Part shown: one piece after another, positions 1-64,000 of the stretch
How positions within the stretch are numbered: position 1 is the first letter of the stretch
Layout of the letters: each line of letters opens with the position of its first letter
NCBI GenBank assembly: GCA_002898315.1
Contig: BEHV01000004.1
Span: 62,001-126,000, forward strand
Reading direction: 5' to 3'
DNA: 64,000 bases
Source: a bacterium HR19
GTDB lineage: Bacteria > Calescibacteriota > Calescibacteriia > Calescibacteriales > Calescibacteriaceae
The notes under the pieces: model-generated
Told to the model about the DNA's origin: nothing
The model's database searches: none
Seen by the model: only the letters and a program-made list of their open reading frames with translations
Position numbers and translations under genes: made by a program

Positions 1-645
1 TGGAACATAAAGTATCCTTTGAGATACAAAAAGTCAGATGGCATAATTAAACCGCAAGAGCTCGTAGAAACAACCTATGAACTGACAAAGAATGAAAAAG
101 TTATAATAACAACAGATGTCGGGCAGCACCAGATGTGGGCTGCACAATACTATAAAGTAAAAGAACCAAGAACATTCTTGACATCTGGCGGTCTCGGAAC
201 CATGGGATCTGGATTCCCAGCAGCAATAGGAGCAAAAATTGCAAAACCAGAAAGGTTAGTGATATGCTTCGCAGGAGATGGAAGCTTTCAGATGAACATG
301 CAAGAACTCTCAACAGCAGTGGAAGAGAAGGTAGGAGTAAAGGTCATAATATTCAATAACAACGCTCACGGAATGGTAACACAATGGCAGAGAGAATTTT
401 ACGGCAGAAGGTATTCAGCTTCGGTTTTCAGGGTACAACCAGATTATAAAAAACTCGCAGAAGCTTTCGGAGCAATAGGTTTTGAAGTATCGCATCCATC
501 TCAACTCAAATCAACATTAGAGAAAGCTCTGTTTGAAACACCAGATGATGTTCCAGTTATAGTAGATGTAAAAGTAGACCCAGAAGAGGATGTGTATCCT
601 ATGGTTCCTCCTGGCTCTCCTCCCACAGAAATGCTTCTTTCCTGA
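1..645 (+). CDS. ilvB: Acetolactate synthase large subunit, C-terminal part
   Basis: This is the 3' part of a thiamine-diphosphate enzyme that condenses pyruvate in valine, leucine and isoleucine synthesis. The frame is open from base 1, so the gene begins outside the window. Visible family features are the GLGTMG segment after the conserved TSGG, the ThDP/Mg motif GDGSFQMN, and the NNNAHGMVTQWQ stretch typical of acetohydroxyacid synthases. About 214 residues remain, corresponding to the ThDP-binding C-terminal domain. The small subunit (ilvH) is not seen here. The last 47 bases overlap the 3' end of surE on the other strand. The assignment to acetolactate synthase rather than another ThDP enzyme rests on the QWQ and YPMVPPG motifs. 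Confidence 0.93.
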   Translation, partial: WNIKYPLRYKKSDGIIKPQELVETTYELTKNEKVIITTDVGQHQMWAAQYYKVKEPRTFLTSGGLGTMGSGFPAAIGAKIAKPERLVICFAGDGSFQMNMQELSTAVEEKVGVKVIIFNNNAHGMVTQWQREFYGRRYSASVFRVQPDYKKLAEAFGAIGFEVSHPSQLKSTLEKALFETPDDVPVIVDVKVDPEEDVYPMVPPGSPPTEMLLS

Positions 646-1411
646 TATTCTCTGAAAGCAAAGATAAATCATCTACCCAGAAATCTATTTTAAATTCAAC
701 TTTTATAGGAGTTATAGAAATATACTTTTCTTCAAGGACGAAGTAATCTAAATCTTTAAGGTCTTCATAGCCATCTGCATCCACCTTCAATTCCTTTCCT
801 CCTATAAACCAGAAATCTCTCCCCCGCGGGTCTTGAAAGTGCAGAGCTTTCTCTCCATAAACTCTTCTTGAAAGTTTAGCCAGCTTCACTCCCTTTATTT
901 CAGTTGGGGATTTGAAGAACGGGAAATTTATGTTAAGAACAACTTTTTTCGGCAGAGGATTTTCAAGAGAAAATTTTATTATCTCACATGTCATGCGAGC
1001 TATTGCTTTTAGGTCTCCTGTTCTTCCATCTTTTACTCTTGCTGATACAGCAAATGATGGGATACCAAGAATTGCTCCTTCTATTGCTCCACCAAAAGTT
1101 CCAGAATAAAGAGTATCATCTCCTATATTCTCTCCTATATTTATGCCAGAGATGACAATATCGGGGGTCTTTGGCATTATACCATTTATAGCTATGTTCA
1201 CGCAGTCAGTTGGAGTTCCATCTACTTTAAAAACTCTCTCTTCAACTTTCATCACTCTTATGGCACTGGTAAGGGTTATTGCGTGAGAGCTTCCTGACCT
1301 ATCTTCCCATGTAGCGAAAACCCAAACCTCTCCGAGCTTTTCTGCCTCCTTTCTCAAAGCTATTAACCCCTCTGAATCTAATCCATCATCATTTGTTATC
1401 AAAATAACCAT
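599..1411 (-). CDS. surE: 5'/3'-nucleotidase SurE
   Basis: SurE is a metal-dependent survival-protein phosphatase that dephosphorylates nucleoside monophosphates. The N-terminus ILITNDDGLDSEGL carries the metal-binding NDDG motif. Further family blocks are VDGTPTDCVNIA, SGINIGENIGDDTLYSGTFGGA and a later VLNINFP. At 270 residues it is near the usual 250-260. The ATG lacks a Shine-Dalgarno, and a TAATTT hexamer lies 8 nt upstream, so it may be leaderless. Its stop codon lies inside the convergent acetolactate synthase gene (47 bp overlap). Confident identification. Confidence 0.95.
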   Translation of the reverse strand: MVILITNDDGLDSEGLIALRKEAEKLGEVWVFATWEDRSGSSHAITLTSAIRVMKVEERVFKVDGTPTDCVNIAINGIMPKTPDIVISGINIGENIGDDTLYSGTFGGAIEGAILGIPSFAVSARVKDGRTGDLKAIARMTCEIIKFSLENPLPKKVVLNINFPFFKSPTEIKGVKLAKLSRRVYGEKALHFQDPRGRDFWFIGGKELKVDADGYEDLKDLDYFVLEEKYISITPIKVEFKIDFWVDDLSLLSENIRKEAFLWEESQEEP

Positions 1412-1419
1412 AAAGCCAA

Positions 1420-1425
1420 AAATTA
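1420..1425 (-). promoter_or_regulatory. Possible -10 box of surE (leaderless)
   Basis: TAATTT ends 8 nt before the surE ATG at 1411, and no Shine-Dalgarno is seen. Confidence 0.4.
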
Positions 1426-1498
1426 ATATCAGGGAGCCAGAAAGAAAGAAAAATCAGATTAAACCAAAAAGCAGTTCAAAATCAAAATTCTTGAAAAA

Positions 1499-2281
1499 TC
1501 ACATAGAGAGTTTCAGAGAGTCAGATAAAACCTCAATGAATTTTTTGAGGAACTCACCTATCAGGAAAGCGATTCTGTCAAAAGTAAAAGCGAGCAGAAA
1601 AAGACCTATCAGTATTTTTATCGGGAAGCCGACAACGAATATATTGAACTGCGGTATTGTTCTAGATACTATTCCTGTTGAGATCTCAACAATAAATGTG
1701 GCAAGAAGAATTGGCAGAGCGATTTGAACCGAAACCGCAAATGACTCCGAAATTTTTTCGTTGAAAAATTCAGGAAATCTCTCGTTTAAGACAGCGTAGA
1801 AAGGAGGAACCATCTTAAAACTCTCTTTCAAACCCCAAAAAAAACCAATGTGAAGGTCAAGCACAAAAAAAATCACCATAGATATAAAGAAAAAAAACTC
1901 GGAAATAACCGAAAGCGGATTTTCCTCAAAGGGATTTGTGATCGTCATAAATCCGTACCCGAGCTGATAGCTCATCGCCTCTCCTGAAAGCTGTGGAGCT
2001 GTCAAAAATATCCTTATTATGAGAAAAATAAGAAAAGAGATGAAAAGTTCGCTCAAAATTCCAACGAATATGCTTGCTAAATCCACGGGTAAAGAAAACG
2101 ATATTCCAGCAGAGCTCAAACCAGAATATATAGCAAGCGCCACAGAAAAAGATAAGCCCAACCTTATTATAGGAATAACAACCTGAGATGAAAACATAGG
2201 AACAGCAAAGATGAAAAACGATGTCCTTATAAATATAGGAAGAAATTGCAAAAACTTCTCGGGATTCCAAAATACATCCAT
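1499..2281 (-). CDS. fliR: Flagellar export apparatus protein FliR
   Basis: FliR is an inner-membrane component of the flagellar type III export gate. The protein is 260 residues with about six hydrophobic helices and family segments such as RTSFFIFAVPMFSS near the start, PQLSGEAMSYQLGYGF near residue 95, and QIALPILLATFIVEISTGIVSRTIPQFN near 190, which matches FliR/SctT. It stands alone, without fliP, fliQ or flhB beside it, so the export genes are dispersed. The ATG lacks a Shine-Dalgarno and has a TAAAAT box 9 nt upstream. Confidence 0.92.
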   Translation of the reverse strand: MDVFWNPEKFLQFLPIFIRTSFFIFAVPMFSSQVVIPIIRLGLSFSVALAIYSGLSSAGISFSLPVDLASIFVGILSELFISFLIFLIIRIFLTAPQLSGEAMSYQLGYGFMTITNPFEENPLSVISEFFFFISMVIFFVLDLHIGFFWGLKESFKMVPPFYAVLNERFPEFFNEKISESFAVSVQIALPILLATFIVEISTGIVSRTIPQFNIFVVGFPIKILIGLFLLAFTFDRIAFLIGEFLKKFIEVLSDSLKLSM

Positions 2282-2290
2282 CAGTGATAA

Positions 2291-2296
2291 ATTTTA
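2291..2296 (-). promoter_or_regulatory. Possible -10 box of fliR
   Basis: TAAAAT ends 9 nt before the ATG; the stretch TTTTAAAATTTATCA is shared with the starts at 23542 and 40627. Confidence 0.5.
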
Positions 2297-2381
2297 AAAT
2301 TCCAGAGATAGCAGAAAAGATCAGACCCAAAAACAAAAACAAACTTTATTGTTTCTTATAGCTAATTTCAGATTTTCACAT

Positions 2382-2387
2382 TAAGCT
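2382..2387 (+). promoter_or_regulatory. Possible -10 box of FAD oxidoreductase gene
   Basis: TAAGCT ends 6 nt before the ATG at 2394, without a Shine-Dalgarno. Confidence 0.4.
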
Positions 2388-2393
2388 ATATGT

Positions 2394-3713
2394 ATGATAG
2401 AGAAACCAAGCTTTTGGCTATCGCAGATAGATTTTTCTCTTAACCCATCTCTTGAAGGCGAAGAAAATTGCGACTTCGCAATAGTGGGTGGAGGATTCAC
2501 AGGCATAGCGACTTCATACTTTCTCAAAAAATTAGAACCATCGTCAAAAGTTATAGTGGTAGAACAAAAGTATGTGGGATACGGAGCAAGTGGCAGAAAC
2601 GCTGGATTCTGCATGACACTCTTTGGACTAAACCTATCTCTTACAGTTTTAAGGTACGGGAAAAAGAACGCTCTTGAAGCGTATAAATACACATCAGAAG
2701 GAATAGACATAGTAAAAAATCTTGTAGAAGAACATAAGATTGACTGCGATTTTGAGTATAACGGATTTATAAGAGTTGCAACATCAAAGCTTTACGAAAG
2801 AAGGTTGAAAAAAGAGTTTGAATTAGCGGTGAATTTGGGAATAGAAGACGCAAAGTGGCTAACAAAAGATGAGTTAGAACAAAAAGTCATCTCTCCTGCT
2901 ATGAGATGTGGTTGGTATGAAAGGCACTGCGCACTTTTAAACCCCGCAAAACTCGTAAGAGGAATGAAAGAAGTTGTAGAAAAAATGGGAGTAAAAATAT
3001 ACGAAAACAATCCGTCAATTGAAGTTGAAAGAAGAAACGATGGAAAATTTATAATAAGGTCAGAAAAAGGGAGAATAATCGCAGATAAAATAGTTTTTGC
3101 AACAAACGCCTTTTCTATCAGCATACCTCAACTCAAAAACAAGCAAACCCCTGTATTCACGCATATAGTCCTTACCGAACCTCTTGGTGAAGAACACTTC
3201 CAGAAAATAAACTGGCGAGGCAGAGAAGGATTAGAAGATTCTCGCAACCTTATTCATTACTTCCGACTCACAAAAGATAACAGGTTACTGATGGGAGGAA
3301 GAGATGTGACGATAACATTCGGGGAAAATATGCAAAAAGATATAAATCAAAAAACTTTTGAAGGTCTCAAAAGAGATATTAAATTTATCTTCCCACAGCT
3401 TTCTGACCTGAAAATTGATTACATGTGGGGGGGACCGGTATCTGTTACTCTTGACCTTGTTCCCGCAATAGGATACGTTGGAGATAAAAATGCAATATAC
3501 TCTCTCGGATGCATAGGGCACGGTGTCTCACTCTCTCACATAAACGGGCTTACAATAGCAGAGCTTCTCCTTGAGAGAAAAAGTAAGAGGACGGAAATGT
3601 TCTTCATAAATAGGTTCATAATACCATTTCCTCCAGAACCTTTAAGATTTGTTATCTCTCATATTATAAAGGGGGCGATGAAAATTCAAGATGCAATATA
3701 CGACAGAATATAG
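2394..3713 (+). CDS. FAD-dependent oxidoreductase, D-amino-acid oxidase (DAO) family
   Basis: A 439-residue flavoenzyme of the glycine/D-amino-acid oxidase family, closest in motif layout to gamma-glutamylputrescine oxidase-type members. It has an N-terminal dinucleotide fold (FAIVGGGFTGIATSYFL, about residues 28-44), the subfamily signature GASGRNAGF (about 64-72), a second ADKIVFATNAFS segment near 233, and a C-terminal GCIGHGVSLSH FAD-closing segment near 370. Family members oxidise an amine or amino acid to an imine; the substrate cannot be read from sequence. The gene is monocistronic and ends 4 nt from the convergent ddl stop. The start follows TAAGCT by 6 nt with no Shine-Dalgarno. Confidence 0.85.
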   Translation: MIEKPSFWLSQIDFSLNPSLEGEENCDFAIVGGGFTGIATSYFLKKLEPSSKVIVVEQKYVGYGASGRNAGFCMTLFGLNLSLTVLRYGKKNALEAYKYTSEGIDIVKNLVEEHKIDCDFEYNGFIRVATSKLYERRLKKEFELAVNLGIEDAKWLTKDELEQKVISPAMRCGWYERHCALLNPAKLVRGMKEVVEKMGVKIYENNPSIEVERRNDGKFIIRSEKGRIIADKIVFATNAFSISIPQLKNKQTPVFTHIVLTEPLGEEHFQKINWRGREGLEDSRNLIHYFRLTKDNRLLMGGRDVTITFGENMQKDINQKTFEGLKRDIKFIFPQLSDLKIDYMWGGPVSVTLDLVPAIGYVGDKNAIYSLGCIGHGVSLSHINGLTIAELLLERKSKRTEMFFINRFIIPFPPEPLRFVISHIIKGAMKIQDAIYDRI

Positions 3714-3717
3714 GTTT

Positions 3718-4713
3718 TTACTTTCTATGTATTTTCAGTGAAGCGTTCAACAAAATTGCCTCAACGAAATCCTCAAAGCTAATGCCCCTGTACAGAGCTA
3801 TTTTTGGGAGAAGAGACCTTTCGGTCATTCCCGGAATTGTATTGAGTTCAAGAAAAAACGGTTTCCCATTTTTCAGCTTGAAATCCAACCTGACTGCTCC
3901 TTGCACTTCAAAAATATCACAAATCTTTTTAGATAAGATCAGAACCTCCTCTACAACATCATCACTGACATTTTCGGGGGGAATGATGTAGCTTGTCTTC
4001 CCCCTGTATTTTGCGTGAAATGAAAATATCTCATCTTCATGTGGTATTATCTCAAGCGCCCCCATGACCATCTTTTCAAAGACACCAACGGTTAGCTCTG
4101 GTCCGTCTAAAAAATCTTCAATGATTATCCTTGATGAAAACCTAAATGCTTCATCTATTGATTTTTCTATATCTTTTTTTTCTTTTACGAGAGATATTCC
4201 AAGTGAAGAGCCGGAGAAAGCTGGTTTGACTACAAATGGGAGATCAAAGCTTTTCGCCTTCTCAATCGCTTCCTCTTTTGTTCTTGCAATTTCAAACTTC
4301 GGCTGTGGGAGAATTTTAGCCATAGACAGAGCAACAAGGACCTTATCCATAAAAAATGCGGATAGAACAGGATCAGGAGATGTATAAGGTATTTTCATTA
4401 TCTCAAGGAGTCCTTGCACCGTTCCGTCTTCACCATACCTCCCGTGAAGGCAAATAAAAGCAGATTGAAATTTTTTGAGATAGTTAAGGTCATCAACAGG
4501 AAATACAACTTTTTCAACATCGTAACCTTTTTTCAAAAGAGCGTTAAAGACCGCCTCACCGCTCCTCAAAGATATCTCTCTCTCTTCGGATTCCCCTCCC
4601 ATTATAACACAAACTTTTTCTGGTTTTCTCTTTTTCTTTTTCAGTTCGTTTATGAATGAGAACAACTCCTCATCTGAAACCTCGTTCTTGAAAATTTTTT
4701 CTCTTCTGGACAC
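3718..4713 (-). CDS. ddl: D-alanine--D-alanine ligase
   Basis: An ATP-grasp ligase that makes D-Ala-D-Ala for peptidoglycan. Motifs in order are VIMGGESEEREISLRSG (about residues 37-53), LHGRYGEDGTVQG (about 90), PFVVKPAFSGSSLGI (about 160), and LELNTIPGMTERSLLP near the C-terminus. The 331-residue length is slightly long because of a charged N-terminal extension of about 30 residues. The start is a GTG with no Shine-Dalgarno but a perfect TAAAAT 6 nt upstream. I favour this GTG because of the box spacing; the conserved domain begins later, so an internal start is possible. Confidence 0.94.
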   Translation of the reverse strand: MSRREKIFKNEVSDEELFSFINELKKKKRKPEKVCVIMGGESEEREISLRSGEAVFNALLKKGYDVEKVVFPVDDLNYLKKFQSAFICLHGRYGEDGTVQGLLEIMKIPYTSPDPVLSAFFMDKVLVALSMAKILPQPKFEIARTKEEAIEKAKSFDLPFVVKPAFSGSSLGISLVKEKKDIEKSIDEAFRFSSRIIIEDFLDGPELTVGVFEKMVMGALEIIPHEDEIFSFHAKYRGKTSYIIPPENVSDDVVEEVLILSKKICDIFEVQGAVRLDFKLKNGKPFFLELNTIPGMTERSLLPKIALYRGISFEDFVEAILLNASLKIHRK

Positions 4714-4719
4714 AGAAGA

Positions 4720-4725
4720 ATTTTA
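4720..4725 (-). promoter_or_regulatory. -10 box of ddl setting a GTG start
   Basis: TAAAAT ends exactly 6 nt before the GTG at 4713; no Shine-Dalgarno is present. This spacing supports transcription starting at or next to the GTG. Confidence 0.55.
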
Positions 4726-4770
4726 AAAGAATTGAGACATATTTTTTATCTTGCGCGTCAGAATGAATTT

Positions 4771-6465
4771 TTATCGTATGAGTTTTTTTCTGCGCTGAAC
4801 AAAATCAAGAAGGACATATTTTCCAAGGTTTTCAGGAGTTGTGAAGAAAGCTCTACCTTTGTTTATTCTGACAACTTCTTCAACAAATTTTTGAACTTGT
4901 GGATTATCTTCAACCATAAAAATGTTTATAGTGATATTTTCTTTTGTAGCTTCCTCTACCTCTTTCATAGTTTCTCTCATAGCATTGGGAGAGCAACCCA
5001 TAATTGGCCACTCAACAAAGACCCTACTTCCCACACAATATGCGGTCGGTTGTCCATCTGTTATCATTATTATTTCTTTTTCCTCGGCCGGATGTCTTTT
5101 GAGAAGTTTTCTCGCAAGACGCAAAGCATCTTGCATGTTAGTAAAAGGATCGTTCATATTAAGCTCAATAGAAGGAAGTTCAGACGGCTTTATCTCCATA
5201 GCAACAGTAAAAAATCCTATTATATACAGCGTGTCTTTCGGGAAGAAAGATGAGATAAGAGAGTGAAGAGCAATAGCGACTTTTTTTGCACATTCAAATT
5301 TTCCACCCCACGACATAGACCAAGAGGTATCTATTAAAAGAGCCGAACTCACCCGGGAAAAATGCTTCATCTTAAAAATCTCAAAGTCATCAGGAGAAAG
5401 CTCTATCTTCCCAGTTTCCATATCAAACCTCTTATTCATTATGGCATTTTTCAGTGATGAGAATATATCTATGTTTATGTTATCTCCGAACTCCCACTTT
5501 TTTCTGTCCTCATAGTCCAGCTCGTAATTACCTTTTTTCTTTGAAGAATGCGAGCCGATAAACCTCTCTTTTCTCACACTGACAAATATATCTTTTAGAA
5601 CTTTTTCACCTATCTTTCTTACACCACGAGGAGTAAGGATGACAGAATTTCCTCTCATAACAAAAAAGCCAGAATTTTTCAGAACCTCTAAAATCTTGTG
5701 CAGAGTTGAGAAGCTTTTATATTCTTCATTATCTAAAAGCTCTTTTATAAGTTCTGGGGGAATATCATATATCTCTCCTTTTTTGAGTTTCTCTTCAAGT
5801 TCTTCAAGCTTCTCAAATCTATCTATGGTATCAATAGCTTCTTGAAGGTTAAGGGGCTCTCCTTCTTTAAATCCATACGGATGCTTTCTTAAAAATTCAC
5901 CGAGACGATTTATATCTTGGAAGTTCTTCAAGAGTTCTTCAAAAAGCTGTTTGGCTTCCTCAGACATAAACCCCTTACTGCTATCGTATTCTTTGAACTG
6001 CTGTATCGCCTGATTAAAATTTTTAGAAGAAACATCTGATAGCATCTCTTTCCTTTCCGAGAGTTCTTTCAAAAGCTCATCTATCCTTTCCTCTATGCCT
6101 TGTTTATCTACATCAGAAGATGAAAGTTTTTCTTCAAGCTCTGAAACCTGCTGGGGAATTTTCGTCATCACATCGCTCATCTCTGTATCTTTCACTTTGT
6201 CAATCTTATTTTTCTCTTCCTCATGGGTGCCAGAAAGATTTTTTCTCATCTCCTCAAGTTTCTTTTTCCTTATCTGTTTCAGAAGGTCATTTATTCCGCT
6301 TATGCTCTGATTGCCGAAATTGAAACCGTATTTTAGCATGTTCTCAAGTTGCGAAGCGGGATTGGAGTTTGAAAAAAGCTTATTCATAAGATTTTTCATC
6401 TCTTTATCGAAGTCAAAACCTTCTAAATCCTGATCCTCCAACTGCTTTTTGTATATTACCTTCAT
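4771..6465 (-). CDS. von Willebrand factor A domain protein (Mg-chelatase/CoxE-like)
   Basis: A 564-residue protein with a long charged, coiled-coil-like N-terminal half and a C-terminal vWA domain. The metal-ion-dependent adhesion site DTSWSMS (DxSxS) lies near residue 378, and the second motif ITDGQP near 455. The segment LSPDDFEIFKMKHFSRVSSALLIDTSWSMS resembles vWA proteins that partner MoxR-like or Mg-chelatase-like AAA+ ATPases; only the conserved parts are cited here. No such ATPase lies in the window. No signal peptide is seen, so it is probably cytosolic. Function unknown. It starts at ATG with no clear Shine-Dalgarno. Confidence 0.8.
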   Translation of the reverse strand: MKVIYKKQLEDQDLEGFDFDKEMKNLMNKLFSNSNPASQLENMLKYGFNFGNQSISGINDLLKQIRKKKLEEMRKNLSGTHEEEKNKIDKVKDTEMSDVMTKIPQQVSELEEKLSSSDVDKQGIEERIDELLKELSERKEMLSDVSSKNFNQAIQQFKEYDSSKGFMSEEAKQLFEELLKNFQDINRLGEFLRKHPYGFKEGEPLNLQEAIDTIDRFEKLEELEEKLKKGEIYDIPPELIKELLDNEEYKSFSTLHKILEVLKNSGFFVMRGNSVILTPRGVRKIGEKVLKDIFVSVRKERFIGSHSSKKKGNYELDYEDRKKWEFGDNINIDIFSSLKNAIMNKRFDMETGKIELSPDDFEIFKMKHFSRVSSALLIDTSWSMSWGGKFECAKKVAIALHSLISSFFPKDTLYIIGFFTVAMEIKPSELPSIELNMNDPFTNMQDALRLARKLLKRHPAEEKEIIMITDGQPTAYCVGSRVFVEWPIMGCSPNAMRETMKEVEEATKENITINIFMVEDNPQVQKFVEEVVRINKGRAFFTTPENLGKYVLLDFVQRRKKLIR

Positions 6466-6519
6466 ACACTAAATAATTTAAGAAAAATCAAGAGTAATTT
6501 TCAATAAACAGGATAAAAA

Positions 6520-7350
6520 TCAGCCTATCTTTGGACTTGAAAGAGTTCCCTTTAACCTTATTGTCTGAGAAGGTATGTTCAAAAGGTTTGTCTTGAGTTC
6601 AAAAGTTAGGTCTATTTGGGACTCAAAGAACGGATTTTTTATGATCAGCGAGCCCTTGCCACTTCCTTCTATATTACCCCCTCTCATCTCAAATCTATCT
6701 AATGTCATCACCCCATTTTTTATAGTCACTTCTGCATTTACCTTCCCAAGAGAAAACTCTCCCTCAACGGGGACATGAAGCTTATTTGTGTTTTTCAATA
6801 CAATAATGGTTTTATCTTTATCTGATGAAGACAGGAGGAATTTTCCTTCAAGAGAGTTTGGGGTTCTTATATCACCATTTAGTTTTAGTTCTATCTTCAA
6901 GTTTCCTTTTCCGCCGAGGTCAAAAATACTCATAAGCTCTTCGCTACTTATATCTCCTGTCAAATAAACAGATGATAAACTCATTTTTTCTGGACGAAAA
7001 ATATTTTTAGCGGTAAAGTTTATTGTCAATACAGATTGTTCTGTTTTGAGCTTCAAAGACCCCTTGAATTTTCCAAAAACCAAGTACAAAGGAGAAAAAA
7101 GAGAAGGAGAAATTTTCATTTCTTTGAAATGTATTTCTTTTCCTTCGCGAGGGCGGATTTCAACTCCCACAAGTTTAACTCCAAAAGGAAAAAACGAGAA
7201 ACCAGCACTTTCAATATGTATAATGTCGCTCTTTGAGTTGATAAAATCTACAAAATTGCTCCACGGGAAAAAAATAACTGAACCAAACAACACACCCCAG
7301 AAGAAAACAATAAAAAGCAAAAAAAACCTTTTCAGCTTTGAACTCATCAT
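6520..7350 (-). CDS. gspN: GspN-like type II secretion / AsmA-like protein
   Basis: A 276-residue protein with one N-terminal membrane helix (about residues 8-30) followed by a beta-rich periplasmic region. The pattern IESAGFSFFPFGVKLVGVEIRP and later GNLKIELKLNGDI...GGNIEGSGKGSLII resembles the GspN group of type II secretion proteins, which have an AsmA-like fold. It is separated from other secretion genes, although a GspI-like pilin gene lies at about 32 kb. The GspN call is from overall layout, not from a decisive motif. Two adjacent ATG codons make the exact start uncertain by one residue. Confidence 0.55.
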   Translation of the reverse strand: MMSSKLKRFFLLFIVFFWGVLFGSVIFFPWSNFVDFINSKSDIIHIESAGFSFFPFGVKLVGVEIRPREGKEIHFKEMKISPSLFSPLYLVFGKFKGSLKLKTEQSVLTINFTAKNIFRPEKMSLSSVYLTGDISSEELMSIFDLGGKGNLKIELKLNGDIRTPNSLEGKFLLSSSDKDKTIIVLKNTNKLHVPVEGEFSLGKVNAEVTIKNGVMTLDRFEMRGGNIEGSGKGSLIIKNPFFESQIDLTFELKTNLLNIPSQTIRLKGTLSSPKIG

Positions 7351-7384
7351 TAATACAGGTAAAACTCTCTCAAAAGAAAATAAA

Positions 7385-7390
7385 TAAATT
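7385..7390 (+). promoter_or_regulatory. -10 box of first cheW
   Basis: TAAATT ends 7 nt before the ATG at 7398. It lies inside the longer reading from 7338, so it argues against that start. Confidence 0.5.
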
Positions 7391-7397
7391 TATTATT

Positions 7398-7970
7398 ATG
7401 GAGCCAAGAAAAATAATGATTTTCAGAATAGGAGAAAGAAAGTTTGCAATAGGAATTGAGAAAATAAAAAGGATAAAAAAAGGCAAAGGAGCAGATTTCA
7501 AAATAACCGAAATAGAAGGAGCACCACCGTATATTATAGGAGTATCAGAAGTAGAAATAACGCGTGGAGAAAAGAAACTTATAACCCTTATTGACTTCAA
7601 AAAACTTATTGAGATGAAAAAGATTGAGATACAGGAAGATGATGAAGAAATAAAAAAAATGCAAGAAAAAAACAAATCTCAAACAAAAGTATTGAAAGCA
7701 GAAGATGAAGGAGATACAGGCAAAGATAAAAGGAAAATCTTTATGATAGTTTCCAGAGATAATAATGAATTCGTAGGTGTTCTCATAGATGAACCAGAAG
7801 ACATAAAAGAGTTAGACGAAAGAAATTCAAAGATTTATCCGCCACCGAAGATAAAAAATGTCAAAGACCTATTTGAATCAATAGTCATACTTCAAAATGA
7901 AAAAGGTGAAGAAGAGCAGAGAATATTACTGCTTAATCCTGATTCAATAATAGAGATGGCTGGACTATAA
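7398..7970 (+). CDS. cheW: CheW-like chemotaxis adaptor (first copy)
   Basis: A 190-residue CheW-domain protein, which would link chemoreceptors to the histidine kinase CheA. It has the typical opening MIFRIGERKFAIGIEKIKRI, an IIGVSEVEITRGEKKLITLIDFKKL core, and a late VGVLIDEPEDIKELDE segment. Between the two halves, about residues 73-113, lies an unusually charged Lys/Glu insert that normal CheW (about 150 residues) lacks. I place the start at ATG 7398, because a TAAATT box precedes it by 7 nt; a longer reading from 7338 would cover this promoter-like element. A second CheW gene lies 2.6 kb downstream. Confidence 0.82.
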   Translation: MEPRKIMIFRIGERKFAIGIEKIKRIKKGKGADFKITEIEGAPPYIIGVSEVEITRGEKKLITLIDFKKLIEMKKIEIQEDDEEIKKMQEKNKSQTKVLKAEDEGDTGKDKRKIFMIVSRDNNEFVGVLIDEPEDIKELDERNSKIYPPPKIKNVKDLFESIVILQNEKGEEEQRILLLNPDSIIEMAGL

Positions 7971-8010
7971 ACAAATAATTGAGCAAATCAAAATCAAAAA
8001 TTTCTATATC

Positions 8011-8016
8011 TAACTT
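8011..8016 (+). promoter_or_regulatory. Possible -10 box of purB
   Basis: TAACTT ends 7 nt before the ATG at 8024; no Shine-Dalgarno. Confidence 0.42.
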
Positions 8017-8023
8017 TTAGATT

Positions 8024-9538
8024 ATGCTTGGATGGATAACAAGATACAAAAGCGATAGAATGATGAAAATATGGAGTGAAGAAGAAAAGTTCAGAATATG
8101 GAAAGAAATTGAAGTAGCTGTTCTTGAAGGATGGGCAAAACTCGGAGTGGTTCCTCCTTCTGTTCCCGCAGAGCTGAAAAAAGTTGATGTAAAACCAGAA
8201 GAAGTAAGGCAAGAAGAAATAAAGACACGACACGAAGTCACCGCCTTCGTAAGAACCCTTGAAAAAAAGGTCTCACCCACAACCGCAAGATTTATTCACT
8301 TCGGACTGACATCATCAGATGTAATAGATACATCATTATCTATCCAGATGCGAAATTCAATCAGACTCCTTATAGAAGGTATTGAAGGAATAGAAAAAAT
8401 ACTTCTGGAATTAGCAGAAAGGTATAAAGATGTCATAGGAGTAGGAAGAACTCACGGAATACACGCAGAACCAATCTCCATTGGCATAAAATTTCTCTCA
8501 CACTTCGCAGAGTTCAGAAGAGCAAGAAGAAGATTACTCATAGCAGAAGAAGAAATATCAGTAGGGAAAATTTCAGGAGCGGTAGGTATATATAGCACAG
8601 TCCCCCCAGAAGTTGAAGAATATGTCCTCCAAAAATTTGGTCTGAGACCCGAAACGGTCGCAACTCAAGTTATACCAAGAGATAGACACGCTTTCTTCGG
8701 ATTAGCATGTGCCCTTCTTGCAGGTGCAATAGAACGAATTGCTCTGAACTTGCGACTACACCAAATAACAGAAATAGATGAAATAAGAGAGCCATTTGAA
8801 GAAGAGCAAACCGGTTCATCGGTTATGCCACACAAAAGAAACCCAATATTATCTGAAAATCTCACTGGTATATCAAGAATAATAAAAAGCTCTGTTACGG
8901 CGCTCCTTGAAAATATACCTCTTTTCATGGAAAGAGATATTTCTCATTCATCGGTAGAAAGAGTTATCTTGCCAGAAATATGCATACTCCTTGATTTCGC
9001 TCTTGGTAGATTAAAACTTCTTCTTGAAGGAATTCAGGTAAACGAAGACAAGATAAAGCAGAACTTGCAAATATCTAAAAATCTCATTCTTTCCTCAAGA
9101 GCTTTATCTGAACTCGTAATGCTCGGATTTGACAGAGAAAAAGCTTACAAACTAATTCAGAAAGCATCTTTTGACACAATAGAAGGGAAGTTTGATGACT
9201 TCTTATCTGCACTTATACACTACATTGAAAAAGAAGATAAGAAAACAGCAGAAAAACTCAAAGAAAAACTTACCCCCCTCAAACTCCCCTATATCAACCA
9301 AATTTTCGTAAGAGCAGAAAATATGCCGGTTGAAGTAAAAGTAAAAAAGAGAAGAGATATTTTTGACCCAGAAGGGAAAGCGATAAAAGATAGATTAACC
9401 AAACTCGGATACGATGTCCGTGATGTGAAAGTTGGAAAGGTCTTTGAGATATGGATGAAAAATCACAGAAAAGAAATGATAGAAGATGTATTCGTAAATC
9501 CTATCGTAGAAACATACGAAATAGAAATAAAAGATTGA
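8024..9538 (+). CDS. purB: Adenylosuccinate lyase fused to a PurS-like domain
   Basis: The first ~430 residues are adenylosuccinate lyase, which cleaves SAICAR and adenylosuccinate in purine synthesis. Motifs are THGIHAEPISIG near residue 147, and the superfamily signature with flexible catalytic loop, GSSVMPHKRNP, near 265-275. Known bacterial PurB is about 430-475 residues; this protein has 504. The tail, about residues 434-504, reads like PurS, the small subunit of FGAM synthase: DPEGKAIKDRLTKLGY, then VKVGKVFEI, then NPIVETYEIEI. This is a two-step fusion within one pathway. The ATG has a TAACTT box 7 nt upstream and no Shine-Dalgarno. Confidence 0.93.
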   Translation: MLGWITRYKSDRMMKIWSEEEKFRIWKEIEVAVLEGWAKLGVVPPSVPAELKKVDVKPEEVRQEEIKTRHEVTAFVRTLEKKVSPTTARFIHFGLTSSDVIDTSLSIQMRNSIRLLIEGIEGIEKILLELAERYKDVIGVGRTHGIHAEPISIGIKFLSHFAEFRRARRRLLIAEEEISVGKISGAVGIYSTVPPEVEEYVLQKFGLRPETVATQVIPRDRHAFFGLACALLAGAIERIALNLRLHQITEIDEIREPFEEEQTGSSVMPHKRNPILSENLTGISRIIKSSVTALLENIPLFMERDISHSSVERVILPEICILLDFALGRLKLLLEGIQVNEDKIKQNLQISKNLILSSRALSELVMLGFDREKAYKLIQKASFDTIEGKFDDFLSALIHYIEKEDKKTAEKLKEKLTPLKLPYINQIFVRAENMPVEVKVKKRRDIFDPEGKAIKDRLTKLGYDVRDVKVGKVFEIWMKNHRKEMIEDVFVNPIVETYEIEIKD

Positions 9539-9552
9539 TTTTATATCTTGAA

Positions 9553-9558
9553 TAAAAT
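9553..9558 (+). promoter_or_regulatory. -10 box of lipoprotein gene at 9564
   Basis: TAAAAT ends 5 nt before the ATG, within the 25-nt gap after purB, so the gene may have its own promoter. Confidence 0.5.
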
Positions 9559-9563
9559 TTCAT

Positions 9564-10580
9564 ATGAGAGAAAATCTTCTGATTTTTGTAATCGGAGCTA
9601 TTTTTATAGCAATAATATTTTTTGCATGCGGAAAAAAAGAGAGCTCAAAAAGAAATTTTTCTCTTGCGGTATGGGCAGAATTCTTACCTTATGAAGAATA
9701 CGAAAAAATCTATGATAAACTCCAAAAACTTGATGTTGAACTATTTTTAGCGATAAGAGAAGGAGATTTTCCACACCCTTCTCTACAAAAAATAAAGTAT
9801 AGAGCATGGCTACTTCTTAAAAAAGAAAAGGGCTACTGGTTATCTGTTCGCAATGCGGAAGATTTCTTTAAACTTGTGAAGGATTTTCTGAACTTATACA
9901 AATCAGAGTGGATAGCCCTTGATTTTGAACCCCCGTATGAATTCGCAACAAAAATAACAGAAAATTTTTTTGAATCCCTATCAGAAATTATCCCGCCAGA
10001 AGAAGTTTATATAAACGGAAAAGCAAAAATAGAAGAAATTGTAAAATTCTCGCACGAAAAAGGAGCAAAAGTTCTTTGCGTTTTCCCAAACTTCGTTTTA
10101 GATGACCTCGTCCAAAAATCAGAAAATTTTCAAAAGATGTTAGGAATACCCGTACCGAAAGATTGCGATGAATACTCATTTATGATATACTCAACAATAA
10201 TAAAAGGATTAGCCGAAAAAATCCTCAAACTAAAAATAGATTTTCCTGAATATATTGTGTGGGACTACGGCAAAGATGCCTTTCATATTTTTGGAGATAA
10301 ATCTGCTTTATCTATTGGGCTTGTAGGAAAAGATTCTTTCGGCAACGAAGGTTATAAAGATGTTGAAGGACTTATAAAAGATATCTCAGCAGGACTTGCA
10401 GTAGGCATAAAGAAATTTCATATATGGACCGTTGATAACATGAAAGACGAGAACGGGAATTGGCAGATAGAAAAATGGCTTGACATAAGCTATGTCTCCC
10501 CCATCAGCCCCCCGGAAGATTCAGGACTAAAAAATTTAAGGGAGTTTCCTCTATCAATTGCCAAATCAAAAGTTAAATAA
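9564..10580 (+). CDS. Putative lipoprotein, possible TIM-barrel hydrolase-like domain
   Basis: A 338-residue protein beginning with a hydrophobic signal ending in FFACG, a plausible lipobox, so it is probably lipid-anchored. The body has alternating strand/helix segments such as SLAVWAEFLPYEEY, KYRAWLLLKKEKGYWLSV, WIALDFEPP, AKVLCVFPNFVLDD and KFHIWTVDNM, which look like a beta/alpha barrel of the kind seen in glycosidase-like proteins. I do not recognise a family, and no catalytic pair is certain. It starts 25 nt after purB, yet has its own TAAAAT box 5 nt before the ATG, so it is probably transcribed from its own promoter as well. Confidence 0.7.
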   Translation: MRENLLIFVIGAIFIAIIFFACGKKESSKRNFSLAVWAEFLPYEEYEKIYDKLQKLDVELFLAIREGDFPHPSLQKIKYRAWLLLKKEKGYWLSVRNAEDFFKLVKDFLNLYKSEWIALDFEPPYEFATKITENFFESLSEIIPPEEVYINGKAKIEEIVKFSHEKGAKVLCVFPNFVLDDLVQKSENFQKMLGIPVPKDCDEYSFMIYSTIIKGLAEKILKLKIDFPEYIVWDYGKDAFHIFGDKSALSIGLVGKDSFGNEGYKDVEGLIKDISAGLAVGIKKFHIWTVDNMKDENGNWQIEKWLDISYVSPISPPEDSGLKNLREFPLSIAKSKVK

Positions 10581-10597
10581 AATCTAAACGCAAAGAT

Positions 10598-10603
10598 TAA
10601 AAT
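10598..10603 (+). promoter_or_regulatory. -10 box of second cheW
   Basis: TAAAAT ends 5 nt before the GTG at 10609, and 11 nt before the ATG at 10615. Confidence 0.5.
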
Positions 10604-10608
10604 TTTTT

Positions 10609-11133
10609 GTGTATATGGAAGAAAGAAAAAACGAGCTTACCCTACCCGGAACATTATTAGAACAAAAAATAATATGTGCAAAGATAGGAAAAGAAATATA
10701 TGGGTTCAAGATAGAATACCTTGAAGAGATAATAAAAATGAGCAGAAAAAAACTCGTCCTACCCTCAGCATTAAAACATCTCAAAGGTATAATACTTCTC
10801 AAAGGAAACATAGTTCCCGTAATAGATATCCTCTCACTTTTTGAAATAGGGGCAGTAGATGATGACATAGATACGAAAATAGGTATTGTGGTAAAAGTTC
10901 ACGGAGAGAAATATATTTGCATAATAGCAGATGATGTTTTCATAGAAACATTCTCACCCGCTTCTCTTGCAGAATCACCAAAAATAGGTATAAAATACAA
11001 AGAAGCAATAGAAGGTATAGGAAAATCATCAAAGGGAATTATAATAGTTCTGAAACCGGAGGAAATAATAGAAAGGCACAGAACTCTCTCTGGGATAAAA
11101 TTAGAAGAAAAGTTAGAACAGGCAAAATCTTAA
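10609..11133 (+). CDS. cheW: CheW-like chemotaxis adaptor (second copy)
   Basis: A compact CheW domain of about 172-174 residues. Visible blocks are IICAKIGKEIYGFKIEYLEEIIKM, HLKGIILLKGNIVPVIDILSLF (the classic CheW core), and CIIADDVFIETFSPA. It differs strongly from the copy at 7398, lacking that protein's charged insert, so the two may serve different receptor arrays. Two starts are possible: GTG at 10609, which sits 5 nt after a TAAAAT box, or ATG at 10615, 11 nt after it. The box distance favours GTG. Confidence 0.85.
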   Translation: MYMEERKNELTLPGTLLEQKIICAKIGKEIYGFKIEYLEEIIKMSRKKLVLPSALKHLKGIILLKGNIVPVIDILSLFEIGAVDDDIDTKIGIVVKVHGEKYICIIADDVFIETFSPASLAESPKIGIKYKEAIEGIGKSSKGIIIVLKPEEIIERHRTLSGIKLEEKLEQAKS

Positions 11134-11177
11134 TGAAATGAGACCGGAATAAAAAATTTCGGGTTCAATCAAAATAA

Positions 11178-14100
11178 TCACTTACTTGTTTTTCTCACTC
11201 TTTTCTTATTTTTTACCGCTTTCGTTCCTTTTCTTTTTTCTCTTTGAGATTTTTTGTTTTTTAAGTGAAGATATGAATCTTTCTTTTCTTTTTTTGATGG
11301 TACATCTATTTCTGCTTGCGCAGCGGAAAGGCGAGCGATTGAAACACGATAAGGAGATGCACTGATATAATCAAAACCAGCAGAATGGAAGAAACTTATA
11401 GAATCTGGATCTCCTCCATGCTCACCGCATACTCCAACTTTCAAGCGAGGTTTTACATCCCTTGCCTCCTTTAACGCTATCTTTATAATCTTACCAACCC
11501 CCACAACATCTAACTTAGAAAATGGATTATAAGGAAGTATCATAGGGACATAGTCATCTATGAACTTTCCGGAGTCATCTCTTGATATTCCCATAGTTGT
11601 CTGGGTGAGGTCATTTGTCCCAAAGGAGAAGAAATCAACGAACTTAGCTATTTCCCCCGCAAGAAGACAGGCGCGAGGGAACTCCATCATAGTACCAATA
11701 GAAAGAGGTATTTTGACCTTCATTTCCTTCTCTACATCTTCCTGAATCATCTCAATTACATTCCTGAAATATTTTATTTCCTCAGGGTCTATTACATTCG
11801 GTAGCATTATCTCTGGCAAAACTTTTTTTCCAGATTTTATGAGTTCAGAAGATGCTTCCAAAATCGCCTCAACTTGCATGCAGTATATTTCAGGATAAGA
11901 TATACCAACTCTCACCCCTCTATGTCCGAGCATAGGATTGGTCTCGCGGAGTTTTTCAAGAATTTCCATAATCTCACTTTCTGGAATGCCAGATTTTTCC
12001 GATGTATCCTTTATCTCCTCGGGAGATTTTGGCAGGAACTCGTGAAGTGGCGGGTCTATCAACCTCACCGTAACTGGTAATCCTTCCATCACAGAGAATA
12101 TCTCTTTGAAATCTTTCTTTATCCACTCCTTTATTTTAGAAAGGGTGTTGAAGAACCCTTTTCTAACATCCGTGTATTCTGAAAAACTTTTCGCAAGGCG
12201 CTCGTCTTCTTTTGACTTTTCTTCAATCTCCCTGAAAACAACTTCATGACTTTTACCTCTCTGAAACTTAGGAAAATACCTCAGCATATTTATACCGGAA
12301 AGCAGTTTTTTCATTTCAGGAGAACCATCTTCTGAAAGGCATTGAATAATATTTCTCATCTCATCAAATTTCTGCTTATATTTTCTTGCGAGTATTATCA
12401 TTTTTCTGACAAGCGGTATTCGTTCTTCTTTGAAGAACATGTGTTCAGTTCTTAAAAGTCCAATACCTTCTGCACCAAACTTTCTTGCCACTCTTGCATC
12501 CTCAGGAGTATCAGCATTTGCTCTAACTCCTAACCTCCTTATCTTATCTGCAATTTCAAGAATCTTCACAGCTTCCTCGGGGAAATCAGCTTCCTTTACT
12601 GGAACGCTTCCAAGAAAAACTCTTCCTGTATTACCATCAATGGTTATCAGATCTCCTTTCTTCACTTCAATATCTTTGACTTTGAAGAGGTTATTTTCAT
12701 AGTCTATGAATATATCTTCTGCTCCAACAACTGCGGGCTTTCCCATAGCTCTTGCAACAACTGCTGCGTGCGATGTCTCTCCACCTCTTGAAGTCAAAAT
12801 TCCCACAGCAAAAGCTATTCCTTTTATGTCCTCAGGAGATGTCTCGTGCCTTACGAGAATAACCCTCTCTCCTGCCCTCACCATCTCTTCAACTTCTTTC
12901 GGAGAGAATACAACTTTCCCATAAACAGCTCCGGGAGAAGCAGCTATTCCCTTAGCTATAGGTTCCGACTTCAATTTCTCCTCATCAACAACAGGGAAAA
13001 GGAGCTCTGAAAGATGTTTTGGAGTTATTCTCTTTATACCCTCTTTTTCACTTATTTTCTTTTCTTTTATCATATCATAAGTGATTTTCAGGTGCGCTCT
13101 TGCGGTTCTTTTTCCTGTTCTCGTCTGGAGAATCCAGAGTTTTCTTCTTTCTATGGTGAACTCAATATCTTGCATCTCTTTGTAGTGCGACTCAAGCTTT
13201 TCGGAAACCTTCTGGAGTTCCTTATAGACATCTGGCATAAGTTCCTTCAAGGTAGGGAAGTTTTTGTTAGCAGAACTCTTTGATTCTTCGTTTATAGCGT
13301 AGGGGGTTCTTATTCCAGCAACGACATCTTCACCCTGCGCGTTTGGTAAAAAATTACCCCAAAGGTACTTTTCTCCTGTGTTAGGATTTCTCGTGAAAAG
13401 GACACCAGTTCCCGAGTCATCTCCCATATTGCCAAAAACCATAGCGACTATATTCACAGCAGTTCCGAGGTCGTCTGATATGTTGTGAATTCTGCGATAC
13501 GCTATCGCTCTCTCGCTGTTCCAAGACCTGAAAACCGCCTCTATTGATATCATAACCTGCTCCAGCGGGTCTTCCGGAAAATCAATCCCTCTTTCCTTCA
13601 ATATATCAAGGAACCTTTCGGAAATTTTCTTCATAACACTTGCGGGAAGGTCAATATCTCTTAACTTGGACCTTTCAAACTTATTTCCGAGGTTATTGTA
13701 TGCGTGTTCTATATCTGAAAACCCGCCTTCATTCAAATAAATTTCGTAAGCTTTCTTCCATCTCTCAAACTCCTCTTCAAATATGTTTTTTGGAACTCCT
13801 AACGCTATTGATGAGAACATCTGAATAAATCTCCTCCATGTATCGTAAGCGAACCTCTCATCTATCTTTTTGAGGTATTCAAGAGCTGATTTTGTCATAC
13901 CAACATTCAAAATGGTATCCATCATTCCCGGCATAGAAACGACCGCACCAGACCTCACAGATAGAAGCAGAGGGAAATCTTTGTCTTTTCTTATTTTTGA
14001 GATATAATTTTTCAGTTTGCTTAACTCTTCTTCAACATATGGTTTTAGCTTTTTCATATATTTTTCGCCCTGTCGCATATATTCAGAACAAGCTTGGGTT

Positions 14101-14249
14101 GATATTATAAAACCCGGGGGAACTGGTATTCCTATTTTTGCCATCTCACAGAGCTGAGCACCTTTGTTCCCAAGAATATGAGCAAGCTCTTTCCCTCCTT
14201 CTGTCTTATCCATTCCGAAACGCCAAATTATTTTCTTTTCAGAACTCAT
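11178..14249 (-). CDS. ppdK: Pyruvate, phosphate dikinase, enlarged
   Basis: PPDK interconverts pyruvate, ATP and phosphate with PEP, AMP and PPi. The phospho-histidine motif GGETSHAAVVARAMGKP and the C-terminal GVCGEHGGDPDSI block with its catalytic Cys are present, as is GLPVTVRLIDPPLHEFLP. At 1023 residues it exceeds the usual 870-900. About 70 extra residues sit between the MIILA segment (near 610) and FKEIFSVMEGLPV (near 710), and a Lys/Arg-rich tail of about 40 residues follows the normal end. The start MSSEKK is chosen because AGGAGAGAGGAG lies directly upstream; a longer reading to 14285 would bury that site. Confidence 0.94.
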   Translation of the reverse strand: MSSEKKIIWRFGMDKTEGGKELAHILGNKGAQLCEMAKIGIPVPPGFIISTQACSEYMRQGEKYMKKLKPYVEEELSKLKNYISKIRKDKDFPLLLSVRSGAVVSMPGMMDTILNVGMTKSALEYLKKIDERFAYDTWRRFIQMFSSIALGVPKNIFEEEFERWKKAYEIYLNEGGFSDIEHAYNNLGNKFERSKLRDIDLPASVMKKISERFLDILKERGIDFPEDPLEQVMISIEAVFRSWNSERAIAYRRIHNISDDLGTAVNIVAMVFGNMGDDSGTGVLFTRNPNTGEKYLWGNFLPNAQGEDVVAGIRTPYAINEESKSSANKNFPTLKELMPDVYKELQKVSEKLESHYKEMQDIEFTIERRKLWILQTRTGKRTARAHLKITYDMIKEKKISEKEGIKRITPKHLSELLFPVVDEEKLKSEPIAKGIAASPGAVYGKVVFSPKEVEEMVRAGERVILVRHETSPEDIKGIAFAVGILTSRGGETSHAAVVARAMGKPAVVGAEDIFIDYENNLFKVKDIEVKKGDLITIDGNTGRVFLGSVPVKEADFPEEAVKILEIADKIRRLGVRANADTPEDARVARKFGAEGIGLLRTEHMFFKEERIPLVRKMIILARKYKQKFDEMRNIIQCLSEDGSPEMKKLLSGINMLRYFPKFQRGKSHEVVFREIEEKSKEDERLAKSFSEYTDVRKGFFNTLSKIKEWIKKDFKEIFSVMEGLPVTVRLIDPPLHEFLPKSPEEIKDTSEKSGIPESEIMEILEKLRETNPMLGHRGVRVGISYPEIYCMQVEAILEASSELIKSGKKVLPEIMLPNVIDPEEIKYFRNVIEMIQEDVEKEMKVKIPLSIGTMMEFPRACLLAGEIAKFVDFFSFGTNDLTQTTMGISRDDSGKFIDDYVPMILPYNPFSKLDVVGVGKIIKIALKEARDVKPRLKVGVCGEHGGDPDSISFFHSAGFDYISASPYRVSIARLSAAQAEIDVPSKKEKKDSYLHLKNKKSQREKRKGTKAVKNKKRVRKTSK

Positions 14250-14388
14250 CTCCTCTCTCCTCCTTTCAAAAATTGAAAAATTCAAAAATCAAAAAAAAAT
14301 ATGTTATGCGTTTTCATGTTTGTTGCAGAAATAACTTGAATTTACTCCAACATAAAAATTAATGAGAATTTGCAGTTTTTCAAGTTTT

Positions 14389-14394
14389 TAAAAT
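14389..14394 (+). promoter_or_regulatory. -10 box of FHA-GGDEF gene
   Basis: TAAAAT ends 8 nt before the ATG at 14403. An in-frame upstream reading to 14370 would include this box. Confidence 0.5.
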
Positions 14395-14402
14395 TAAAAG
14401 AT

Positions 14403-15266
14403 ATGAGCAGAAAGAACAAAATTAAAAACGATGAATTGACCGACCCGACAGATATAACACACATTACAAGAAAAATAAATCAAAATAAGAGAGTTTTTGT
14501 TTTGGTCATTGAAAATCCGCCCGAACTTGCAGGCAAAGAGTTTGAAGTAGAATCATCTGGAATAATAGGGAGAGATCTTTCGTGTGATATAACAATACCT
14601 GAAAAAAGCGTTTCAAGACGACACGTTTTCTTTGAGCCGGACTGGAAGTCAAACAAAATTCTCATAAAAGACCTGAACTCAACCAACGGCACCCATGTTA
14701 ATGGGAAAAAAATCACAGAGCATGTACTGAACCCGGGAGATATACTCTCTCTTGGAAGAGTTTCTATGAGATTTGAAACGAGAACTATTGCAGAACATAT
14801 CGTAAGAAAAAGAATAAAGAGAGATTCAGAGATAGATTCTCTCACTCTGCTATTCAACAGGAATTTTTTTGAAATTGAACTCAAAAAACTTATCATTGAA
14901 AACAAAAAATTTTCTCTCCTGCTTATAGATTTAGACGATTTCAAGGAGATAAACGATAAATATGGTCACAGCGAGGGGGATAAAGTTTTAAGAGAGTTCT
15001 CCAAAATCTTGAAGTCAAGCATAAGAGATTCTGATATTCCCGCAAGATACGGTGGAGATGAGATAGTTGTAATCTTAAAAAATGCAGGTGAAGACATTGT
15101 AGAAAAAATAGCAGAAAGGATAAAAGATAAATCACCTGTTTCATTTTCGTATGGGATTGCAGAATTTCCAAAAGATGGCAAAGAGAAAGAAGAACTCATC
15201 AGAAAAGCTGACGAGAGATTATACCTTATGAAAAGGAGCAAAAAATCAAAATACAGAACCCTATGA
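14403..15266 (+). CDS. FHA-domain diguanylate cyclase (GGDEF)
   Basis: An N-terminal forkhead-associated domain (phosphothreonine binding) is followed by a GGDEF domain that makes cyclic di-GMP. FHA features are IIGRDLSCDI, SVSRRHVFF and DLNSTNGTHVNG (about residues 50-110). The cyclase shows DSLTLLFNRNFFE, DLDDFKEINDKYGH, then ARYGGDEIVVIL. The active-site motif is GGDEI, a mild change from GGDEF. An RxxD inhibitory site (RDSD) lies five residues before it. No membrane segment is seen. The start at 14403 is preferred because a TAAAAT box ends 8 nt before it. It is divergent from ppdK. Confidence 0.9.
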   Translation: MSRKNKIKNDELTDPTDITHITRKINQNKRVFVLVIENPPELAGKEFEVESSGIIGRDLSCDITIPEKSVSRRHVFFEPDWKSNKILIKDLNSTNGTHVNGKKITEHVLNPGDILSLGRVSMRFETRTIAEHIVRKRIKRDSEIDSLTLLFNRNFFEIELKKLIIENKKFSLLLIDLDDFKEINDKYGHSEGDKVLREFSKILKSSIRDSDIPARYGGDEIVVILKNAGEDIVEKIAERIKDKSPVSFSYGIAEFPKDGKEKEELIRKADERLYLMKRSKKSKYRTL

Positions 15267-15303
15267 TAAAAAATAAATTGAAGAAACAAAAATAATTTGT
15301 AGT

Positions 15304-17082
15304 TCAATCCTGATGATACATGCTTTCTATCAAATCCTTATACTTTTGATATATCAGGTATTTTTTCACTTTGAGCGTTGGAGTAAGTTCCCCCGTTTCA
15401 GCAGTCCAGCTATCGGGAACTATTTCAAACCTGTAAATTTTCTCAAAAGAAGGTCTTTTCTCGTTGAACCTATCTATAATTTCCTTTACGAAATTTCTTA
15501 TCTTTTCACTTCTGACTATCTCCTCATAGCTACCTTGAATATTGAGTTCTTTTGCAAACTTCATAACTTCTTCTCTGTTCAGAGAAATGAGAGCGACAAG
15601 GAATGGTTTTTCATCACCGAATATAGCGACAGATTCTATAATAGGGAAGCTTTGGAGTTCAGCTTCAAGAGGTTCAGGAGCTATATTTTTCCCGAACGAT
15701 GTGACTATTATATTTTTCTTCCTGCCCTTGAAGAATATAAATCCTTCTTCATCTATTTCAACTATATCACCTGTTTTGAACCATCCATCTTCGGTAAAGA
15801 CCTCTTTGGTCTCTGCGTCTCTTTTATAGTATCCAACCATAACAGATGGAGCTTTTATAAGAAGCTCTCCATCTTCTGCAACTTTAATTTCAACAAAGGG
15901 TATAGGAAGTCCGATTGAGCCGAATTTGAATTTATTCTCTCTGTTTACCGAAACAACAGAGGCAGTTTCTGTAAGTCCATAACCTTCAAGGAGCTTTATC
16001 CCACAGGCAGTGAAGAATTTTGCTATTTTAGGGTCAAGAGATGCTCCACCAGAAATGCACAACCTTATTCTTCCTCCAAACGCTTCCCTAACCTTAGAAA
16101 AGAGCAGTTTATCAAAAAGTTTGTAGAGCATGAGTATATGAGGCGGAGGTGTTTCGTTGTTTTTTGTATATTCAACATATTTTTCTCCGATGCTCTCTGC
16201 TAATTCAAAAATTTTCGCCTTATTGCCTTTTGCCATACTCTTTATTCTTTCGTACGCCTTCTCATATATTCTCGGGACAGAAGGGAATAGAGTTGGTTTT
16301 ATATCTTTTATATTTTCAAGGATTTTAGTAAGACCTTCGGCATAAGCGACTTGCACACCGTTGAATACAGAATAAAAAATTATCAACCTGCCGAAAATGT
16401 GAGCAAAAGGAAGCCACGCGAAAATTACATCATCTTCCATCGGATATATAACCTGTGATACAGAATGAACCATAGAAAGAATATTTCCATAAGTCAGCAT
16501 GACTCCTTTTGGGACTCCTGTGGTTCCAGATGTATAAACTATTGTTGCTACATCGTCAAGCCCGAGAATATCTATATCTATATTGTGCCTGAAAGGTTCT
16601 CCTGATTTTTCAAACTCATCTAATGTGATAACGCTTTCGGTTTTTTCGGTATCATCGTGATCAAAAACAATCACATGTTCTACTCCGCCGAGTTCAACAC
16701 CCTTTAAGTTTTTCAATCTTTCAACGAAAATGACTTTGCATTCCGAATCCTTCAAGATAAAAGATATAGTTTCAGGAGATATATTTGGGTATATAGGAAC
16801 GGTCACACAGCCGGCGGTTTGTATAGCGAGGTCGCAAAGAGTCCATTCACTCCTTGTCTGTGAAAGTATAGCGACCTTATCCTGCTTTTTAAGTCCGAGT
16901 TTCAATAAGGCAGCAGATATACTCAGAACCTTATGAGCGGATTCTTTAAATGTCCTTTTGAACCATGAGCCATTATGTTTGAATATCTCAAAAGTTTTTT
17001 CTGATTTTGCTCTTGCTCTCTTTAAAAACGCCTCAGGTAAGCTCCTGAAAGGAAGTTGAGGATACTCTCTTTTTACCACCAC
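15304..17082 (-). CDS. fadD: Long-chain acyl-CoA synthetase (AMP-forming ligase)
   Basis: A 592-residue ANL-superfamily ligase that activates fatty acids to acyl-CoA with ATP. The AMP-binding P-loop TIVYTSGTTGVPKGVMLTYG is near residue 185. Also present are LLEGYGLTETASVVS near 375, and DGWFKTGDIVEIDEEGFIFFKGRKKNII near 435-460. It resembles the long-chain group of bacterial FadD15/FAA1 type. The start is GTG at 17082. An acyl-CoA dehydrogenase follows upstream on the same strand, 80 nt away, which fits joint fatty-acid metabolism. Confidence 0.9.
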   Translation of the reverse strand: MVVKREYPQLPFRSLPEAFLKRARAKSEKTFEIFKHNGSWFKRTFKESAHKVLSISAALLKLGLKKQDKVAILSQTRSEWTLCDLAIQTAGCVTVPIYPNISPETISFILKDSECKVIFVERLKNLKGVELGGVEHVIVFDHDDTEKTESVITLDEFEKSGEPFRHNIDIDILGLDDVATIVYTSGTTGVPKGVMLTYGNILSMVHSVSQVIYPMEDDVIFAWLPFAHIFGRLIIFYSVFNGVQVAYAEGLTKILENIKDIKPTLFPSVPRIYEKAYERIKSMAKGNKAKIFELAESIGEKYVEYTKNNETPPPHILMLYKLFDKLLFSKVREAFGGRIRLCISGGASLDPKIAKFFTACGIKLLEGYGLTETASVVSVNRENKFKFGSIGLPIPFVEIKVAEDGELLIKAPSVMVGYYKRDAETKEVFTEDGWFKTGDIVEIDEEGFIFFKGRKKNIIVTSFGKNIAPEPLEAELQSFPIIESVAIFGDEKPFLVALISLNREEVMKFAKELNIQGSYEEIVRSEKIRNFVKEIIDRFNEKRPSFEKIYRFEIVPDSWTAETGELTPTLKVKKYLIYQKYKDLIESMYHQD

Positions 17083-17162
17083 TGAATGAAGTAAATTAAT
17101 ATATTTCAGGAAAGATTTTCAATTTTAGCAAAAATTATACAATAAAACGTCAAAAATTAAGT

Positions 17163-18344
17163 TTATAAGTACCCGTATTGTTTCATAAGACGCTTGAAGA
17201 TAACTCTGCGTTGAATTTCATTTGTTCCCTCACCTATTTCCCCGAGTTTCACATCTCTATACAATCTTTCAACTTTTGTTCCTTTTATGTATCCGAGACC
17301 TCCGAAGATTTGAAGAGCATCTGAGGCATTTTTCGTAGCGCGTTCGGCGACAAAAAGTTTCGCACACGATGCAAGAAGTCCCGCATCTTCAAGACCCATA
17401 TCATGCATCCACGCGGATTTGAGAATAATAGACCTTCCCATATCAACTGTAATCTGCATATCAACTATTTTGAAATTGACTTCCTCATAAGCAGCGATTG
17501 GTTTTCCAAAAGCATAACGTTCTTTTGAATACCTTATACATTCTTCAAGACAAGCTGACACTATTCCGAGAGAGAAGACAGCGAGTCCGACCCTGCCTAT
17601 GTCAAAAACTCTCATAACCTGCTTGAATCCATCTCCCTCTACTCCACCCACTATGTTTTCTGCTAAAACCTCAACTCCGTCTAAATATAAATCAGAAGTA
17701 GGCGAACCTCTCACTCCAAGTTTATCGTAAGGATTTCCGACCGAAAGCCCTCTGCTATCTCTTTCCACTATAAAAGCTGTTATTCCTTCGTGCTTTTTTG
17801 AATTAGAGTTATCTACTGGAACTCTCGCAAGGACGATAAATAAATCGGCAATCGGACCGTTTGTCACATACGCTTTTGTACCTGACAGAACATATTTTCC
17901 GCCTTTTATTCTTTCAGCTTTTGTTTTGAGAGCTCCGAGGTCTGAACCACAACTTGGCTCGGTCGCACATAAAGCACCTATTTTTCTTCCCTTAGCGAGG
18001 TCGGGGAGATACTTTCTTTTTTGCTCTTCTGTACCAAACATTGCTATAAAGTTCGCACAAAGGAGAGTGTGAGCAAGAGCAGAAAGATGAGTTGATGCGC
18101 ATGCTTTCGCAAGATATTCAGACATAGTAAAGTAAGCAGTCCACCTCATTCCTCCACCTCCATACTTTTCTGGAAGAGGGGCTCCAAGATAACCGAACTG
18201 AGCAAGAATGTTCAAGTTATCTTTTATAAGCTCAAGCGACGGGTTTCTGTCAAGCTGTTCTGCTCTTGGTTCTATTCTCTCCCTACACAACTTTTCAAAC
18301 TCAGAAAATACAGATTTCTCCTCTTCGCTCCAAGTGAAATCCAT
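17163..18344 (-). CDS. Acyl-CoA dehydrogenase
   Basis: A 393-residue flavoprotein that introduces the alpha-beta double bond into acyl-CoA. Signature blocks are CATEPSCGSDLGALKTKAE (FAD/substrate region) near residue 130, YAFGKPIAAYEEV near 275, and the C-terminal GGLGYIKGTKVERLYRDVK followed by GEGTNEIQRRV, where the EGT glutamate is the likely base. Close in layout to short- and medium-chain bacterial enzymes, but chain length cannot be read. It is encoded directly upstream of the acyl-CoA synthetase and in the same direction. No clear Shine-Dalgarno precedes the ATG. Confidence 0.92.
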   Translation of the reverse strand: MDFTWSEEEKSVFSEFEKLCRERIEPRAEQLDRNPSLELIKDNLNILAQFGYLGAPLPEKYGGGGMRWTAYFTMSEYLAKACASTHLSALAHTLLCANFIAMFGTEEQKRKYLPDLAKGRKIGALCATEPSCGSDLGALKTKAERIKGGKYVLSGTKAYVTNGPIADLFIVLARVPVDNSNSKKHEGITAFIVERDSRGLSVGNPYDKLGVRGSPTSDLYLDGVEVLAENIVGGVEGDGFKQVMRVFDIGRVGLAVFSLGIVSACLEECIRYSKERYAFGKPIAAYEEVNFKIVDMQITVDMGRSIILKSAWMHDMGLEDAGLLASCAKLFVAERATKNASDALQIFGGLGYIKGTKVERLYRDVKLGEIGEGTNEIQRRVIFKRLMKQYGYL

Positions 18345-18408
18345 AACAAGATAAAAAATTAAAATATATTATTGCTGTTTATATTTTTCAGAATTTTTGA
18401 ACGTTCGG

Positions 18409-18957
18409 TCAAGAAAGAGATACTGTTTTTCTGCCTTTTTCCATAACATAAAGAGAGAAAATTATTCCTAAAAATACACCGAAGAAATTCATTCCGACAT
18501 CTTTCCATTCAAAGTATCTTCTCAAATGCGGGAAAATGTTTTGAACCTGCAAGACCCCCTGAATAAGTTCATCAGAGAAACCCACAATCGCACCACCAGA
18601 AAAAGCTAAAAAATATCTCATTCTTTCTCTTTGAAACGCCTTTGAAAGAATAAATCCCAAAAAACCATATTCAATAAAGTGAATTCTTTCAGCAGGAATC
18701 TCCATAAGGAGAACTATTGAAAGACCTGTAAATAGGAGGAATAACATCCAGAACTTACCCCTTGTGTTAAGTTCAAAAAATCTTACGATGAAAAATATGT
18801 AAAAAAGTGAGATAATAATCACTCCTGAAACAAATAAAGAGTAGCTCTTTCCGAAAACTTTTCTTATCTCATCTACAACAAAAGGAGCAAGAGGGATTGT
18901 AAGGAAAATCAAAAAAACATAGCAAATTATCATAAACCATAGCTTTCTTTCACTCAT
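18409..18957 (-). CDS. VanZ-like membrane protein
   Basis: A 182-residue integral membrane protein with about five hydrophobic helices. The motif ERIHFIEYGFLGFILSKAF followed by GFSDELIQGVLQVQNIFPHLRRYFEWKDVGMNFFGVFLG is typical of the VanZ-like family, in which His/Glu and DEL-QxF-RY-DxxxN residues are conserved. VanZ was first linked to teicoplanin resistance, but most relatives have no known function. It lies between a glycosyltransferase and the acyl-CoA dehydrogenase. No clear start signal was found. Confidence 0.78.
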   Translation of the reverse strand: MSERKLWFMIICYVFLIFLTIPLAPFVVDEIRKVFGKSYSLFVSGVIIISLFYIFFIVRFFELNTRGKFWMLFLLFTGLSIVLLMEIPAERIHFIEYGFLGFILSKAFQRERMRYFLAFSGGAIVGFSDELIQGVLQVQNIFPHLRRYFEWKDVGMNFFGVFLGIIFSLYVMEKGRKTVSLS

Positions 18958-19021
18958 TTTATCAAAAAAGAACTTTTAATCTATTCATAAGAATTTTGCA
19001 ATTTACTTTCAAACTTGTGGT

Positions 19022-20251
19022 TTATCTGTTGTCAGGAAGCAAAGAATCAACAACTGACCTAATATCTTGTGAAAACTTGTGGAAAGAAAAAATTTTTTCA
19101 AATCTTTCTCTCATCTTGATGGAAATCTCACGATATAAATCTTTATCTTGTATAAGTTGCCTCAAAGTTTGCACCGCTCGGGATAATAAATCTTTTTCTC
19201 TCTCCTCGTATTTTTCCGATAAATTTGAGTTTGATTTAATGATGAGGGTTTCTTCTCCAATTGTTTCAGGAAGGGCACCGTACCCCAGCGCAATAACAGG
19301 AACACCACAAGCCATAGATTCTATTGCTACAAGAGAACTTGTCTCAACAAGCGAAGGTATAAAAACAATATCCACAGAAGAATATACTTCTTCAATCTTC
19401 TTAAAACCCATGAAATTTATGTAATCAGCTACTCCGAGGTCGTGAGATAATTTTTCTATTCTTTTCTTATATAATTTATCTTCATCTCCGAAAAAAAGCA
19501 GTCGGACATTTTCTCCTGATTTTCTGAGTTCCGAAATAACCTTCACAGCAAATATTTGGTTTTTATTTTGCGAAACCTTACCTATAACTCCTAATAAAAA
19601 CTGATTATCTCCTTTCAATTTCTTCTGCCTGCCAAAAAGAGCTTTGATCCTTTTAGAGTAAATCTTTTTCAAGATATTCTCTCTCTCCTCATCAATGGAG
19701 TTATAAACAACTTTAATTTTTTCTGGATTCTTATTTTCAAAGTGCTTCGCTACAAAGTTTGATACACATACGATCTTTTCTGACATATTGTAAGCTAAAT
19801 CGTAAATTTTCTTTGAAGGGAAAAATAAATTAGGGTCCTCCCATACCTCATGGATATGCCACACATGCTTTTTTTTCAAGATAAGAGAAGCAAAAGCACC
19901 AACTGGATTAACTATTGAGTTAGACCAAACAATGTCAAAATCTTTCAAGAACCTCAGAGCAATTCCTACCGAAAATGGCAGAAAAGAAAAAGACAAAGTG
20001 AGAAATAAAAATGGGTTTTTCAATATATCAGGAGAAGAAGAGGAGAAGAAAGGTATTCTGGGGGCAACCCACCAGCTCATAGGAATAAATCTGGTTCTGA
20101 CACCCAGAGTATCAAGCTTTTCTTTCAGCGCTCCGTTTTTAGGCAAGAACACCTCAACATAAAAATCTTTTTTGAAAACCTTTGCAAGAAGAAAAGATAT
20201 ATATTCTGCTCCGTGCAAACCAGAAGCGTGAGATAAAATGGCTACCTTCAT
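19022..20251 (-). CDS. Glycosyltransferase, family 4-like (GT-B fold)
   Basis: A 409-residue GT-B glycosyltransferase. The N-terminal acceptor domain begins VAILSHASGLHGAEYISFLLAK. The donor domain has FLLGVIGKVSQNKNQIFAVK near residue 215 and the nucleotide-sugar site VDIVFIPSLVETSSLVAIESMACGVPVIALGYGALPE near 320-350, with the E-x7-E arrangement. It most likely builds a cell-surface polysaccharide or glycolipid. Sugar and acceptor are unknown. Its neighbour VanZ-like gene starts 64 nt away on the same strand. Confidence 0.88.
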   Translation of the reverse strand: MKVAILSHASGLHGAEYISFLLAKVFKKDFYVEVFLPKNGALKEKLDTLGVRTRFIPMSWWVAPRIPFFSSSSPDILKNPFLFLTLSFSFLPFSVGIALRFLKDFDIVWSNSIVNPVGAFASLILKKKHVWHIHEVWEDPNLFFPSKKIYDLAYNMSEKIVCVSNFVAKHFENKNPEKIKVVYNSIDEERENILKKIYSKRIKALFGRQKKLKGDNQFLLGVIGKVSQNKNQIFAVKVISELRKSGENVRLLFFGDEDKLYKKRIEKLSHDLGVADYINFMGFKKIEEVYSSVDIVFIPSLVETSSLVAIESMACGVPVIALGYGALPETIGEETLIIKSNSNLSEKYEEREKDLLSRAVQTLRQLIQDKDLYREISIKMRERFEKIFSFHKFSQDIRSVVDSLLPDNR

Positions 20252-20329
20252 AAATCCAAAAACAACCTATAAATTAAAATTTACAGAAAAATAAATGTGT
20301 AGGGTTGAATAAATTAAACTTTGTAAGAT

Positions 20330-20593
20330 ATGGCAGAACAAACCGAGGTAAATCCTTCTCCGAAAGCAGATGTGTTTTTAGACCTCAAAGGAACTCCCTG
20401 CCCTCTCAACTATGTGAAAGCTAAAATAAAATTAGAGGAAATGGAAAAAGGTCAGATTTTAGAGGTAATACTAGACGATGGCGAACCCATAAGGAATGTT
20501 CCTCTATCTCTAAAACAAGATGGGCAGGAGATACTTATACAGGAAAAAATAGATGAAAAACACTGGAGAGTTCTTGTGAGAAAAATAAAGTAG
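20330..20593 (+). CDS. TusA/SirA-family sulfur carrier-like protein
   Basis: An 87-residue protein with the family hallmark near its start: LDLKGTPCPLNYVKAKIKLEEM, where the Cys-Pro pair carries the persulfide in TusA. The second half (GQILEVILDDGEPIRNVPLSLKQDGQEIL) fits the two-layer fold. TusA relatives pass sulfur for tRNA thiolation, molybdopterin or sulfur oxidation; which applies here is unknown. A TAAACT hexamer ends 9 nt before the ATG and no Shine-Dalgarno is present. Confidence 0.86.
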   Translation: MAEQTEVNPSPKADVFLDLKGTPCPLNYVKAKIKLEEMEKGQILEVILDDGEPIRNVPLSLKQDGQEILIQEKIDEKHWRVLVRKIK

Positions 20594-20720
20594 AGCAAGG
20601 TGTTCTCGTAAAACTCTGATAGTAGAGATTTCAGAAATCAGCATTCAAGCATTCGGCTGAAATTCAAAGTTTGCAAAAAAGAGCGAAAGAAAAATCTAAA
20701 AAATTAAATTGAAAGTAATA

Positions 20721-21515
20721 ATGAAAAAAGAGCTGAAATTTGCTTCAAATTTTTTAACATCTTTGAATTTGTTTTGTGGATTTACTTCAATTTTGCTCAG
20801 CTTTGAAGGGAAATTCAACTTTGCGTTTTATTTCATTTTTCTTGGTCTTATATTTGATATGGCAGATGGCAGGATAGCGAGGGCTCTTGGAATATCATCA
20901 AGGTTTGGACTTGAATTTGATTCGCTCGCTGACCTCACAACATTCGGCATAGCTCCATCTGCAATAGTATATAATATGTTCTTGAAAGAATTTGAATTTG
21001 GAAAAATAATTTCTTTTTTGCCGGTTCTTTCTGTTGCGATACGGCTTGCGAGATTTAATGTGAATTCTGAGACAAAAGCGAAAGAGTATTTTGAAGGACT
21101 TTCATCTCCACTTGGCGCATTCCTCATAATTTCACTTTCATTTATTTTCAAAGATGCTATTGTTCTGAACACAAAGATAACAAAAATCTTGTTTTTTCTA
21201 TTGATTTTTTCTATATCGGTATTGCAGGTTAGCACCATAAAGTTCAGGTCTTTCAAAGAAGTAAAGACATCAAAGGTTATTCCTTATTTTCTCTTTCTTC
21301 CACCTGTACTTTTATGGCTACTTTTTTTCAAGCAGAAAATTTTCTTCATTATATCTATCTTTGGAATAACTTGCTATATTATTTATAATATCATTTTTGA
21401 GAATTTGAGGTATGGAAAAGGTATATATATTCGACACGACTTTGAGAGACGGAGAGCAAGCACCGGGCTTCTCAATGACAATAGAAGAGAAGATCAAGAT
21501 GGCTCAGGCACTTGA
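20721..21515 (+). CDS. pssA: CDP-diacylglycerol--serine O-phosphatidyltransferase
   Basis: A 264-residue membrane enzyme of phosphatidylserine synthesis. The CDP-alcohol phosphotransferase motif runs DMADGRIARALGISSRFGLEFDSLAD, matching D-x2-DG-x2-AR-x8-G-x3-D-x3-D, near residues 47-72. It is followed by about six hydrophobic segments typical of PssA. The ATG at 20721 is chosen; a TTG at 20709 would add four residues. The gene runs 104 bases into leuA in another frame, giving a charged tail (about 35 residues) unlike normal PssA ends. The true end may differ if the sequence has an error. Confidence 0.86.
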   Translation: MKKELKFASNFLTSLNLFCGFTSILLSFEGKFNFAFYFIFLGLIFDMADGRIARALGISSRFGLEFDSLADLTTFGIAPSAIVYNMFLKEFEFGKIISFLPVLSVAIRLARFNVNSETKAKEYFEGLSSPLGAFLIISLSFIFKDAIVLNTKITKILFFLLIFSISVLQVSTIKFRSFKEVKTSKVIPYFLFLPPVLLWLLFFKQKIFFIISIFGITCYIIYNIIFENLRYGKGIYIRHDFERRRASTGLLNDNRREDQDGSGT

Positions 21516-22968
21516 GAAACTCGGAGTAGACATAATAGAAGCTGGCTTCCCCATAACATCAGAAGGCGACTTTGAGGCAGTAAGAGAAATATCAAAAAGG
21601 ATAGAAAGAGCGACAATATGCGCACTTGCAAGATGTGAGGAAGTTGATATAGAAAGAGCAGCGGAAGCACTTGCATACGCAAGAAGAAAAAGAATCCATG
21701 TCTTCATAGCAACAAGCGAAATACACATGAAATATAAACTCAGATTAACCGAAGAGCAAGTCCTTGAAAAAGCGATAAAAGCGGTAAGATTGGCAAAAAG
21801 ATATGCAGATGAAGTTGAGTTCTCCGCAGAAGACGCAACAAGGTCTGACCCCGAATTCCTCATAAAAGTGTTCAAAGAGGTGGTAAAAGAGGGAGCAGAT
21901 GTCATAAATATACCCGACACGGTTGGCTACACATTACCCTTTGAGTTCTATGAACTTGTAAAAAGAGTAAAAGAAGAGATTTCAAAAGTAGGGAGACCAA
22001 TAATTTCTGTCCACTGCCACAATGACCTTGGACTTGCAACAGCAAACACACTCGCAGGAGTGCTAGCAGGAGCGAGGCAGTGCGAAGTGGCTCTCAACAG
22101 CATAGGAGAAAGAGCAGGAAACACTTCTCTTGAAGAAGTTGTCATGGCGATAAAAACAAGAAAAGATTTCTTCAAAATCGTCTATACAGATATAAACACA
22201 AAGGAAATTTATCCCGCATCAAGATTGCTCTCAAAGATAACAGGAGTTCAGGTCCCACCGAATAAAGCTATTGTCGGTCAGAACGCGTTTGCTCACGAAG
22301 CTGGAATCCATCAAGATGGAGTTCTCAAAAACCCGCTCACCTATGAGATAATGAGACCAGAAGATGTAGGATTCCCAAGCTCACAAATAATTATAGGTAA
22401 GCACTCGGGAAGACACGCCCTCGCAAAAAAACTGGCAGAACTCGGATATGAACTATCACAAGAAGAACTGAAAGCGGTATATCAGAAAGTCAAAGAACTT
22501 GCAGACAAGAAAAAAAGAGTATATGACGAAGATATAGAAGCTATTGTTTTTGAAGAAATACTCAAAACCAAAAAAGAAGATAGATACGAGCTTGTATCGG
22601 TAAATTTTGCAGCAGGAACAGATATAATTCCTTCGGCAACTGTGATCATAAAAGATAGCGGAAAAACCCTGAAAGCTTCTGCAACAGGAGATGGTCCAGT
22701 AGATGCGGTATATAAAGCAATTCAAAACTGCCTTGATATACACCCGGAACTTATAGATTATTCTGTGAAGTCAATTTCAGGAGGAACCGACGCACAGGGA
22801 GAAGTTTCTGTTGTTCTGAAAGTAGGAGATATCTCCGCAAGCGGAACCGGGATAAGCACAGATATAGTTGTAGCATCGGCAAAAGCTTTTCTCTCTGCAA
22901 TAAACAGAATAGAAAAAGCATCTAGAATAAAAAGACATCTTTCACTTAAAGAATCACGAGCTCTCTAA
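21412..22968 (+). CDS. leuA: 2-isopropylmalate synthase
   Basis: LeuA condenses acetyl-CoA with 2-oxoisovalerate at the start of leucine synthesis. The catalytic opening FDTTLRDGEQAPGFSM is at residues 6-21. The metal-binding HCHNDLGLATANTL is near 198, and the second signature NSIGERAGNTSLEEVVMA near 230. HEAGIHQDGVLKNPLTYEI near 300 and a C-terminal LeuA regulatory domain (about 385-510, GDGPVDAVYKAIQ) complete the 518 residues, the normal length. The start is preceded by GAGGT 1 nt upstream and lies inside pssA, so the two are probably co-transcribed. The regulatory domain implies leucine feedback control. Confidence 0.95.
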   Translation: MEKVYIFDTTLRDGEQAPGFSMTIEEKIKMAQALEKLGVDIIEAGFPITSEGDFEAVREISKRIERATICALARCEEVDIERAAEALAYARRKRIHVFIATSEIHMKYKLRLTEEQVLEKAIKAVRLAKRYADEVEFSAEDATRSDPEFLIKVFKEVVKEGADVINIPDTVGYTLPFEFYELVKRVKEEISKVGRPIISVHCHNDLGLATANTLAGVLAGARQCEVALNSIGERAGNTSLEEVVMAIKTRKDFFKIVYTDINTKEIYPASRLLSKITGVQVPPNKAIVGQNAFAHEAGIHQDGVLKNPLTYEIMRPEDVGFPSSQIIIGKHSGRHALAKKLAELGYELSQEELKAVYQKVKELADKKKRVYDEDIEAIVFEEILKTKKEDRYELVSVNFAAGTDIIPSATVIIKDSGKTLKASATGDGPVDAVYKAIQNCLDIHPELIDYSVKSISGGTDAQGEVSVVLKVGDISASGTGISTDIVVASAKAFLSAINRIEKASRIKRHLSLKESRAL

Positions 22969-22989
22969 AAATAAAACCTGTATAAGCTT

Positions 22990-23505
22990 ATGAATAGAAA
23001 AAGCAAAGTTTTGATAATTGTTTTTTCCTTCCTTTCAGGAGCGATATTTTTCGGACTTTTCCTGCCGGGAGTTTTCAAATCCAAAAGGTTATTTGAGAGA
23101 ACAACTCTGCTCGGAAAAACCCCTCCCGAATTTCTTCTGCGGGTAAACGGAGAAAAAATAAAACTTTCTGAAATAATTGAAAGAGAAAAAGACAAAGTCA
23201 TCATTATAAACTTTTTTGCTTCATGGTGTACAGAATGCAGAGAAGAGAGAAAAAAACTTCTTGAACTCAGAGAAAAAGCGAAGGTTATAGGGGTTGTCTT
23301 TCAAGATACAGAGAAAAACATAAGAGATTACCTTGAAGAACTTAATCCTTACCACTTTGTATATTTTGATAGCGGAGAAGTCGCTCTTGATTACGGAATA
23401 ACCGGAGTTCCAGAAACCTTTGTCGTAAAGGATGGAAAAATCATAAAAAAGTTCATAGGACCGATAGAAAAAGAAGAGATAGAAAAATTGATAAGCTCAC
23501 AATAA
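22990..23505 (+). CDS. TlpA/ResA-like thioredoxin-fold protein
   Basis: A 171-residue protein with an N-terminal membrane anchor (about residues 7-29) followed by a thioredoxin fold. The redox motif is FFASWCTECREE with CxxC = CTEC. Next comes VIGVVFQDTEKNIRDYLEEL, and the cis-Pro segment GVPETFVV. It would sit outside the cytoplasmic membrane, reducing or handing electrons to exported thiol proteins such as apocytochromes. It starts 21 nt after leuA. The partner is not identifiable here. Confidence 0.85.
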   Translation: MNRKSKVLIIVFSFLSGAIFFGLFLPGVFKSKRLFERTTLLGKTPPEFLLRVNGEKIKLSEIIEREKDKVIIINFFASWCTECREERKKLLELREKAKVIGVVFQDTEKNIRDYLEELNPYHFVYFDSGEVALDYGITGVPETFVVKDGKIIKKFIGPIEKEEIEKLISSQ

Positions 23506-23526
23506 GCAAGATGAAAAAATTGTTTT

Positions 23527-23532
23527 TAAAAT
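23527..23532 (+). promoter_or_regulatory. -10 box of methyltransferase gene
   Basis: TAAAAT ends 9 nt before the ATG at 23542; the flanking TTTATCAG repeats that of pyrR. Confidence 0.45.
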
Positions 23533-23541
23533 TTATCAGTA

Positions 23542-24588
23542 ATGGAAGAGGGATCAAAGAATTCAGAATACACAATACTGACACTGGAACAAATCAAAAC
23601 TCTTCTTGAAGATAAAGATACTTCTCCAATAGCCGAACTTTATGGCAGAGGGAAACTAACAAAGTGCATGAGTTTGGGAGAGAAAGTATTACAAAAAGAT
23701 ATTCCTGAAAGCAAAAAGGAGCTAATAAGGAAAATAATTTCAAGGTGTAAAGAGCACTTGGAGAAAGATTTTGATAAAAAGAGTTTAATTCCGAAAATAA
23801 ATAAACTCGCCGAACCAAAAGATTTAACACAAATATCAATAAGAGCTATATCAATGTATCTTACACTGACAAAATCACTTCTTGAACACCTTAAACTGCC
23901 CTACTCCTCGCATATGGCAGATAGCTGGCTCAGACACTGGGAATACTCAAATGCAATAATATTCTCACAGACCGAAAGCTGGATGAGAATTCTTGATGCA
24001 GGAGGAACGGGAACAATTTTCTCATATCTCCTCGCTCTTTTGGGATGTCAAACTTACACCGTTGACATAGATGAAAGCAAAATTAAATCTGCTATTTTCA
24101 CCTCAGAAAAACTTGGACTAAAAAATATATTTCACCTGAAACAAGATATAAGACAGCTTGAATTTCCAGATAATTTTTTTGATAGAGTTTTTTCAATATC
24201 TGTAATTGAACATCTAGAACCTGAAACGTTAGGAAAAGCAGTGAAAGAATTAGCAAGAGTACTGAAACCCGGAGGAATACTAACCATCACTTTTGATTAT
24301 GGAAATTACTACGGAGAAAAATTTACCCCGGGAAGTATTAAATCTCCTTCTGACCTAAAAAGAAGGATAATTGATGAATCAGGATTAGAGATTCTGTATA
24401 ATCCATCTATAGAGGTAGAGGTAGAACTTCAGCCACTATTACCGTATGAATCAATGGAATATATCTTTGGAATCATAATACTGAAAAAACCCGGCGAAGA
24501 AAAAAGACCGGAAATTGTGGACCTGAGCTGGTTTGCAACAAAAAGAATTTTCGGAACAATAGATGGAACCGTAACCTTGAAACTGTAG
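23542..24588 (+). CDS. Class I SAM-dependent methyltransferase
   Basis: A 348-residue protein. The C-terminal part has the Rossmann methyltransferase motifs: MRILDAGGTGTIFSYLLALLG (motif I) near residue 150, TVDIDE (motif II), and DRVFSISVIEHLE then ELARVLKPGGILTITFD near 215-250, as in Methyltransf_11. About 120 N-terminal residues are helical and charged, with no recognised family. The substrate is unknown. Start ATG has a TAAAAT box 9 nt upstream and no Shine-Dalgarno. It ends convergently against flgE, 64 nt away. Confidence 0.83.
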   Translation: MEEGSKNSEYTILTLEQIKTLLEDKDTSPIAELYGRGKLTKCMSLGEKVLQKDIPESKKELIRKIISRCKEHLEKDFDKKSLIPKINKLAEPKDLTQISIRAISMYLTLTKSLLEHLKLPYSSHMADSWLRHWEYSNAIIFSQTESWMRILDAGGTGTIFSYLLALLGCQTYTVDIDESKIKSAIFTSEKLGLKNIFHLKQDIRQLEFPDNFFDRVFSISVIEHLEPETLGKAVKELARVLKPGGILTITFDYGNYYGEKFTPGSIKSPSDLKRRIIDESGLEILYNPSIEVEVELQPLLPYESMEYIFGIIILKKPGEEKRPEIVDLSWFATKRIFGTIDGTVTLKL

Positions 24589-24652
24589 GAATATCATTTC
24601 TAATAAACCCGAAGGAGAAGCTCAATTCAAAAGAAAGGATATTTTTAACCAA

Positions 24653-26056
24653 TTATCCTCTTACGAGACCTGCGAGTTCAACGAGCATAGCGTCTGAAAC
24701 CGCTATAACACGAGAAGATGCTTGAAAGGCTCTCTGAAAAACAATCATATTTATGAACTCATTTGCAAGGTCAACATTGGAGTGTTCAAGCGACTTTGCA
24801 ACAATCTTCCCTCTTCCACCAACAGTAGCTTTGTCTATCGCCGGCTGCCCGGAGCGAGGCGTCTCGGCAAAAAGAGTCCTTCCAACCCTCAAAAGTCCAT
24901 CTTTATCTGTGAATTTAGCTATTGCGAGCTGAGCAAGAGGTCTTGAAACCCCATTAGAGTAAAAACCTATAATCGTTCCATCTTCTTCAACAGTGAATTT
25001 GAGAAGAGAACCAACGGTCTTCCCATCCTGTCTTACAAAGTTTGTTGAGAAAGGAGAAGCAAAGTGTGTAGTTCCATCAAGTCCAACCTCAACTCCTGGT
25101 TCTGGTACAGTCAGACCGAAATTAACCTCATCTAAGCTTGTTCCAAAGTTCAGCTCTATTGTCTGAGGTGAAGAAGATTGACCATCTTGCCATGTGACCT
25201 CAAGGCGAAGCGCTTTTTCAAGAACTCCGTTTATCTTCTCAGCAGAAAGCTTTCCGTCTGTCGTGAATTCAAGAGTTCCTACGACGGGATTTCCAAAAAT
25301 ATCTGGTGGTGGGAAGTTAATCGTCCCCCCTTCAACCTTTGCGAGAACCTGCCAGACATTTCTTGAATTAGGATCGGCAGGGTTTGCCTCCTGAATTTTT
25401 CTGAAAAACAAGTTTATCACTCTCGGAGTTCCCAGAGAATCATAAACCGTCACAGAAGTGTTAAACTGGTAGGTTGTCGGGTCATCTGGGTTAAAAAGAG
25501 GAAATGGCGGAGAAGGGATAACCTGCTGTCTTGAATCAAGGTTCAAACCGAAGTCAACTCTGCTGGTAGCTTTCGGAGGAGAGTCCACCTGAGGTATTTT
25601 TATATCTGTCATAGGACCGACTCTTCTTATTTGACCTGTTCTCTCATCTGTGACAACCTGCCATCCCTGAACTCGCAGTCCTTCTCTTCCATCAACGAGT
25701 TTATTGACCAAAAATCCGTCTTTATCTACTTCAAACTGTCCGTTTCTCGTATAAAAAATTCCGAAGCGGGGGACATCTTTCACCACAAAGAACCCTTCGC
25801 CATCAATTGCCATATCTGTATCAACTCCTGTGAACTCCAAAGTTCCTTGGGTGTGAAGGACTCTGACTTCACCTATTATAGTTCCTCTTCCGAACTGCTC
25901 ACCTATAAAGCCGGTCGGCAGTATATCTATGAATTCTGCCCTTGAGCCCTTGAAACCTATTGTATTTACATTTGCGATGTTATCTGATACAACTTGGAGC
26001 GCCCTCATGTTTGACTGGACGCCCGTTCTACCAACAAACAAAGAAGGCATCGGCAT
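24653..26056 (-). CDS. flgE: Flagellar hook protein FlgE
   Basis: The structural subunit of the flagellar hook. The rod-type N-terminus VGRTGVQSNMRALQVVSDNIANVNTIGFKGSRAEF is followed by internal hook domains, and the C-terminus ends with LEHSNVDLANEFINMIVFQRAFQASSRVI, the usual amphipathic polymerisation helix. At 467 residues it is in the normal range. The ATG at 26056 has a strong AGGAGGTGA upstream. The order fliK-flgD-flgE fits a flagellar hook operon. Confidence 0.94.
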   Translation of the reverse strand: MPMPSLFVGRTGVQSNMRALQVVSDNIANVNTIGFKGSRAEFIDILPTGFIGEQFGRGTIIGEVRVLHTQGTLEFTGVDTDMAIDGEGFFVVKDVPRFGIFYTRNGQFEVDKDGFLVNKLVDGREGLRVQGWQVVTDERTGQIRRVGPMTDIKIPQVDSPPKATSRVDFGLNLDSRQQVIPSPPFPLFNPDDPTTYQFNTSVTVYDSLGTPRVINLFFRKIQEANPADPNSRNVWQVLAKVEGGTINFPPPDIFGNPVVGTLEFTTDGKLSAEKINGVLEKALRLEVTWQDGQSSSPQTIELNFGTSLDEVNFGLTVPEPGVEVGLDGTTHFASPFSTNFVRQDGKTVGSLLKFTVEEDGTIIGFYSNGVSRPLAQLAIAKFTDKDGLLRVGRTLFAETPRSGQPAIDKATVGGRGKIVAKSLEHSNVDLANEFINMIVFQRAFQASSRVIAVSDAMLVELAGLVRG

Positions 26057-26102
26057 AGCTAATTCACCTCCTTTCCGCTAATATTCAAAAAATCGCCAAA
26101 AA

Positions 26103-26777
26103 CTATTCCTCTTTTATTCCAATAACCTTTTCAAATTCAAAGTTTAAATTCCCTATTCCAACAAAAACATTGTTTCCCTCCAAAGATACAGAATCTATTT
26201 TTCCGAATGTAAGATGAGATGGTTTGAACTCATTTCCTGCGGAATCATGGGCAACAATTTCAAACGAGTATTGACCATCTTGAACAGCATTTCCGCTATC
26301 GTTTTTTCCATCCCAGACCACATAGTGCTTTCCAGCATCAACATCTGAAAGGTGAATCCTTTTCACAACTATTCCGCCGGGACCTAATATCTTTACCTCA
26401 ACATCTCTCGCAGGTATATCAAGTGAAAAAGCCGGGTAATTCAAAACCTTCCCTTGGGAGACAAAAAGAGTTTTGCCCTCAATATAAGCTTTTTTTCCTA
26501 TGATGTTTGACGCAGAAAAGAAATTTGCGCGAGCTATGGACTTTGAAAGCTCATCTATTGTATCTTTCAGATTCATTGATTGCTCAACTTGAGCTAAAAT
26601 TGAAAGCTGAGTCATAAGGTCTTTGTAATCAACAGATGATTCAAAATCTTGGTATTTCAACTGGGTGAAAAGAAGCTTCAAAAAATCATCTCTGCTTATT
26701 TTTGTTGATGGATTTGCAACCTGTCGCTGACCAGAACCTGAAAGGTCGTTCAAAATTCCTGAAATATCGTTTGCCAT
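26103..26777 (-). CDS. flgD: Flagellar hook assembly protein FlgD
   Basis: FlgD caps the growing hook and is lost later. The N-terminal signature ISRDDFLKLLFTQLKYQDFESS...DYKDLMTQLSILAQVEQ (about residues 25-68) is clear. The C-terminal half contains the FlgD Ig-like/tudor region with KHYVVWDGKNDSGNAVQDGQYSFEIVAHDSAGNEF. 224 residues is normal. An AGGAG lies 8 nt before the ATG. It is the middle gene of the fliK-flgD-flgE group. Confidence 0.93.
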   Translation of the reverse strand: MANDISGILNDLSGSGQRQVANPSTKISRDDFLKLLFTQLKYQDFESSVDYKDLMTQLSILAQVEQSMNLKDTIDELSKSIARANFFSASNIIGKKAYIEGKTLFVSQGKVLNYPAFSLDIPARDVEVKILGPGGIVVKRIHLSDVDAGKHYVVWDGKNDSGNAVQDGQYSFEIVAHDSAGNEFKPSHLTFGKIDSVSLEGNNVFVGIGNLNFEFEKVIGIKEE

Positions 26778-26806
26778 CTTCTGTTCTCCTCACTTCTCCT
26801 TTATTT

Positions 26807-28342
26807 TTACACTATCGCTAAAAATCTCCCTTTTATATTTGCAAAAACTGTTCCACGAGAAAATTTTTCCTCATCGGCAAAGTGATTTAAATTCGGACTT
26901 GAATTAAATCCTCTGAAATGGAATATATTTTCTCTGTTCAAATTCTCATCAAAACCAGAGTTAACATCAAATCTTTGCAGAACAAAATTATTTCCTTCAA
27001 GAAACCTTCTCAAGTCATCCTGATGTTTAGATATATCTGACTTCAAAGATGTATCAGGGGTAGTTATTGACAAGCTCAGCTTATTTGAGTTATCTACTGC
27101 GACATCTATTATGACTTTGCTTCCCAACACATCAGCTTCCATAACAGCTCTTTTCTGATGAGTATTTAGAACGAGCTTGACAGAGTCAAGTATGACCTGC
27201 TTTAACTCTGAGATTTTTGAATCACCACGAGAAGAATTATAATCTATCTCGTATATATTATTTGATTTGCTATCTTGTATATTGTTTGAGCTATTGTTTT
27301 GCTGTAAAGTGGAGTGGAGTTTTTGCGCTGTGATGATAAAATCTTTCTCTGTCTTTTTTTCTCCACTTGATTCTGTAAGGTTTATCATCTCCGATTTATC
27401 ACTGCGTTTATGTGAAATTTCTTGATTTTCATGCGAAGGTTGATTTATATCTTTTTCTGATCTTTTATCTAAATCCGAACTTGAAAATTCCTTTGTCAAG
27501 AGCTTATCTTCTTTTATCTGAAATTCTCCCTGAGCAGAATCTTTAAGAGAATTCTGCTGATTTACATCTTTGATTTCTTTTTTCTCTCTAAATTTCTCTC
27601 CAAAAAAGTCAGATTGAAACTTTAATTCAGCGTTTTCTCTATGAGCTTCTACAAATTTCTCGGGTTTTTCTATCTGCTTGCTATGAATTTCGCTTATCTG
27701 ATTATTTTGGTCTGCTTTATCAGTTTGATGAGTTTGTTTATCTATCTTGTGAAAGCTATCTGGGCTTACCTTGATTTTCTCTTTTTGGGTTCCCTCATCA
27801 ATGTTGGTTTCTGCGTTTTTTATCTTCTCCTGCAAAACACTTTCCGCAATAAGATTTTGATTTTTATCTAAAATTATCTGCTTCCCATCAATTGAAATTG
27901 ACTTCTGATCTTCGCTGACACTTTGTGATTGATCTGACCGAACACTGTCTGAATTAACATTTCCTTCTTGTAATTTAGTTTGTTGTTCAAATACAAAATT
28001 AAGTATAATGTGCAAGGGATAAACGAATGAATCATCTTGTGGTTTTGATACATCGTCTTCCTTTTGCTCTGGTTTACCAGTTTTTTTCAAGTATTGCAAT
28101 AAATCTTCAAGAGAATCAGAAAAATCTTTCTCATCAGATTGCAAAATCTTTTTTATGATCTCGTCAAAATTTTCCGAACTATTTTTCAGGGTTTCAATAA
28201 GTTCTTTGAGTATATCTTCAAAGTTCGGAGTATTTCCTGACACCTGCTGAAATGAGCTTTGACTTGAAACATCAAGAGAAAAGAGGATATTGAGGAGCTT
28301 CTGTATCAGATCAACCATCTGAAAGATAAAGGCAAAAATCAT
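26807..28342 (-). CDS. fliK: Flagellar hook-length control protein FliK
   Basis: A 511-residue protein whose middle (about residues 70-370) is low-complexity, rich in Ser, Gln, Asp, Lys and Glu, as in FliK rulers. The C-terminal conserved domain is visible as MEADVLGSKVIIDVAVDNSNKLSLSI followed by LRRFLEGNNFVLQRFDV, which fits the FliK C-terminal hook-length domain. Location directly upstream of flgD supports the call. The exact start is uncertain: a second ATG at 28318 (MVDLIQKL) may be the real one. mtnA ends 24 nt away on the same strand. Confidence 0.75.
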   Translation of the reverse strand: MIFAFIFQMVDLIQKLLNILFSLDVSSQSSFQQVSGNTPNFEDILKELIETLKNSSENFDEIIKKILQSDEKDFSDSLEDLLQYLKKTGKPEQKEDDVSKPQDDSFVYPLHIILNFVFEQQTKLQEGNVNSDSVRSDQSQSVSEDQKSISIDGKQIILDKNQNLIAESVLQEKIKNAETNIDEGTQKEKIKVSPDSFHKIDKQTHQTDKADQNNQISEIHSKQIEKPEKFVEAHRENAELKFQSDFFGEKFREKKEIKDVNQQNSLKDSAQGEFQIKEDKLLTKEFSSSDLDKRSEKDINQPSHENQEISHKRSDKSEMINLTESSGEKKTEKDFIITAQKLHSTLQQNNSSNNIQDSKSNNIYEIDYNSSRGDSKISELKQVILDSVKLVLNTHQKRAVMEADVLGSKVIIDVAVDNSNKLSLSITTPDTSLKSDISKHQDDLRRFLEGNNFVLQRFDVNSGFDENLNRENIFHFRGFNSSPNLNHFADEEKFSRGTVFANIKGRFLAIV

Positions 28343-28366
28343 GCCATAGGAAAAAATTTCCCAGAA

Positions 28367-29509
28367 TCAATCAAAGTTATAGGGATAAGAGAAAATTCCT
28401 TCCTCTGTGATTATGCCGGAGATGAAATCTGGGGGAGTTATATCAAAGACGAAGTTAAACGCCTTTGCATCTTTTGGAGCAACCTGAATCCCACTGAAAC
28501 TCTTGACCTCATCTTCCGCCCTGCTTTCAATAACTATATACTCTGAGTTTTTGTCAATTGTGGTAGAAGGGGCGAGGACATAAAATGGTACAGAAAATAT
28601 CTTCGCAGAGATAGCCAACATAAAAGTCCCGATTTTATTAGCGGTAGTTCCGTTTCTCAAAATTCTATCTGCCCCTGTGAGAACAGATATGCTTTTTGGA
28701 GTTTCATCTAAAATCTTTTTCATCATAAATGGAGCAGAAGAATCAACAATAAGGTGGAAAGGAATTTTTTCTTTCAGGAGCTCCCAAGCAGTAAGACGTG
28801 AGCCCTGAAGGAAAGGTCTCGTTTCAAGAGCAATAACCTCAAAATTTTTCCCCAACTTCTTTGCGAATTTTATAGCCGAAAAAGCTGTGCCCCAACCTCC
28901 CGTAGCAAGAGAACCCGTATTACATATAGTGAATACAAACCCATCTTGTGGAATAACCTCCGAACCCCACATGCCTATAAGATAGCACGAGAGGAAATCT
29001 GAAAACCATATTTTTTTCGCTCTTGCGTAGATTTTGTCAAGGTCTCCTCCGCTTGCTTTAAACTCCTCTTCCATTTCATCAAGCGCTTTTTGGAGATTGA
29101 ATGCTGTTGGACGGGTATTAAAAAGCGTTTCTTTTATCTCTTTAAAAACCTCGTAAGTGAGATTTTCTCTTCTCTGCACTCTTTTTTTGAGTCCATAGAA
29201 AACCCCGAAACTTGCTGATATTCCTATTGCAGGAGCACCTCTTACAATCATGCTTTTTATAGCTGATGCGACATCTCTTTCATCGTAGCACCTCACCCAC
29301 TCTTCCTTATGAGGTAAAAGACGCTGGTCTAAAAACTCAATATATCCATCTTCAAGACGAAACCACACATGTCTTTTTCCTCCCTCTGTTTCTTCGTAAA
29401 AGATTTTCTGCGCTTCTTCAAGAATCTTCTCAAATTCCTTCCTTTTTCTCTCTTGAACCAACTTTATGAAACTTTGCCTGACAGAGTTAAGGTAGTTTTC
29501 ATCTATCAT
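28367..29509 (-). CDS. mtnA: S-methyl-5-thioribose-1-phosphate isomerase
   Basis: MtnA isomerises methylthioribose-1-phosphate in methionine salvage. It belongs to the aIF2B-related fold. Key blocks are IVRGAPAIGISASFGVFYGL near residue 88, ICNTGSLATGGWGTA near 195, and LTGADRILRNGTTANKIGTF near 278. The conserved Cys and Asp catalytic residues lie in the CNTG and GADR blocks. At 380 residues it carries a longer N-terminus than the usual ~350. A TATAAA box ends 7 nt before the ATG. It heads a run of same-strand genes continuing into fliK, an odd pairing. Confidence 0.94.
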   Translation of the reverse strand: MIDENYLNSVRQSFIKLVQERKRKEFEKILEEAQKIFYEETEGGKRHVWFRLEDGYIEFLDQRLLPHKEEWVRCYDERDVASAIKSMIVRGAPAIGISASFGVFYGLKKRVQRRENLTYEVFKEIKETLFNTRPTAFNLQKALDEMEEEFKASGGDLDKIYARAKKIWFSDFLSCYLIGMWGSEVIPQDGFVFTICNTGSLATGGWGTAFSAIKFAKKLGKNFEVIALETRPFLQGSRLTAWELLKEKIPFHLIVDSSAPFMMKKILDETPKSISVLTGADRILRNGTTANKIGTFMLAISAKIFSVPFYVLAPSTTIDKNSEYIVIESRAEDEVKSFSGIQVAPKDAKAFNFVFDITPPDFISGIITEEGIFSYPYNFD

Positions 29510-29516
29510 ACAAGTT

Positions 29517-29522
29517 TTTATA
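29517..29522 (-). promoter_or_regulatory. -10 box of mtnA
   Basis: TATAAA ends 7 nt before the ATG at 29509, with no Shine-Dalgarno. It heads the mtnA-fliK-flgD-flgE run. Confidence 0.5.
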
Positions 29523-29575
29523 TTTATCTTAACATAGCAACGATTAGTATTGTAAAAAATATTTAACTTGGCAGA

Positions 29576-30745
29576 TTATTCTGCTCCGAGTATAGTGACG
29601 CAGGCAACAGAACCTGGACCACCCAGATTGTGAGCAAGCCCTATACCGTTTCTTAACTTAACCTGTCTTTCTTTCTCTACTCTACCCTTCAGCTGATTTA
29701 CAACTTCGTAAATCATTCTGAGACCCGATGCTCCTATTGGATGTCCGAAGGATTTTAGACCTCCCGAAGGATTTACAGGTATTCTGCCACCTATTTCGGT
29801 TTCGCCTTCCATAATAAGCTTCCAGCCATGACCTTTTTCGGCAAAACCAAGGTCTTCATAGTTTGATATTTCTGTCCATGTGAAGCAATCGTGGACTTCG
29901 GCAAAATCAACATTCTCGGGTTTTATTCCAGCCATAGAATAAGCTTGTTCTGCTGCAAGGCGTGTTGCAGGGAATCCGATGTATTCAAAATCTGGTTTGA
30001 ACTGCGGCCTGGCAGATGTCACAGCAAGTCCAATTCCAAGAATCTTTATATAATCTTTTTTGAGTTCTCTGGCGACTTCCTTACGGGCGATTATAGAACA
30101 CGCTGAGCCATCTGTGACAGGACAGCAATCAAAAAGCCCAAAAGGATAAGCAACCATTGGAGCAGATAGAACATCTTCTTCTGTTATTGTTTTTTGAAAG
30201 TGGGATTTCGGGTTTTTGGCACCGTTTCTGTGGTTTTTCACAGCAACACGAGCAAGCGGTTTCCTATCTATACCGTATTTGTGCATGTATCTTACCGCCG
30301 GGAGAGCAAAAACACCTGGAGCGGTGTTACCTTTTGCGAGGAGCGGATGCCAATCTATTCGGGGCAGTCCTCGGGATTGTCTATCTTTCAGTTTTTCAAC
30401 TCCGAGAGCAAGGACTATATCATATACTCCGGCAGCGACAGAAAAGACAGCATTTCTAAAAGCTTCCATACCGGTGGCGCAGTAGTTTTCAACACGTGTT
30501 ATGGGTTTGCCGTATATTTTTATGGCGTCTGCGAGAGATGAACCAGCCATTCCTCCTCCGAAGCCCGGAAAGAATGTTCCAAGCCACGCAGCTTCTATAT
30601 CTTCTCTGCTTATTCCGGCATCTTTCAAACACTCCTCAAACGCCTCAACCGCAAGGTCTTCATAAGATTTATCATATCTTTCACCAAACTTTGAACAGCC
30701 TACTCCTATTATCACCACATCATCTAATCTCCCTCTTTTAGCCAT
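29576..30745 (-). CDS. Thiolase (lipid-transfer/SCP-x type)
   Basis: A 389-residue thiolase-fold acyltransferase. It opens MAKRGRLDDVVIIGVGCSKFGE. The active-site Cys is in VENYCATGMEAFRNAV near residue 90. HDCFTWTEISNYEDLGFAE and NPSGGLKSFGHPIGASGLRMIYEV near 340 carry the conserved His. This layout matches non-classical thiolases related to SCP-x and archaeal acetyl-CoA acetyltransferase, rather than FadA. The start at 30745 follows TAAATT by 4 nt; a longer reading is unlikely. Likely role is acetyl-CoA or acyl-CoA thiolysis. Confidence 0.88.
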   Translation of the reverse strand: MAKRGRLDDVVIIGVGCSKFGERYDKSYEDLAVEAFEECLKDAGISREDIEAAWLGTFFPGFGGGMAGSSLADAIKIYGKPITRVENYCATGMEAFRNAVFSVAAGVYDIVLALGVEKLKDRQSRGLPRIDWHPLLAKGNTAPGVFALPAVRYMHKYGIDRKPLARVAVKNHRNGAKNPKSHFQKTITEEDVLSAPMVAYPFGLFDCCPVTDGSACSIIARKEVARELKKDYIKILGIGLAVTSARPQFKPDFEYIGFPATRLAAEQAYSMAGIKPENVDFAEVHDCFTWTEISNYEDLGFAEKGHGWKLIMEGETEIGGRIPVNPSGGLKSFGHPIGASGLRMIYEVVNQLKGRVEKERQVKLRNGIGLAHNLGGPGSVACVTILGAE

Positions 30746-30749
30746 TTCA

Positions 30750-30755
30750 AATTTA
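30750..30755 (-). promoter_or_regulatory. Possible -10 box of thiolase gene
   Basis: TAAATT ends 4 nt before the ATG at 30745, supporting the shorter start. Confidence 0.4.
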
Positions 30756-30822
30756 ATGTTATGAAATTTGACAAAAAAATGTTTTTGAGCAAAAACAATT
30801 ATCACACAAAAAAGTTTGCAAT

Positions 30823-31500
30823 CTATGACTTTTCAAGTTTTTCAAGTTTTTGCTTTATAAGGGAGATATTAGATTGTATATCTCCTTTGAAGATGAAAGC
30901 TCCGAAAACAAGAATATCTGCACCAGCTGAAACGACATTATGGAGATTTTCGCTGTTCAAACCACCATCAACCTCTATGAAAAATTTCAGACCATTTTCT
31001 CTTCGCATAGCGTCTATTTCCCTTATCTTCCTCAGAGATGAAGGAATGAACTTCTGACCGTAAAAGCCGGGGTTGACACTCATCACAAGAACAACATCGA
31101 CAATATCTAAAATTTCTTTTACAGAAAAAGATGGTGTAGCTGGATTCAAAGCGACTCCTGCTTTCTTTCCTAAACTCTTTATTTTCTCTATAACTCTTTG
31201 GACGTGGTATGTTGATTCAAAGTGAAATGAGATTATATCTGCTCCTGCACGGGCGAAATCTTGGATATACCTTTCTGGCTCCGAAATCATAAGATGGACA
31301 TCAAAGGTAGTATCTTTAAATTTTTCCCGAAGAGATTCTATAACTGGAATGCCGAAAGATATGTTTGGGACAAATCTGCCATCCATGACATCAAAATGTA
31401 TCATATCTGCTCCTGCAAGGAGAGCTTTTTGAATCTGCTCTCCGAGACATGAAAAGTCCGCCGCTAGAATACTGGGTGAAATAAAGAGCTTTTTATTCAT
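30823..31500 (-). CDS. rpe: Ribulose-phosphate 3-epimerase
   Basis: A TIM-barrel epimerase interconverting ribulose-5-P and xylulose-5-P in the pentose phosphate pathway. Motifs are ISPSILAADFSCLGEQI at the start, HFDVMDGRFVPNISFG near 35, VHLMISEPERYI near 70, VNPGFYGQKFIP near 145 and EVDGGLNSEN near 178. 225 residues is normal. The start MNKKLF overlaps the fmdB-like stop by 8 nt, and a GGAG lies upstream within that gene, so translation is coupled. Confidence 0.95.
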   Translation of the reverse strand: MNKKLFISPSILAADFSCLGEQIQKALLAGADMIHFDVMDGRFVPNISFGIPVIESLREKFKDTTFDVHLMISEPERYIQDFARAGADIISFHFESTYHVQRVIEKIKSLGKKAGVALNPATPSFSVKEILDIVDVVLVMSVNPGFYGQKFIPSSLRKIREIDAMRRENGLKFFIEVDGGLNSENLHNVVSAGADILVFGAFIFKGDIQSNISLIKQKLEKLEKS

Positions 31501-31882
31501 TATCAGCTCCTGCATCCGAAGATTCTTCTCCTTCTTCTTTTTCTCCTTCTTTTTTGCCAATTCCCATCTCCTCGCTCAAACTCTCAACCACTTCATCTAT
31601 ATCAATATCTCCTCCCTCAATTTCTCCCGAATATTCTTTCAGGGTTTTTTTCATCCATTTTTTTATGCTTTCTGGGTCATTTATATCAACCGACCTCATA
31701 GCGTCTTCAACGGTACTTTCAACTCTTTCTTCATCTGACCTCAGGCGTGCAAACCGTGAGATTATTCTTTCAAGCTCATCAGAAGAGCATTTTTTGCATT
31801 TTAAAACTTCGTTCTCCCATGGGTATATAAGAAAAGAGTTTTTGCTCCCACAGTTTTTACATATGTATTCATAAATCGGCAT
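31493..31882 (-). CDS. FmdB-like zinc-ribbon protein
   Basis: A 129-residue protein beginning MPIYEYICKNCGSKNSF with a second CKKCSSDELERI pair, giving the two CxxC knuckles of the FmdB/CxxC zinc-ribbon family (first 42 residues). After this comes a Glu/Asp-rich tail, about residues 70-129, with no recognised fold. Family members are found across bacteria; their function is poorly known, with proposed regulatory roles. TATATT ends 6 nt before the ATG and there is no Shine-Dalgarno. It overlaps rpe downstream by 8 nt. Confidence 0.82.
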   Translation of the reverse strand: MPIYEYICKNCGSKNSFLIYPWENEVLKCKKCSSDELERIISRFARLRSDEERVESTVEDAMRSVDINDPESIKKWMKKTLKEYSGEIEGGDIDIDEVVESLSEEMGIGKKEGEKEEGEESSDAGADNE

Positions 31883-31888
31883 ATCAAA

Positions 31889-31894
31889 AATATA
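31889..31894 (-). promoter_or_regulatory. -10 box of fmdB-rpe pair
   Basis: TATATT ends 6 nt before the ATG at 31882; rpe downstream uses a Shine-Dalgarno instead. Confidence 0.5.
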
Positions 31895-31942
31895 TTATTA
31901 TATAGACACAAACTTGAAATAGCGATAGTAAAATTTTTTGCA

Positions 31943-32368
31943 TCATCTTACCTCTTGAACCGTAGATAATATAGACGGTTTTCCCAAAATCTCAATAGAT
32001 TTTTGAGATGGAGTGAATATTTTGACGGTTGGTATAACAGGCATTTTGATATTTCCTAAAAATGGTATAACAGAAGAGAGCATAGTTGAAAAATCATAGG
32101 CATTAACTTCAACTTTGTATCCTTCTGGAACTTCTGTCGGATATATGTCAACATTGTATTTTTGCTTTATATATGTTTCTGATGGGACAGAGAAGGTGAG
32201 GAACACCGCATTTGACATTTCGTCTATTTTTCTGGCGATTTTCAGGTTAGCTATATGTATGCCGAGGAGAGCAACAAGCGTCGTTCCTAAAATCCACACG
32301 GCTACGAGAACCTCAACAAGAGTGAAAGCTCTGCGAAAACCCAAGTTTGCTGTTCTTTTATTTATCAT
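31943..32368 (-). CDS. Type IV pilin-like / GspI-like pseudopilin
   Basis: A 141-residue protein with a class III prepilin signal: basic GFRRA followed by FTLVEVLVAVWILGTTLVALLG, the long N-terminal hydrophobic alpha-helix with Glu at mature position 5. GspI, PilV and similar minor pseudopilins look like this. The residue just before the processed Phe appears to be Ala rather than the usual Gly, so cleavage may be inefficient or use an unusual peptidase. The start overlaps the restriction gene's stop by 4 nt (ATGA), so it is read in the same transcript. No other pilin gene is visible. Confidence 0.72.
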   Translation of the reverse strand: MINKRTANLGFRRAFTLVEVLVAVWILGTTLVALLGIHIANLKIARKIDEMSNAVFLTFSVPSETYIKQKYNVDIYPTEVPEGYKVEVNAYDFSTMLSSVIPFLGNIKMPVIPTVKIFTPSQKSIEILGKPSILSTVQEVR

Positions 32369-33036
32369 TTTGAAGATATTCTCCCCTCCGCTAACAAAAA
32401 TTCTTTTCTGTAAAGATCTTTATTACTCGCATTAAACTCGTGTTTGACTTGGACTTCAAGTTTTTCCAATGTATAGAGCTGCCACGAGATCGGCACAAAT
32501 GCTATCCGTCTGCCTCTTTGTTCCTGTATTAATTCAAAACTCAAAAGCATATGAAATGCATCTTTTGTGATTTTTGGGTCTTCAGATGGGGAAAAATAAA
32601 ATGTTCTAAATGATTGATTTTTAGTTGCCGTGTTGTACGTCTTACAGTCAAGATAAATAACTCTCCCCTGTTTATCTATAATTTCAATATTAGGGTAGCC
32701 AGCAATCTTTATCTTTCCACTTTTTGTTAGGGGTCTATCCGCTTTAAGCCCTACTTCTTTTAATGCTGAAATTACAAAGGGTTCTATATGATTCCCTGCT
32801 TCATTGGGTCTTCTTGTAAAAATCCCCTGTTTATATGCTTCACCTCCCGCTATCTGTGCTGCAGTTTTTAGAAGCTTTAACAATTTCTGATTATCTTTAT
32901 TTGATAAATCAAAGTGTAAAACTTCACATCCTGTCAATGTCTTTATCGCAATTGAATATGGAATTCCTTTTAGTGGTTCTAAAAACTTGCTTATTATTGC
33001 CTCAAGTTGCCTGATATATTCTTCACGTTCATTCAT
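32365..33036 (-). CDS. Type II restriction endonuclease (PD-(D/E)xK)
   Basis: A 223-residue protein directly following a DNA methyltransferase with an 8-nt overlap (ATGAATGA). The segment GYPNIEIIDKQGRVIYLDCKTY (about residues 110-131) fits a PD-(D/E)xK nuclease core with the DCK triad. An upstream HIEPFVISALKEVGL helix is also typical. I do not recognise the recognition specificity. Ile codons are mostly ATT in this gene, whereas neighbours favour ATA, which suggests transfer. AAAGGCG lies a few bases before the ATG. Confidence 0.78.
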   Translation of the reverse strand: MNEREEYIRQLEAIISKFLEPLKGIPYSIAIKTLTGCEVLHFDLSNKDNQKLLKLLKTAAQIAGGEAYKQGIFTRRPNEAGNHIEPFVISALKEVGLKADRPLTKSGKIKIAGYPNIEIIDKQGRVIYLDCKTYNTATKNQSFRTFYFSPSEDPKITKDAFHMLLSFELIQEQRGRRIAFVPISWQLYTLEKLEVQVKHEFNASNKDLYRKEFLLAEGRISSK

Positions 33037-34291
33037 TCTTTTCGCCCTTTCTAAATATCAATATATTCTCTTTCTGCATCACATTATAAAGCCCGAAAAT
33101 TATCTTATCTATGTTTTTTACAAGTTTAAACCCGATTTTCTCCGCATAATCTATAATAAATTCTACCGTCTTTATTTCTTTTCCCTGATAGGTTGCATTT
33201 CCAATCACAATTACAGCGTACTTTTCAGGCTTCAAAACCCTGTACATCTCCTCTAAACTTTTTTTCATATCTTCATTGTAAAGGTCTATTCTTCCCTGAC
33301 CCTTACCTCTAACACCAATGAATTCTTCCCGTAATTCCTTCAAGTCATATCCTAAGGTCCTCAGTGCGTGAGCATCATTGGAAACATAATCTAATGCTAT
33401 TGAGTAAGGCGGTGATGTTATTATGCCATCAATACTGGCATCTTCAAGCGGTAAATTTCTGGAATCTCCTGATCTTATATCAACTTTCCCAAGTTTTAAG
33501 TTTAGCTCTTTTGCCACATCAACATAATCTTTCACAGATAGAATCATCAAATCCAGATTTTTCACAAATGATTTGATAAAATCTTTTCGCCTTCTCACAT
33601 TATCACTTATTGCAATCAACTTTGCCATCAAGAAAAAGTTTCTGACCTTCTCATTAGAAATATCCTCTATTGTCTTGTCGAGAACTTTAAGGCCAAATAA
33701 ACTTAAACCTATCTTCCGCAATAAGATATTTTTCCATTCTAATATTTCTGGTAAGACCTCTGCTGATTCTGTTTTCACTTTACTTTGAAGGACACATAAA
33801 GGAGAAATATCAATACCAATACAGTTTATCCCCAAAAGCTGAGCTTCCAATGCTGTTGTTCCACTGCCAATAAATGGGTCAAGAACCGTATCACCTTCTT
33901 TTAGTCCTATAATATTAAGCAATGCTCTAATCATTTGGGGATGAAACTTACCTTTATATGGATATATCCAATGCGTCAAGTATTGATTTACAGATCTTGT
34001 GCGATTTTTTCTTACAATATGAAAATAGTCAGTATATTTACCTTTAATCAGCTTGAAATAAGCAAGTTTTCTTCTTAGCGGTTCAATATCTTCAATTTCC
34101 TCTAAAAGTTTGAATTCTCTTAATCCATTAGTAACTTCAAATTTTACTCCAAGGGACTTTAATTCAAGCTGGGCTAATGCCAATTCATAGATAAATTGCA
34201 CATTATCAAAAAGAACAAGTTGCTTCTTTTCCTCTAAAGATTCATTTTGAAATGCCCATAACTCACCAATCTTTTCTGCCTTTTCCAACAT
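33029..34291 (-). CDS. Type II DNA methyltransferase
   Basis: A 420-residue DNA methyltransferase. Motif I is DPFIGSGTTALEAQLLG, around residues 145-161; motif IV is IITSPPYSIALDYV near 290. S/TPPY suggests an N4-cytosine or N6-adenine amino methyltransferase. A C-terminal MYRVLKPEKYAVIVIGN segment follows. The start (MLEKAEKIGE) is chosen since AGGGAG is upstream; the longer reading to 34360 lacks such a site. Together with the downstream endonuclease it forms a restriction-modification pair. Specificity is unknown. Confidence 0.86.
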   Translation of the reverse strand: MLEKAEKIGELWAFQNESLEEKKQLVLFDNVQFIYELALAQLELKSLGVKFEVTNGLREFKLLEEIEDIEPLRRKLAYFKLIKGKYTDYFHIVRKNRTRSVNQYLTHWIYPYKGKFHPQMIRALLNIIGLKEGDTVLDPFIGSGTTALEAQLLGINCIGIDISPLCVLQSKVKTESAEVLPEILEWKNILLRKIGLSLFGLKVLDKTIEDISNEKVRNFFLMAKLIAISDNVRRRKDFIKSFVKNLDLMILSVKDYVDVAKELNLKLGKVDIRSGDSRNLPLEDASIDGIITSPPYSIALDYVSNDAHALRTLGYDLKELREEFIGVRGKGQGRIDLYNEDMKKSLEEMYRVLKPEKYAVIVIGNATYQGKEIKTVEFIIDYAEKIGFKLVKNIDKIIFGLYNVMQKENILIFRKGEKNE

Positions 34292-34435
34292 TATTTCTCC
34301 CTTAGTTTTGATTTCTTGTCCCACGATAATCTTGTTGATAAATAAAATAATTAGTTCCAAATTTTACAAAATTAGAAAGTAAGCAAGATAAGTTTTAAAA
34401 AATAAAGTGTATATCAAAAATCTGCTTTCAAAATT

Positions 34436-35575
34436 TCAGTTTTCATTGTTTTTAACTTTCAGCTCTTCTAAATGTTTGAGCAAAAAGCGAGAAAGAATAT
34501 CTATCGTAATGCGTCCTTGAAAATTTTGAATTAAAGGAGCTTGATTTAAAAACGGAGCTTTACCAGAAATTGATTTAAAGCTCTGAAAAATATTTAAGTT
34601 CTTCACAGAAATAGCAAAACCTATATTATCTTGCACCTTCCATGTTATTATACCTATCAACTTTCCATCTTTTGCTCTGAACATGCCACCACCAGAATTT
34701 CCCGGACCCACCGCGGCATCGGTCTGAATTATCTCATAATTAGGACAACTTCCTCCCTCGGAAGCAGTTCTTACACCACTTATAATTCCTCTGCTCACAC
34801 TTGAACTCAAACCGTATGGATTTCCAACAACAAAGACACTATCTCCAACATTATAAACCTGGCTTATTTCAGCAGAAGTATCAAGCTGAGAAGAAATCTT
34901 GATAACCGCAAGGTCAAGACAGCCAGTAATATCTTCCTCAACTATATCGGCGGTTTTATATAAAATATCGTCTTTCAATCTTACCTCTACACTGCTTTTC
35001 AAATCAGGTAAAAAATCTTTTATAGTATTTGCTACACAGGGCAAGTCCCAGCAAGTAGAATAACATTGTTGAAGTTGTCCATAACACGAGTTACTTCTTA
35101 CACATTTATCTTGGAATCTTTTATTACAGTCGTTATCGATTGAACAAAAGCCCCAAATTATAGAAACTTGGAGGCAGGAAGAACTATTTAAGCAAGCATT
35201 TATACTGTTTTGACAAAAGGATTCTCCCCCACCTGTGATAGATTGTTGACTGCTCTGATAATCGCTTATATAACTTAAAGCAACCAACCATTTATTAACC
35301 ACATGAGCGTTGGTTACTATTTTTCCATCGCGAGATAAAATAACCCCTGACCCAAGTACCTGATACTTTTGCGAACTCCAAGTTCCGTCTTCAAGCCATA
35401 TTTTAGTTCTAACTTCGGTAACGACCTTTTGTATATCTTGAATAATTTCTTGCTCTGACTTCTGCTTACTTCCCCCTCCGCAAGAAAAGGCAGAAAAAAG
35501 CAAGATAGAAAAAACAAATTTTGCTTTCAGGACATTTATAAACCTATTTAGTTTCTCAGTCCGTTTCTTCTCCAC
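34436..35575 (-). CDS. Trypsin-like serine protease, Cys-rich lipoprotein
   Basis: A 379-residue secreted protease of the HtrA/trypsin fold. A hydrophobic signal ends FSAFSC, a lipobox, so it is probably lipid-anchored. The triad is visible: His in TNAHVV (near 88), Asp in LDLAVIKI (near 219), and Ser in GPGNSGGGMF (near 293). A large insertion between His and Asp (about 112-185) holds ten cysteines, unusual for HtrA; no PDZ domain follows. The GTG start lies 6 nt after a perfect TAAAAT and has no Shine-Dalgarno. The target is unknown. Confidence 0.83.
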   Translation of the reverse strand: MEKKRTEKLNRFINVLKAKFVFSILLFSAFSCGGGSKQKSEQEIIQDIQKVVTEVRTKIWLEDGTWSSQKYQVLGSGVILSRDGKIVTNAHVVNKWLVALSYISDYQSSQQSITGGGESFCQNSINACLNSSSCLQVSIIWGFCSIDNDCNKRFQDKCVRSNSCYGQLQQCYSTCWDLPCVANTIKDFLPDLKSSVEVRLKDDILYKTADIVEEDITGCLDLAVIKISSQLDTSAEISQVYNVGDSVFVVGNPYGLSSSVSRGIISGVRTASEGGSCPNYEIIQTDAAVGPGNSGGGMFRAKDGKLIGIITWKVQDNIGFAISVKNLNIFQSFKSISGKAPFLNQAPLIQNFQGRITIDILSRFLLKHLEELKVKNNEN

Positions 35576-35581
35576 CTTAAA

Positions 35582-35587
35582 ATTTTA
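35582..35587 (-). promoter_or_regulatory. -10 box of trypsin-like gene, GTG start
   Basis: TAAAAT ends 6 nt before the GTG at 35575. With ddl, this is a clear case of a GTG placed at the expected transcription start. Confidence 0.55.
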
Positions 35588-35603
35588 ATTTACGCATTAA
35601 GAT

Positions 35604-36344
35604 TTATTTTTCTTCACCAAATCCGCCACCACCTATTGTGAGGCGAATAAAAGGTCCCGTCGGAGCAACGCTTGGACCGCCGGAAACTCCTGCTCCACTC
35701 ATTCTCCAACTACCCATGAAAGGAGAAAAAATGTATCCCAGCCGAAGCCCAAAGTCCAATCCTCCCTCGCCTCTCTCACCCCTTCTCAATGCCAAAAAAT
35801 AATCAAGACCTACTGCAAGATTAATAAGGAAACCTCCAACCGAAAGATTTGCTTGCCCTCTCGGATTGCTCAGAAGGTCATCAAAAGAAGGTGAAATAGC
35901 TTTCTCTACCAATTCAAGAGTCATAGCTCCTCCGCCAAGTCCAAGCAAAGGATAAACATTCAACCCCTCAGTACGGTAGACAATATACCCTATATTGAAA
36001 AAGCCATATCCACCACCAACCGAAGCCCTATAACCGATGTTTTCTGTTTCCTTGCTAAAAAATCCATGCCCTTCTCCGCCTATGATAAATCTTTTGACCG
36101 CAAAGTGTCCCCCTCCACCGAGAGAGATAAAGTTGTTTGAGATTTTGGGATAACCCTTGCTTTCTAATCTTGTGTTCAGAGAAGAAAGATTGAGAATTTT
36201 TCCACCGAGTATAAAGTATGCTACTCCGCCTATCTTATCAGCTTGCCCGGTTTCTTGCGCATATAGTAAGTTAGGAAAGGAGAAAACCACCATAGCAATC
36301 ACCGAAAAAATTATGCTTTTGCTTTTATTCAATATCTTAATCAT
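35604..36344 (-). CDS. Glycine-rich outer-membrane barrel-like protein
   Basis: A 246-residue exported protein. A signal peptide occupies about residues 1-29 (IIFSVIAMVVFSFPNLLYAQ). The mature part is rich in Gly and aromatic residues in alternating strands (GGGGHFAVKRFIIGGEGHGFF, ASVGGGYGFFNIGYIVY), consistent with an outer-membrane beta-barrel. No family is recognised. GGAGGTGAGAAAAT gives a strong Shine-Dalgarno before the ATG at 36344. It sits immediately upstream of the trypsin-like gene, 28 nt away. Confidence 0.7.
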   Translation of the reverse strand: MIKILNKSKSIIFSVIAMVVFSFPNLLYAQETGQADKIGGVAYFILGGKILNLSSLNTRLESKGYPKISNNFISLGGGGHFAVKRFIIGGEGHGFFSKETENIGYRASVGGGYGFFNIGYIVYRTEGLNVYPLLGLGGGAMTLELVEKAISPSFDDLLSNPRGQANLSVGGFLINLAVGLDYFLALRRGERGEGGLDFGLRLGYIFSPFMGSWRMSGAGVSGGPSVAPTGPFIRLTIGGGGFGEEK

Positions 36345-36477
36345 ATTTTCTCACCTCCTTTCCCCAAGTCAATTTTGTAGTGATTTTCAAAATCTTTTTC
36401 TATTTTTCTTAAAACTTTTCTACTTCTGCTTTACCGTTTTTATCAACAGTTTGCCTTATCTCCTGTAATTAAAAAAA

Positions 36478-36864
36478 TCATAAGTTTTCGGAGATTTTTA
36501 TCTGAGGAGCGTCTGACCAGAGACCTTCAATATCGTAAAACCTTCTCGCTTCTTCCTCAAACACATGAACTATAACATCATCTAAATCAAGAACATTCCA
36601 CTGAGAAAGCGGATTAAAATCAGAGAACAAAATTGATATGTTCAGGTTTTTCATCTCTTCTTCAAGAGATTCTATGACAGCTTTTCTGTGATTAGAGCTT
36701 TCACAAGTGCAGATGATGAAAAAATCGGTTATGTGATTGAAGTTTCTGAGGTCTATTATGACTATATCTTTTGCTTTTTTATCCATTAGTTTCTTTATGA
36801 TTTTTTGAATTTTGACCTGATCCGAAAGGAATTTTGCATTCCCTAAAAATACGATTTTTTCCAT
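36478..36864 (-). CDS. rsfS: Ribosome silencing factor RsfS
   Basis: RsfS binds ribosomal protein L14 and blocks subunit joining during slow growth. A 128-residue protein with the family core LMDKKAKDIVIIDLRNFNHITDFFIICTCESSNHRKAVIESLEEEMKNL and then SQWNVLDLDDVIVHVFEEEARRFYDIEGLWSDA; the WSDA end and DYxxVxVHxF-type block are diagnostic. The ATG at 36864 is preferred over the GTG at 36867, as TATTTT ends 6 nt before it. nadD, its usual neighbour, is absent. Confidence 0.92.
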   Translation of the reverse strand: MEKIVFLGNAKFLSDQVKIQKIIKKLMDKKAKDIVIIDLRNFNHITDFFIICTCESSNHRKAVIESLEEEMKNLNISILFSDFNPLSQWNVLDLDDVIVHVFEEEARRFYDIEGLWSDAPQIKISENL

Positions 36865-36870
36865 CACTAC

Positions 36871-36876
36871 AAAATA
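36871..36876 (-). promoter_or_regulatory. Possible -10 box of rsfS
   Basis: TATTTT ends 6 nt before the ATG at 36864. Confidence 0.42.
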
Positions 36877-36938
36877 GAGTTAAAAAAAGCGATTAATATA
36901 TCTTTATTTCCCTAATTATTTTATTAGTTCCAAAAGTT

Positions 36939-38738
36939 ATGAAGGCGATTTTCAAAAACAAATTTGCTGAAATACTGCTAATCAAAGCGTTTTTGATTTT
37001 TATTTTTCTGTGTGCTAAACCATACTCGTTCGCTCAAACTGAAACATCAGAACCCCCAACAATAATCTCATTTATACCAAAAGAGACATCAAGGGAAACC
37101 ATAGAAATAAGAGGTATATCGTGTCCCCGCTGCGAAGTTATAGCTGAGGTGAATGAAACCAAATTTTCAACAAAAAGCGATGAAAAAGGAAACTTCTCAA
37201 TAAAAGTGAAACTTGAAAGAGGAAAAGAAAATTTGTTGAGAATATACTCGGTTTCAAAAAATAAAACATCAAAATTTTCTGAATACAGAATAGTTCATAA
37301 GGAACTGCTGGCTCCAAAGAGCATAAAGGAAGCACCATCAGTAGATTTAGGGAGCATACCACCATTCACAAGAGAACCGGGAATAACTGTATTTGGGAGA
37401 GCTTTACCGAAAATAAAAGTAGTTGCAAAAGGCGGTTCATCTCCGGCACAAGCATTCTCAGACGAAAACGGCTACTTTGAAATTCTCGTTTTTCTCAAAT
37501 TTGACCAGATGAACCAGATAGAAATATTCATGGAAGAAGAAGGAGGATTCCTATCACCAGCGGTAAAATTCAATATATATCAGATAACGAAAGCTCCACC
37601 TGCTCCAAAAATAGACACTTTCCCGGAATACACAAATAAAGACAAGATAAAAATAAAAGGAGAAACCGTTCCGGGAATAAAAGTTGTAGCCGAACTTCCA
37701 ACGGGAGCGAAAATTGAAACACTTGCGAACAAAGAAGGAATATTTGACCTTGAAACTTCACTAACCCCTAACTCAGAAAATCAGATAAGTTTCTTTTCAG
37801 TTGACCCAGCTGGAAACACCTCTGCTCCCACAAGAATAAAAATACTTCAGGATTCAATACCTCCTGACCCCCCTAAGATAGAATTTTTTCCCTCGCGCGT
37901 CTTTCAAGAGAAAATAACAGTTATAGGTAAAGGAGAACCAGAGACAAAACTAATAGCAAAAATATTAGACAAGGAAATAGAGTTAGGAGAAGTAGGAAAA
38001 GTTGGGGACTTTGTCGTTCAGGTCCCGGTTATGAAATACCAAAGGCAGGTCAGGAGAAATTACATACAGATTTTTTCGGAAGATAAGGCGGGAAATAGGT
38101 CAGAACCCACCATGATAATAGTAGATGCTCTTCCGGAAATAAAAAGATTATCAGTTGAACCAACGATAGGATTTCACACATTCACGGGGATATTTGAAAA
38201 TTCGTTTTTCGCGAGAATAGGAAAGTCGCCATACAAATTTTTCGGTCCCTCTTTTGAAATACAGTTTCTTTACCTTATGCAGCCGGGAAGCGGATTATCT
38301 GTTGGAGGTACATTCGGTAGCTCGTTTTCACGAAATGTAAGGTTTGAACCACCTTTCTTGCAAGACCCAAATGTAAAAGTTTCAAACCCGGAAGAGGTAT
38401 CAAAACTTTCTTTCGCAACAACATTTATTTTATTTTCTCCGAAATTTATTTTTCTGGCGGAGAGCTTTGATATATCTTTCGGGATAGATATTGGTCCGGT
38501 ATTCCTTGTAAAAAGCGCCCCGGAAGAAACAGAACAAGGAGTAGAGAGAATCAACAGATTATTTAATGGAATACTTATCAGATTGAATTCAAAGATAAGA
38601 TATTTTTTAACACCTGCGGTCAGTGTATTCATAAATCCAGCGCTGGGATACGCTCCGGTACAGAAAATAAACGAAGAAGGAGATAAAATAGATTCTGGTG
38701 GAGTGTATATAAATTTAGGTATAAGTTTTGGACTATAA
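36939..38738 (+). CDS. Exported multi-Ig-like domain protein with C-terminal barrel-like region
   Basis: A 599-residue protein with a signal peptide (about residues 1-31, ending KPYSFAQ). Four Ig-like repeats of about 90 residues follow, each starting with a Pro-Pro segment and containing an [I/V]xGxxxPxxxVxAE type core (for example ITVIGKGEPETKLIAKI). The last ~190 residues (GIFENSFFARIGKSPYKFFG onward, ending SGGVYINLGISFGL) look like outer-membrane beta-strands with a terminal aromatic-poor Leu. I do not recognise the family. It may present a surface filament or passenger. The ATG lacks a Shine-Dalgarno. Confidence 0.7.
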   Translation: MKAIFKNKFAEILLIKAFLIFIFLCAKPYSFAQTETSEPPTIISFIPKETSRETIEIRGISCPRCEVIAEVNETKFSTKSDEKGNFSIKVKLERGKENLLRIYSVSKNKTSKFSEYRIVHKELLAPKSIKEAPSVDLGSIPPFTREPGITVFGRALPKIKVVAKGGSSPAQAFSDENGYFEILVFLKFDQMNQIEIFMEEEGGFLSPAVKFNIYQITKAPPAPKIDTFPEYTNKDKIKIKGETVPGIKVVAELPTGAKIETLANKEGIFDLETSLTPNSENQISFFSVDPAGNTSAPTRIKILQDSIPPDPPKIEFFPSRVFQEKITVIGKGEPETKLIAKILDKEIELGEVGKVGDFVVQVPVMKYQRQVRRNYIQIFSEDKAGNRSEPTMIIVDALPEIKRLSVEPTIGFHTFTGIFENSFFARIGKSPYKFFGPSFEIQFLYLMQPGSGLSVGGTFGSSFSRNVRFEPPFLQDPNVKVSNPEEVSKLSFATTFILFSPKFIFLAESFDISFGIDIGPVFLVKSAPEETEQGVERINRLFNGILIRLNSKIRYFLTPAVSVFINPALGYAPVQKINEEGDKIDSGGVYINLGISFGL

Positions 38739-38768
38739 GCAAGACCAAAGGGCAAAAAGAGAATTCAA

Positions 38769-39227
38769 TCAAGAATTTGAAGATGAAAGGGATTTTTGTT
38801 TTAGAGCAAGCCAAGGATTTCTTGCAACTATTGCGGTTTTATATTGAAGTTTATCTGCTGCAAGTTTCAGTGCTCTTTGCGCATCTAAATCAGATACACC
38901 GTCTAACTCAAATATAACGGTTCCCGCCTTTACCCTTGCCTCATATCCGACAACATCTCCCTTGCCACCACCCATTCTCGTCTCGGCTGGCTTTTTTGTG
39001 ACGGGACGTGATGGGAATATTCTTATCCAGAGTTTAGCGCTTGAAGGGAGTGAGCGAAGTATGGCGAGACGGCACGCCTCTATTTGCCTCGCTGAAATTC
39101 TCGCAGGTTCTAAAACCTTCAAACCCCACTTCCCAAAAACCACATTATAACCCCTTGACGCTTTCCCACGAGTTCTTCCCTTCCTCCATTTTCTATATTT
39201 CATCTTCTTCGGTTGCAGAAGAGACAT
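38769..39227 (-). CDS. rplP: 50S ribosomal protein L16, isolated from the S10 operon
   Basis: L16 of the large subunit. KYRKWRKGRTRGKASRG near the start, LEPARISARQIEACRLA, and KLWIRIFPSRPVTKKPAETRMGGGKG in the middle are clear. C-terminal extension NPWLALKQKSLSSSNS is slightly longer than usual (152 vs about 137-145). In most bacteria L16 lies between rpsC and rpmC; here its neighbours are dxr and an Ig-like protein, so it is monocistronic. It has a good GGAGGTGAG 5 nt or so before the ATG, and an A/T-rich leader, unlike most other promoter-proximal genes. Confidence 0.93.
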   Translation of the reverse strand: MSLLQPKKMKYRKWRKGRTRGKASRGYNVVFGKWGLKVLEPARISARQIEACRLAILRSLPSSAKLWIRIFPSRPVTKKPAETRMGGGKGDVVGYEARVKAGTVIFELDGVSDLDAQRALKLAADKLQYKTAIVARNPWLALKQKSLSSSNS

Positions 39228-39381
39228 AATTTCTCACCTCCTACTTACTCAATCTCTTGATAAACTCAAATTAAAATAACAAAAATAGGTAAAAGCGAAT
39301 TACAAGAATTAAAATCTTAAAGATAAATAAAAGATAAATCAAAATAGTTTTGCCGAGATTTTTTTGATTTCTGCGAAAACT

Positions 39382-39387
39382 TAAATT
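39382..39387 (+). promoter_or_regulatory. -10 box of dxr
   Basis: TAAATT ends 5 nt before the ATG at 39393; no Shine-Dalgarno. Confidence 0.48.
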
Positions 39388-39392
39388 TTGGA

Positions 39393-40586
39393 ATGAAAAA
39401 CAAAGAGAAAAAAAGAATAGCACTTATAGGTTCAACCGGCTCAATCGGAACCCAATGCTTACAAGTAGTTGATTCTCTACCTGAAAAGTTTGAAATTATA
39501 GGGATTACCGCTATGACAAATTTCAAGCTTCTTGCAAAGCAAATAATAAAGTATAAACCCAAGTATGTATGCATAGCTCCTGAAAAAAGAGCAGAGCTTG
39601 AAAGAGAACTGAAAGAGAGTTCATTCAAAGCAAACTTTGAGTATGCTGAAATAGCAGATATAGTCCGCAGAGAAGAAATAGACCTTGTAGTTGTAGGGGT
39701 TCCGGGATTTGCCTCTTGCGAGCCGGTTTTCAACGCAGTACAGGCGGGAAAAGAAATAGCGGTAGCATCAAAAGAAGCTATACTTTGCCTTGGAAAACTG
39801 CTGTTTGAGGAAGCAGAAAAGAAGAAAGCAAAGATACTCCCAGTAGATAGCGAACACTCCTCGCTGTGGAAACTTATTGATTCCTACCCAAGAGAAAATA
39901 TCAAGAAAGTTTATATAACCGCATCGGGAGGACCTTTTTGGAAACACGATAAATCTAAAATAGAGAATGCCCCATACGAAGAAGTCATCAAACATCCTGT
40001 TTGGAACATGGGAGTAAAAATAACAGTAGATAGCGCACTTCTTATCAACAAAGCGTTTGAGATAATTGAAGCGTCATATCTTTTTTCAATTCCCGCTGAG
40101 AAAATCGGAGTCAAAATACATCCCGAAGCGATAGTCCATTCGGCGATAGAGCTGAAAGATGGAACTTTCATCATGAGCGCCCACTTCCCAGATATGCGAA
40201 TTCCCATAATGTATGCTATGCTATACCCATATGTTGAAGATATTCCTTTTGAAATTCCTTCTATATGGGAAAAACCTCTGAACTTTTTTGAACCAGATTT
40301 TGAGAGGTTCCCGTCTTTACTTTTAGGATGGAGATGCGCAAAACTTAAAGAGCCATTCCCTTGCATACTTGTATCAGCAGATGAAGTAGCGGTAGAATAC
40401 TTTATTTCAAGAAAAATAAGGTTCTGGGATATATACACAATAGTTGAAAAAACAGTATCGTATTTTGAAAAAAACAGAGATGAGCTCCCAAGCCCTATGA
40501 TGAGTATTGAAGATGTCAAGAAAATTTACGAAATCTCAAAGAAAAAAGCAAAAGAAATAGCGGACTCAATAACGAAAAAGACATAA
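39393..40586 (+). CDS. dxr: 1-deoxy-D-xylulose 5-phosphate reductoisomerase
   Basis: Dxr makes MEP in the non-mevalonate isoprenoid pathway. The NADPH-binding opening IALIGSTGSIGTQCLQVVD is at residues 8-27. ASKEAILCLGKLL near 125, PVDSEHSSLWKL near 148, and ITASGGPFW near 172 are typical. HPxWNMGxKITVDSALLINK near 200 is the DXR metal and substrate signature. 397 residues is normal. A TAAATT box ends 5 nt before the ATG with no Shine-Dalgarno. Confidence 0.95.
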   Translation: MKNKEKKRIALIGSTGSIGTQCLQVVDSLPEKFEIIGITAMTNFKLLAKQIIKYKPKYVCIAPEKRAELERELKESSFKANFEYAEIADIVRREEIDLVVVGVPGFASCEPVFNAVQAGKEIAVASKEAILCLGKLLFEEAEKKKAKILPVDSEHSSLWKLIDSYPRENIKKVYITASGGPFWKHDKSKIENAPYEEVIKHPVWNMGVKITVDSALLINKAFEIIEASYLFSIPAEKIGVKIHPEAIVHSAIELKDGTFIMSAHFPDMRIPIMYAMLYPYVEDIPFEIPSIWEKPLNFFEPDFERFPSLLLGWRCAKLKEPFPCILVSADEVAVEYFISRKIRFWDIYTIVEKTVSYFEKNRDELPSPMMSIEDVKKIYEISKKKAKEIADSITKKT

Positions 40587-40613
40587 AATAAATAGCACAA
40601 AACCAAAATATTT

Positions 40614-40619
40614 TAAAAT
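40614..40619 (+). promoter_or_regulatory. -10 box of pyrR
   Basis: TAAAAT ends 7 nt before the ATG at 40627. The 40 nt between dxr and pyrR holds no Shine-Dalgarno. Confidence 0.55.
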
Positions 40620-40626
40620 TTATCAG

Positions 40627-41175
40627 ATGAAAGTTATCTTCGGAGAAGATGTGATAGAAAAGTTCATTTCAGATTCTGCCGAAATAATAGGTCAAGAAGA
40701 AGGAGAAAAATGTATCATAGGCATAAAAACAGGTGGATTCGTTCTCGCAAAAAGAATTCACAATCTACTTCAAAAAGAAAATAAAGATATAAAACTTGGC
40801 TCGGTTGATATAACCTTCTGGCGAGATGACCTCTCACGAAATCCTTACCCTATCGTCAAAGGTTCTGAAATAAACTTCTCAACAGATGACATTATCGTCT
40901 TCCTGATAGATGATGTTATATATACAGGAAGAACAATACGAGCAGCTCTATGCGAAATTTTTGAATTCGGAAGACCAAAAATGGTAAAGCTTTTTACTCT
41001 GGTAAACAGAGTTGGAAGAGAAATTCCAATCCACCCAGATTTTTTCTCCATACACATAAAAATTGATGAATCAGAAAGTATAGAGGTACTCCTCAGAGAA
41101 ATGGGATTTGAAAGAGATATAGGAGTTGTGATAAAGAAAGGCGAAAAGATAGTCAAAAACAGCCCAAGCTCGTAA
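40627..41175 (+). CDS. pyrR: PyrR-like uracil phosphoribosyltransferase / pyrimidine regulator
   Basis: PyrR proteins bind pyr mRNA and carry uracil phosphoribosyltransferase activity. The PRPP motif VFLIDDVIYTGRTIRAAL lies near residues 95-112, with an earlier IGIKTGGFVLAKRIHNLL and GSVDITFWRDDLS. The 182-residue length is normal. Its regulatory target is not in this window; no pyrimidine biosynthetic genes flank it. The ATG lacks a Shine-Dalgarno, and a TAAAAT box ends 7 nt before it. Confidence 0.9.
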   Translation: MKVIFGEDVIEKFISDSAEIIGQEEGEKCIIGIKTGGFVLAKRIHNLLQKENKDIKLGSVDITFWRDDLSRNPYPIVKGSEINFSTDDIIVFLIDDVIYTGRTIRAALCEIFEFGRPKMVKLFTLVNRVGREIPIHPDFFSIHIKIDESESIEVLLREMGFERDIGVVIKKGEKIVKNSPSS

Positions 41176-41190
41176 AAAAATTCAGCTCAA

Positions 41191-43863
41191 TCAATCTCTC
41201 GTGAGAACAATAACTTTTTCAAAATTATCAAAATCGGTCAATCTCTTGAACTTGATATAGTCTTTACCAAAATATGTAGGCAGAAGATCGTTAAAATGCT
41301 TTGATATATCTGGCTTTTGAAGGTCTTTGCCAAAACCAAACACTCCACCGGGGAAGGCAAACTCAATAGAAAACAAGCCGGTCTCATCATCTGGGACTGC
41401 AACAGACCTCATAGATGGTCCCCCCTGAATTATGAAATCTTTCTCCGGATTATCTGTCACAAGATACACCCACGCTACCGAAGGTGCGACAGGACCAAAA
41501 TCAACCGGGAACGGACCAATATCAAACAGAGATAAATTGGCAAAAGAAGTGAAGTGAAAAAGTTTCAGCTTGCTCAATCTTCCCCAGAGCCAGCTTTCTG
41601 GATTTTGCCCAAACTTCTCTGAAAGATATGAAACCGCTTTCCTGAAACTCAAAAAAGCAATATACTCAAAATTTTCTCTGACGCTATCGGTCCTTAAATC
41701 ATCAAAAAAATCTATCTTATGAGTCCCCTGAGAGAAAAAGTACAGCTGTTTGAGAAAGTAGTCCTCAAAAGAAGGAGAGATTTTCAGTTTATACTTTTCA
41801 AACTCATCTGAAAATGTATTTTTTATTATGTTTGTAACAGAAACCCAAAATATTGTGCACGCGGAAGAATTTTTTCTCACATTTTGATCATCAACCTCAT
41901 TAAACCGCAAGCTTTCAAGGTCAGAAAGAGTGAAACCAGATTTACATGTCATATCCCAGCTTCTCAAAAGGGAGAGGGCTTTTTTCTCTAAATCGGTCAT
42001 ATCAGTTTGAAAAGAAGAGAGGGCATTAAGAAAAGAAGGCAGAAATCCACGAGTCCAATATGAAACTGTATCGTGCTGAATCTCCTTCACATCTGAAACA
42101 CTTATTTTGCCCTTTTTCAACTTTTCCTGAATCATATAAGTAATTTCTGCGATTCTGTATCCGGGGTCGTATGACCAAAAGAGATATATAGGGTCATCAA
42201 ATGGGTCTCCATCTGCTGTATAACCAGGGAGGTCATTATTTGCAGTAGCTATAAAACCTTTTGGGGGATTTATGGTGTGGGGGAATTTGCTTTTTTCTAT
42301 CCATCTTTCCCAGTCGCAACAGCCGTCTGTTGGAAGTGCCACAATAGGAGGAAATTGATATAGATTCCATTTTCTATCTGGAAGCAGAGCGTAAGTTGAA
42401 TATCCTATGTTACCTTTGAGGTCAGCAACGACGAAGTTTATTGGAGCGACTTCAAACTCAGTTGCTCGCTTCAAAAATTCTTGAACATCCTCTGCGAGAA
42501 GGATGTCTAAAAACACAAGCACTTCGCGAGATTGCTCTCCGCCGTTCCACCTGAAAGAAAGAAACTCACCTTCTGATAAAACGACCTGAGCGGGAATCTT
42601 TCCTCTCAAGACCTCTTCTCTTTTACCCAAAATTACTCCGTGCTTTTTGCAATAGAAAAGTTCAAAACTTCTGCTTGAAGAAATTTTTATCTCGCTTGAT
42701 TCAACACATAAATCATCAGACTGGCTTGAATGATTATGTATAAACTTAAATCCTGTTTTACAATTTGCATCAGCTTTTAAAAATTCTTTGTAGATATCAA
42801 GGGAATCGTAACCACCGTTTGTCACAGCCCAAGCAACTTTACCGTTTGTTCCGGAGAGAATTCCGGGTATACCTGCAAGCGCAAAACCTTCAATTATATC
42901 TTTGCCAAACTCTCCTTTCCACGGGAACCACAGAGGAGGGTTAAAAAGAGGAAGATGAGGATCATTTGCAACTATCGGTTTCCCGTCGGCTGTGAGCGTA
43001 GCTGAAATAACCCAGTTATTGCTACCAAATTTTCCAGAAGCAGAGAGAAAATCAATTATATCAAAAATGACAGGGTTGGGTAATGAAGGGGGAGCTGGTA
43101 ATGTGAATATATTAACTCCTGCTCTTGCAGTGAGCATCTCAAGAAAATAAGAACCAAAAACCTCATCACCGACAACTTCTTTTATATATTCTCGTAAAGA
43201 GTCAAGAGCTAAATCTCCTTCGCCTGTAAGATACCACTCAAAAAACCTCGCTATAGCCAGAACCTGCTGAGGAGTGAAAAAAAACTTTTGCGGGTCGTTC
43301 TTCGGATTTCTTGCAGAAAGAATAGATGAGTACTCGGGAGGAAGTTCCTCAAGCCCTTCAGATAACCTCTTTATGTAAAAATTTATACCTTCGGTAAAAG
43401 CCAGGAGTAAAAGAGCAGAAGATAACTTCTGAGATTGCAAAAGCTCCCACTGAATATCGGTGACAAGTTTTCCCGTAGATGGATTCAGGAGCGTTCTCAA
43501 AGTGAGAGCATCAACCTCTCTTGCTTGCTCTATATCTATTATAGAAGAAACCATACCGTTTGATATAACTCTGAGGAGGTCCAGTTGAGAATATCTCGCT
43601 TTCGCCATTATATAACCGAGGGCGAAAATTCCAGATAGGAAATCGTCTGACTTTATGTGAGGAATTCCGTTTTTATCTATAAGTATTATCGCTGAAAGTT
43701 GAGAGTTCTTAACTTCTTCACGAGGTATATTTGACGGAATCTTATCTAAAAAGTTCTCCTTTTTTTGTGCTTGACAAGATAAGAATAAAAGAAAAGGAAC
43801 CAGAAAGGTAAAAACAGCTGTTTTATATGAAGGAAAGAGTGCCCGTACGCGTTTTTCAAGCAT
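41191..43863 (-). CDS. Penicillin acylase family Ntn-hydrolase, lipoprotein
   Basis: An 890-residue member of the penicillin/cephalosporin acylase family (N-terminal nucleophile hydrolases), which are processed to alpha and beta chains. A signal ends FLLFLSC, a lipobox, so the precursor is exported and lipid-anchored. The predicted new N-terminal Ser lies in SGKFGSNNWVISATLTADG near residue 300. VANDPHLPLFNPPLWF follows, as in family members. Substrate may be an acylated amide such as a quorum-signal or peptidic compound; unknown. TAAATT ends 6 nt before the ATG. Confidence 0.85.
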   Translation of the reverse strand: MLEKRVRALFPSYKTAVFTFLVPFLLFLSCQAQKKENFLDKIPSNIPREEVKNSQLSAIILIDKNGIPHIKSDDFLSGIFALGYIMAKARYSQLDLLRVISNGMVSSIIDIEQAREVDALTLRTLLNPSTGKLVTDIQWELLQSQKLSSALLLLAFTEGINFYIKRLSEGLEELPPEYSSILSARNPKNDPQKFFFTPQQVLAIARFFEWYLTGEGDLALDSLREYIKEVVGDEVFGSYFLEMLTARAGVNIFTLPAPPSLPNPVIFDIIDFLSASGKFGSNNWVISATLTADGKPIVANDPHLPLFNPPLWFPWKGEFGKDIIEGFALAGIPGILSGTNGKVAWAVTNGGYDSLDIYKEFLKADANCKTGFKFIHNHSSQSDDLCVESSEIKISSSRSFELFYCKKHGVILGKREEVLRGKIPAQVVLSEGEFLSFRWNGGEQSREVLVFLDILLAEDVQEFLKRATEFEVAPINFVVADLKGNIGYSTYALLPDRKWNLYQFPPIVALPTDGCCDWERWIEKSKFPHTINPPKGFIATANNDLPGYTADGDPFDDPIYLFWSYDPGYRIAEITYMIQEKLKKGKISVSDVKEIQHDTVSYWTRGFLPSFLNALSSFQTDMTDLEKKALSLLRSWDMTCKSGFTLSDLESLRFNEVDDQNVRKNSSACTIFWVSVTNIIKNTFSDEFEKYKLKISPSFEDYFLKQLYFFSQGTHKIDFFDDLRTDSVRENFEYIAFLSFRKAVSYLSEKFGQNPESWLWGRLSKLKLFHFTSFANLSLFDIGPFPVDFGPVAPSVAWVYLVTDNPEKDFIIQGGPSMRSVAVPDDETGLFSIEFAFPGGVFGFGKDLQKPDISKHFNDLLPTYFGKDYIKFKRLTDFDNFEKVIVLTRD

Positions 43864-43869
43864 AAATTC

Positions 43870-43875
43870 AATTTA
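43870..43875 (-). promoter_or_regulatory. -10 box of penicillin acylase gene
   Basis: TAAATT ends 6 nt before the ATG at 43863. Confidence 0.48.
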
Positions 43876-43929
43876 GAAGATAATTTTCTGAATTTTGATT
43901 TTCGGTTTATTTTTGAGGAATTGAATTTT

Positions 43930-45057
43930 TCAGAAAACAATTTTTGAGAGGACTTTTTGGAGGAGTTCTTGCTCTGATTTGAGGACCTTTGTCACAAGCA
44001 TAGCTTTTGATTCCCCAAAAGCTCCGGGTATTCCAACATACTTTGGAACTCCCTGAACAAAGGCAACAGCTGACTCTTCATTTGGAGAAGAGTTAAGCTT
44101 TATTATGTCTCCCTTTTTGAAGCTGAGGAGTTCTCGCAAAGTTATCTTTGCTCTTCCAATCTCACACCTTATCTCAACGGGACACTCTTTAAGTTTATTT
44201 ATTAATCTTTCTAACCATCTTCTATCTATTTCAAGGCTTGATGGCTGATAACCCGCTTGAAGTTGAGATCTTATTGGCTCTAAAATAGCATAGGGAATAC
44301 CTATGTAGAGCTTTCCGGAGACCATTCCTAAATCTATCTCATATCTTGTTGAAACTATGAGGTCAGATTCAGGAATTATAGTGACAAATTGCGGATGACT
44401 TTCTAACCTGATGATTTCAGGGTCAATATGCATTATAGGGTTCCATGCTTCTTGATATGGTTTGAGCATAGTAGAAATTACCCTTTTGAGCAATCTCTGC
44501 TCTATTCTTGTAAATTCTCTTCCTTCCGCCTTTGTACCTTTTCCGGTTCCTCCGAGAAGTATATCTATTATTGAAAGGACAAGAGGTCCTTCAAGTGCCC
44601 AGAGAGAAAAACCTCGCAGTGGTTTCATAGATACAACAACAAAAGAAGCGGGTAAAGGGATATTGTCAAGGAAAGAAGAGAACTCTCCCACCGTGACATC
44701 TATCATACCTACATCTATTATTTTTTGCAGTGCTGCTGAAAGGATTGAGCGCGCCTCTGTCGCAAACCTTCTGTGAATAACTTCAAGAGATGGAAGACGC
44801 ATTTTTGATACGAATCTCCCAACCTTTCTGAAATCATACCTTGGATACTTTTCTTTTTCTTCTGGTTTAACCTCTTCTGGTACAGCTAAGGGAATTTCTC
44901 CACGCCTCAAACTGCGCAAAAGAGCATCAACTTCGTCCTGAGTCAAAATTTGCGAAGGAGTTATCTCCTCTTTCTTTTCTTCCTTTTCTTTCTTCTCCTT
45001 TTCTTCCTCTTCTACTTCTCTTCTTCTTATAGGCTTTCTTTCTCTTTCCCTCATCAT
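43930..45057 (-). CDS. fliM: Flagellar motor switch protein FliM
   Basis: FliM forms the C-ring and binds CheY-P. A lysine- and glutamate-rich N-terminal extension (about 30 residues) precedes ILTQDEVDALLRSLRRGEI. The middle domain RRFATEARSILSAALQKIIDV is followed by SLWALEGPLVLSIIDILLGGTGKG and a C-terminal SpoA-like region (REKLRELLSFKKGDIIKL type). I use ATG 45057 rather than the upstream reading, because a TAAAAT box ends 7 nt before it. A typical N-terminal CheY-binding LSQxEIDALL-like motif is present as LTQDEVDALL. Confidence 0.92.
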   Translation of the reverse strand: MMRERERKPIRRREVEEEEKEKKEKEEKKEEITPSQILTQDEVDALLRSLRRGEIPLAVPEEVKPEEKEKYPRYDFRKVGRFVSKMRLPSLEVIHRRFATEARSILSAALQKIIDVGMIDVTVGEFSSFLDNIPLPASFVVVSMKPLRGFSLWALEGPLVLSIIDILLGGTGKGTKAEGREFTRIEQRLLKRVISTMLKPYQEAWNPIMHIDPEIIRLESHPQFVTIIPESDLIVSTRYEIDLGMVSGKLYIGIPYAILEPIRSQLQAGYQPSSLEIDRRWLERLINKLKECPVEIRCEIGRAKITLRELLSFKKGDIIKLNSSPNEESAVAFVQGVPKYVGIPGAFGESKAMLVTKVLKSEQELLQKVLSKIVF

Positions 45058-45064
45058 AGAATAA

Positions 45065-45070
45065 ATTTTA
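45065..45070 (-). promoter_or_regulatory. -10 box of fliM
   Basis: TAAAAT ends 7 nt before the first of two ATGs at 45057, arguing against a longer N-terminus. Confidence 0.55.
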
Positions 45071-45129
45071 ATCAATATTATTTTTGAGTTTTTGTTTATT
45101 TTGAGGTTTTGGTTTTATTTTTTTTGTGA

Positions 45130-45201
45130 GGGCGTGTAGCTCAGTGGCAGAGCGCTACCCTCACGAGGTAGAGGTCGGAGGTTCAATTCCTCCCACGCCC
45201 A
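45130..45201 (+). tRNA. tRNA-Val (anticodon CAC)
   Basis: Cloverleaf: acceptor GGGCGTG pairs with CACGCCC. D-arm GCTC...GAGC. Anticodon stem CTACC/GGTAG encloses loop CTCACGA with anticodon CAC, reading GTG. T-arm GGAGG TTCAATT CCTCC. Variable loop is 5 nt, and discriminator is A. The 3' CCA is not encoded (ACATC follows). It lies between divergent fliM and the B12-binding gene. Confidence 0.93.
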
Positions 45202-45218
45202 CATCAATCTCTATATAC

Positions 45219-45632
45219 TCAAATTCCTGTTTTAGACCTATACTCTGAAATCAGATTCTCAACTGTTGAGATTATCTCCGAAAGGGGAGTTCCCGGCAAA
45301 AACACAGCTTTTACACCATGCTGTTTCAGAAATTCTACATCTTCATCTGGAATTATACCACCAACAATGATAGGTTTATTATCTATCTTTCTTTTCTTCA
45401 ACTCCTCAACGAGCTTTGGTATAAGAATATTGTGAGTGCCAGAAAGAATAGAAATTCCGATAAGGTCTACATCTTCTTCAAGTGCTATTTCTGCTATCTC
45501 CTGCGCGGTTTTATGAAGCCCTGTATAAATAACTTCAAACCCTGCCTCTTTCAAAGCGCGTGCGACAACTTTTGCTCCCCTGTCGTGACCGTCAAGCCCT
45601 ATCTTACCTACCAATACTCTACCCTTCACCAT
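45219..45632 (-). CDS. Cobalamin-binding subunit of methylmalonyl-CoA mutase type
   Basis: A 137-residue B12-binding domain matching the C-terminal small part of methylmalonyl-CoA mutase. The lower-ligand motif VLVGKIGLDGHDRGAKVVARALKEAGF (DxHxxG) is at residues 5-31. VDLIGISILSGTHN and FLPGTPLSEIIS follow. It would pair with a separate mutase catalytic subunit encoded elsewhere. This gives methylmalonyl-CoA/succinyl-CoA interconversion in propionate or related metabolism. TATTTT ends 5 nt before the ATG. Confidence 0.9.
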   Translation of the reverse strand: MVKGRVLVGKIGLDGHDRGAKVVARALKEAGFEVIYTGLHKTAQEIAEIALEEDVDLIGISILSGTHNILIPKLVEELKKRKIDNKPIIVGGIIPDEDVEFLKQHGVKAVFLPGTPLSEIISTVENLISEYRSKTGI

Positions 45633-45637
45633 ACCGA

Positions 45638-45643
45638 AAAATA
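45638..45643 (-). promoter_or_regulatory. Possible -10 box of B12-binding gene
   Basis: TATTTT ends 5 nt before the ATG at 45632. Confidence 0.42.
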
Positions 45644-45728
45644 TTTTTTAATATTATAGAGCACAATTTGACAAATTTTCCAAACTCTTTTGAGCAGAAA
45701 AACCGCTGAAAACCACCCTTCTGATGTA

Positions 45729-45734
45729 TAAAAT
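45729..45734 (+). promoter_or_regulatory. -10 box of membrane protein gene
   Basis: TAAAAT ends 7 nt before the ATG at 45742; the alternative ATG at 45724 lies upstream of it. Confidence 0.5.
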
Positions 45735-45741
45735 TAAAACT

Positions 45742-47025
45742 ATGTCAAACACTGTTCAGAGAGTTATGATCTCCCCCTTATCAATATTGGCACTTATTCT
45801 CATAAGAGTTATCTTTGAGACAACAAGAGTTTATACTGAATCAAAAGGAGGATTTCTTTTCTCAAGATTCTGGCTATACTCAAACATAATATGGTTTGAC
45901 ATTTTTTTTGCAAACCTTGTCTCAAAGAAAATCTATCCTTTCTCTGTATCTATACCGCTCGCACTTTTTTCAACTTTGGGACTCTTTCTTGACAAATTTT
46001 TTCTGATGATGGATTATACATACGGAATCCCCATAAACAACCTCGCAAAAACCATAACATCTTTTTTTGTCTTTTCAAGAGGAATTCCTAAAATAAGCTT
46101 CATTCTATTTTTTCTTTCAAAAATCATTCTTACTCTGATTTATGGAAGGTATAACATTATAAAATCTATCATCTATGTTTTATGCTCTTATCTCATGTGG
46201 ATAATTTTCAGCACAGAAACAATTTACGGAAAATCAAACATTTTTTTCATGATTTTACAGGAAGATGTTGCTTATGGAATTTCTGGAATGATATATGCCT
46301 TTGCTTTCTTTCTTCTCTTCCAGAGAAATCTACTCAAAAAGATTTTGAAATATGGATTACAAGACCTCTCAATTTTATATGCGGTAATATTAGCTATATT
46401 CGGCACTTTTTCAGTAGGTAAATTAGATTATCCCTACTTTTTCCTCACATTTCTTTCAGTTATGGCGTTCTTTATTATTCAATACATATTTTTGCTCCTG
46501 AATGAAGAACACTTACCAGATAGCCTTGAGAAATTGAGTTTTCTCATTTTCCTTGAAATAACAATTTTTTCTAATTTAAGAGGGATTTTTGTCGTTCCGA
46601 CAATATTTATAGTTTTTCTCTCGGCTCTCTACCATCTTCCACCACTTGAAATCAAAAGGAGAATTTTTGCTCCGCTTTTTTCCTCCGCATTCGCTGGCTT
46701 CCTCATAATAGTATCTCATACCTCAACAAAAAAGACATTCTCAATACCTTCCGAGGTTATCTTCGTATCACTGATCTCATCTGGCTTTGCCTTTCTTGAT
46801 TCTCTCACATCAAAGCTTCGCGGAATTTTTCAAAAGATTTCAGCTTTCATAACCTGCATCTTTCCATCAATATTCATGAGATCACCTGAAAACTTCCTTG
46901 TATCACTCTTTTTGGGAATGCTCTCAATAAAGTTCAGCGAGAAAAAAATCATAAGATTCCTTGTAGCAGCTTACTTTGTATCTCAATACTCATATGCAAA
47001 ATATAGATTACAGATTTTCTTATAA
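45742..47025 (+). CDS. Polytopic membrane protein, unknown (weakly UbiA-like)
   Basis: About 427 residues with ten or more hydrophobic helices and few charges. I do not recognise the family. One segment, LSALYHLPPLEIKRRI, resembles the YxLPPLxxKR region after the second aspartate motif in UbiA-type prenyltransferases, but the Asp-rich NDxxD motif is not visible. The start at 45742 is used because TAAAAT ends 7 nt before it, rather than the earlier in-frame ATG at 45724, which would be upstream of that box. An enoyl-CoA hydratase gene begins 29 nt after its stop. Confidence 0.55.
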   Translation: MSNTVQRVMISPLSILALILIRVIFETTRVYTESKGGFLFSRFWLYSNIIWFDIFFANLVSKKIYPFSVSIPLALFSTLGLFLDKFFLMMDYTYGIPINNLAKTITSFFVFSRGIPKISFILFFLSKIILTLIYGRYNIIKSIIYVLCSYLMWIIFSTETIYGKSNIFFMILQEDVAYGISGMIYAFAFFLLFQRNLLKKILKYGLQDLSILYAVILAIFGTFSVGKLDYPYFFLTFLSVMAFFIIQYIFLLLNEEHLPDSLEKLSFLIFLEITIFSNLRGIFVVPTIFIVFLSALYHLPPLEIKRRIFAPLFSSAFAGFLIIVSHTSTKKTFSIPSEVIFVSLISSGFAFLDSLTSKLRGIFQKISAFITCIFPSIFMRSPENFLVSLFLGMLSIKFSEKKIIRFLVAAYFVSQYSYAKYRLQIFL

Positions 47026-47042
47026 GATTTTTCCTGAACACA

Positions 47043-47048
47043 TAAAAA
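47043..47048 (+). promoter_or_regulatory. Possible -10 box of enoyl-CoA hydratase gene
   Basis: TAAAAA ends 5 nt before the ATG at 47054, within the 28-nt gap after the membrane gene. Confidence 0.4.
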
Positions 47049-47053
47049 ATTCT

Positions 47054-47842
47054 ATGATGGGAACTATGATGGAAAGAATAAAAGTAGAGGAAAGAGACGG
47101 GGTTTTGATTCTCACTCTGCACAATCCCGAGAAAAGAAACGCAATTGACGAAAAAATGATAGATGAGATAAAAAAGGTCCTTTCAAAAGAGAGAGAAAAC
47201 GAAAATCTAAAAGTTATGCTAATTCAGGGAGAAGGAAAAATATTCTGCTCCGGAGGAGACCTGAAATGGATGGAAAGGAAAGGTAAAAGTAATTACGAGG
47301 AGAACTTGAAAGATGCTCTTGAACTTGCGGAAATGTACAAAATGATATGGGATTTCCCTACACCGGTGGTCGTGAAAGTTCAAGGGGGAGCTTATGGGGG
47401 AGGAATGGGATTTATTGCGGTTTCAGATATATCCGTAGCAGAAAAAAATTCAAAATTCAGAACCCCGGAGATAAAAGTGGGATTGATTCCAGCAGTTATA
47501 TCTGTTTTCCTTATCAGAAAAATAGGATTGTCTCACACAAAATTTTTAGCTCTCACAGCAAGAGAGATAACAGCAGAAGAAGCAAAAAACATGGGACTTA
47601 TAAACATTATAACAGAAGAAGATGAACTTGATAGCAAAACATGGGAGATAATAGAGGAAATAAAAAGTTCAGCTCCCAAAAACACAAGAAAAACAAAAGA
47701 ACTGATAAACCTGATATGTCAGACAGAAAATTTAAATATCTCTTTGAGATTGGCAGGAGAGTTCATATCACAGGCAAGAGCGAGCAGTGAAGGTATTGAA
47801 GGAATTATGTCATTCCTGGAAAAAAGAAAACCAAACTGGTAA
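47054..47842 (+). CDS. Enoyl-CoA hydratase/isomerase family protein
   Basis: A 262-residue crotonase-fold protein. It opens RIKVEERDGVLILTLHNPEKRNAID. The oxyanion-hole loops are FCSGGDLKWMER (near residue 62) and VQGGAYGGGMGFIAVSDISVAEKNSKFRTPEIKVGLIP (near 105-140). The exact reaction (hydratase, isomerase or lyase) cannot be read. I set the start at 47054 where TAAAAA ends 5 nt upstream; a longer reading to 46976 would overlap the membrane gene. With acyl-CoA dehydrogenase and thiolase it suggests beta-oxidation-type chemistry. Confidence 0.86.
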   Translation: MMGTMMERIKVEERDGVLILTLHNPEKRNAIDEKMIDEIKKVLSKERENENLKVMLIQGEGKIFCSGGDLKWMERKGKSNYEENLKDALELAEMYKMIWDFPTPVVVKVQGGAYGGGMGFIAVSDISVAEKNSKFRTPEIKVGLIPAVISVFLIRKIGLSHTKFLALTAREITAEEAKNMGLINIITEEDELDSKTWEIIEEIKSSAPKNTRKTKELINLICQTENLNISLRLAGEFISQARASSEGIEGIMSFLEKRKPNW

Positions 47843-47892
47843 TGGGCAAAAGATAAAAAAGTGAATTGAGAACACAGCAAATAGAAAGGTAT

Positions 47893-47898
47893 TAAATT
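47893..47898 (+). promoter_or_regulatory. -10 box of PBP1A gene, GTG start
   Basis: TAAATT ends 7 nt before the GTG at 47906; no Shine-Dalgarno. Confidence 0.5.
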
Positions 47899-47905
47899 TA
47901 ATTGT

Positions 47906-50305
47906 GTGAAATTAGAAGCAAAAGCAAAACTGAAAAGTCAGGCGAGAAGAAAAAAAATTCAAATCAAAACAAAAAAAATCTTGTTTTTCAGCTTTATTTT
48001 CCTGCTCGGTTTTCTCGTCATAACAACACTTGTTTTTTCCTATATTTATTTCTATCCCGATTCCATAATAAATTTTCTCCAAAAGATAGATGAAGATAAA
48101 AAGATAACGAGAGCGGAAATACTACAGAAATTTTACTCTATTCCTGAGCCAACCTTTTTCATCTCAAAAAACGGGAAAACAGTGGGAATGCTGTTTGAAA
48201 GATACAAAGAAGAATTAAAGTATGATGAAATACCACAAATAACAATAAAAGCTTTTATAGCAGCAGAAGATGAAGATTTCTTCACACATAGAGGAATAAA
48301 TCCCAGAGCGATAGTAAGGGCTATAATTACAAACATAAAGGAGATGAGAGTTGTTCAGGGAGGGAGCACAATAACGCAACAGCTTGCAAAAAATTTGTTC
48401 CTAACTCACGAGAGAACTCTGACACGGAAATTAAAAGAATTAACATATGCTCTCCAAATTGAAAAAGAACTGACAAAAGAAGAAATAATTTCTCTTTACC
48501 TTTCGTCAATATTTTTTGGAAATGGGGCTTGGGGTTTGAAAGCAGCAGCCAGAAACTACTTCAAAAAAGATATAAAAGACCTAACTCTTGCAGAATCAGC
48601 ACTTCTTGCGGCACTTCCACGCTCTCCGATCTACTACTCACCTATAAAGTACCCCGAAAAAGCAAGAGCAAGACAAATATGGGTTCTAAAAAGAATGAAA
48701 GAACTTGGCTTCATAAGTGAAAAAGAATTTGAAGATGCAAAAAACGATAAAATCACAGTATACTCATGGGATAGTGGATTTTCAACATACTTTTGGTATC
48801 TTGAACAAATCAGAAGAGAACTCTTGAAAATGCTCGGAGATGAGAACGAGATAAAAAGAGGGTACAGAATTTTCACAAATCTTGATGAGGATTGCTACAA
48901 ATTCGCACAAAAAGCACTCCGGTACGGATTAGAAAGAGCGGAAATACTCAACGGGAAACGCCCTCTCAAAGACCCGTCAAAAATAGTTAATACAAATCAA
49001 ATAGAAAGTATAACACTTCCAGACGGCGAAATAAAATATAAAGAAGAAGAAAAAATATTCACCGCTAAGATATTAGATTCAAATCTCAAAGTGAAGGTAA
49101 AAGACGGGGAAAAAGAGTTTGAAGGATTTATAAATCCTGAGTTCTCACAGGTTTTGAAACCGGGAGAGGAAATAGTTGTGAGAAAATGTCCCGATGATAA
49201 ATTCTTCTGTCCAATTCCCGAAGAGGTTGAGCTTGAAGGAGCAGTAGTAGTTATCTCTCCATCAGACGGAAAAGTTCTGTGTATGATAGGAGGATATAAC
49301 TTCCAAAAATCGCATTTTATAAGGTCTGTTCAGGCAAAAAGACAGATTGGTTCAGCAATAAAACCTATCGTATACGCAGCAGCAATAGAGACAGGGCTTT
49401 TCTCACCAGCAACAGTTGTAGAAGATACTCCAATAGTATTTGAATGGGTAAAATCAGATAGTTCTGGCGAAGAAGAATTAGAAACATGGAGACCAAAAAA
49501 CATAGAAGGATTTTCAGGATATGTAACTTTGCAGGAAGCTCTTGCGAAATCTATAAACGCAGCAACAGTAAGAGTAGCAAATAAAATAGGACTTCAAAAA
49601 ATCGTTGATATGTTCAACAGGGTTGGAATAGAATTAAATGGGAACTACGATATGACAATAGCTCTTGGTTCAATATCTTTAAGTCCCCTTGAACTCGCAA
49701 GAGCATATACACCCTTTGCTAATTTAGGAAAACTCGTGGAACCATACTTTATCAGCAGAATAGAAAAAGGAAAAAACATCATATTTGAATACGAAACATC
49801 TGAAACAGAGGTTATACCAGAGGATTTAGCTTTTGTTGTAGCATGGATGATGAGAAACGCGGTGTTGCACGGCACGGGTTGGAGAGCAAAATCTCTAAAA
49901 ATTCCGGTAGCCGGTAAAACAGGAACAACAAACGATGGAAAAGATGCATGGTTTGTCGGATTTACTCCTGAAATTCTTGCAGTGGTGTGGGTAGGGAAAG
50001 ATGATTTTACTCCGATAGGTAGAAAAGTAAATTCAGGTCCAACAGTAGCGGTTCCGATATTTGTTGAATTTATGAGGAAATATCAGGAGAAACTAAAAGG
50101 AAATGGATTTAGCATTCCCGAAGGAGTTGAATTTGCAAAAATAAACCCAATAACGGGAGAGGTTTCGGATGAGAATTACTATATTATGGCTATTCCGAAA
50201 AGAGATGAGCAGAAGGAGCTTATTGAAGAGGAGAAGAAAGATGAGCAAAGCGGAGATAGAGAGGGAGAAAAGAGAGATTTCAAAGGAGATATATTTGATT
50301 TCTGA
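47906..50305 (+). CDS. mrcA: Penicillin-binding protein 1A (bifunctional)
   Basis: A 799-residue cell wall synthase: one N-terminal membrane anchor (about residues 22-47), then a GT51 glycosyltransferase (AAEDEDFFTHRGINPRAIVRA and GGSTITQQLAKNLFLTHERTLTRKLKE), and a transpeptidase with SxxK in IGSAIKPIVYAAAIE (near 490), SxN in SINAATVRVAN (near 550), and KTGTTNDGKDAWFVG near 670. The C-terminus is acidic and charged. The start is GTG at 47906, with TAAATT ending 7 nt before it, and no Shine-Dalgarno. Confidence 0.95.
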   Translation: MKLEAKAKLKSQARRKKIQIKTKKILFFSFIFLLGFLVITTLVFSYIYFYPDSIINFLQKIDEDKKITRAEILQKFYSIPEPTFFISKNGKTVGMLFERYKEELKYDEIPQITIKAFIAAEDEDFFTHRGINPRAIVRAIITNIKEMRVVQGGSTITQQLAKNLFLTHERTLTRKLKELTYALQIEKELTKEEIISLYLSSIFFGNGAWGLKAAARNYFKKDIKDLTLAESALLAALPRSPIYYSPIKYPEKARARQIWVLKRMKELGFISEKEFEDAKNDKITVYSWDSGFSTYFWYLEQIRRELLKMLGDENEIKRGYRIFTNLDEDCYKFAQKALRYGLERAEILNGKRPLKDPSKIVNTNQIESITLPDGEIKYKEEEKIFTAKILDSNLKVKVKDGEKEFEGFINPEFSQVLKPGEEIVVRKCPDDKFFCPIPEEVELEGAVVVISPSDGKVLCMIGGYNFQKSHFIRSVQAKRQIGSAIKPIVYAAAIETGLFSPATVVEDTPIVFEWVKSDSSGEEELETWRPKNIEGFSGYVTLQEALAKSINAATVRVANKIGLQKIVDMFNRVGIELNGNYDMTIALGSISLSPLELARAYTPFANLGKLVEPYFISRIEKGKNIIFEYETSETEVIPEDLAFVVAWMMRNAVLHGTGWRAKSLKIPVAGKTGTTNDGKDAWFVGFTPEILAVVWVGKDDFTPIGRKVNSGPTVAVPIFVEFMRKYQEKLKGNGFSIPEGVEFAKINPITGEVSDENYYIMAIPKRDEQKELIEEEKKDEQSGDREGEKRDFKGDIFDF

Positions 50306-50341
50306 AAGTTTTGTTTTGTTTTTATTAATTTTTCATTATTA

Positions 50342-50427
50342 GCCGGGATGGCGGAATTGGAAGACGCGCAGGACTCAGGATCCTGTGGGGGTAAAACCCC
50401 GTGCGGGTTCGAGTCCCGCTCCCGGCA
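50342..50427 (+). tRNA. tRNA-Leu (anticodon CAG)
   Basis: Class II tRNA. The acceptor GCCGGGA pairs with TCCCGGC. Anticodon stem CAGGA/TCCTG encloses CTCAGGA, anticodon CAG, reading CTG. A long variable arm GTGGGGGTAAAACCCCGT is present, as in tRNA-Leu. T-arm GCGGG TTCGAGT CCCGC. The discriminator A is followed by CCC, so CCA is not encoded. It lies between PBP1A and the BamD-like gene. Confidence 0.93.
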
Positions 50428-50474
50428 CCCAAATTTTACCAATATGAAAATCAAAAAAAGAATTTCCAAACGAG

Positions 50475-50480
50475 TAATGT
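50475..50480 (+). promoter_or_regulatory. Possible -10 box of bamD
   Basis: TAATGT ends 7 nt before the ATG at 50488, downstream of tRNA-Leu. Confidence 0.42.
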
Positions 50481-50487
50481 AAAAGAT

Positions 50488-51192
50488 ATGAGAAACAGAA
50501 GATCAAAGAATTTTTTTCTCTTTCCCTTTTTCGTTTTTTTTATATATGCCTGCTCACAGAAAAAAGTCCCGGAAAATCCAGAAGAACTGTACAGCGAAGC
50601 GATGAAGAAGTTAGAAGGAAGTATTTTTACAGCAGATTACGATACAGCGGAGCAGTATTTTGAAAAAATCATAGAGCTTTTTCCCGGCACGAGATATGTT
50701 CCCGATGCAAATTTCGGGATCGCATACGCAAAGATGAAAAAAGGAGATTGCGCCGAAGCCGCTGTGCTGTTTGAGAGTTTCTACCAAAAATATACATCAC
50801 ACCAAAAAGCTCCCCTTGCTCTTTACTACTCTATAAAATGCTACATGAAATTTGTTGACACGCCCGACAGAGACATAACCTATGCTGAAAAGGTAAGAGA
50901 GTTGGCATCTCTTTTCATTCAAAACTACAAAGATAACGAAAAAAAAGATGAGGTTTCAAAAATTCATAACAGAGTTTTAGAAATCATAGCGCAACATCAT
51001 CTCTCAATAGCTGAGTTCTACATAAGAAGGAAAGTTTATCCGCCAGCAACAAGAAGAATAAAAATCATTTTAGAAGATAGAGAGCTTTCCGAAACCGAAC
51101 CCGGAAAAAAGGCGAAAGAAATATACGAAAAACTTATCAAAGAGAATAAAGAATTTTCTGATACCAACGAATTCCTCCAATCAGCTCGTTAA
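50488..51192 (+). CDS. bamD: BamD/YfiO-like outer-membrane assembly lipoprotein
   Basis: A 234-residue lipoprotein with a signal ending FIYACSQKK, an apparent lipobox. It then has tetratricopeptide-like repeats: AMKKLEGSIFTADYDTAEQYFEKIIELFPGTRYVPDANFGIAYAKMKKG and AAVLFESFYQKYTSHQKAPLALYYSIKCYMK, followed by AEFYIRRKVYPPATRRIKIIL, matching the BamD pattern. BamD helps BamA insert outer-membrane proteins. The start ATG 50488 is used since TAATGT ends 7 nt upstream; a longer reading would cross the tRNA 3' flank. Confidence 0.83.
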   Translation: MRNRRSKNFFLFPFFVFFIYACSQKKVPENPEELYSEAMKKLEGSIFTADYDTAEQYFEKIIELFPGTRYVPDANFGIAYAKMKKGDCAEAAVLFESFYQKYTSHQKAPLALYYSIKCYMKFVDTPDRDITYAEKVRELASLFIQNYKDNEKKDEVSKIHNRVLEIIAQHHLSIAEFYIRRKVYPPATRRIKIILEDRELSETEPGKKAKEIYEKLIKENKEFSDTNEFLQSAR

Positions 51193-51275
51193 AGAGTTAC
51201 CCTCTTCACATAAACCAATTGCAACTTCCTAAATCTTCCTATTTTTATGCTCTGGAAATATTTAATCTGGCTTTG

Positions 51276-52442
51276 CTATCGGCTTTTCTGTGTTTGGGCT
51301 TCTTTTTTGTATTTCTGCAATCTCTTTCTTTTTAAGATTTCAAGATATGCTTTCGGTGGGACATAGGGTTTCGGAGTACCGGTTAAAAACTCTCCTTCCA
51401 TAAACCCCCATGAGTAAATTATTGGAACTTTCTCATATCTCCCGAAAGAATCTCTGGCTCTTATTTTTATTGTGTTTAATCCAACTTTCAGATTTGTTAA
51501 TTTCAGAGGAGAGGAGCATTTTTTCCATCCTGAATAATTTATATCGCATTCAAATTCCGCATCTTCTTCATCTGATGTGAATTCAAATTCCGCATAGTTG
51601 ACATTCGTAGCGCTCGGAGGCGCAGATAAAAGCAAAGTCACAGGTGGTTTCGCATCAACTCTGAAATAAAATTCTTTTGGAGGTTTTTCTTTGTTTCCCG
51701 CAAGGTCTATGGAAAACGCAGATATTTTATGCCACCCGTCTTCTATATTTGTTAGAACAATTCTACCCGAAGAGCAATCCATCCAAAACCCATCATCTAC
51801 ACTACACAGCGTTGATTTATACGGTTCATTAACGATAAAGTCAATTTCACATTCTGGTTCTGTGAGAACATAGGAAAAATCAACGGACTTTATTTCTGTG
51901 ATAGGAGGAGTTGTATCCACAACGAAATCATATTCAAGAATCTTTTCCCTGCATTTTCCCGCAGCGTAATATACAGAAAAAGTTTTCTTGCCATCTTCCC
52001 CAACCAAAACCATACTTGATAAGGAAGCATTACAGGGGAATTCTTTATCATTGATATAACACAAAAAGTTATAGGTGGATAGAAAGAAAATTGCCTCTTT
52101 CTTGTTCCATAACTTCGGAGGACTCTCAAGTAGTTCTACGGCGGACTTCATTTCAGGGCACCCTTCTTTACTTTCTATCTGAGTTTTGACATAAGTTTCT
52201 CCGGGTCCCCATTCTTCTCCTTCTGATTCTTTACTTTCTTTTATTGCAGTATGAGACAAAGAATGGGGGCTTTCAATTTCAACTTTCTCTGCTTTTTCTT
52301 TCAGAATTTTAATTTCTGTTATTTTTCCGTAGAATGGGCATTTATAAATCACGAGTCCAAGAATTAATCCAATCAAAAGCGAAATTATATTAGATAAAAT
52401 TTTCCGAGAGGTCTTCTCCTTATCTTTGTATTCATTTCCCAT
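51276..52442 (-). CDS. Membrane-anchored Ig-like repeat protein, unknown
   Basis: A 388-residue protein with a short charged N-terminus and one membrane helix at about residues 15-33, so most of it faces outside. Two or three repeats contain the pattern C-x-[VI]-[DN]-x2-[WGF]-x-[DK]-C-S-S and end with a W-x-I-x-A-x-D-[LS]-A/FG type segment, for example FECDINYSGWKKCSSPLKLTNL and ARDSFG. This resembles extracellular repeat domains in bacterial surface proteins. I do not recognise a family. AGGGGG lies 6 nt before the ATG. The 230 nt upstream has further features (see findings). Confidence 0.65.
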   Translation of the reverse strand: MGNEYKDKEKTSRKILSNIISLLIGLILGLVIYKCPFYGKITEIKILKEKAEKVEIESPHSLSHTAIKESKESEGEEWGPGETYVKTQIESKEGCPEMKSAVELLESPPKLWNKKEAIFFLSTYNFLCYINDKEFPCNASLSSMVLVGEDGKKTFSVYYAAGKCREKILEYDFVVDTTPPITEIKSVDFSYVLTEPECEIDFIVNEPYKSTLCSVDDGFWMDCSSGRIVLTNIEDGWHKISAFSIDLAGNKEKPPKEFYFRVDAKPPVTLLLSAPPSATNVNYAEFEFTSDEEDAEFECDINYSGWKKCSSPLKLTNLKVGLNTIKIRARDSFGRYEKVPIIYSWGFMEGEFLTGTPKPYVPPKAYLEILKRKRLQKYKKEAQTQKSR

Positions 52443-52468
52443 TTTTTACCCCCTATTTCCGGCAACAT
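52385..52468 (-). CDS. Possible 27-residue upstream ORF
   Basis: A short ORF begins with ATG at 52468, 5 nt after a perfect GGAGG (GGAGGTGATATG), and ends TAA at 52385. It overlaps the start of the Ig-like gene in another frame. The product would be MLPEIGGKKWEMNTKIRRR and so on, basic at the C-terminus. It could be a leader peptide regulating the downstream gene, or chance. No homology is recognised. Confidence 0.25.
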   Translation of the reverse strand: MLPEIGGKKWEMNTKIRRRPLGKFYLI

Positions 52469-52604
52469 ATCACCTCCTCTGAAATTGAACTTCTCAAACA
52501 TAATTTAGTAATTTCTTAAACGGAAGAGAAAGAGAGCGAAGTAAATTCCTCACTACCATAAATTGAGGGAATTGCAGAAGCGGAGAGATTTCTTACTCCT
52601 TCCA

Positions 52605-52632
52605 GATAAGCATAGGTTCAGGAAAGCTTATC
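52605..52632. other. Inverted repeat in 230-nt gap
   Basis: GATAAGC and GCTTATC form a perfect 7-bp stem around a 14-nt loop, between argF and the Ig-like gene. No T-run follows on the minus strand, so it does not look like a simple terminator. It might be part of a structured leader. The rest of the gap contains two Shine-Dalgarno-like sites near 52474-52478 and 52449-52454 but no gene I can support firmly. Confidence 0.35.
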
Positions 52633-52672
52633 AGCCGAGACCGGAAACAAGAAGTGTTTTGAAAAGAAAAAT

Positions 52673-53539
52673 TTATTCTAAATCTATACTTTCAAGAATA
52701 GAGATAGCTGAATACAACTTCATATGAGCTTGTGTAAAAATGACATCTTTGAATTTCTCAAAAACATCATAAGAAATCTCCTTCCCCTTTTTTGCTGGTA
52801 AGCAGTGCATAACAAGCTTAGCATACTTCGCTTTTTCAGAATCAACCGCATATTTTTTCATCTTCTCTTCTTTTTCAGGTGAAAACTCATCTCCCATAGA
52901 AAACCATACATCTGTGTATATAATATCTGCATCTTTCACAGCTTCTGATGGGTCATACTCAACCTTATATATTGATTTAAGCTCTGGTTCAAACCCCTCG
53001 GGACAAGAAAAAACGAGCTCAAAATTTCCCAAGACCTCTAACGCTTCAATCCACGACCTCGCAACATTATTTTTTGCATCTCCCATAAAGACAATCTTTT
53101 TTCCTTCATATCTCCCAAGCAGTAGCTGTATTGTCGCAAGGTCTGAAATTATCTGCGTCGGATGACTCAAATTGCTCAGAGCATTTATGACAGGTTTTTT
53201 CGTACTTTCTGAAAATATCTCAAGCGATTTGTGGTCGTACACCCTGCATATAAAAAAATCAACATAACCATCTAAAACCCTTGCGAAATCAGCTCTATCT
53301 TCTCCCCTCAAAATCTGAGTATCTTTATCTGTCGAATATATGGCTGTTCCTCCGAGTTTTATCACAGCTACCTCAAAAGAAATTCTGGTCCGTGTTGAAG
53401 GTTTTTCAAAGTAAATCAGACCAATCTTTTCTTTAAGTTTTTTAGTTGGCGTATCACCTTTGAAAAGTTCAACAGCCCTTTTTATGAGATATTCAAGCTC
53501 TCTTTTAGAAAGGTCAAAAAGTGTGATGATTTTCCTCAT
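52673..53539 (-). CDS. argF: Ornithine carbamoyltransferase
   Basis: Forms citrulline from ornithine and carbamoyl phosphate in arginine synthesis. The carbamoyl-phosphate motif FEKPSTRTRISFEVAV is near residue 49; VINALSNLSHPTQIISDLATI near 117; GDAKNNVARSWIEA near 150; the DxWFSMGDE ornithine segment near 205; and the C-terminal VMHCLPAKKGKEIS with the catalytic Cys. 288 residues is slightly shorter than the usual 305-330. No other arg gene is nearby. The ATG has TATTGA ending 6 nt upstream. Confidence 0.93.
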   Translation of the reverse strand: MRKIITLFDLSKRELEYLIKRAVELFKGDTPTKKLKEKIGLIYFEKPSTRTRISFEVAVIKLGGTAIYSTDKDTQILRGEDRADFARVLDGYVDFFICRVYDHKSLEIFSESTKKPVINALSNLSHPTQIISDLATIQLLLGRYEGKKIVFMGDAKNNVARSWIEALEVLGNFELVFSCPEGFEPELKSIYKVEYDPSEAVKDADIIYTDVWFSMGDEFSPEKEEKMKKYAVDSEKAKYAKLVMHCLPAKKGKEISYDVFEKFKDVIFTQAHMKLYSAISILESIDLE

Positions 53540-53657
53540 AACTTCTCAATAAAACTTCATAATAATAAAAAGGCAAAAAAATTCAAAAGCAGTAGAAAAA
53601 TTAAAATTACGAAACAATAAAAAAAGCAAAATCTCTAAAATTAGAATTATTTTTGGT

Positions 53658-54695
53658 ATGATTTTCCTATCAGGCGCAAATGGATTTATAGGGTCTTACA
53701 CACTTGAAGAGCTCCTTAAAAAGAAATACAGAGTCAGAATATCTCTGAGAAAAGGTTCAAATACCGATAACATAAAAAAGTTTCTTGATAAAGTTGAGGT
53801 ATTATACGGAGACCTATCTGATAGATACTTTGCCGAAGAATGCGTAAAAAACTGCGAATATGTAATTCATATAGCCGGAAAAGTTGATACCTCTGTATCA
53901 AGTTCAAAAAGAGAAGAAATAATCTTATCTAATTATCTCACAACAAACAATGTTTTCTCCTCCGCTCTGAAAGCGAAAGTCAAAAAAGTAGTATTTTTGG
54001 GGTCTATATTTGGACTTGGCAAAAGCAAAGATATGACACCTGCTGATGAAAATGTTGAGTTTAATCTCTATCACCTCGCAAAGAAAATACCATATATAAG
54101 AGCAAAAAGAATGAGCGAAATAATGGCAGATGATTTTCTTGAAAGGGAGCTTCCGATAGTCAGGGTTTATCCGAACTTCTGCATAGGGAAAGGTGATATT
54201 TATCTTTCATCATCAAAGGCAATCTTGCCATTTCTGAACGGGGTGAATATTTACTTTGATGGAGGAATAAATTTGCAATGGGTAGGAGATGCTGCCAAAG
54301 CACTTGTTCTCGCTCTGGAAAAAGGAAAAGAAGGTGAAAAGTTTCTGGTTGGTGGAGAAAACCTGACCTCACAAGAGATATTCCATAAAGTTATGAAAAT
54401 AACAGGAAAAGAAGCAAAGGGAAGGAAAATTTCTCCATCTGTGTTCAAAATATTTTTCTACCTCCCTCAGCCCATACTAGATATAGCAGAGGGAATAATC
54501 AAAAAAAACATAAAGCTTGATATCGGCTCACTTATGATACTCACCGAAAAATATTGGTTTTACTCAGATGAGAAAGCAAGAAGAGAACTCGGATATACTT
54601 CAAGACCAATAGATGAGACCATATCAGAAGCGGTAAATTGGCTGAAAGAGTTCATAAAAGCAAAAAAAGAGTCCAAATCTCAAAAAAGAAGATGA
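53658..54695 (+). CDS. NAD-dependent epimerase/dehydratase-like (SDR) protein
   Basis: A 345-residue extended SDR. The NAD-binding opening is IFLSGANGFIGSYTLEELL (GxxGxxG near residues 6-12). VEVLYGDLSD and YVIHIAGKV follow. A catalytic YxxxK-like motif is seen as YIRAKRMSE (not the classic Tyr-Lys spacing, so uncertain). Similar proteins are annotated as dihydroflavonol reductase-like or sterol dehydrogenase-like. Substrate unknown. It overlaps the DUF2851 gene by 4 nt (ATGA), so the pair is translationally coupled. Confidence 0.82.
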   Translation: MIFLSGANGFIGSYTLEELLKKKYRVRISLRKGSNTDNIKKFLDKVEVLYGDLSDRYFAEECVKNCEYVIHIAGKVDTSVSSSKREEIILSNYLTTNNVFSSALKAKVKKVVFLGSIFGLGKSKDMTPADENVEFNLYHLAKKIPYIRAKRMSEIMADDFLERELPIVRVYPNFCIGKGDIYLSSSKAILPFLNGVNIYFDGGINLQWVGDAAKALVLALEKGKEGEKFLVGGENLTSQEIFHKVMKITGKEAKGRKISPSVFKIFFYLPQPILDIAEGIIKKNIKLDIGSLMILTEKYWFYSDEKARRELGYTSRPIDETISEAVNWLKEFIKAKKESKSQKRR

Positions 54696-55750
54696 AAAAC
54701 TTTGAACCATTTTCATCTGAGGAGGAGATTCAGATTCTCTGGAAAGAAATTCAGGGATTAAAATTTGTTGATGAAGAGGGGAGAAGAATTTTCGTAGCCC
54801 ACCCCGGAATAAAAAGTAAGACAGGTCCAGATTTCAAAGACGCTGTCGTATTTGTAGATGACATAAAGATTGAAGGAGATGTAGAATGCCATCTCAAATC
54901 ATCTGACTGGTTTGCTCATAAACACGATGAAAATCCCGAATTCTCATCTGTGAAAATACATGTTGTTTGGAAAAAGGATTGCGAAGTCAATGGCTTCACA
55001 ATATCGCTTGAAAACATATCGCTTTTGAACTACGAGAAAAAATACCTTTGCGAAAAAATTTATGATGAGAAGAAAAAGAGAAAAGAGATATTCTCACTTG
55101 GGAAAATACGAATTTTGAGAAAATCTGAAAGAATAAAGGAAAGGATTTTGGAGATAAAAGATGAAAGACAGGCGGTATATGAATTTTCAGCAGAAGCATT
55201 AGGATATGAGATGGCAAGAAATTTCATGCTACACATAGCAAGGAAATACCCACTAAGCTATGTTGAGAGAATGGACGAGAAACCTTTTGCAGATATTGTT
55301 GCGGAAGAGATTAAAAATTTCGGTTTGAGATTTCGCGGGAGACCGAAAAACTATCCTCTACAAAGAGCTCGCGCCCTTTATCATCTTTTTACCAGAAAAG
55401 ATTTTATAAGCTCTGTAAGGAAACTTTTTGAGTCAAGAGCAAAATATCAGGAGTGGGAAAAAAATTTAGCAGTTGAAGGATTAGGTAAAAGCAGATTGAG
55501 AACAACAATTGCGAATGTGATTTTGCCATATCTTTTGATAGCGTATCCATCACAAGACGAGATTTTTGAGTATTTTTCAGGTTTTCCCCAAGAGGAGGAG
55601 AACAGATTTATAAGGGAAGGAAAAAAGGTGCTTCGGATAAGAAAGTGCAATCTGATAGAGGGTCAGGGATTAATAGAGATTTACAGGATGAGGTGTTCAA
55701 GGTTTTTGTGTTATGTTTGCGGTTTAGGTGGTGCCGAGGGCGGGACTTGA
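54692..55750 (+). CDS. DUF2851 family protein
   Basis: A 352-residue protein of uncharacterised bacterial family DUF2851. Recognisable features are FVDEEGRRIFVAHPGIKSKTGPDFKDAVVFVDDIKIEGDVECHLKSSDWFAHKHDENPEF (a conserved core; parts quoted), and WKKDCEVNGFTISLENI. Function is unknown; some relatives have been compared to PD-(D/E)xK-like nucleases (inference). The start MKNFEPF overlaps the preceding stop. Its stop codon lies within the tRNA-Leu gene on the opposite strand, 22 bp overlap. Confidence 0.8.
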   Translation: MKNFEPFSSEEEIQILWKEIQGLKFVDEEGRRIFVAHPGIKSKTGPDFKDAVVFVDDIKIEGDVECHLKSSDWFAHKHDENPEFSSVKIHVVWKKDCEVNGFTISLENISLLNYEKKYLCEKIYDEKKKRKEIFSLGKIRILRKSERIKERILEIKDERQAVYEFSAEALGYEMARNFMLHIARKYPLSYVERMDEKPFADIVAEEIKNFGLRFRGRPKNYPLQRARALYHLFTRKDFISSVRKLFESRAKYQEWEKNLAVEGLGKSRLRTTIANVILPYLLIAYPSQDEIFEYFSGFPQEEENRFIREGKKVLRIRKCNLIEGQGLIEIYRMRCSRFLCYVCGLGGAEGGT

Positions 55751-55815
55751 ACCCGCACGGGCTTGCGCCCATCGCCCCCTCAAGACGACGCGTCTACCTA
55801 TTCCGCCACCTCGGC
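55729..55815 (-). tRNA. tRNA-Leu (anticodon GAG), CCA encoded
   Basis: Reading the minus strand: acceptor GCCGAGG pairs with CCTCGGC. Anticodon stem TCGTC/GGCGA encloses TTGAGGG, anticodon GAG, reading CTC/CTT. A long variable arm GATGGGCGCAAGCCCGT and T-arm GCGGG TTCAAGT CCCGC follow. After discriminator A the genome encodes CCA, unlike the other two tRNAs here. The 3' end overlaps the DUF2851 coding end. Confidence 0.92.
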
Positions 55816-55910
55816 AAAACAAATCAATTATTATAATCCAAAAAAGAAACTTATCTCTTTTGATAAAATTATTTGGTAACCAGACAAAATTACCACATCA
55901 ACAGAAAAAA

Positions 55911-58268
55911 TCAGTGCAAAACAGCTGTCCCCTCATCTTGTTCCGCTAATCTGCCCTTCCATATCTTCTCCTTCGGAGCATCAAGAGAAAGCTCCACAAC
56001 CTCGTCCATATGCTCAACAAGCTTTATGTTCAGGTCTTTGAGTATCTCCTTCGGAACATCTTCTAAATCCTTCTCGTTCTCCTTCGGTATTATAACGTTC
56101 TTTATGTTATATCTGTGAGCTGCGAGGAGCTTTTCTTTTATACCACCTATTGGAAGAACTCTACCACGAAGCGTTATCTCTCCCGTCATAGAAACATCAG
56201 CTCTCACAGGAATTTTCGTAAGGGCAGATATTATGGCAGTAGCGATGGTTATCCCGGCAGAGGGACCATCTTTTGGAACCGCTCCCTCTGGCACATGAAC
56301 GTGTATATCTGTCTTTGAGTAGAAGTCAGGGTCAATTCCCAGCTCTCTTGCTCTTGACCTCACATAAGATATAGCTGCTTTTACAGATTCTTGCATTACA
56401 TCACCGAGCTTCCCTGTTATAGTGAGCCGTCCTGAACCTGGCAATATTGAGACCTCTATCATAAGAACATCACCACCAAACTCGGTCCACGCAAGACCTC
56501 TTGCAACTCCAACGAGCGGTTTTGAATCAACGTCAGATGGCTTGAACTTCGGAGGTCCCAAGAACTTCAGAACATCTTTCACATTTATAGTGAACTTCGG
56601 ATTTGATTTTATATCTATGTTCTGCTCAACTATCTTTTTAGATACTTTTCTTATAACATTTCCTATCTCTCTTTCAAGGTTTCTCACCCCTGCTTCTCTT
56701 GTATATTCTCTTATTATCTTGTAAAGAGCTTCTTTTGTGAAATTAACCGTATCTTCATTAAGCCCAGAGTTCTTCGCTTGCTTCGGTATCAAAAACCTTC
56801 TGGCTATCTCGTATTTTTCATGCTCGGTGTATCCCGGAATTCTTATAACCTCCATTCTATCAAGTAAAGGAGCAGGAATAGAGTATGTCACATTCGCCGT
56901 GCAGATGAAAAATACTTCCGAAAGGTCATACTCAATATCTATGTAGTGATCAAGGAAAGAGTGGTTTTGTTCTGGGTCTAAAACTTCAAGCAGAGCTGCT
57001 GCTGGGTCTCCTCTGAAATCAGCACAGAGTTTATCAACCTCATCAAGCAGGAAGACCGGGTTCTTCGTTCCCGCTTTCCTCATCATCTGAATTATCCTTC
57101 CCGGAAGAGCTCCTATATAAGTTCTTCTATGTCCTCTTATTTCCGCCTCATCTCTTACCCCTCCAAGAGAAAGACGTACGAACTTTCTGCCTGTTGCTCT
57201 CGCTATTGATTTGCCAAGAGATGTCTTACCAACACCGGGAGGACCAACAAAACACAAAATGGGAGCTTTTGAAGGTCCAGCTAATTTTCTCACAGCAAGG
57301 TATTCAATAATTCTCTCTTTAACTTTCTCAAGCCCCCAGTGATCTTCATCAAGAATTTTTTTTGCCTCTTTGAGATCAAGTTTATCTTCGCTTCTTTCGG
57401 TCCACGGAAGTGAAAGTAGCCAATCAACATAATTTCTCACAACAGTTGCCTCAGCCGCAAGGGGAGTCATAAGTTTGAGCTTTTTTATTTCCTTCAAAAC
57501 CACCTCTCTGACTCTTTCGGGGAGGTCTTTTTCTTCTGCTCTTCTTTCAAGTTCCTCTATTTCTTCCCTCCACTCATCTTGAATGAAATCACCTTGCCCT
57601 ATAATTCCGCTTGATTCTCCTCTTCCTCTCGCCCTTACTCTTGCCTTCTTTTCGGACTCAAACTGAGACAATTCTTCTTCAATAATTGATTTGAGAATTT
57701 TCAATCTTTTGAGGACATCAACTTCATCAAGAAGTGCCTGCTTTTTCTCAATAGGTATAGAAAGTTGAGCAGAAATCACATCGCAAACTTCCCCGGGATT
57801 TTTGATATTGTAAAGTATATCAATATACTCTGATGATATTCTCATATACTTTGCGAGGTTTCTGAAAAGGTCTATAACTTCTCTTGACATCGCTTTTGCC
57901 TCTGGATGAGATTGGTTTATCTCTTCAAGTATCTCAACTTCTGCTGAAAGGAAATCTCCATTATCTATCAACCTTATCATTCTTGCTCTGTATAATCCCT
58001 CAATTATTATTTTTCTGTTTTCGTTAGGGACTCTCTGGTGTCCTTTTATCTTACATATAGTTCCAATCTCATATATATCTTCTTGTCTTGGTTCGTTTAT
58101 TCTTGGGTTTTTCTGAGTTGGAAGGAATAGGAGTTTTTCATCTGTTGCTAACGCTTCATCTAATGCTCTCACTGACTTTGGTCTTCCAACTATAAGAGGC
58201 ATAACTATATGAGGGAAAGCAATTATGTCTCTTAAAGGTATTGTTGGGAAAACTCTTTTTTCTCCCAT
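55911..58268 (-). CDS. lon: ATP-dependent protease Lon
   Basis: Lon degrades misfolded proteins. An N-terminal LAN domain ([23 protein letters not shown]) leads into a coiled middle. The AAA+ Walker A is [13 protein letters not shown] near residue 358, Walker [10 protein letters not shown] near 420, and the protease part has [13 protein letters not shown] with catalytic Ser near 680 and Lys in GIKEKLLAA near 720. 785 residues is normal. ATG 58268 is chosen; GGAGG lies 9 nt upstream, and a TTG reading 6 nt longer is less likely. Confidence 0.96.
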
Positions 58269-58367
58269 AATCAAAAACCTCCTTTATCTAATTAATTTTA
58301 TTCATCTGATGTTATTTCGGAGCATTAAGCAGTAAATTTACTTATAAGACAGAACTACACCGAAAAA

Positions 58368-59315
58368 TCAGTCAATTGAGAGAAAATCAAGAGGGTTAAG
58401 AGGTTTTGTCCCTCTTCTTACTTCAAAGTGGAGATGTGGAGTTGTTGCATTTCCCGTCTGACCGACCTTACCTATAACCTGACCTCTTTTCACAAATTCA
58501 TTCTCTTTAACCGTGTTATATTTATTATGAGCATAAACCGTAAAATAATCTCCTTCGTGTTTTATTATGACAACATTTCCGTATCCTTTAAGAAAACCCG
58601 AAAATATCACAACCCCATCTTCTGCTGCAAGTATATCTGTTCCCTCAGGAGCAGATATGTCTACTCCTTTGTGTTCCCTTCCGTTTCTATCTCCGAAGTT
58701 TGAAATAACTTTACCTTTTACAGGGGGTATAAAAGACAACCTTCCAGAACGAGTCCTATCAGCTGATGCAAGATTTAATTTCACAGAACCCTTACTTTCT
58801 ATCTTTGGCGGTATCTTTTTATCTGACGAGTTTGCTTTTTCTTTCCGAGAAGCGTCTTTTTCATCAGAAATTAAGTTATCATCTTGTTTTGTCTTATGAA
58901 GAGCAGAGAGAGTTAAGCTTCTTTCATAGCTTTCGTCTTTTATATCAGATTCATCTCCTGCATTTTTTTTATCTTTATTTTCCGGGTATTGAGTTGTTTT
59001 CTTGCTTGTTTCGGTTTTATCTGCGGTTTCCTGCTTCTTCCACTTCACACTTTCACTTTTTGCCTCTTTCCTATCAAGAGGTATATATATAACATCACCT
59101 TCTTTTAATCCTTCCGGGTCAAATCCCCAGGGAAATTTTTTATTCGCTTCTGATATGTCTTTTTCTGATACTCCGTATTTCCTTGCTATATCAGACAGGG
59201 TCTCTCCTCTTTTAACATGGTGATATATTCCATATCCACAGCCGATAAAATAGAGGAAAAAAGGAAGCACAATCAACCAAAGCCGTATTTCCCTTTTAGT
59301 TTCACAAATTTGCAT
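58368..59315 (-). CDS. LysM/M23 peptidase, NlpD/EnvC-like
   Basis: About 315 residues. A signal/anchor helix near residues 10-25 (LWLIVLPFFLYFIGCGYG) is followed by a LysM domain YHHVKRGETLSDIARKYGVSEKDISEANK (parts quoted). A Ser/Lys/Glu-rich linker then leads to a C-terminal M23 domain (HKGVDISAPEGTDILAAEDG, VYAHN, HLHFEVRRG near the end). The His-x-His and HxxxD parts needed for zinc binding look intact, so it may be an active peptidoglycan endopeptidase. AGGAG lies 8 nt before ATG 59315. It overlaps pcm by 43 nt. Confidence 0.82.
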   Translation of the reverse strand: MQICETKREIRLWLIVLPFFLYFIGCGYGIYHHVKRGETLSDIARKYGVSEKDISEANKKFPWGFDPEGLKEGDVIYIPLDRKEAKSESVKWKKQETADKTETSKKTTQYPENKDKKNAGDESDIKDESYERSLTLSALHKTKQDDNLISDEKDASRKEKANSSDKKIPPKIESKGSVKLNLASADRTRSGRLSFIPPVKGKVISNFGDRNGREHKGVDISAPEGTDILAAEDGVVIFSGFLKGYGNVVIIKHEGDYFTVYAHNKYNTVKENEFVKRGQVIGKVGQTGNATTPHLHFEVRRGTKPLNPLDFLSID

Positions 59316-59992
59316 GGACATATCTCCTGTTTTTCGTATCCCTTTCCGTTTTCTACTTTTATAATTTTACTAAGAATTTGTTCTTCCTCATCGCCAATAG
59401 GTATAAGCATTATTCCGTTGTCTTTGAGCTGATGAATAAGAGGTTCAGGAACAGAAGGAGAGGCAGCGGAGACACAAATCCTATCGTATGGTGCCAGAAA
59501 TTCAACACCACAAGAGCCATCTCCTACAACAAAACTCACATTATTCAACCCCAAAAGTGAGATTTTTTCCTTTGCGGAGTCAGAAAGTGAGCTTATAAAT
59601 TCTATTGTTACCACCTCTTTGCTCAGCAGAGATAATATAGCGGTATGATAACCTGAACCTGTTCCGACCTCAAGAACTCTTTCCTCACCTTTGAGTTCAA
59701 GATTTTCAGTCATAAGAGCTATTATGTATGGTTGAGATATAGTTTGACCGAAACCTATCGGCAAAGGTTTATCTTCATAAGCCAAGTGTTGTATGTTTCT
59801 CGGAACGAATATATGTCTTGGGACAAAAAGCATAGCCAAAATAACCCTTTGGTCTTTTATTCCCCTGCTCACAAAAAGCTCTATCATCTTTTCTCTCTCA
59901 TATTTATACTCTTCAAAGTGGTTCAAAATTTCTTTCGTGATGGTAATTTTGAGTTCCTGAGCTTTTTTGAGAAGGTCTTCTAATCTTTGCAT
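59273..59992 (-). CDS. pcm: Protein-L-isoaspartate O-methyltransferase
   Basis: Repairs damaged asparagine/aspartate residues using SAM. A 239-residue protein with PRHIFVPRNIQHLAYEDKPLPIGFGQTISQPYIIALMTE, ERVLEVGTGSGYHTAILSLL (SAM motif I) near residue 108, and YDRICVSAASPSVPEPLIHQLKDNGIMLIPIG near 175-205. The PIGFGQTISQP block is diagnostic. The 3' end overlaps the LysM-M23 start by 43 nt. The ATG at 59992 has no clear Shine-Dalgarno. Confidence 0.94.
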   Translation of the reverse strand: MQRLEDLLKKAQELKITITKEILNHFEEYKYEREKMIELFVSRGIKDQRVILAMLFVPRHIFVPRNIQHLAYEDKPLPIGFGQTISQPYIIALMTENLELKGEERVLEVGTGSGYHTAILSLLSKEVVTIEFISSLSDSAKEKISLLGLNNVSFVVGDGSCGVEFLAPYDRICVSAASPSVPEPLIHQLKDNGIMLIPIGDEEEQILSKIIKVENGKGYEKQEICPCKFVKLKGKYGFG

Positions 59993-60007
59993 AAAAATTT
60001 TCAGAAT

Positions 60008-61390
60008 TCAGGCGATAATTTTACCTTTGTTTTCTTTTTTAGCTAAAAGGAGTTTTCTATCTGCAAACTCAAATATCTCTCTTGCATCCTTACACTCTTC
60101 GGGAAACTCTGATATACCACCGCTTATAGATATCTTCACCTGATTTTCCCATCCAAGCTGACCTATGAGTTCTGATATTTTTTCCATTTCTCTCACCGCT
60201 TTTCCTCTTGACGCACCCGAAATCAATATAGCAAACTCATCTCCTCCAAACCTTGAAATCACATCTAACCTGCGGAACTCTTCTTTGAGAATTCTTGCAA
60301 CTTCAACAAGAACCTTATCACCAAAAGAGTAGCCGTATTTCAAATTTATATCTCTGAAATCGTCAATATCAAAAAGAACAAAAGAAAAGTTTTGTCCCAT
60401 ACTTATTACTTTTTGGACTTCTTCCATCATTCTTGTTCTGTTGAGGAGACCTGTGAGGTTATCTTTACCATACATGCTCTTTATTTGTTTGAGGAGGTTT
60501 GAGTTTTTTATAGCTATTGCCAGCTGGTCTGCAACTCTTTTCAGGAGTTCTATTTCTTCGTCGCTGAAAGATGCAACTCCTGATTTATTGAAGTTCAAAA
60601 CACCCATAATTTCGCCACCAAATTTTATGGGGATTGATAAGAACGATCCGTATTCTACGAATTCTCCCTTCCAGTGAAGATACCTTCTATCTCTTGCGGT
60701 ATCTGGGACATATATGTATTCACCAGTTGAGAAAACAAGACCAGATATTCCTTCTGTTGGAGCGAACTTCATATTGCGCAGGTTTTTTGGAAAACCGTAA
60801 AGTGCTTTAACCTCAAGCAAATCCCCATTTTCATTTTTCAGAAGGACAGCCAACTTTTCAACTTTCAGTTTTTCACCTATCATCTTGACTACAAAATCAA
60901 GAATATCCTCCGCCTCAATGATGGAATTTATCTTTGAAGTTATATCGTATATTATTTGAAGGTGGGAAACTTTCTCCTCCATCTTCTTTATTCTGTCGCT
61001 TGCAGTTTTAAGTTCTTTTCTCAATCTATCAACCCCTTCAACATTCGCATACTTTATCATGTTCTCAAGCTCTATTTTCTGGACCTCATACTCCTGAATT
61101 CTCTTCAAAAGAAACTCCATAGCATTTATGAACAAGTGATACTGTTGCGGTAATCTTTTTTTTAGAGAACCTATATCTACATATTCTGGAAAATCCTTTA
61201 CATCTTTGATTATATCATTTGCGGTTTTGAACTCTCTTTCTTTGACTTTAGATTTCAAAAATACTCCTAAAAGGAGCAAGAGCAAGGAAATGACAATTTT
61301 ATAGTTAACCTCAATATCGCTTACCCCTACAAGAAAAGATAAGATAACTGAAAGTATAAGTGGAATGTCTGCTCTCTCCAGAATTTTCAT
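60008..61390 (-). CDS. GAF-GGDEF diguanylate cyclase, membrane-anchored
   Basis: A 460-residue protein. Two N-terminal membrane helices (about residues 10-46) lead to a coiled region, a GAF domain (about 150-300; IYDITSKINSIIEAEDILDFVV, VSGVASFSDEEIELLKRVADQLAIAI), and a C-terminal GGDEF domain. The catalytic motif is RFGGDEF, intact. An RxxD inhibitory site (RRLD) lies five residues before it. It should make cyclic di-GMP in response to a GAF ligand. AGGAG lies before the ATG. Together with the FHA-GGDEF protein it gives two cyclases in this window. Confidence 0.92.
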   Translation of the reverse strand: MKILERADIPLILSVILSFLVGVSDIEVNYKIVISLLLLLLGVFLKSKVKEREFKTANDIIKDVKDFPEYVDIGSLKKRLPQQYHLFINAMEFLLKRIQEYEVQKIELENMIKYANVEGVDRLRKELKTASDRIKKMEEKVSHLQIIYDITSKINSIIEAEDILDFVVKMIGEKLKVEKLAVLLKNENGDLLEVKALYGFPKNLRNMKFAPTEGISGLVFSTGEYIYVPDTARDRRYLHWKGEFVEYGSFLSIPIKFGGEIMGVLNFNKSGVASFSDEEIELLKRVADQLAIAIKNSNLLKQIKSMYGKDNLTGLLNRTRMMEEVQKVISMGQNFSFVLFDIDDFRDINLKYGYSFGDKVLVEVARILKEEFRRLDVISRFGGDEFAILISGASRGKAVREMEKISELIGQLGWENQVKISISGGISEFPEECKDAREIFEFADRKLLLAKKENKGKIIA

Positions 61391-61521
61391 TTTTCCCTCT
61401 CCTTTCCCTTACCAAATGTAAAATTAAGGCAGAAAAGAAAAATTCAAAAATTTTGCCAGCAAGATTACAAGTAATAATCGGAAAGCTATTTCAGATAACT
61501 CGCAGTTTGTTTTTTGAGGAT

Positions 61522-61527
61522 TAAAAT
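61522..61527 (+). promoter_or_regulatory. -10 box of NurA-like gene
   Basis: TAAAAT ends 8 nt before the ATG at 61536, with no Shine-Dalgarno. Confidence 0.5.
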
Positions 61528-61535
61528 TTAATAAG

Positions 61536-62510
61536 ATGCTTGATATAAGATTAAGCTTCTCACAAAGAGAGAGAGAACCGTGGTTCTTTGAATACAAAGA
61601 CCAAGGCGACGGCGACTCAGATTTATACAAAGAGATAGTAGAAATTGAAGAAAGTAGAGACAAAAAAATATCATTACAAAATTGCTCTCAAAATGAGATA
61701 GGTTTCGTTTTTGTAGATGGAGTCCTTGACAAGATAGGAGAAGGCAAAATAAAAATTTCAGAAAGAGAGAGCGAGTTCCTTCTTTTTTCAATGTGTGTCG
61801 GATGCGGATTTGAAAACGGTCAGCTGATAGAAAAAAATATAGAAAATATCTTCTGGATAGTTGAGGACCAACATATAAACGAGATAAAAGAGATAGAAAG
61901 AAAAACAGAATGCAAAATAATCGCAACACGAGAAGCAAGATACGCATATTCAGAAATACTTCAAACAATGAGAGAAAAAGAGATAAAAATGGCTCTGAAA
62001 GTTTCCGAAAGAATGCAAAATATTTCAAAAAAAATCATGTTCTTTATACTTGATGGTCCAATATACCATACCAAATTAGATGAACTTAAAAACAGGGGAA
62101 TTTTCTGCGGAATTGTGAAAAACCCAGAAAAACTATACGGAACAGCCAAAGAAGAAATATCAGAGCTCAAAATCGGAGAGAGAACAAAACTCAAAAAAGT
62201 TATCTTCTCAAAAAGAGAAGAACTATCAAAAAAAGAAAAGTTCTTTTTCTTTATGAAAGTGGGAAAACACAAACAGCAACTTATAAGAGTGGACTTTCTC
62301 CCAGAAGATGAAGAAAAATTAGAACCTTTTTCTATCGCAGAAATTTTAAAAGAGAAAATATCTATGTGGGCTTCAGATATAGGAGACAGAGCCCCAGAAA
62401 ACCTAACTCCAATAAGAATACTTGAAAACAGATTGAGAGCCATAAAAGGAGACAAAAAGATAATCCAGAGAAAAATAAAAAATAAAATAGAACTCCCACT
62501 CTTACCTTGA
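61536..62510 (+). CDS. NurA-like nuclease domain protein
   Basis: A 324-residue protein. Two features fit NurA, the 5'-3' nuclease that partners HerA in DNA end resection: an early IGFVFVDGVLDKIG with an aspartate in VDG (near residue 53), and FFILDGPIYHTKLDELKNRGIFCGIVKNPEKLYG (LDGP near 172). Its C-terminus APENLTPIRILENRLRAIKGDKKII also resembles bacterial NurA-like sequences. No HerA is in the window, so this rests on motifs alone. TAAAAT ends 8 nt before the ATG, with no Shine-Dalgarno. Confidence 0.6.
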   Translation: MLDIRLSFSQREREPWFFEYKDQGDGDSDLYKEIVEIEESRDKKISLQNCSQNEIGFVFVDGVLDKIGEGKIKISERESEFLLFSMCVGCGFENGQLIEKNIENIFWIVEDQHINEIKEIERKTECKIIATREARYAYSEILQTMREKEIKMALKVSERMQNISKKIMFFILDGPIYHTKLDELKNRGIFCGIVKNPEKLYGTAKEEISELKIGERTKLKKVIFSKREELSKKEKFFFFMKVGKHKQQLIRVDFLPEDEEKLEPFSIAEILKEKISMWASDIGDRAPENLTPIRILENRLRAIKGDKKIIQRKIKNKIELPLLP

Positions 62511-62527
62511 AAAGAAGCAGAAAAAAT

Positions 62528-63343
62528 TTAAAAACTGGGTTTTTTCTCCTCTTGAATTAATCTTTCTAAGTCCAATATAGATTTCTGAACTTTCTCATCT
62601 ATTTCCCTTTCATCAAGTTTTCTCTTGCATAGTTCCTTTTTTTTGAAGAGAATGAAAAATTCCATATTCCCAGATGAACCAAGAGGGAAAGAGAAAGTTA
62701 TATCCTGAACCCAGAAAATATCTTCAACCTGAGATATAACTTTTTTTATAGCGAGAGAGATGAGTTTTTTGTCTTTCAAAATTCCATCTTTGAGGAATTT
62801 GCGTGGGACTTCAAAATTCGGTTTGCACAGGAGCAAAACATCAGGAATAAACTTTATGTTTCTCAGAATCGGGATAGAAGAAGTGAAAGAGACATCACAC
62901 GAAGCGAAATCTATTTTCTCATCAAAATCCTCTTCGCGTATATACTTTGCATCCACGCCCTCCATGATTACAACTCTCAGGTCCCTTCTCAGTTTATCTG
63001 CGAGAAGTCCTTTTCCTATATCTATCGCATATACCTTTTTTGCTCCCGCTGAAAGGAGGAACTGAGTAAATCCACCCGTAGAGCTTCCTATATCTGCACA
63101 GACCTTCCCTTCAACGCTCAAATTCAACCTCTCAAAAGCTCCCTTTATTTTGAGAAAACCACGAGAAACATAATCTATGTTCTCCTCAAGCTCTATCACA
63201 GAGTTCTCTTCAACCATTTGAGATGGTTTTAAAACATACGAGCCATTTACCTTGACTTTTCCGGAGATTATAAGTTCTTTTGCTTTCTCCCGCGACTCAA
63301 CAATTCCCTTTTTCACAAGAAGAACATCAATCCTTTCTTTCAT
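62528..63343 (-). CDS. tlyA: TlyA-family rRNA 2'-O-methyltransferase / hemolysin-like
   Basis: TlyA 2'-O-methylates cytidines in 16S and/or 23S rRNA and affects capreomycin sensitivity in mycobacteria. The N-terminal S4 RNA-binding domain ERIDVLLVKKGIVESREKAKELIISGKVKVNG is at residues 3-34. The FtsJ-like methyltransferase has VCADIGSSTGGFTQFLLSAGAKKVYAIDIG near 88 and DFASCDVSF near 148. 271 residues is normal. TAGAAT ends 7 nt before the ATG, with no Shine-Dalgarno. It lies between the NurA-like and amidase genes. Confidence 0.92.
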   Translation of the reverse strand: MKERIDVLLVKKGIVESREKAKELIISGKVKVNGSYVLKPSQMVEENSVIELEENIDYVSRGFLKIKGAFERLNLSVEGKVCADIGSSTGGFTQFLLSAGAKKVYAIDIGKGLLADKLRRDLRVVIMEGVDAKYIREEDFDEKIDFASCDVSFTSSIPILRNIKFIPDVLLLCKPNFEVPRKFLKDGILKDKKLISLAIKKVISQVEDIFWVQDITFSFPLGSSGNMEFFILFKKKELCKRKLDEREIDEKVQKSILDLERLIQEEKKPSF

Positions 63344-63350
63344 ATCAGGT

Positions 63351-63356
63351 ATTCTA
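63351..63356 (-). promoter_or_regulatory. -10 box of tlyA
   Basis: TAGAAT ends 7 nt before the ATG at 63343, inside the 21-nt gap to the amidase gene on the same strand. Confidence 0.48.
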
Positions 63357-63364
63357 TGAAAAAA

Positions 63365-64000
63365 TTATTTTTGCTCATAAGTTGAGTGTGTAATAGATGA
63401 GATTTTCGGAGGAATCCACCCCCCAAAAGCCCTTTCAATCTCATTAGCCACTCTTATTGTAAGATGGTCATTACCCCAAGAGCCAACAATTTGAACTCCC
63501 AGAGGAAGCCCATTCCTTCCAATTCCTAACGGAGCGCATGTTGAAGGGAAACCCAGAACATTGAATATTCCTGTGAATTGTCCCGGGTCAAGGAGACGAA
63601 AGATAGGGAGATAATGGGGTGGAGCAGTTGAAGAAAAAGGAGGATAAAGCATAACACCATCATCTCCCATCTCCTCGGTCAAAATTCTTTTTAGTTCTTC
63701 ATAAAGCTTGAAAATCTTCTCTGCTCTTTTACCCTTGAAAAATGGGAACTGCTCTAAGACACAAAGGATTATAAGAGGAAGAGTGTGGCGAGACCTTCCA
63801 AAAATCCACCTGAAAAGCTCAAGGAACGGAGAAAAATTCCCATCCTTCTCCATAAGTTCTGAAAGAGTGATTTCAGACGCATTTTCCATCATGGTAAAGT
63901 AAATCTCAAAAGCGCTTTTCAGAAAAGGGATTTTCTTCTGCTCAACTTTCAGACCTATCGTTTTGAAAAACTCTGCTACCCTCTTTTGAGCGAACAAAAT
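63365..64000 (-). CDS. Amidase, C-terminal part
   Basis: The 3' part of an amidase signature-type enzyme; the frame remains open past the window edge, so the start is missing. The segment PHYLPIFRLLDPGQFTGIFNVLGFPSTCAPLGIGRNGLPLGVQIVGSWGNDHLTIRVANEIERAFGGW is typical of FAAH/GatA-like C-termini (only part quoted). The catalytic Ser-Ser-Lys region lies outside. GatA, indole acetamide hydrolase or fatty-acid amide hydrolase are all possible. It ends 21 nt from tlyA. Confidence 0.75.
   Translation of the reverse strand: MLFAQKRVAEFFKTIGLKVEQKKIPFLKSAFEIYFTMMENASEITLSELMEKDGNFSPFLELFRWIFGRSRHTLPLIILCVLEQFPFFKGKRAEKIFKLYEELKRILTEEMGDDGVMLYPPFSSTAPPHYLPIFRLLDPGQFTGIFNVLGFPSTCAPLGIGRNGLPLGVQIVGSWGNDHLTIRVANEIERAFGGWIPPKISSITHSTYEQK

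Follow-up and report, generated by a model that had tools for sequence, protein, structure and literature searches.

In the genome of an uncultured hot-spring bacterium of the candidate phylum Calescibacteriota, an estimated 25-35% of the genes carry a TANNNT-type box at a short distance from the start codon and appear to be of a leaderless type. The best explanation, to which we assign a probability of about 0.8, is that these are leaderless or near-leaderless (0-5 nt) starts driven by the box as a -10 promoter element. We favour this reading because the distance between box and start is fixed and sharp, starts inside operons are poor in the box, tRNA genes have it as well, and it is shifted upstream in genes that have a Shine-Dalgarno (SD) site.

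The stretch of DNA that was analysed, here called the window, comprises 64,000 nucleotides (bases 62001-126000 of contig 4) of a draft genome (G000) of 1.876 Mb in 22 contigs, which is 82% complete and has an AT content of 63%. The closest named relative is Ca. Calescibacterium. RpoB shares 95% identity with that of MAG BF2.bins.44 and 76% with that of Candidatus Calescibacterium nevadense, which places the organism in the Calescibacteriota. The genome was reassembled almost whole from stretches, and 1660 genes were called with a home-made coding-potential finder that never uses the sequence upstream of a start. Genome-wide counts refer to the 923 starts called with a clear margin (unambiguous starts), counts within the window to 55 called starts. 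In this analysis the phylum is represented by five genomes, G000 to G004, and the comparison with the relative G003 (~90% DNA identity) covers 38.6-58.5 kb of the window. Tight operons are very few across the whole genome, the mean same-strand run with gaps <40 nt being 1.3 genes.

The candidate boxes in the window and two SD-class genes are listed below.

1420..1425 (-): -10 box TAATTT, 8 nt before ATG 1411
2291..2296 (-): -10 box TAAAAT, 9 nt before ATG 2281; start insecure, alternative ATG 84 nt in
2382..2387 (+): -10 box TAAGCT, 6 nt before ATG 2394
4720..4725 (-): -10 box TAAAAT, 6 nt before GTG 4713 (D-Ala-D-Ala ligase)
6475..6480 (-): -10 box TAAATT, 9 nt before ATG 6465
7385..7390 (+): -10 box TAAATT, 7 nt before ATG 7398
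8011..8016 (+): -10 box TAACTT, 7 nt before ATG 8024 (PurB-PurS fusion)
9553..9558 (+): -10 box TAAAAT, 5 nt before ATG 9564
10598..10603 (+): -10 box TAAAAT, 5 nt before GTG 10609; 11 nt before the alternative ATG 10615
20315..20320 (+): -10 box TAAACT, 9 nt before ATG 20330
23527..23532 (+): -10 box TAAAAT, 9 nt before ATG 23542
26103..26777 (-): SD-class gene, SD site and no box at 4-11 nt
31892..31897 (-): -10 box TAATAT, 9 nt before ATG 31882; overlapping alternatives with gaps of 4 and 6
35582..35587 (-): -10 box TAAAAT, 6 nt before GTG 35575
39382..39387 (+): -10 box TAAATT, 5 nt before ATG 39393 (dxr); box and spacing kept in G003
40614..40619 (+): -10 box TAAAAT, 7 nt before ATG 40627; identical in G003
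43870..43875 (-): -10 box TAAATT, 6 nt before ATG 43863; kept in G003
45065..45070 (-): -10 box TAAAAT, 7 nt before ATG 45057; identical in G003
45638..45643 (-): -10-like TATTTT, 5 nt before ATG 45632; identical in G003
45729..45734 (+): -10 box TAAAAT, 7 nt before ATG 45742; start and box kept in G003
47893..47898 (+): -10 box TAAATT, 7 nt before GTG 47906 (PBP1A); GTG, box and spacing identical in G003
53642..53647 (+): -10 box TAGAAT, 10 nt before ATG 53658; last 16 nt identical in G003
60008..61390 (-): SD-class gene for a GGDEF protein; the leaderless-type gene at 61536 diverges from it
61522..61527 (+): -10 box TAAAAT, 8 nt before ATG 61536
63351..63356 (-): -10 box TAGAAT, 7 nt before ATG 63343

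The start at GTG 10609 is not secure, as the in-frame ATG 10615 scores slightly higher. The gene at 8024-9538 (+) encodes an adenylosuccinate lyase, PurB, with a PurS-like domain fused to its C-terminus.

According to the original prediction, about 26 starts in this stretch combine the lack of an SD site with a TANNNT hexamer 4-9 nt before the start codon. Fourteen of the 15 coordinates given as examples agree with this description and show no obvious SD site; the exception is 29509, where TANNNT occurs at gaps of 16 and 21. Four GTG starts had been singled out for sharing the same distance, and they indeed carry TAAAAT or TAAATT at gaps of 6 (4713), 5 (10609), 6 (35575) and 7 nt (47906). Among the 55 called starts, 23 have TANNNT at a gap of 4-9 nt, compared with 10.5 on average (sd 2.8) over 300 dinucleotide shuffles, the highest of which reached 18 (z 4.4), so the hexamer is not found at the same density in shuffled sequence. 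The signal exceeds chance, but roughly 10 of the ~26 proposed cases are to be expected by chance. Genome-wide, 319 of the 923 unambiguous starts bear TANNNT in this interval versus 154.7 after shuffling (sd 10.3, z 16). The peak lies at gaps of 6-10 nt, with the first T at -12 to -16, and falls off sharply beyond gap 10; single positions reach 65-81 counts at gaps 6-9 against a background of 23. Fixed spacing near the start is thereby borne out, whereas the proposed range of 4-9 nt was slightly short. In-frame stop codons (TAA/TAG) were considered as a source of the TA dinucleotide and ruled out, since the out-of-frame gaps 7, 8 and 10 are also enriched.

TANNNT is a common hexamer in a 63% AT genome, and the ~10 window cases expected by chance show how readily it arises. 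Nevertheless, the dinucleotide shuffles already refute an origin by chance. An artefact of start calling is at odds with a caller blind to upstream sequence and with the start at 45742, which is predicted by its box and is the one conserved in G003. Moreover, the peak is absent from an AT-rich, SD-using control, a Priestia megaterium plasmid of low GC content (a small sample of 62 starts; 4.8% versus 22% background), and an equally small Deinococcus deserti plasmid sample (63 starts) gives 14% versus 2.7%. Chance or artefact therefore has next to no probability as an explanation.

A de novo expectation-maximization (EM) search of 835 non-SD starts, run with box-like seeds and a flat position prior, returned TTAAAATTT, a hexamer ending 6-10 nt before the start with matrix frequencies of T.73 A.87 A.81 A.67 A.50 T.92, followed by TT. 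TAAAAT and TAAATT are the most frequent hexamers. The same search on control sequence shifted 40 nt further upstream yielded no positioned motif. A second EM motif, AAAGGAGGT at 8 nt, is the SD site and belongs to ~19-20% of the genes; the 16S rRNA retains the anti-SD end GGATCACCTCCTTT. Leaderless-type starts with a posterior >0.5 number 320 of 923, while 427 of the 923 (46%) fit neither class. No start exceeds both the SD and the box threshold, which is partly built in because the positions of the two signals overlap. The share of 25-35% reflects the 320 starts by posterior and the 22.5% by plain TANNNT excess. The leaderless type is thus the commonest recognisable mode, ahead of SD genes (19%), but the designation as a main mode holds only in part, as 46% of starts carry neither signal. 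In 19 divergent gene pairs both starts, 55-118 bp apart, are leaderless-type.

The distribution of the box among genes bears on whether it acts in transcription or in translation. Of divergent starts 43% are leaderless-type, versus 15% where a same-strand gene lies <15 nt upstream (Fisher p 6e-9), and EM at 106 non-SD starts of the latter kind positioned no motif. Upstream of 43 tRNA genes, the mean best score of the box matrix at 5-24 nt is 4.85, compared with 2.26 (sd 0.40) in shuffled sequence. Near the start of 43 divergent SD genes there is no box; it peaks instead 24-27 nt upstream (0.23 per gene versus 0.05 in leaderless-type genes), which leaves room for a leader containing the SD site. 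Operon-internal depletion, presence at tRNA genes and the upstream shift in SD genes together provide good support for the box as a -10 promoter element and not a translation signal. An A/U-rich element within the mRNA leader that aids the ribosome, as a site for protein S1 or an unstructured region, is by comparison very improbable. Such a role has been proposed for Bacteroidetes and other low-SD bacteria, and the AT-rich bias at -20 to -10 of non-SD genes has been explained by S1 sites and also by Pribnow boxes (PMC5397173); SD sites are also few in the present genome. An S1-type element, however, should occur at operon-internal starts, where EM positions nothing; it would not be expected before untranslated tRNA genes, and in SD genes it should hold its place near the start instead of moving upstream.

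If the box is a promoter, the leaders could still be ~5-20 nt long and lack an SD site. The usual distance from a -10 box to the start is 6-7 nt, and the observed peak at 6-10 nt is close to that but somewhat wider and further away; in addition, boxes are slightly overrepresented at 12-27 nt in divergent unassigned genes. Against such leaders stand the sharp drop of the TANNNT peak past gap 10 and the choice of start codons. TTG initiates 1 of 320 leaderless-type genes versus 28 of 427 unassigned genes, and GTG is used by 11% of leaderless-type versus 4% of SD genes (p 0.007). Depletion of TTG and enrichment of GTG are expected if transcription begins on the purine of the start codon. We therefore regard leaders of this length as rather unlikely. 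A T at -1 was tried as a mark of the transcription start and discarded as not diagnostic (0.61 in leaderless-type versus 0.48 in SD genes).

Leaderless initiation in this bacterium may thus be pictured as follows. In roughly one-quarter to one-third of the genes, the -10 element of an ordinary housekeeping promoter, with the consensus TAAAAT then TT, would lie 6-10 nt upstream of the start codon and would probably be recognised by a divergent RpoD. RNA polymerase would start at, or a few nucleotides from, the A or G of ATG or GTG, and by analogy with other bacteria the resulting mRNA may be translated through direct start-codon recognition of the 70S type. In SD genes the same box, further upstream, would give a transcript with a short leader.

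Within the phylum, seven starts were compared with G003; they had been chosen for having a box. In this ungapped comparison, which exaggerates the number of upstream differences, there are 4 mismatches in 112 positions over the last 16 nt and 23 in 98 over the preceding 14 nt. At 45742 both the start and TAAAAT are kept in G003, whereas ATG 45724, preferred by the gene finder, is not. ATGs 45724 and 46994 (+), both favoured by coding potential, are not conserved in G003, so gene starts are easily misannotated here. The TANNNT peak at gaps 5-10 is present in other genera (G001, 29% versus 18%; G004, 40% versus 16%), and EM on these small samples was noisy and gave no clean motif. With the matrix trained on G000, 12 of 132 G001 orthologue pairs have the box in both members, compared with ~7.4 expected. 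At individual genes the box is weakly kept across genera. The SD class is kept in 17 of the 20 G004 pairs with an SD site in either orthologue, the box class less so.

Starts of this kind had been described as known from Actinobacteria and Deinococcus-Thermus. This holds for both groups, where about 20-46% of genes have them (PMC3160421, PMC12340547), but Zheng et al. (2011) had already reported TA-led genes in several further phyla (PMC3160421). Our genes share with these a TANNNT-type Pribnow box ~12 nt before the start, the lack of an SD site, and a frequency above 20%, the level found in Actinobacteria and Deinococcus-Thermus. Where genomes are AT-rich, the Pribnow consensus was fuller (PMC3160421). 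The consensus here is TAAAATTT, not TAtAAT, there is no TG extension, unlike in Lactococcus, and Calescibacteriota is not named among the phyla listed in that study (PMC3160421). The -10 motif of Deinococcus-Thermus, present at ~30% of ORFs and tested by reporters and transcriptomes, likewise requires a certain spacing to the ORF and needs no -35 element (Zhong et al. 2025, PMC12340547). The present case differs in phylum, low GC content and phased A-tracts, and is known from sequence alone. The extensive leaderless transcription predicted here, in a bacterium that also uses SD sites, has a counterpart in Mycobacterium tuberculosis, where it was mapped by 5'-end sequencing (PMC3898074), whereas ours is read from the genome. 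A literature search of incomplete coverage found no paper joining leaderless starts with Calescibacteriota or Calescamantes. The kind of start is thus known, and the lineage is new to it. The candidate phylum would be added to the few bacterial groups that have leaderless starts about as often as Deinococcus, a point relevant to the questions of an ancestral origin of leaderless initiation and of a link to heat. The box can also be used to correct gene starts in these genomes (e.g. 45742, not 45724).

The earlier impression that a convincing -35 box is lacking proved correct: TTGACA does not occur at any spacing, TTGAC occurs at no more than 2 of the 320 leaderless-type starts, and searches for TTG and TG extensions upstream of the box gave no -35 consensus. 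In place of TTGACA 16-18 bp from the -10 element, as in classical sigma-70 promoters, there are A-tracts. At the 320 leaderless-type starts AAA triplets are phased, preceding the box by ~16, 24 and 33-36 nt (variance 0.0017; none of 400 rotations exceeds 0.00065), a pattern not seen around TAAAWT in the rest of the intergenic DNA. A similar tendency, matched by 13 of 1000 rotations, is present in SD-class promoters; in tRNA promoters TTT occurs at 31-32. In Escherichia coli numbering the A-tracts would lie near -30, -38 and -47, i.e. at the positions of the -35 region and the UP element. Their spacing of ~8-9 bp is unlike the helical repeat of 10.5 bp.

The sole RpoD-like factor found is encoded at L191:934-2334 (-), on contig 11 of G000 near 57.8 kb, and reaches 224 bits, below the cutoff of 354. 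It reads STYAVPWLRQAIMR where others read STYATWWIRQAITR: in region 2.3/2.4 P replaces the first W of the conserved WW pair, and M stands at the equivalent of T440. We tentatively consider a wider scenario possible, though doubtful, in which these thermophiles share phylum-wide leaderless, nearly monocistronic expression; the promoter would lack a -35 element and consist of TAAAATTT together with phased A-tracts, and the primary sigma factor reading it would have an altered -10-melting region. The RpoD-like gene adjoins a neighbouring ORF that we read as a dnaG-like frame, and in the 82% complete genome a single other sigma-70 protein was found, which is RpoH-like (L192).

What the first reader, a model, noticed from the sequence alone, without database searches (positions are those of the whole stretch)
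9323..9538. PurB with a PurS-like C-terminal domain
Purine enzymes PurB and PurS are normally separate proteins. After about residue 433 the protein continues with a roughly 70-residue PurS-like sequence (DPEGKAIKDRLTKLGY, VKVGKVFEI, NPIVETYEIEI). A joined PurB-PurS could tether FGAM synthase and adenylosuccinate lyase, though they act at non-adjacent steps. If no stand-alone PurS exists in this genome, the tail must serve PurL-PurQ.
Basis: partly seen in the sequence, partly recalled or inferred. Interest (0 to 1): 0.72.

Follow-up and report, generated by a model that had tools for sequence, protein, structure and literature searches.

The report
Fused purine enzymes PurB and PurS
In a little-known phylum of uncultured bacteria, a purine-making enzyme (PurB) is permanently joined to PurS, the small connector subunit of a different purine-making enzyme, and the same joining appears to have arisen separately in another group of bacteria.

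Summary
Confirmed. The ORF at 8024-9538 (+, 504 aa) is a complete adenylosuccinate lyase (TIGR00928, 404.6 bits, cut-off 326.2) that runs in frame, with almost no linker, into a PurS domain (PF02700, residues 436-502, 59.6 bits, cut-off 22.2; TIGR00302 over cut-off). The fusion is in all five held genomes of the phylum (Ca. Calescibacteriota, named through two relatives), across three genera. PurS evolves under purifying selection (dN/dS mostly 0.12-0.25). The window genome, only 82% complete, has no other PurS hit, one PurB, a small PurL without a PurS part, and a separate PurQ, so the tail is most likely the PurS of FGAM synthase. The pur genes found are dispersed, so the fusion looks like a relic of an ancestral purB-purS neighbourhood, which other bacteria still show. 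A second PurB-PurS fusion, with a longer linker and fuller PurS, occurs in 12 of 14 genomes of an unrelated family; the PurB tree rejects one origin only marginally (AU p 0.036). PurC-PurS fusions and PurS-PurS tandems also occur. Tethering FGAM synthase to the lyase is inferred; AlphaFold models were too weak to test it. Verdict: a real, conserved, apparently convergent domain architecture that I did not find described; new variant of a known kind.

The parts
8024..9538 (+). whole fused gene purB-purS, 504 aa, stop TGA
8024..9322 (+). PurB (adenylosuccinate lyase) part, residues 1-433; Lyase_1 9-285, ADSL_C 354-417 (below that model's cut-off), signature loop GSSVMPHKRNP at residues 264-274
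   Evidence: 1c3u aligns to residue 432
9311..9322 (+). junction RAEN, essentially no linker
9323..9538 (+). PurS domain, residues 434-504, keeping DPEGKAI, VKVGK and NPIVE motifs, with the loop and start of the second helix about 8-10 residues shorter than usual

Best explanation
The gene encodes a true PurB-PurS fusion protein. The N-terminal part is the organism's only adenylosuccinate lyase. The C-terminal part is the PurS subunit of its FGAM synthase, normally a free small dimer that bridges small PurL and the glutaminase PurQ. It arose when an upstream purB and an adjacent downstream purS were joined by loss of the stop codon in an ancestor of Ca. Calescibacteriota; the remaining pur genes are now dispersed. 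Because bacterial PurB is a tetramer and PurS acts as a dimer, the fusion most likely anchors PurL-PurQ on the lyase, making a fixed assembly of step 4 with the lyase steps (SAICAR to AICAR, and adenylosuccinate to AMP). Shown: fusion, conservation, selection, apparent lack of another PurS, presence of small PurL and PurQ. Inferred: dimer formation by the tails, binding of PurL-PurQ, any kinetic or regulatory benefit.
For: HMM matches over curated cut-offs to both parts. Fusion in all five held genomes of the phylum, 62-95% identical to the window's protein, three genera. dN/dS of the PurS part 0.12-0.25 in pairs where dS is finite. No other PurS in four of five genomes; PurL is the small type and starts without a PurS-like part, PurQ is separate; the other lyase hits are a FumC/AspA-type protein and ArgH. 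purC and purM present on other contigs. Ancestral-like order purB-purS-purQ-purL in G015 with a ~60-base purB-purS gap. An internal start is not conserved: G003 lacks the Met at the PurS start.
Against: No biochemical data. Genomes are 82-86% complete. The PurS part is trimmed before its second helix and evolves faster than PurB, so its contacts may have changed. AlphaFold models were of low confidence. Steps 4 and 8 are not adjacent, so channelling is not expected.
Confidence: 0.8

Rival explanations
1. The fusion is functionally neutral: two neighbouring genes were joined, both parts work as they would apart, and the link merely fixes dosage; no stable PurB-PurL-PurQ assembly with a benefit of its own exists.
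For: PurS is also found joined to PurC (f47), to itself and inside long PurL frames, which suggests that many partners are tolerated and that operon neighbours are joined by chance.
Against: Kept through the whole sampled phylum while the other pur genes looked at lie scattered, and apparently evolved a second time with PurB.
Confidence: 0.3
2. PurS is also made as a free protein, by internal initiation at ATG 9323 or by proteolysis, so that the fusion is only partly a fusion.
For: An ATG sits exactly at the PurS start in four of five genomes.
Against: The fifth genome has no ATG there; its only nearby start codon is a TTG inside the first strand. In the second fusion lineage L115 has no start codon within 40 codons before the PurS core. 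No clear ribosome-binding site is seen upstream of 9323 (by eye).
Confidence: 0.12
3. The PurS-like tail no longer serves FGAM synthase and has become a structural or regulatory module of PurB, with another PurS hidden in the missing part of the genomes.
For: Genomes 82-86% complete; tail shortened; one bin (G001) has another PurS-PurS gene next to another PurL.
Against: Four genomes lack any other PurS while PurL, PurQ, PurC and PurM are found in all five. Core PurS motifs are conserved. The G001 contig may be contamination (bin 5%).
Confidence: 0.08

Closest known systems
Stand-alone PurB (adenylosuccinate lyase, TIGR00928; structures 1c3u/1c3c, 8jbd)
   Same: full-length domain, signature loop and active-site motifs present; hit over cut-off
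   Different: carries a PurS domain at its C-terminus
Stand-alone PurS (PF02700, TIGR00302; structures 1t4a, 2cuw, 3d54 chain B)
   Same: same family by HMM and by sequence match to solved PurS
   Different: covalently attached to PurB; shorter by about 8-10 residues before and at the second helix
Long PurL (PurS-like N-terminal part, PurL and PurQ in one chain) and PurS-PurS tandem proteins
   Same: also PurS covalently joined to another purine protein
   Different: there PurS is joined to its own enzyme complex or to itself, here to an enzyme of a different pathway step
PurC-PurS fusion (f47, L061/L063) and PurB-PurS fusion of family f248 (L082), both found here
   Same: PurS joined to the C-terminus of another purine enzyme
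   Different: different partner (PurC) or, in f248, a distinct PurB lineage, a linker of about 25 residues and a nearly full-length PurS

Membership tests
PurB, adenylosuccinate lyase | TIGR00928 equivalog score over curated cut-off | tested here: met
   404.6 bits vs 326.2
PurB, adenylosuccinate lyase | fumarase-superfamily signature loop and conserved His-containing GRTHG motif | tested here: met
   GSSVMPHKRNP and GRTHGIHAEP present; SSxMPHKxNP and GRTHG kept in the five genomes
PurB, adenylosuccinate lyase | homotetramer with lyase activity | not testable with these tools
   needs protein
PurS, FGAM synthase subunit | PF02700 over gathering score and TIGR00302 over cut-off | tested here: met
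   59.6 vs 22.2 and 44.5 vs 39 bits
PurS, FGAM synthase subunit | small PurL and separate PurQ in the same genome | tested here: met
PurS, FGAM synthase subunit | PurS fold and dimer | tested here: inconclusive
   AlphaFold models pLDDT 47 and 45; strand-helix order of the tail in the full model agrees but confidence is too low
PurS, FGAM synthase subunit | forms a complex with PurL and PurQ | not testable with these tools
   needs protein

The most novel reading that the evidence does not exclude
PurB-PurS is the core of a fixed bacterial purine assembly in which four fused chains carry two PurS dimers and so two PurL-PurQ units, physically coupling nitrogen insertion at step 4 with the lyase that also ends the AMP branch; the architecture was selected independently in two bacterial lineages.
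Probability: 0.4. Interest if true: 0.7.

Novelty: new variant of a known kind. Interest (0 to 1): 0.5.

Why it matters
Whether bacteria physically organise purine synthesis has been hard to test because proposed contacts are weak. A fusion that is universal in the sampled members of a phylum and apparently arose a second time elsewhere points to a specific pair (PurS with PurB) whose proximity is at least tolerated and possibly favoured, and it gives a ready-made stable construct for structural work. It also matters for annotation: a search for short purS genes would call FGAM synthase incomplete in these genomes.

Tried and rejected
Assembly or frameshift artefact: rejected, same fusion in five genomes. 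Chance similarity of the tail: rejected by HMM scores. G015 seemed at first to be another PurB-PurS fusion, but its ORFs are separate genes about 60 bases apart. G141 (280 aa frame) and G336 (404 aa) were only long open frames in GC-rich DNA upstream of a normal PurS, not fusions. A single origin for both PurB-PurS fusions: AU test p 0.036 against, different linkers, and stand-alone PurS in other families of the second phylum. A first PurB tree with wrongly trimmed rows was discarded and rebuilt; a first protein alignment of the five took a wrong frame for L004 and was redone. Paper searches found no description of a PurB-PurS fusion in the open library, which does not cover subscription journals. 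The organism name behind family f248 could not be obtained.

Full report
Observation. The open frame 8024-9538 (+) encodes 504 residues. Its first part is adenylosuccinate lyase: TIGR00928 404.6 bits against a cut-off of 326.2 over residues 6-417, Pfam Lyase_1 E 8e-49, and a solved PurB (1c3u) aligns over residues 5-432. From residue 434 it is PurS: PF02700 E 3.4e-16, 59.6 bits against 22.2; TIGR00302 44.5 bits against 39; solved PurS chains match by sequence, best 2cuw E 6.5e-7. The PurB part reaches its natural end (residue ~432) and the PurS part starts at its natural start (M434), with practically no linker.

Not an artefact. The genome (1.88 Mb, 22 contigs, 82% complete) belongs to a phylum with five held genomes; all five carry the fusion, the others at 95, 71, 63 and 62% identity. 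Two relatives are public records, one of them Candidatus Calescibacterium nevadense, phylum Candidatus Calescibacteriota. An assembly or sequencing error would not recur in five genomes. Purifying selection on the PurS part is clear (dN/dS 0.12-0.25 in nine pairs with finite dS; PurB part 0.08-0.17; many dS values are near saturation, so these ratios are rough).

Genome context. In the window genome PF02700 finds only this place. The same is true in three of the other four genomes; the fourth bin, with 5% contamination, has a PurS-PurS gene next to a second PurL on an 8.5-kb contig, possibly from another organism. PurL is the small type (TIGR01736 766.9 bits) and begins without a PurS-like part; PurQ is separate. 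purC and purM are present. These genes lie on different contigs (C1, C9, C3, C16; the fusion on C4); the fusion's neighbours in the window include two CheW-like genes and no purine gene next to it. The other two superfamily hits in the genome are a class II fumarase/aspartase-type lyase and ArgH, so this is the sole PurB found.

Other bacteria. A survey of 386 genomes, mostly one or two per family, found PurS in 246. The strongest matches (listed) are nearly all in short frames of about 80-180 aa. The weaker ones, mostly re-listed, are short genes, PurS-PurS tandems of about 150-200 aa, or PurS-like parts in ~1000-aa frames of the size of long PurL. Some genomes, mainly second members of families, were not re-listed, so the survey is nearly but not fully complete. 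Real fusions with other enzymes were PurC-PurS (two genomes of f47, Pfam SAICAR_synt 290 bits plus PurS 92 bits) and one more PurB-PurS, in G348 (536 aa, TIGR00928 413 bits, PurS PF02700 44 bits). In the phylum of G348, 12 of 14 genomes of family f248 have PurS in frames of 512-574 aa (eight checked as PurB matches), while nearly all other families that have PurS carry it in short frames. In G348 the fusion is followed by an overlapping purQ start.

Origin. G015 keeps purB, purS, purQ and purL in that order, with about 60 bases between purB and purS. G018 and G036 also have purS just downstream of purB. Loss of the stop codon between such neighbours would make the fusion. In a 38-row PurB tree the two fusion groups are apart; the nearest row to the Calescibacteriota group, on a long branch, is a stand-alone PurB (L030, 99/99) whose genome has a stand-alone PurS. 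Forcing all fusions into one clade costs 12.9 log units, AU p 0.036, a marginal rejection. The linkers (none versus about 25 residues) and PurS lengths differ. Two independent origins are thus likely, not proven.

Internal start. An ATG sits at the PurS start in four genomes but not in G003, and in one f248 member (L115) there is no start codon for 40 codons before the PurS core. Free PurS made by internal initiation is therefore unlikely to be general.

Mechanism. From established knowledge, PurS is a dimer needed for small PurL and PurQ to work (also stated in PMC3815217 and PMC3261824), and bacterial PurB is a tetramer (own knowledge). With no other PurS found, the tail most likely serves FGAM synthase while attached to the lyase, placing PurL-PurQ on PurB. 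The steps are not adjacent, so scaffold, dosage or stability effects are more likely than channelling. This part is inference; AlphaFold with the three sequences allowed gave mean pLDDT 45-47. The strand-helix pattern of the tail in the full model agrees with PurS but the confidence is too low to count.

Literature. Searches in the open library found no description of PurB-PurS. PMC3261824 describes other purine fusions in archaea (PurN-PurH1, PurE-PurE, PurC with a radical-SAM part), and the passages read mention none between PurB and PurS. Subscription journals and general protein databases were not searched, so such proteins may already sit in databases unremarked.

Noticed in passing
L082 115-1725 and L110-L117: A second PurB-PurS fusion, family-wide (12 of 14 genomes of f248), with a ~25-residue linker and DTEAK in place of DPEGK, followed in G348 by an overlapping purQ; its PurB is only distantly related (about 25-35% identity) to the best lyase hits in the other families of that phylum, which suggests transfer of the purB-purS-purQ set.
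   Followed up: partly
L061 1492-2445 (-), L063 1492-2502 (-): PurC-PurS fusion of 318 aa in two genomes of one family (f47).
   Followed up: partly
L036 1495-1959 (-): PurS-PurS tandem protein of 154 aa beside a second PurL in G001, on a small contig that may be contamination; similar tandems occur in many other families.
   Followed up: partly
window 7338-7970, 9564-10580 and 10609-11133: Two CheW-like genes flank the purB-purS gene and an unassigned ORF (9564-10580, no Pfam or NCBIfam match).
   Followed up: no
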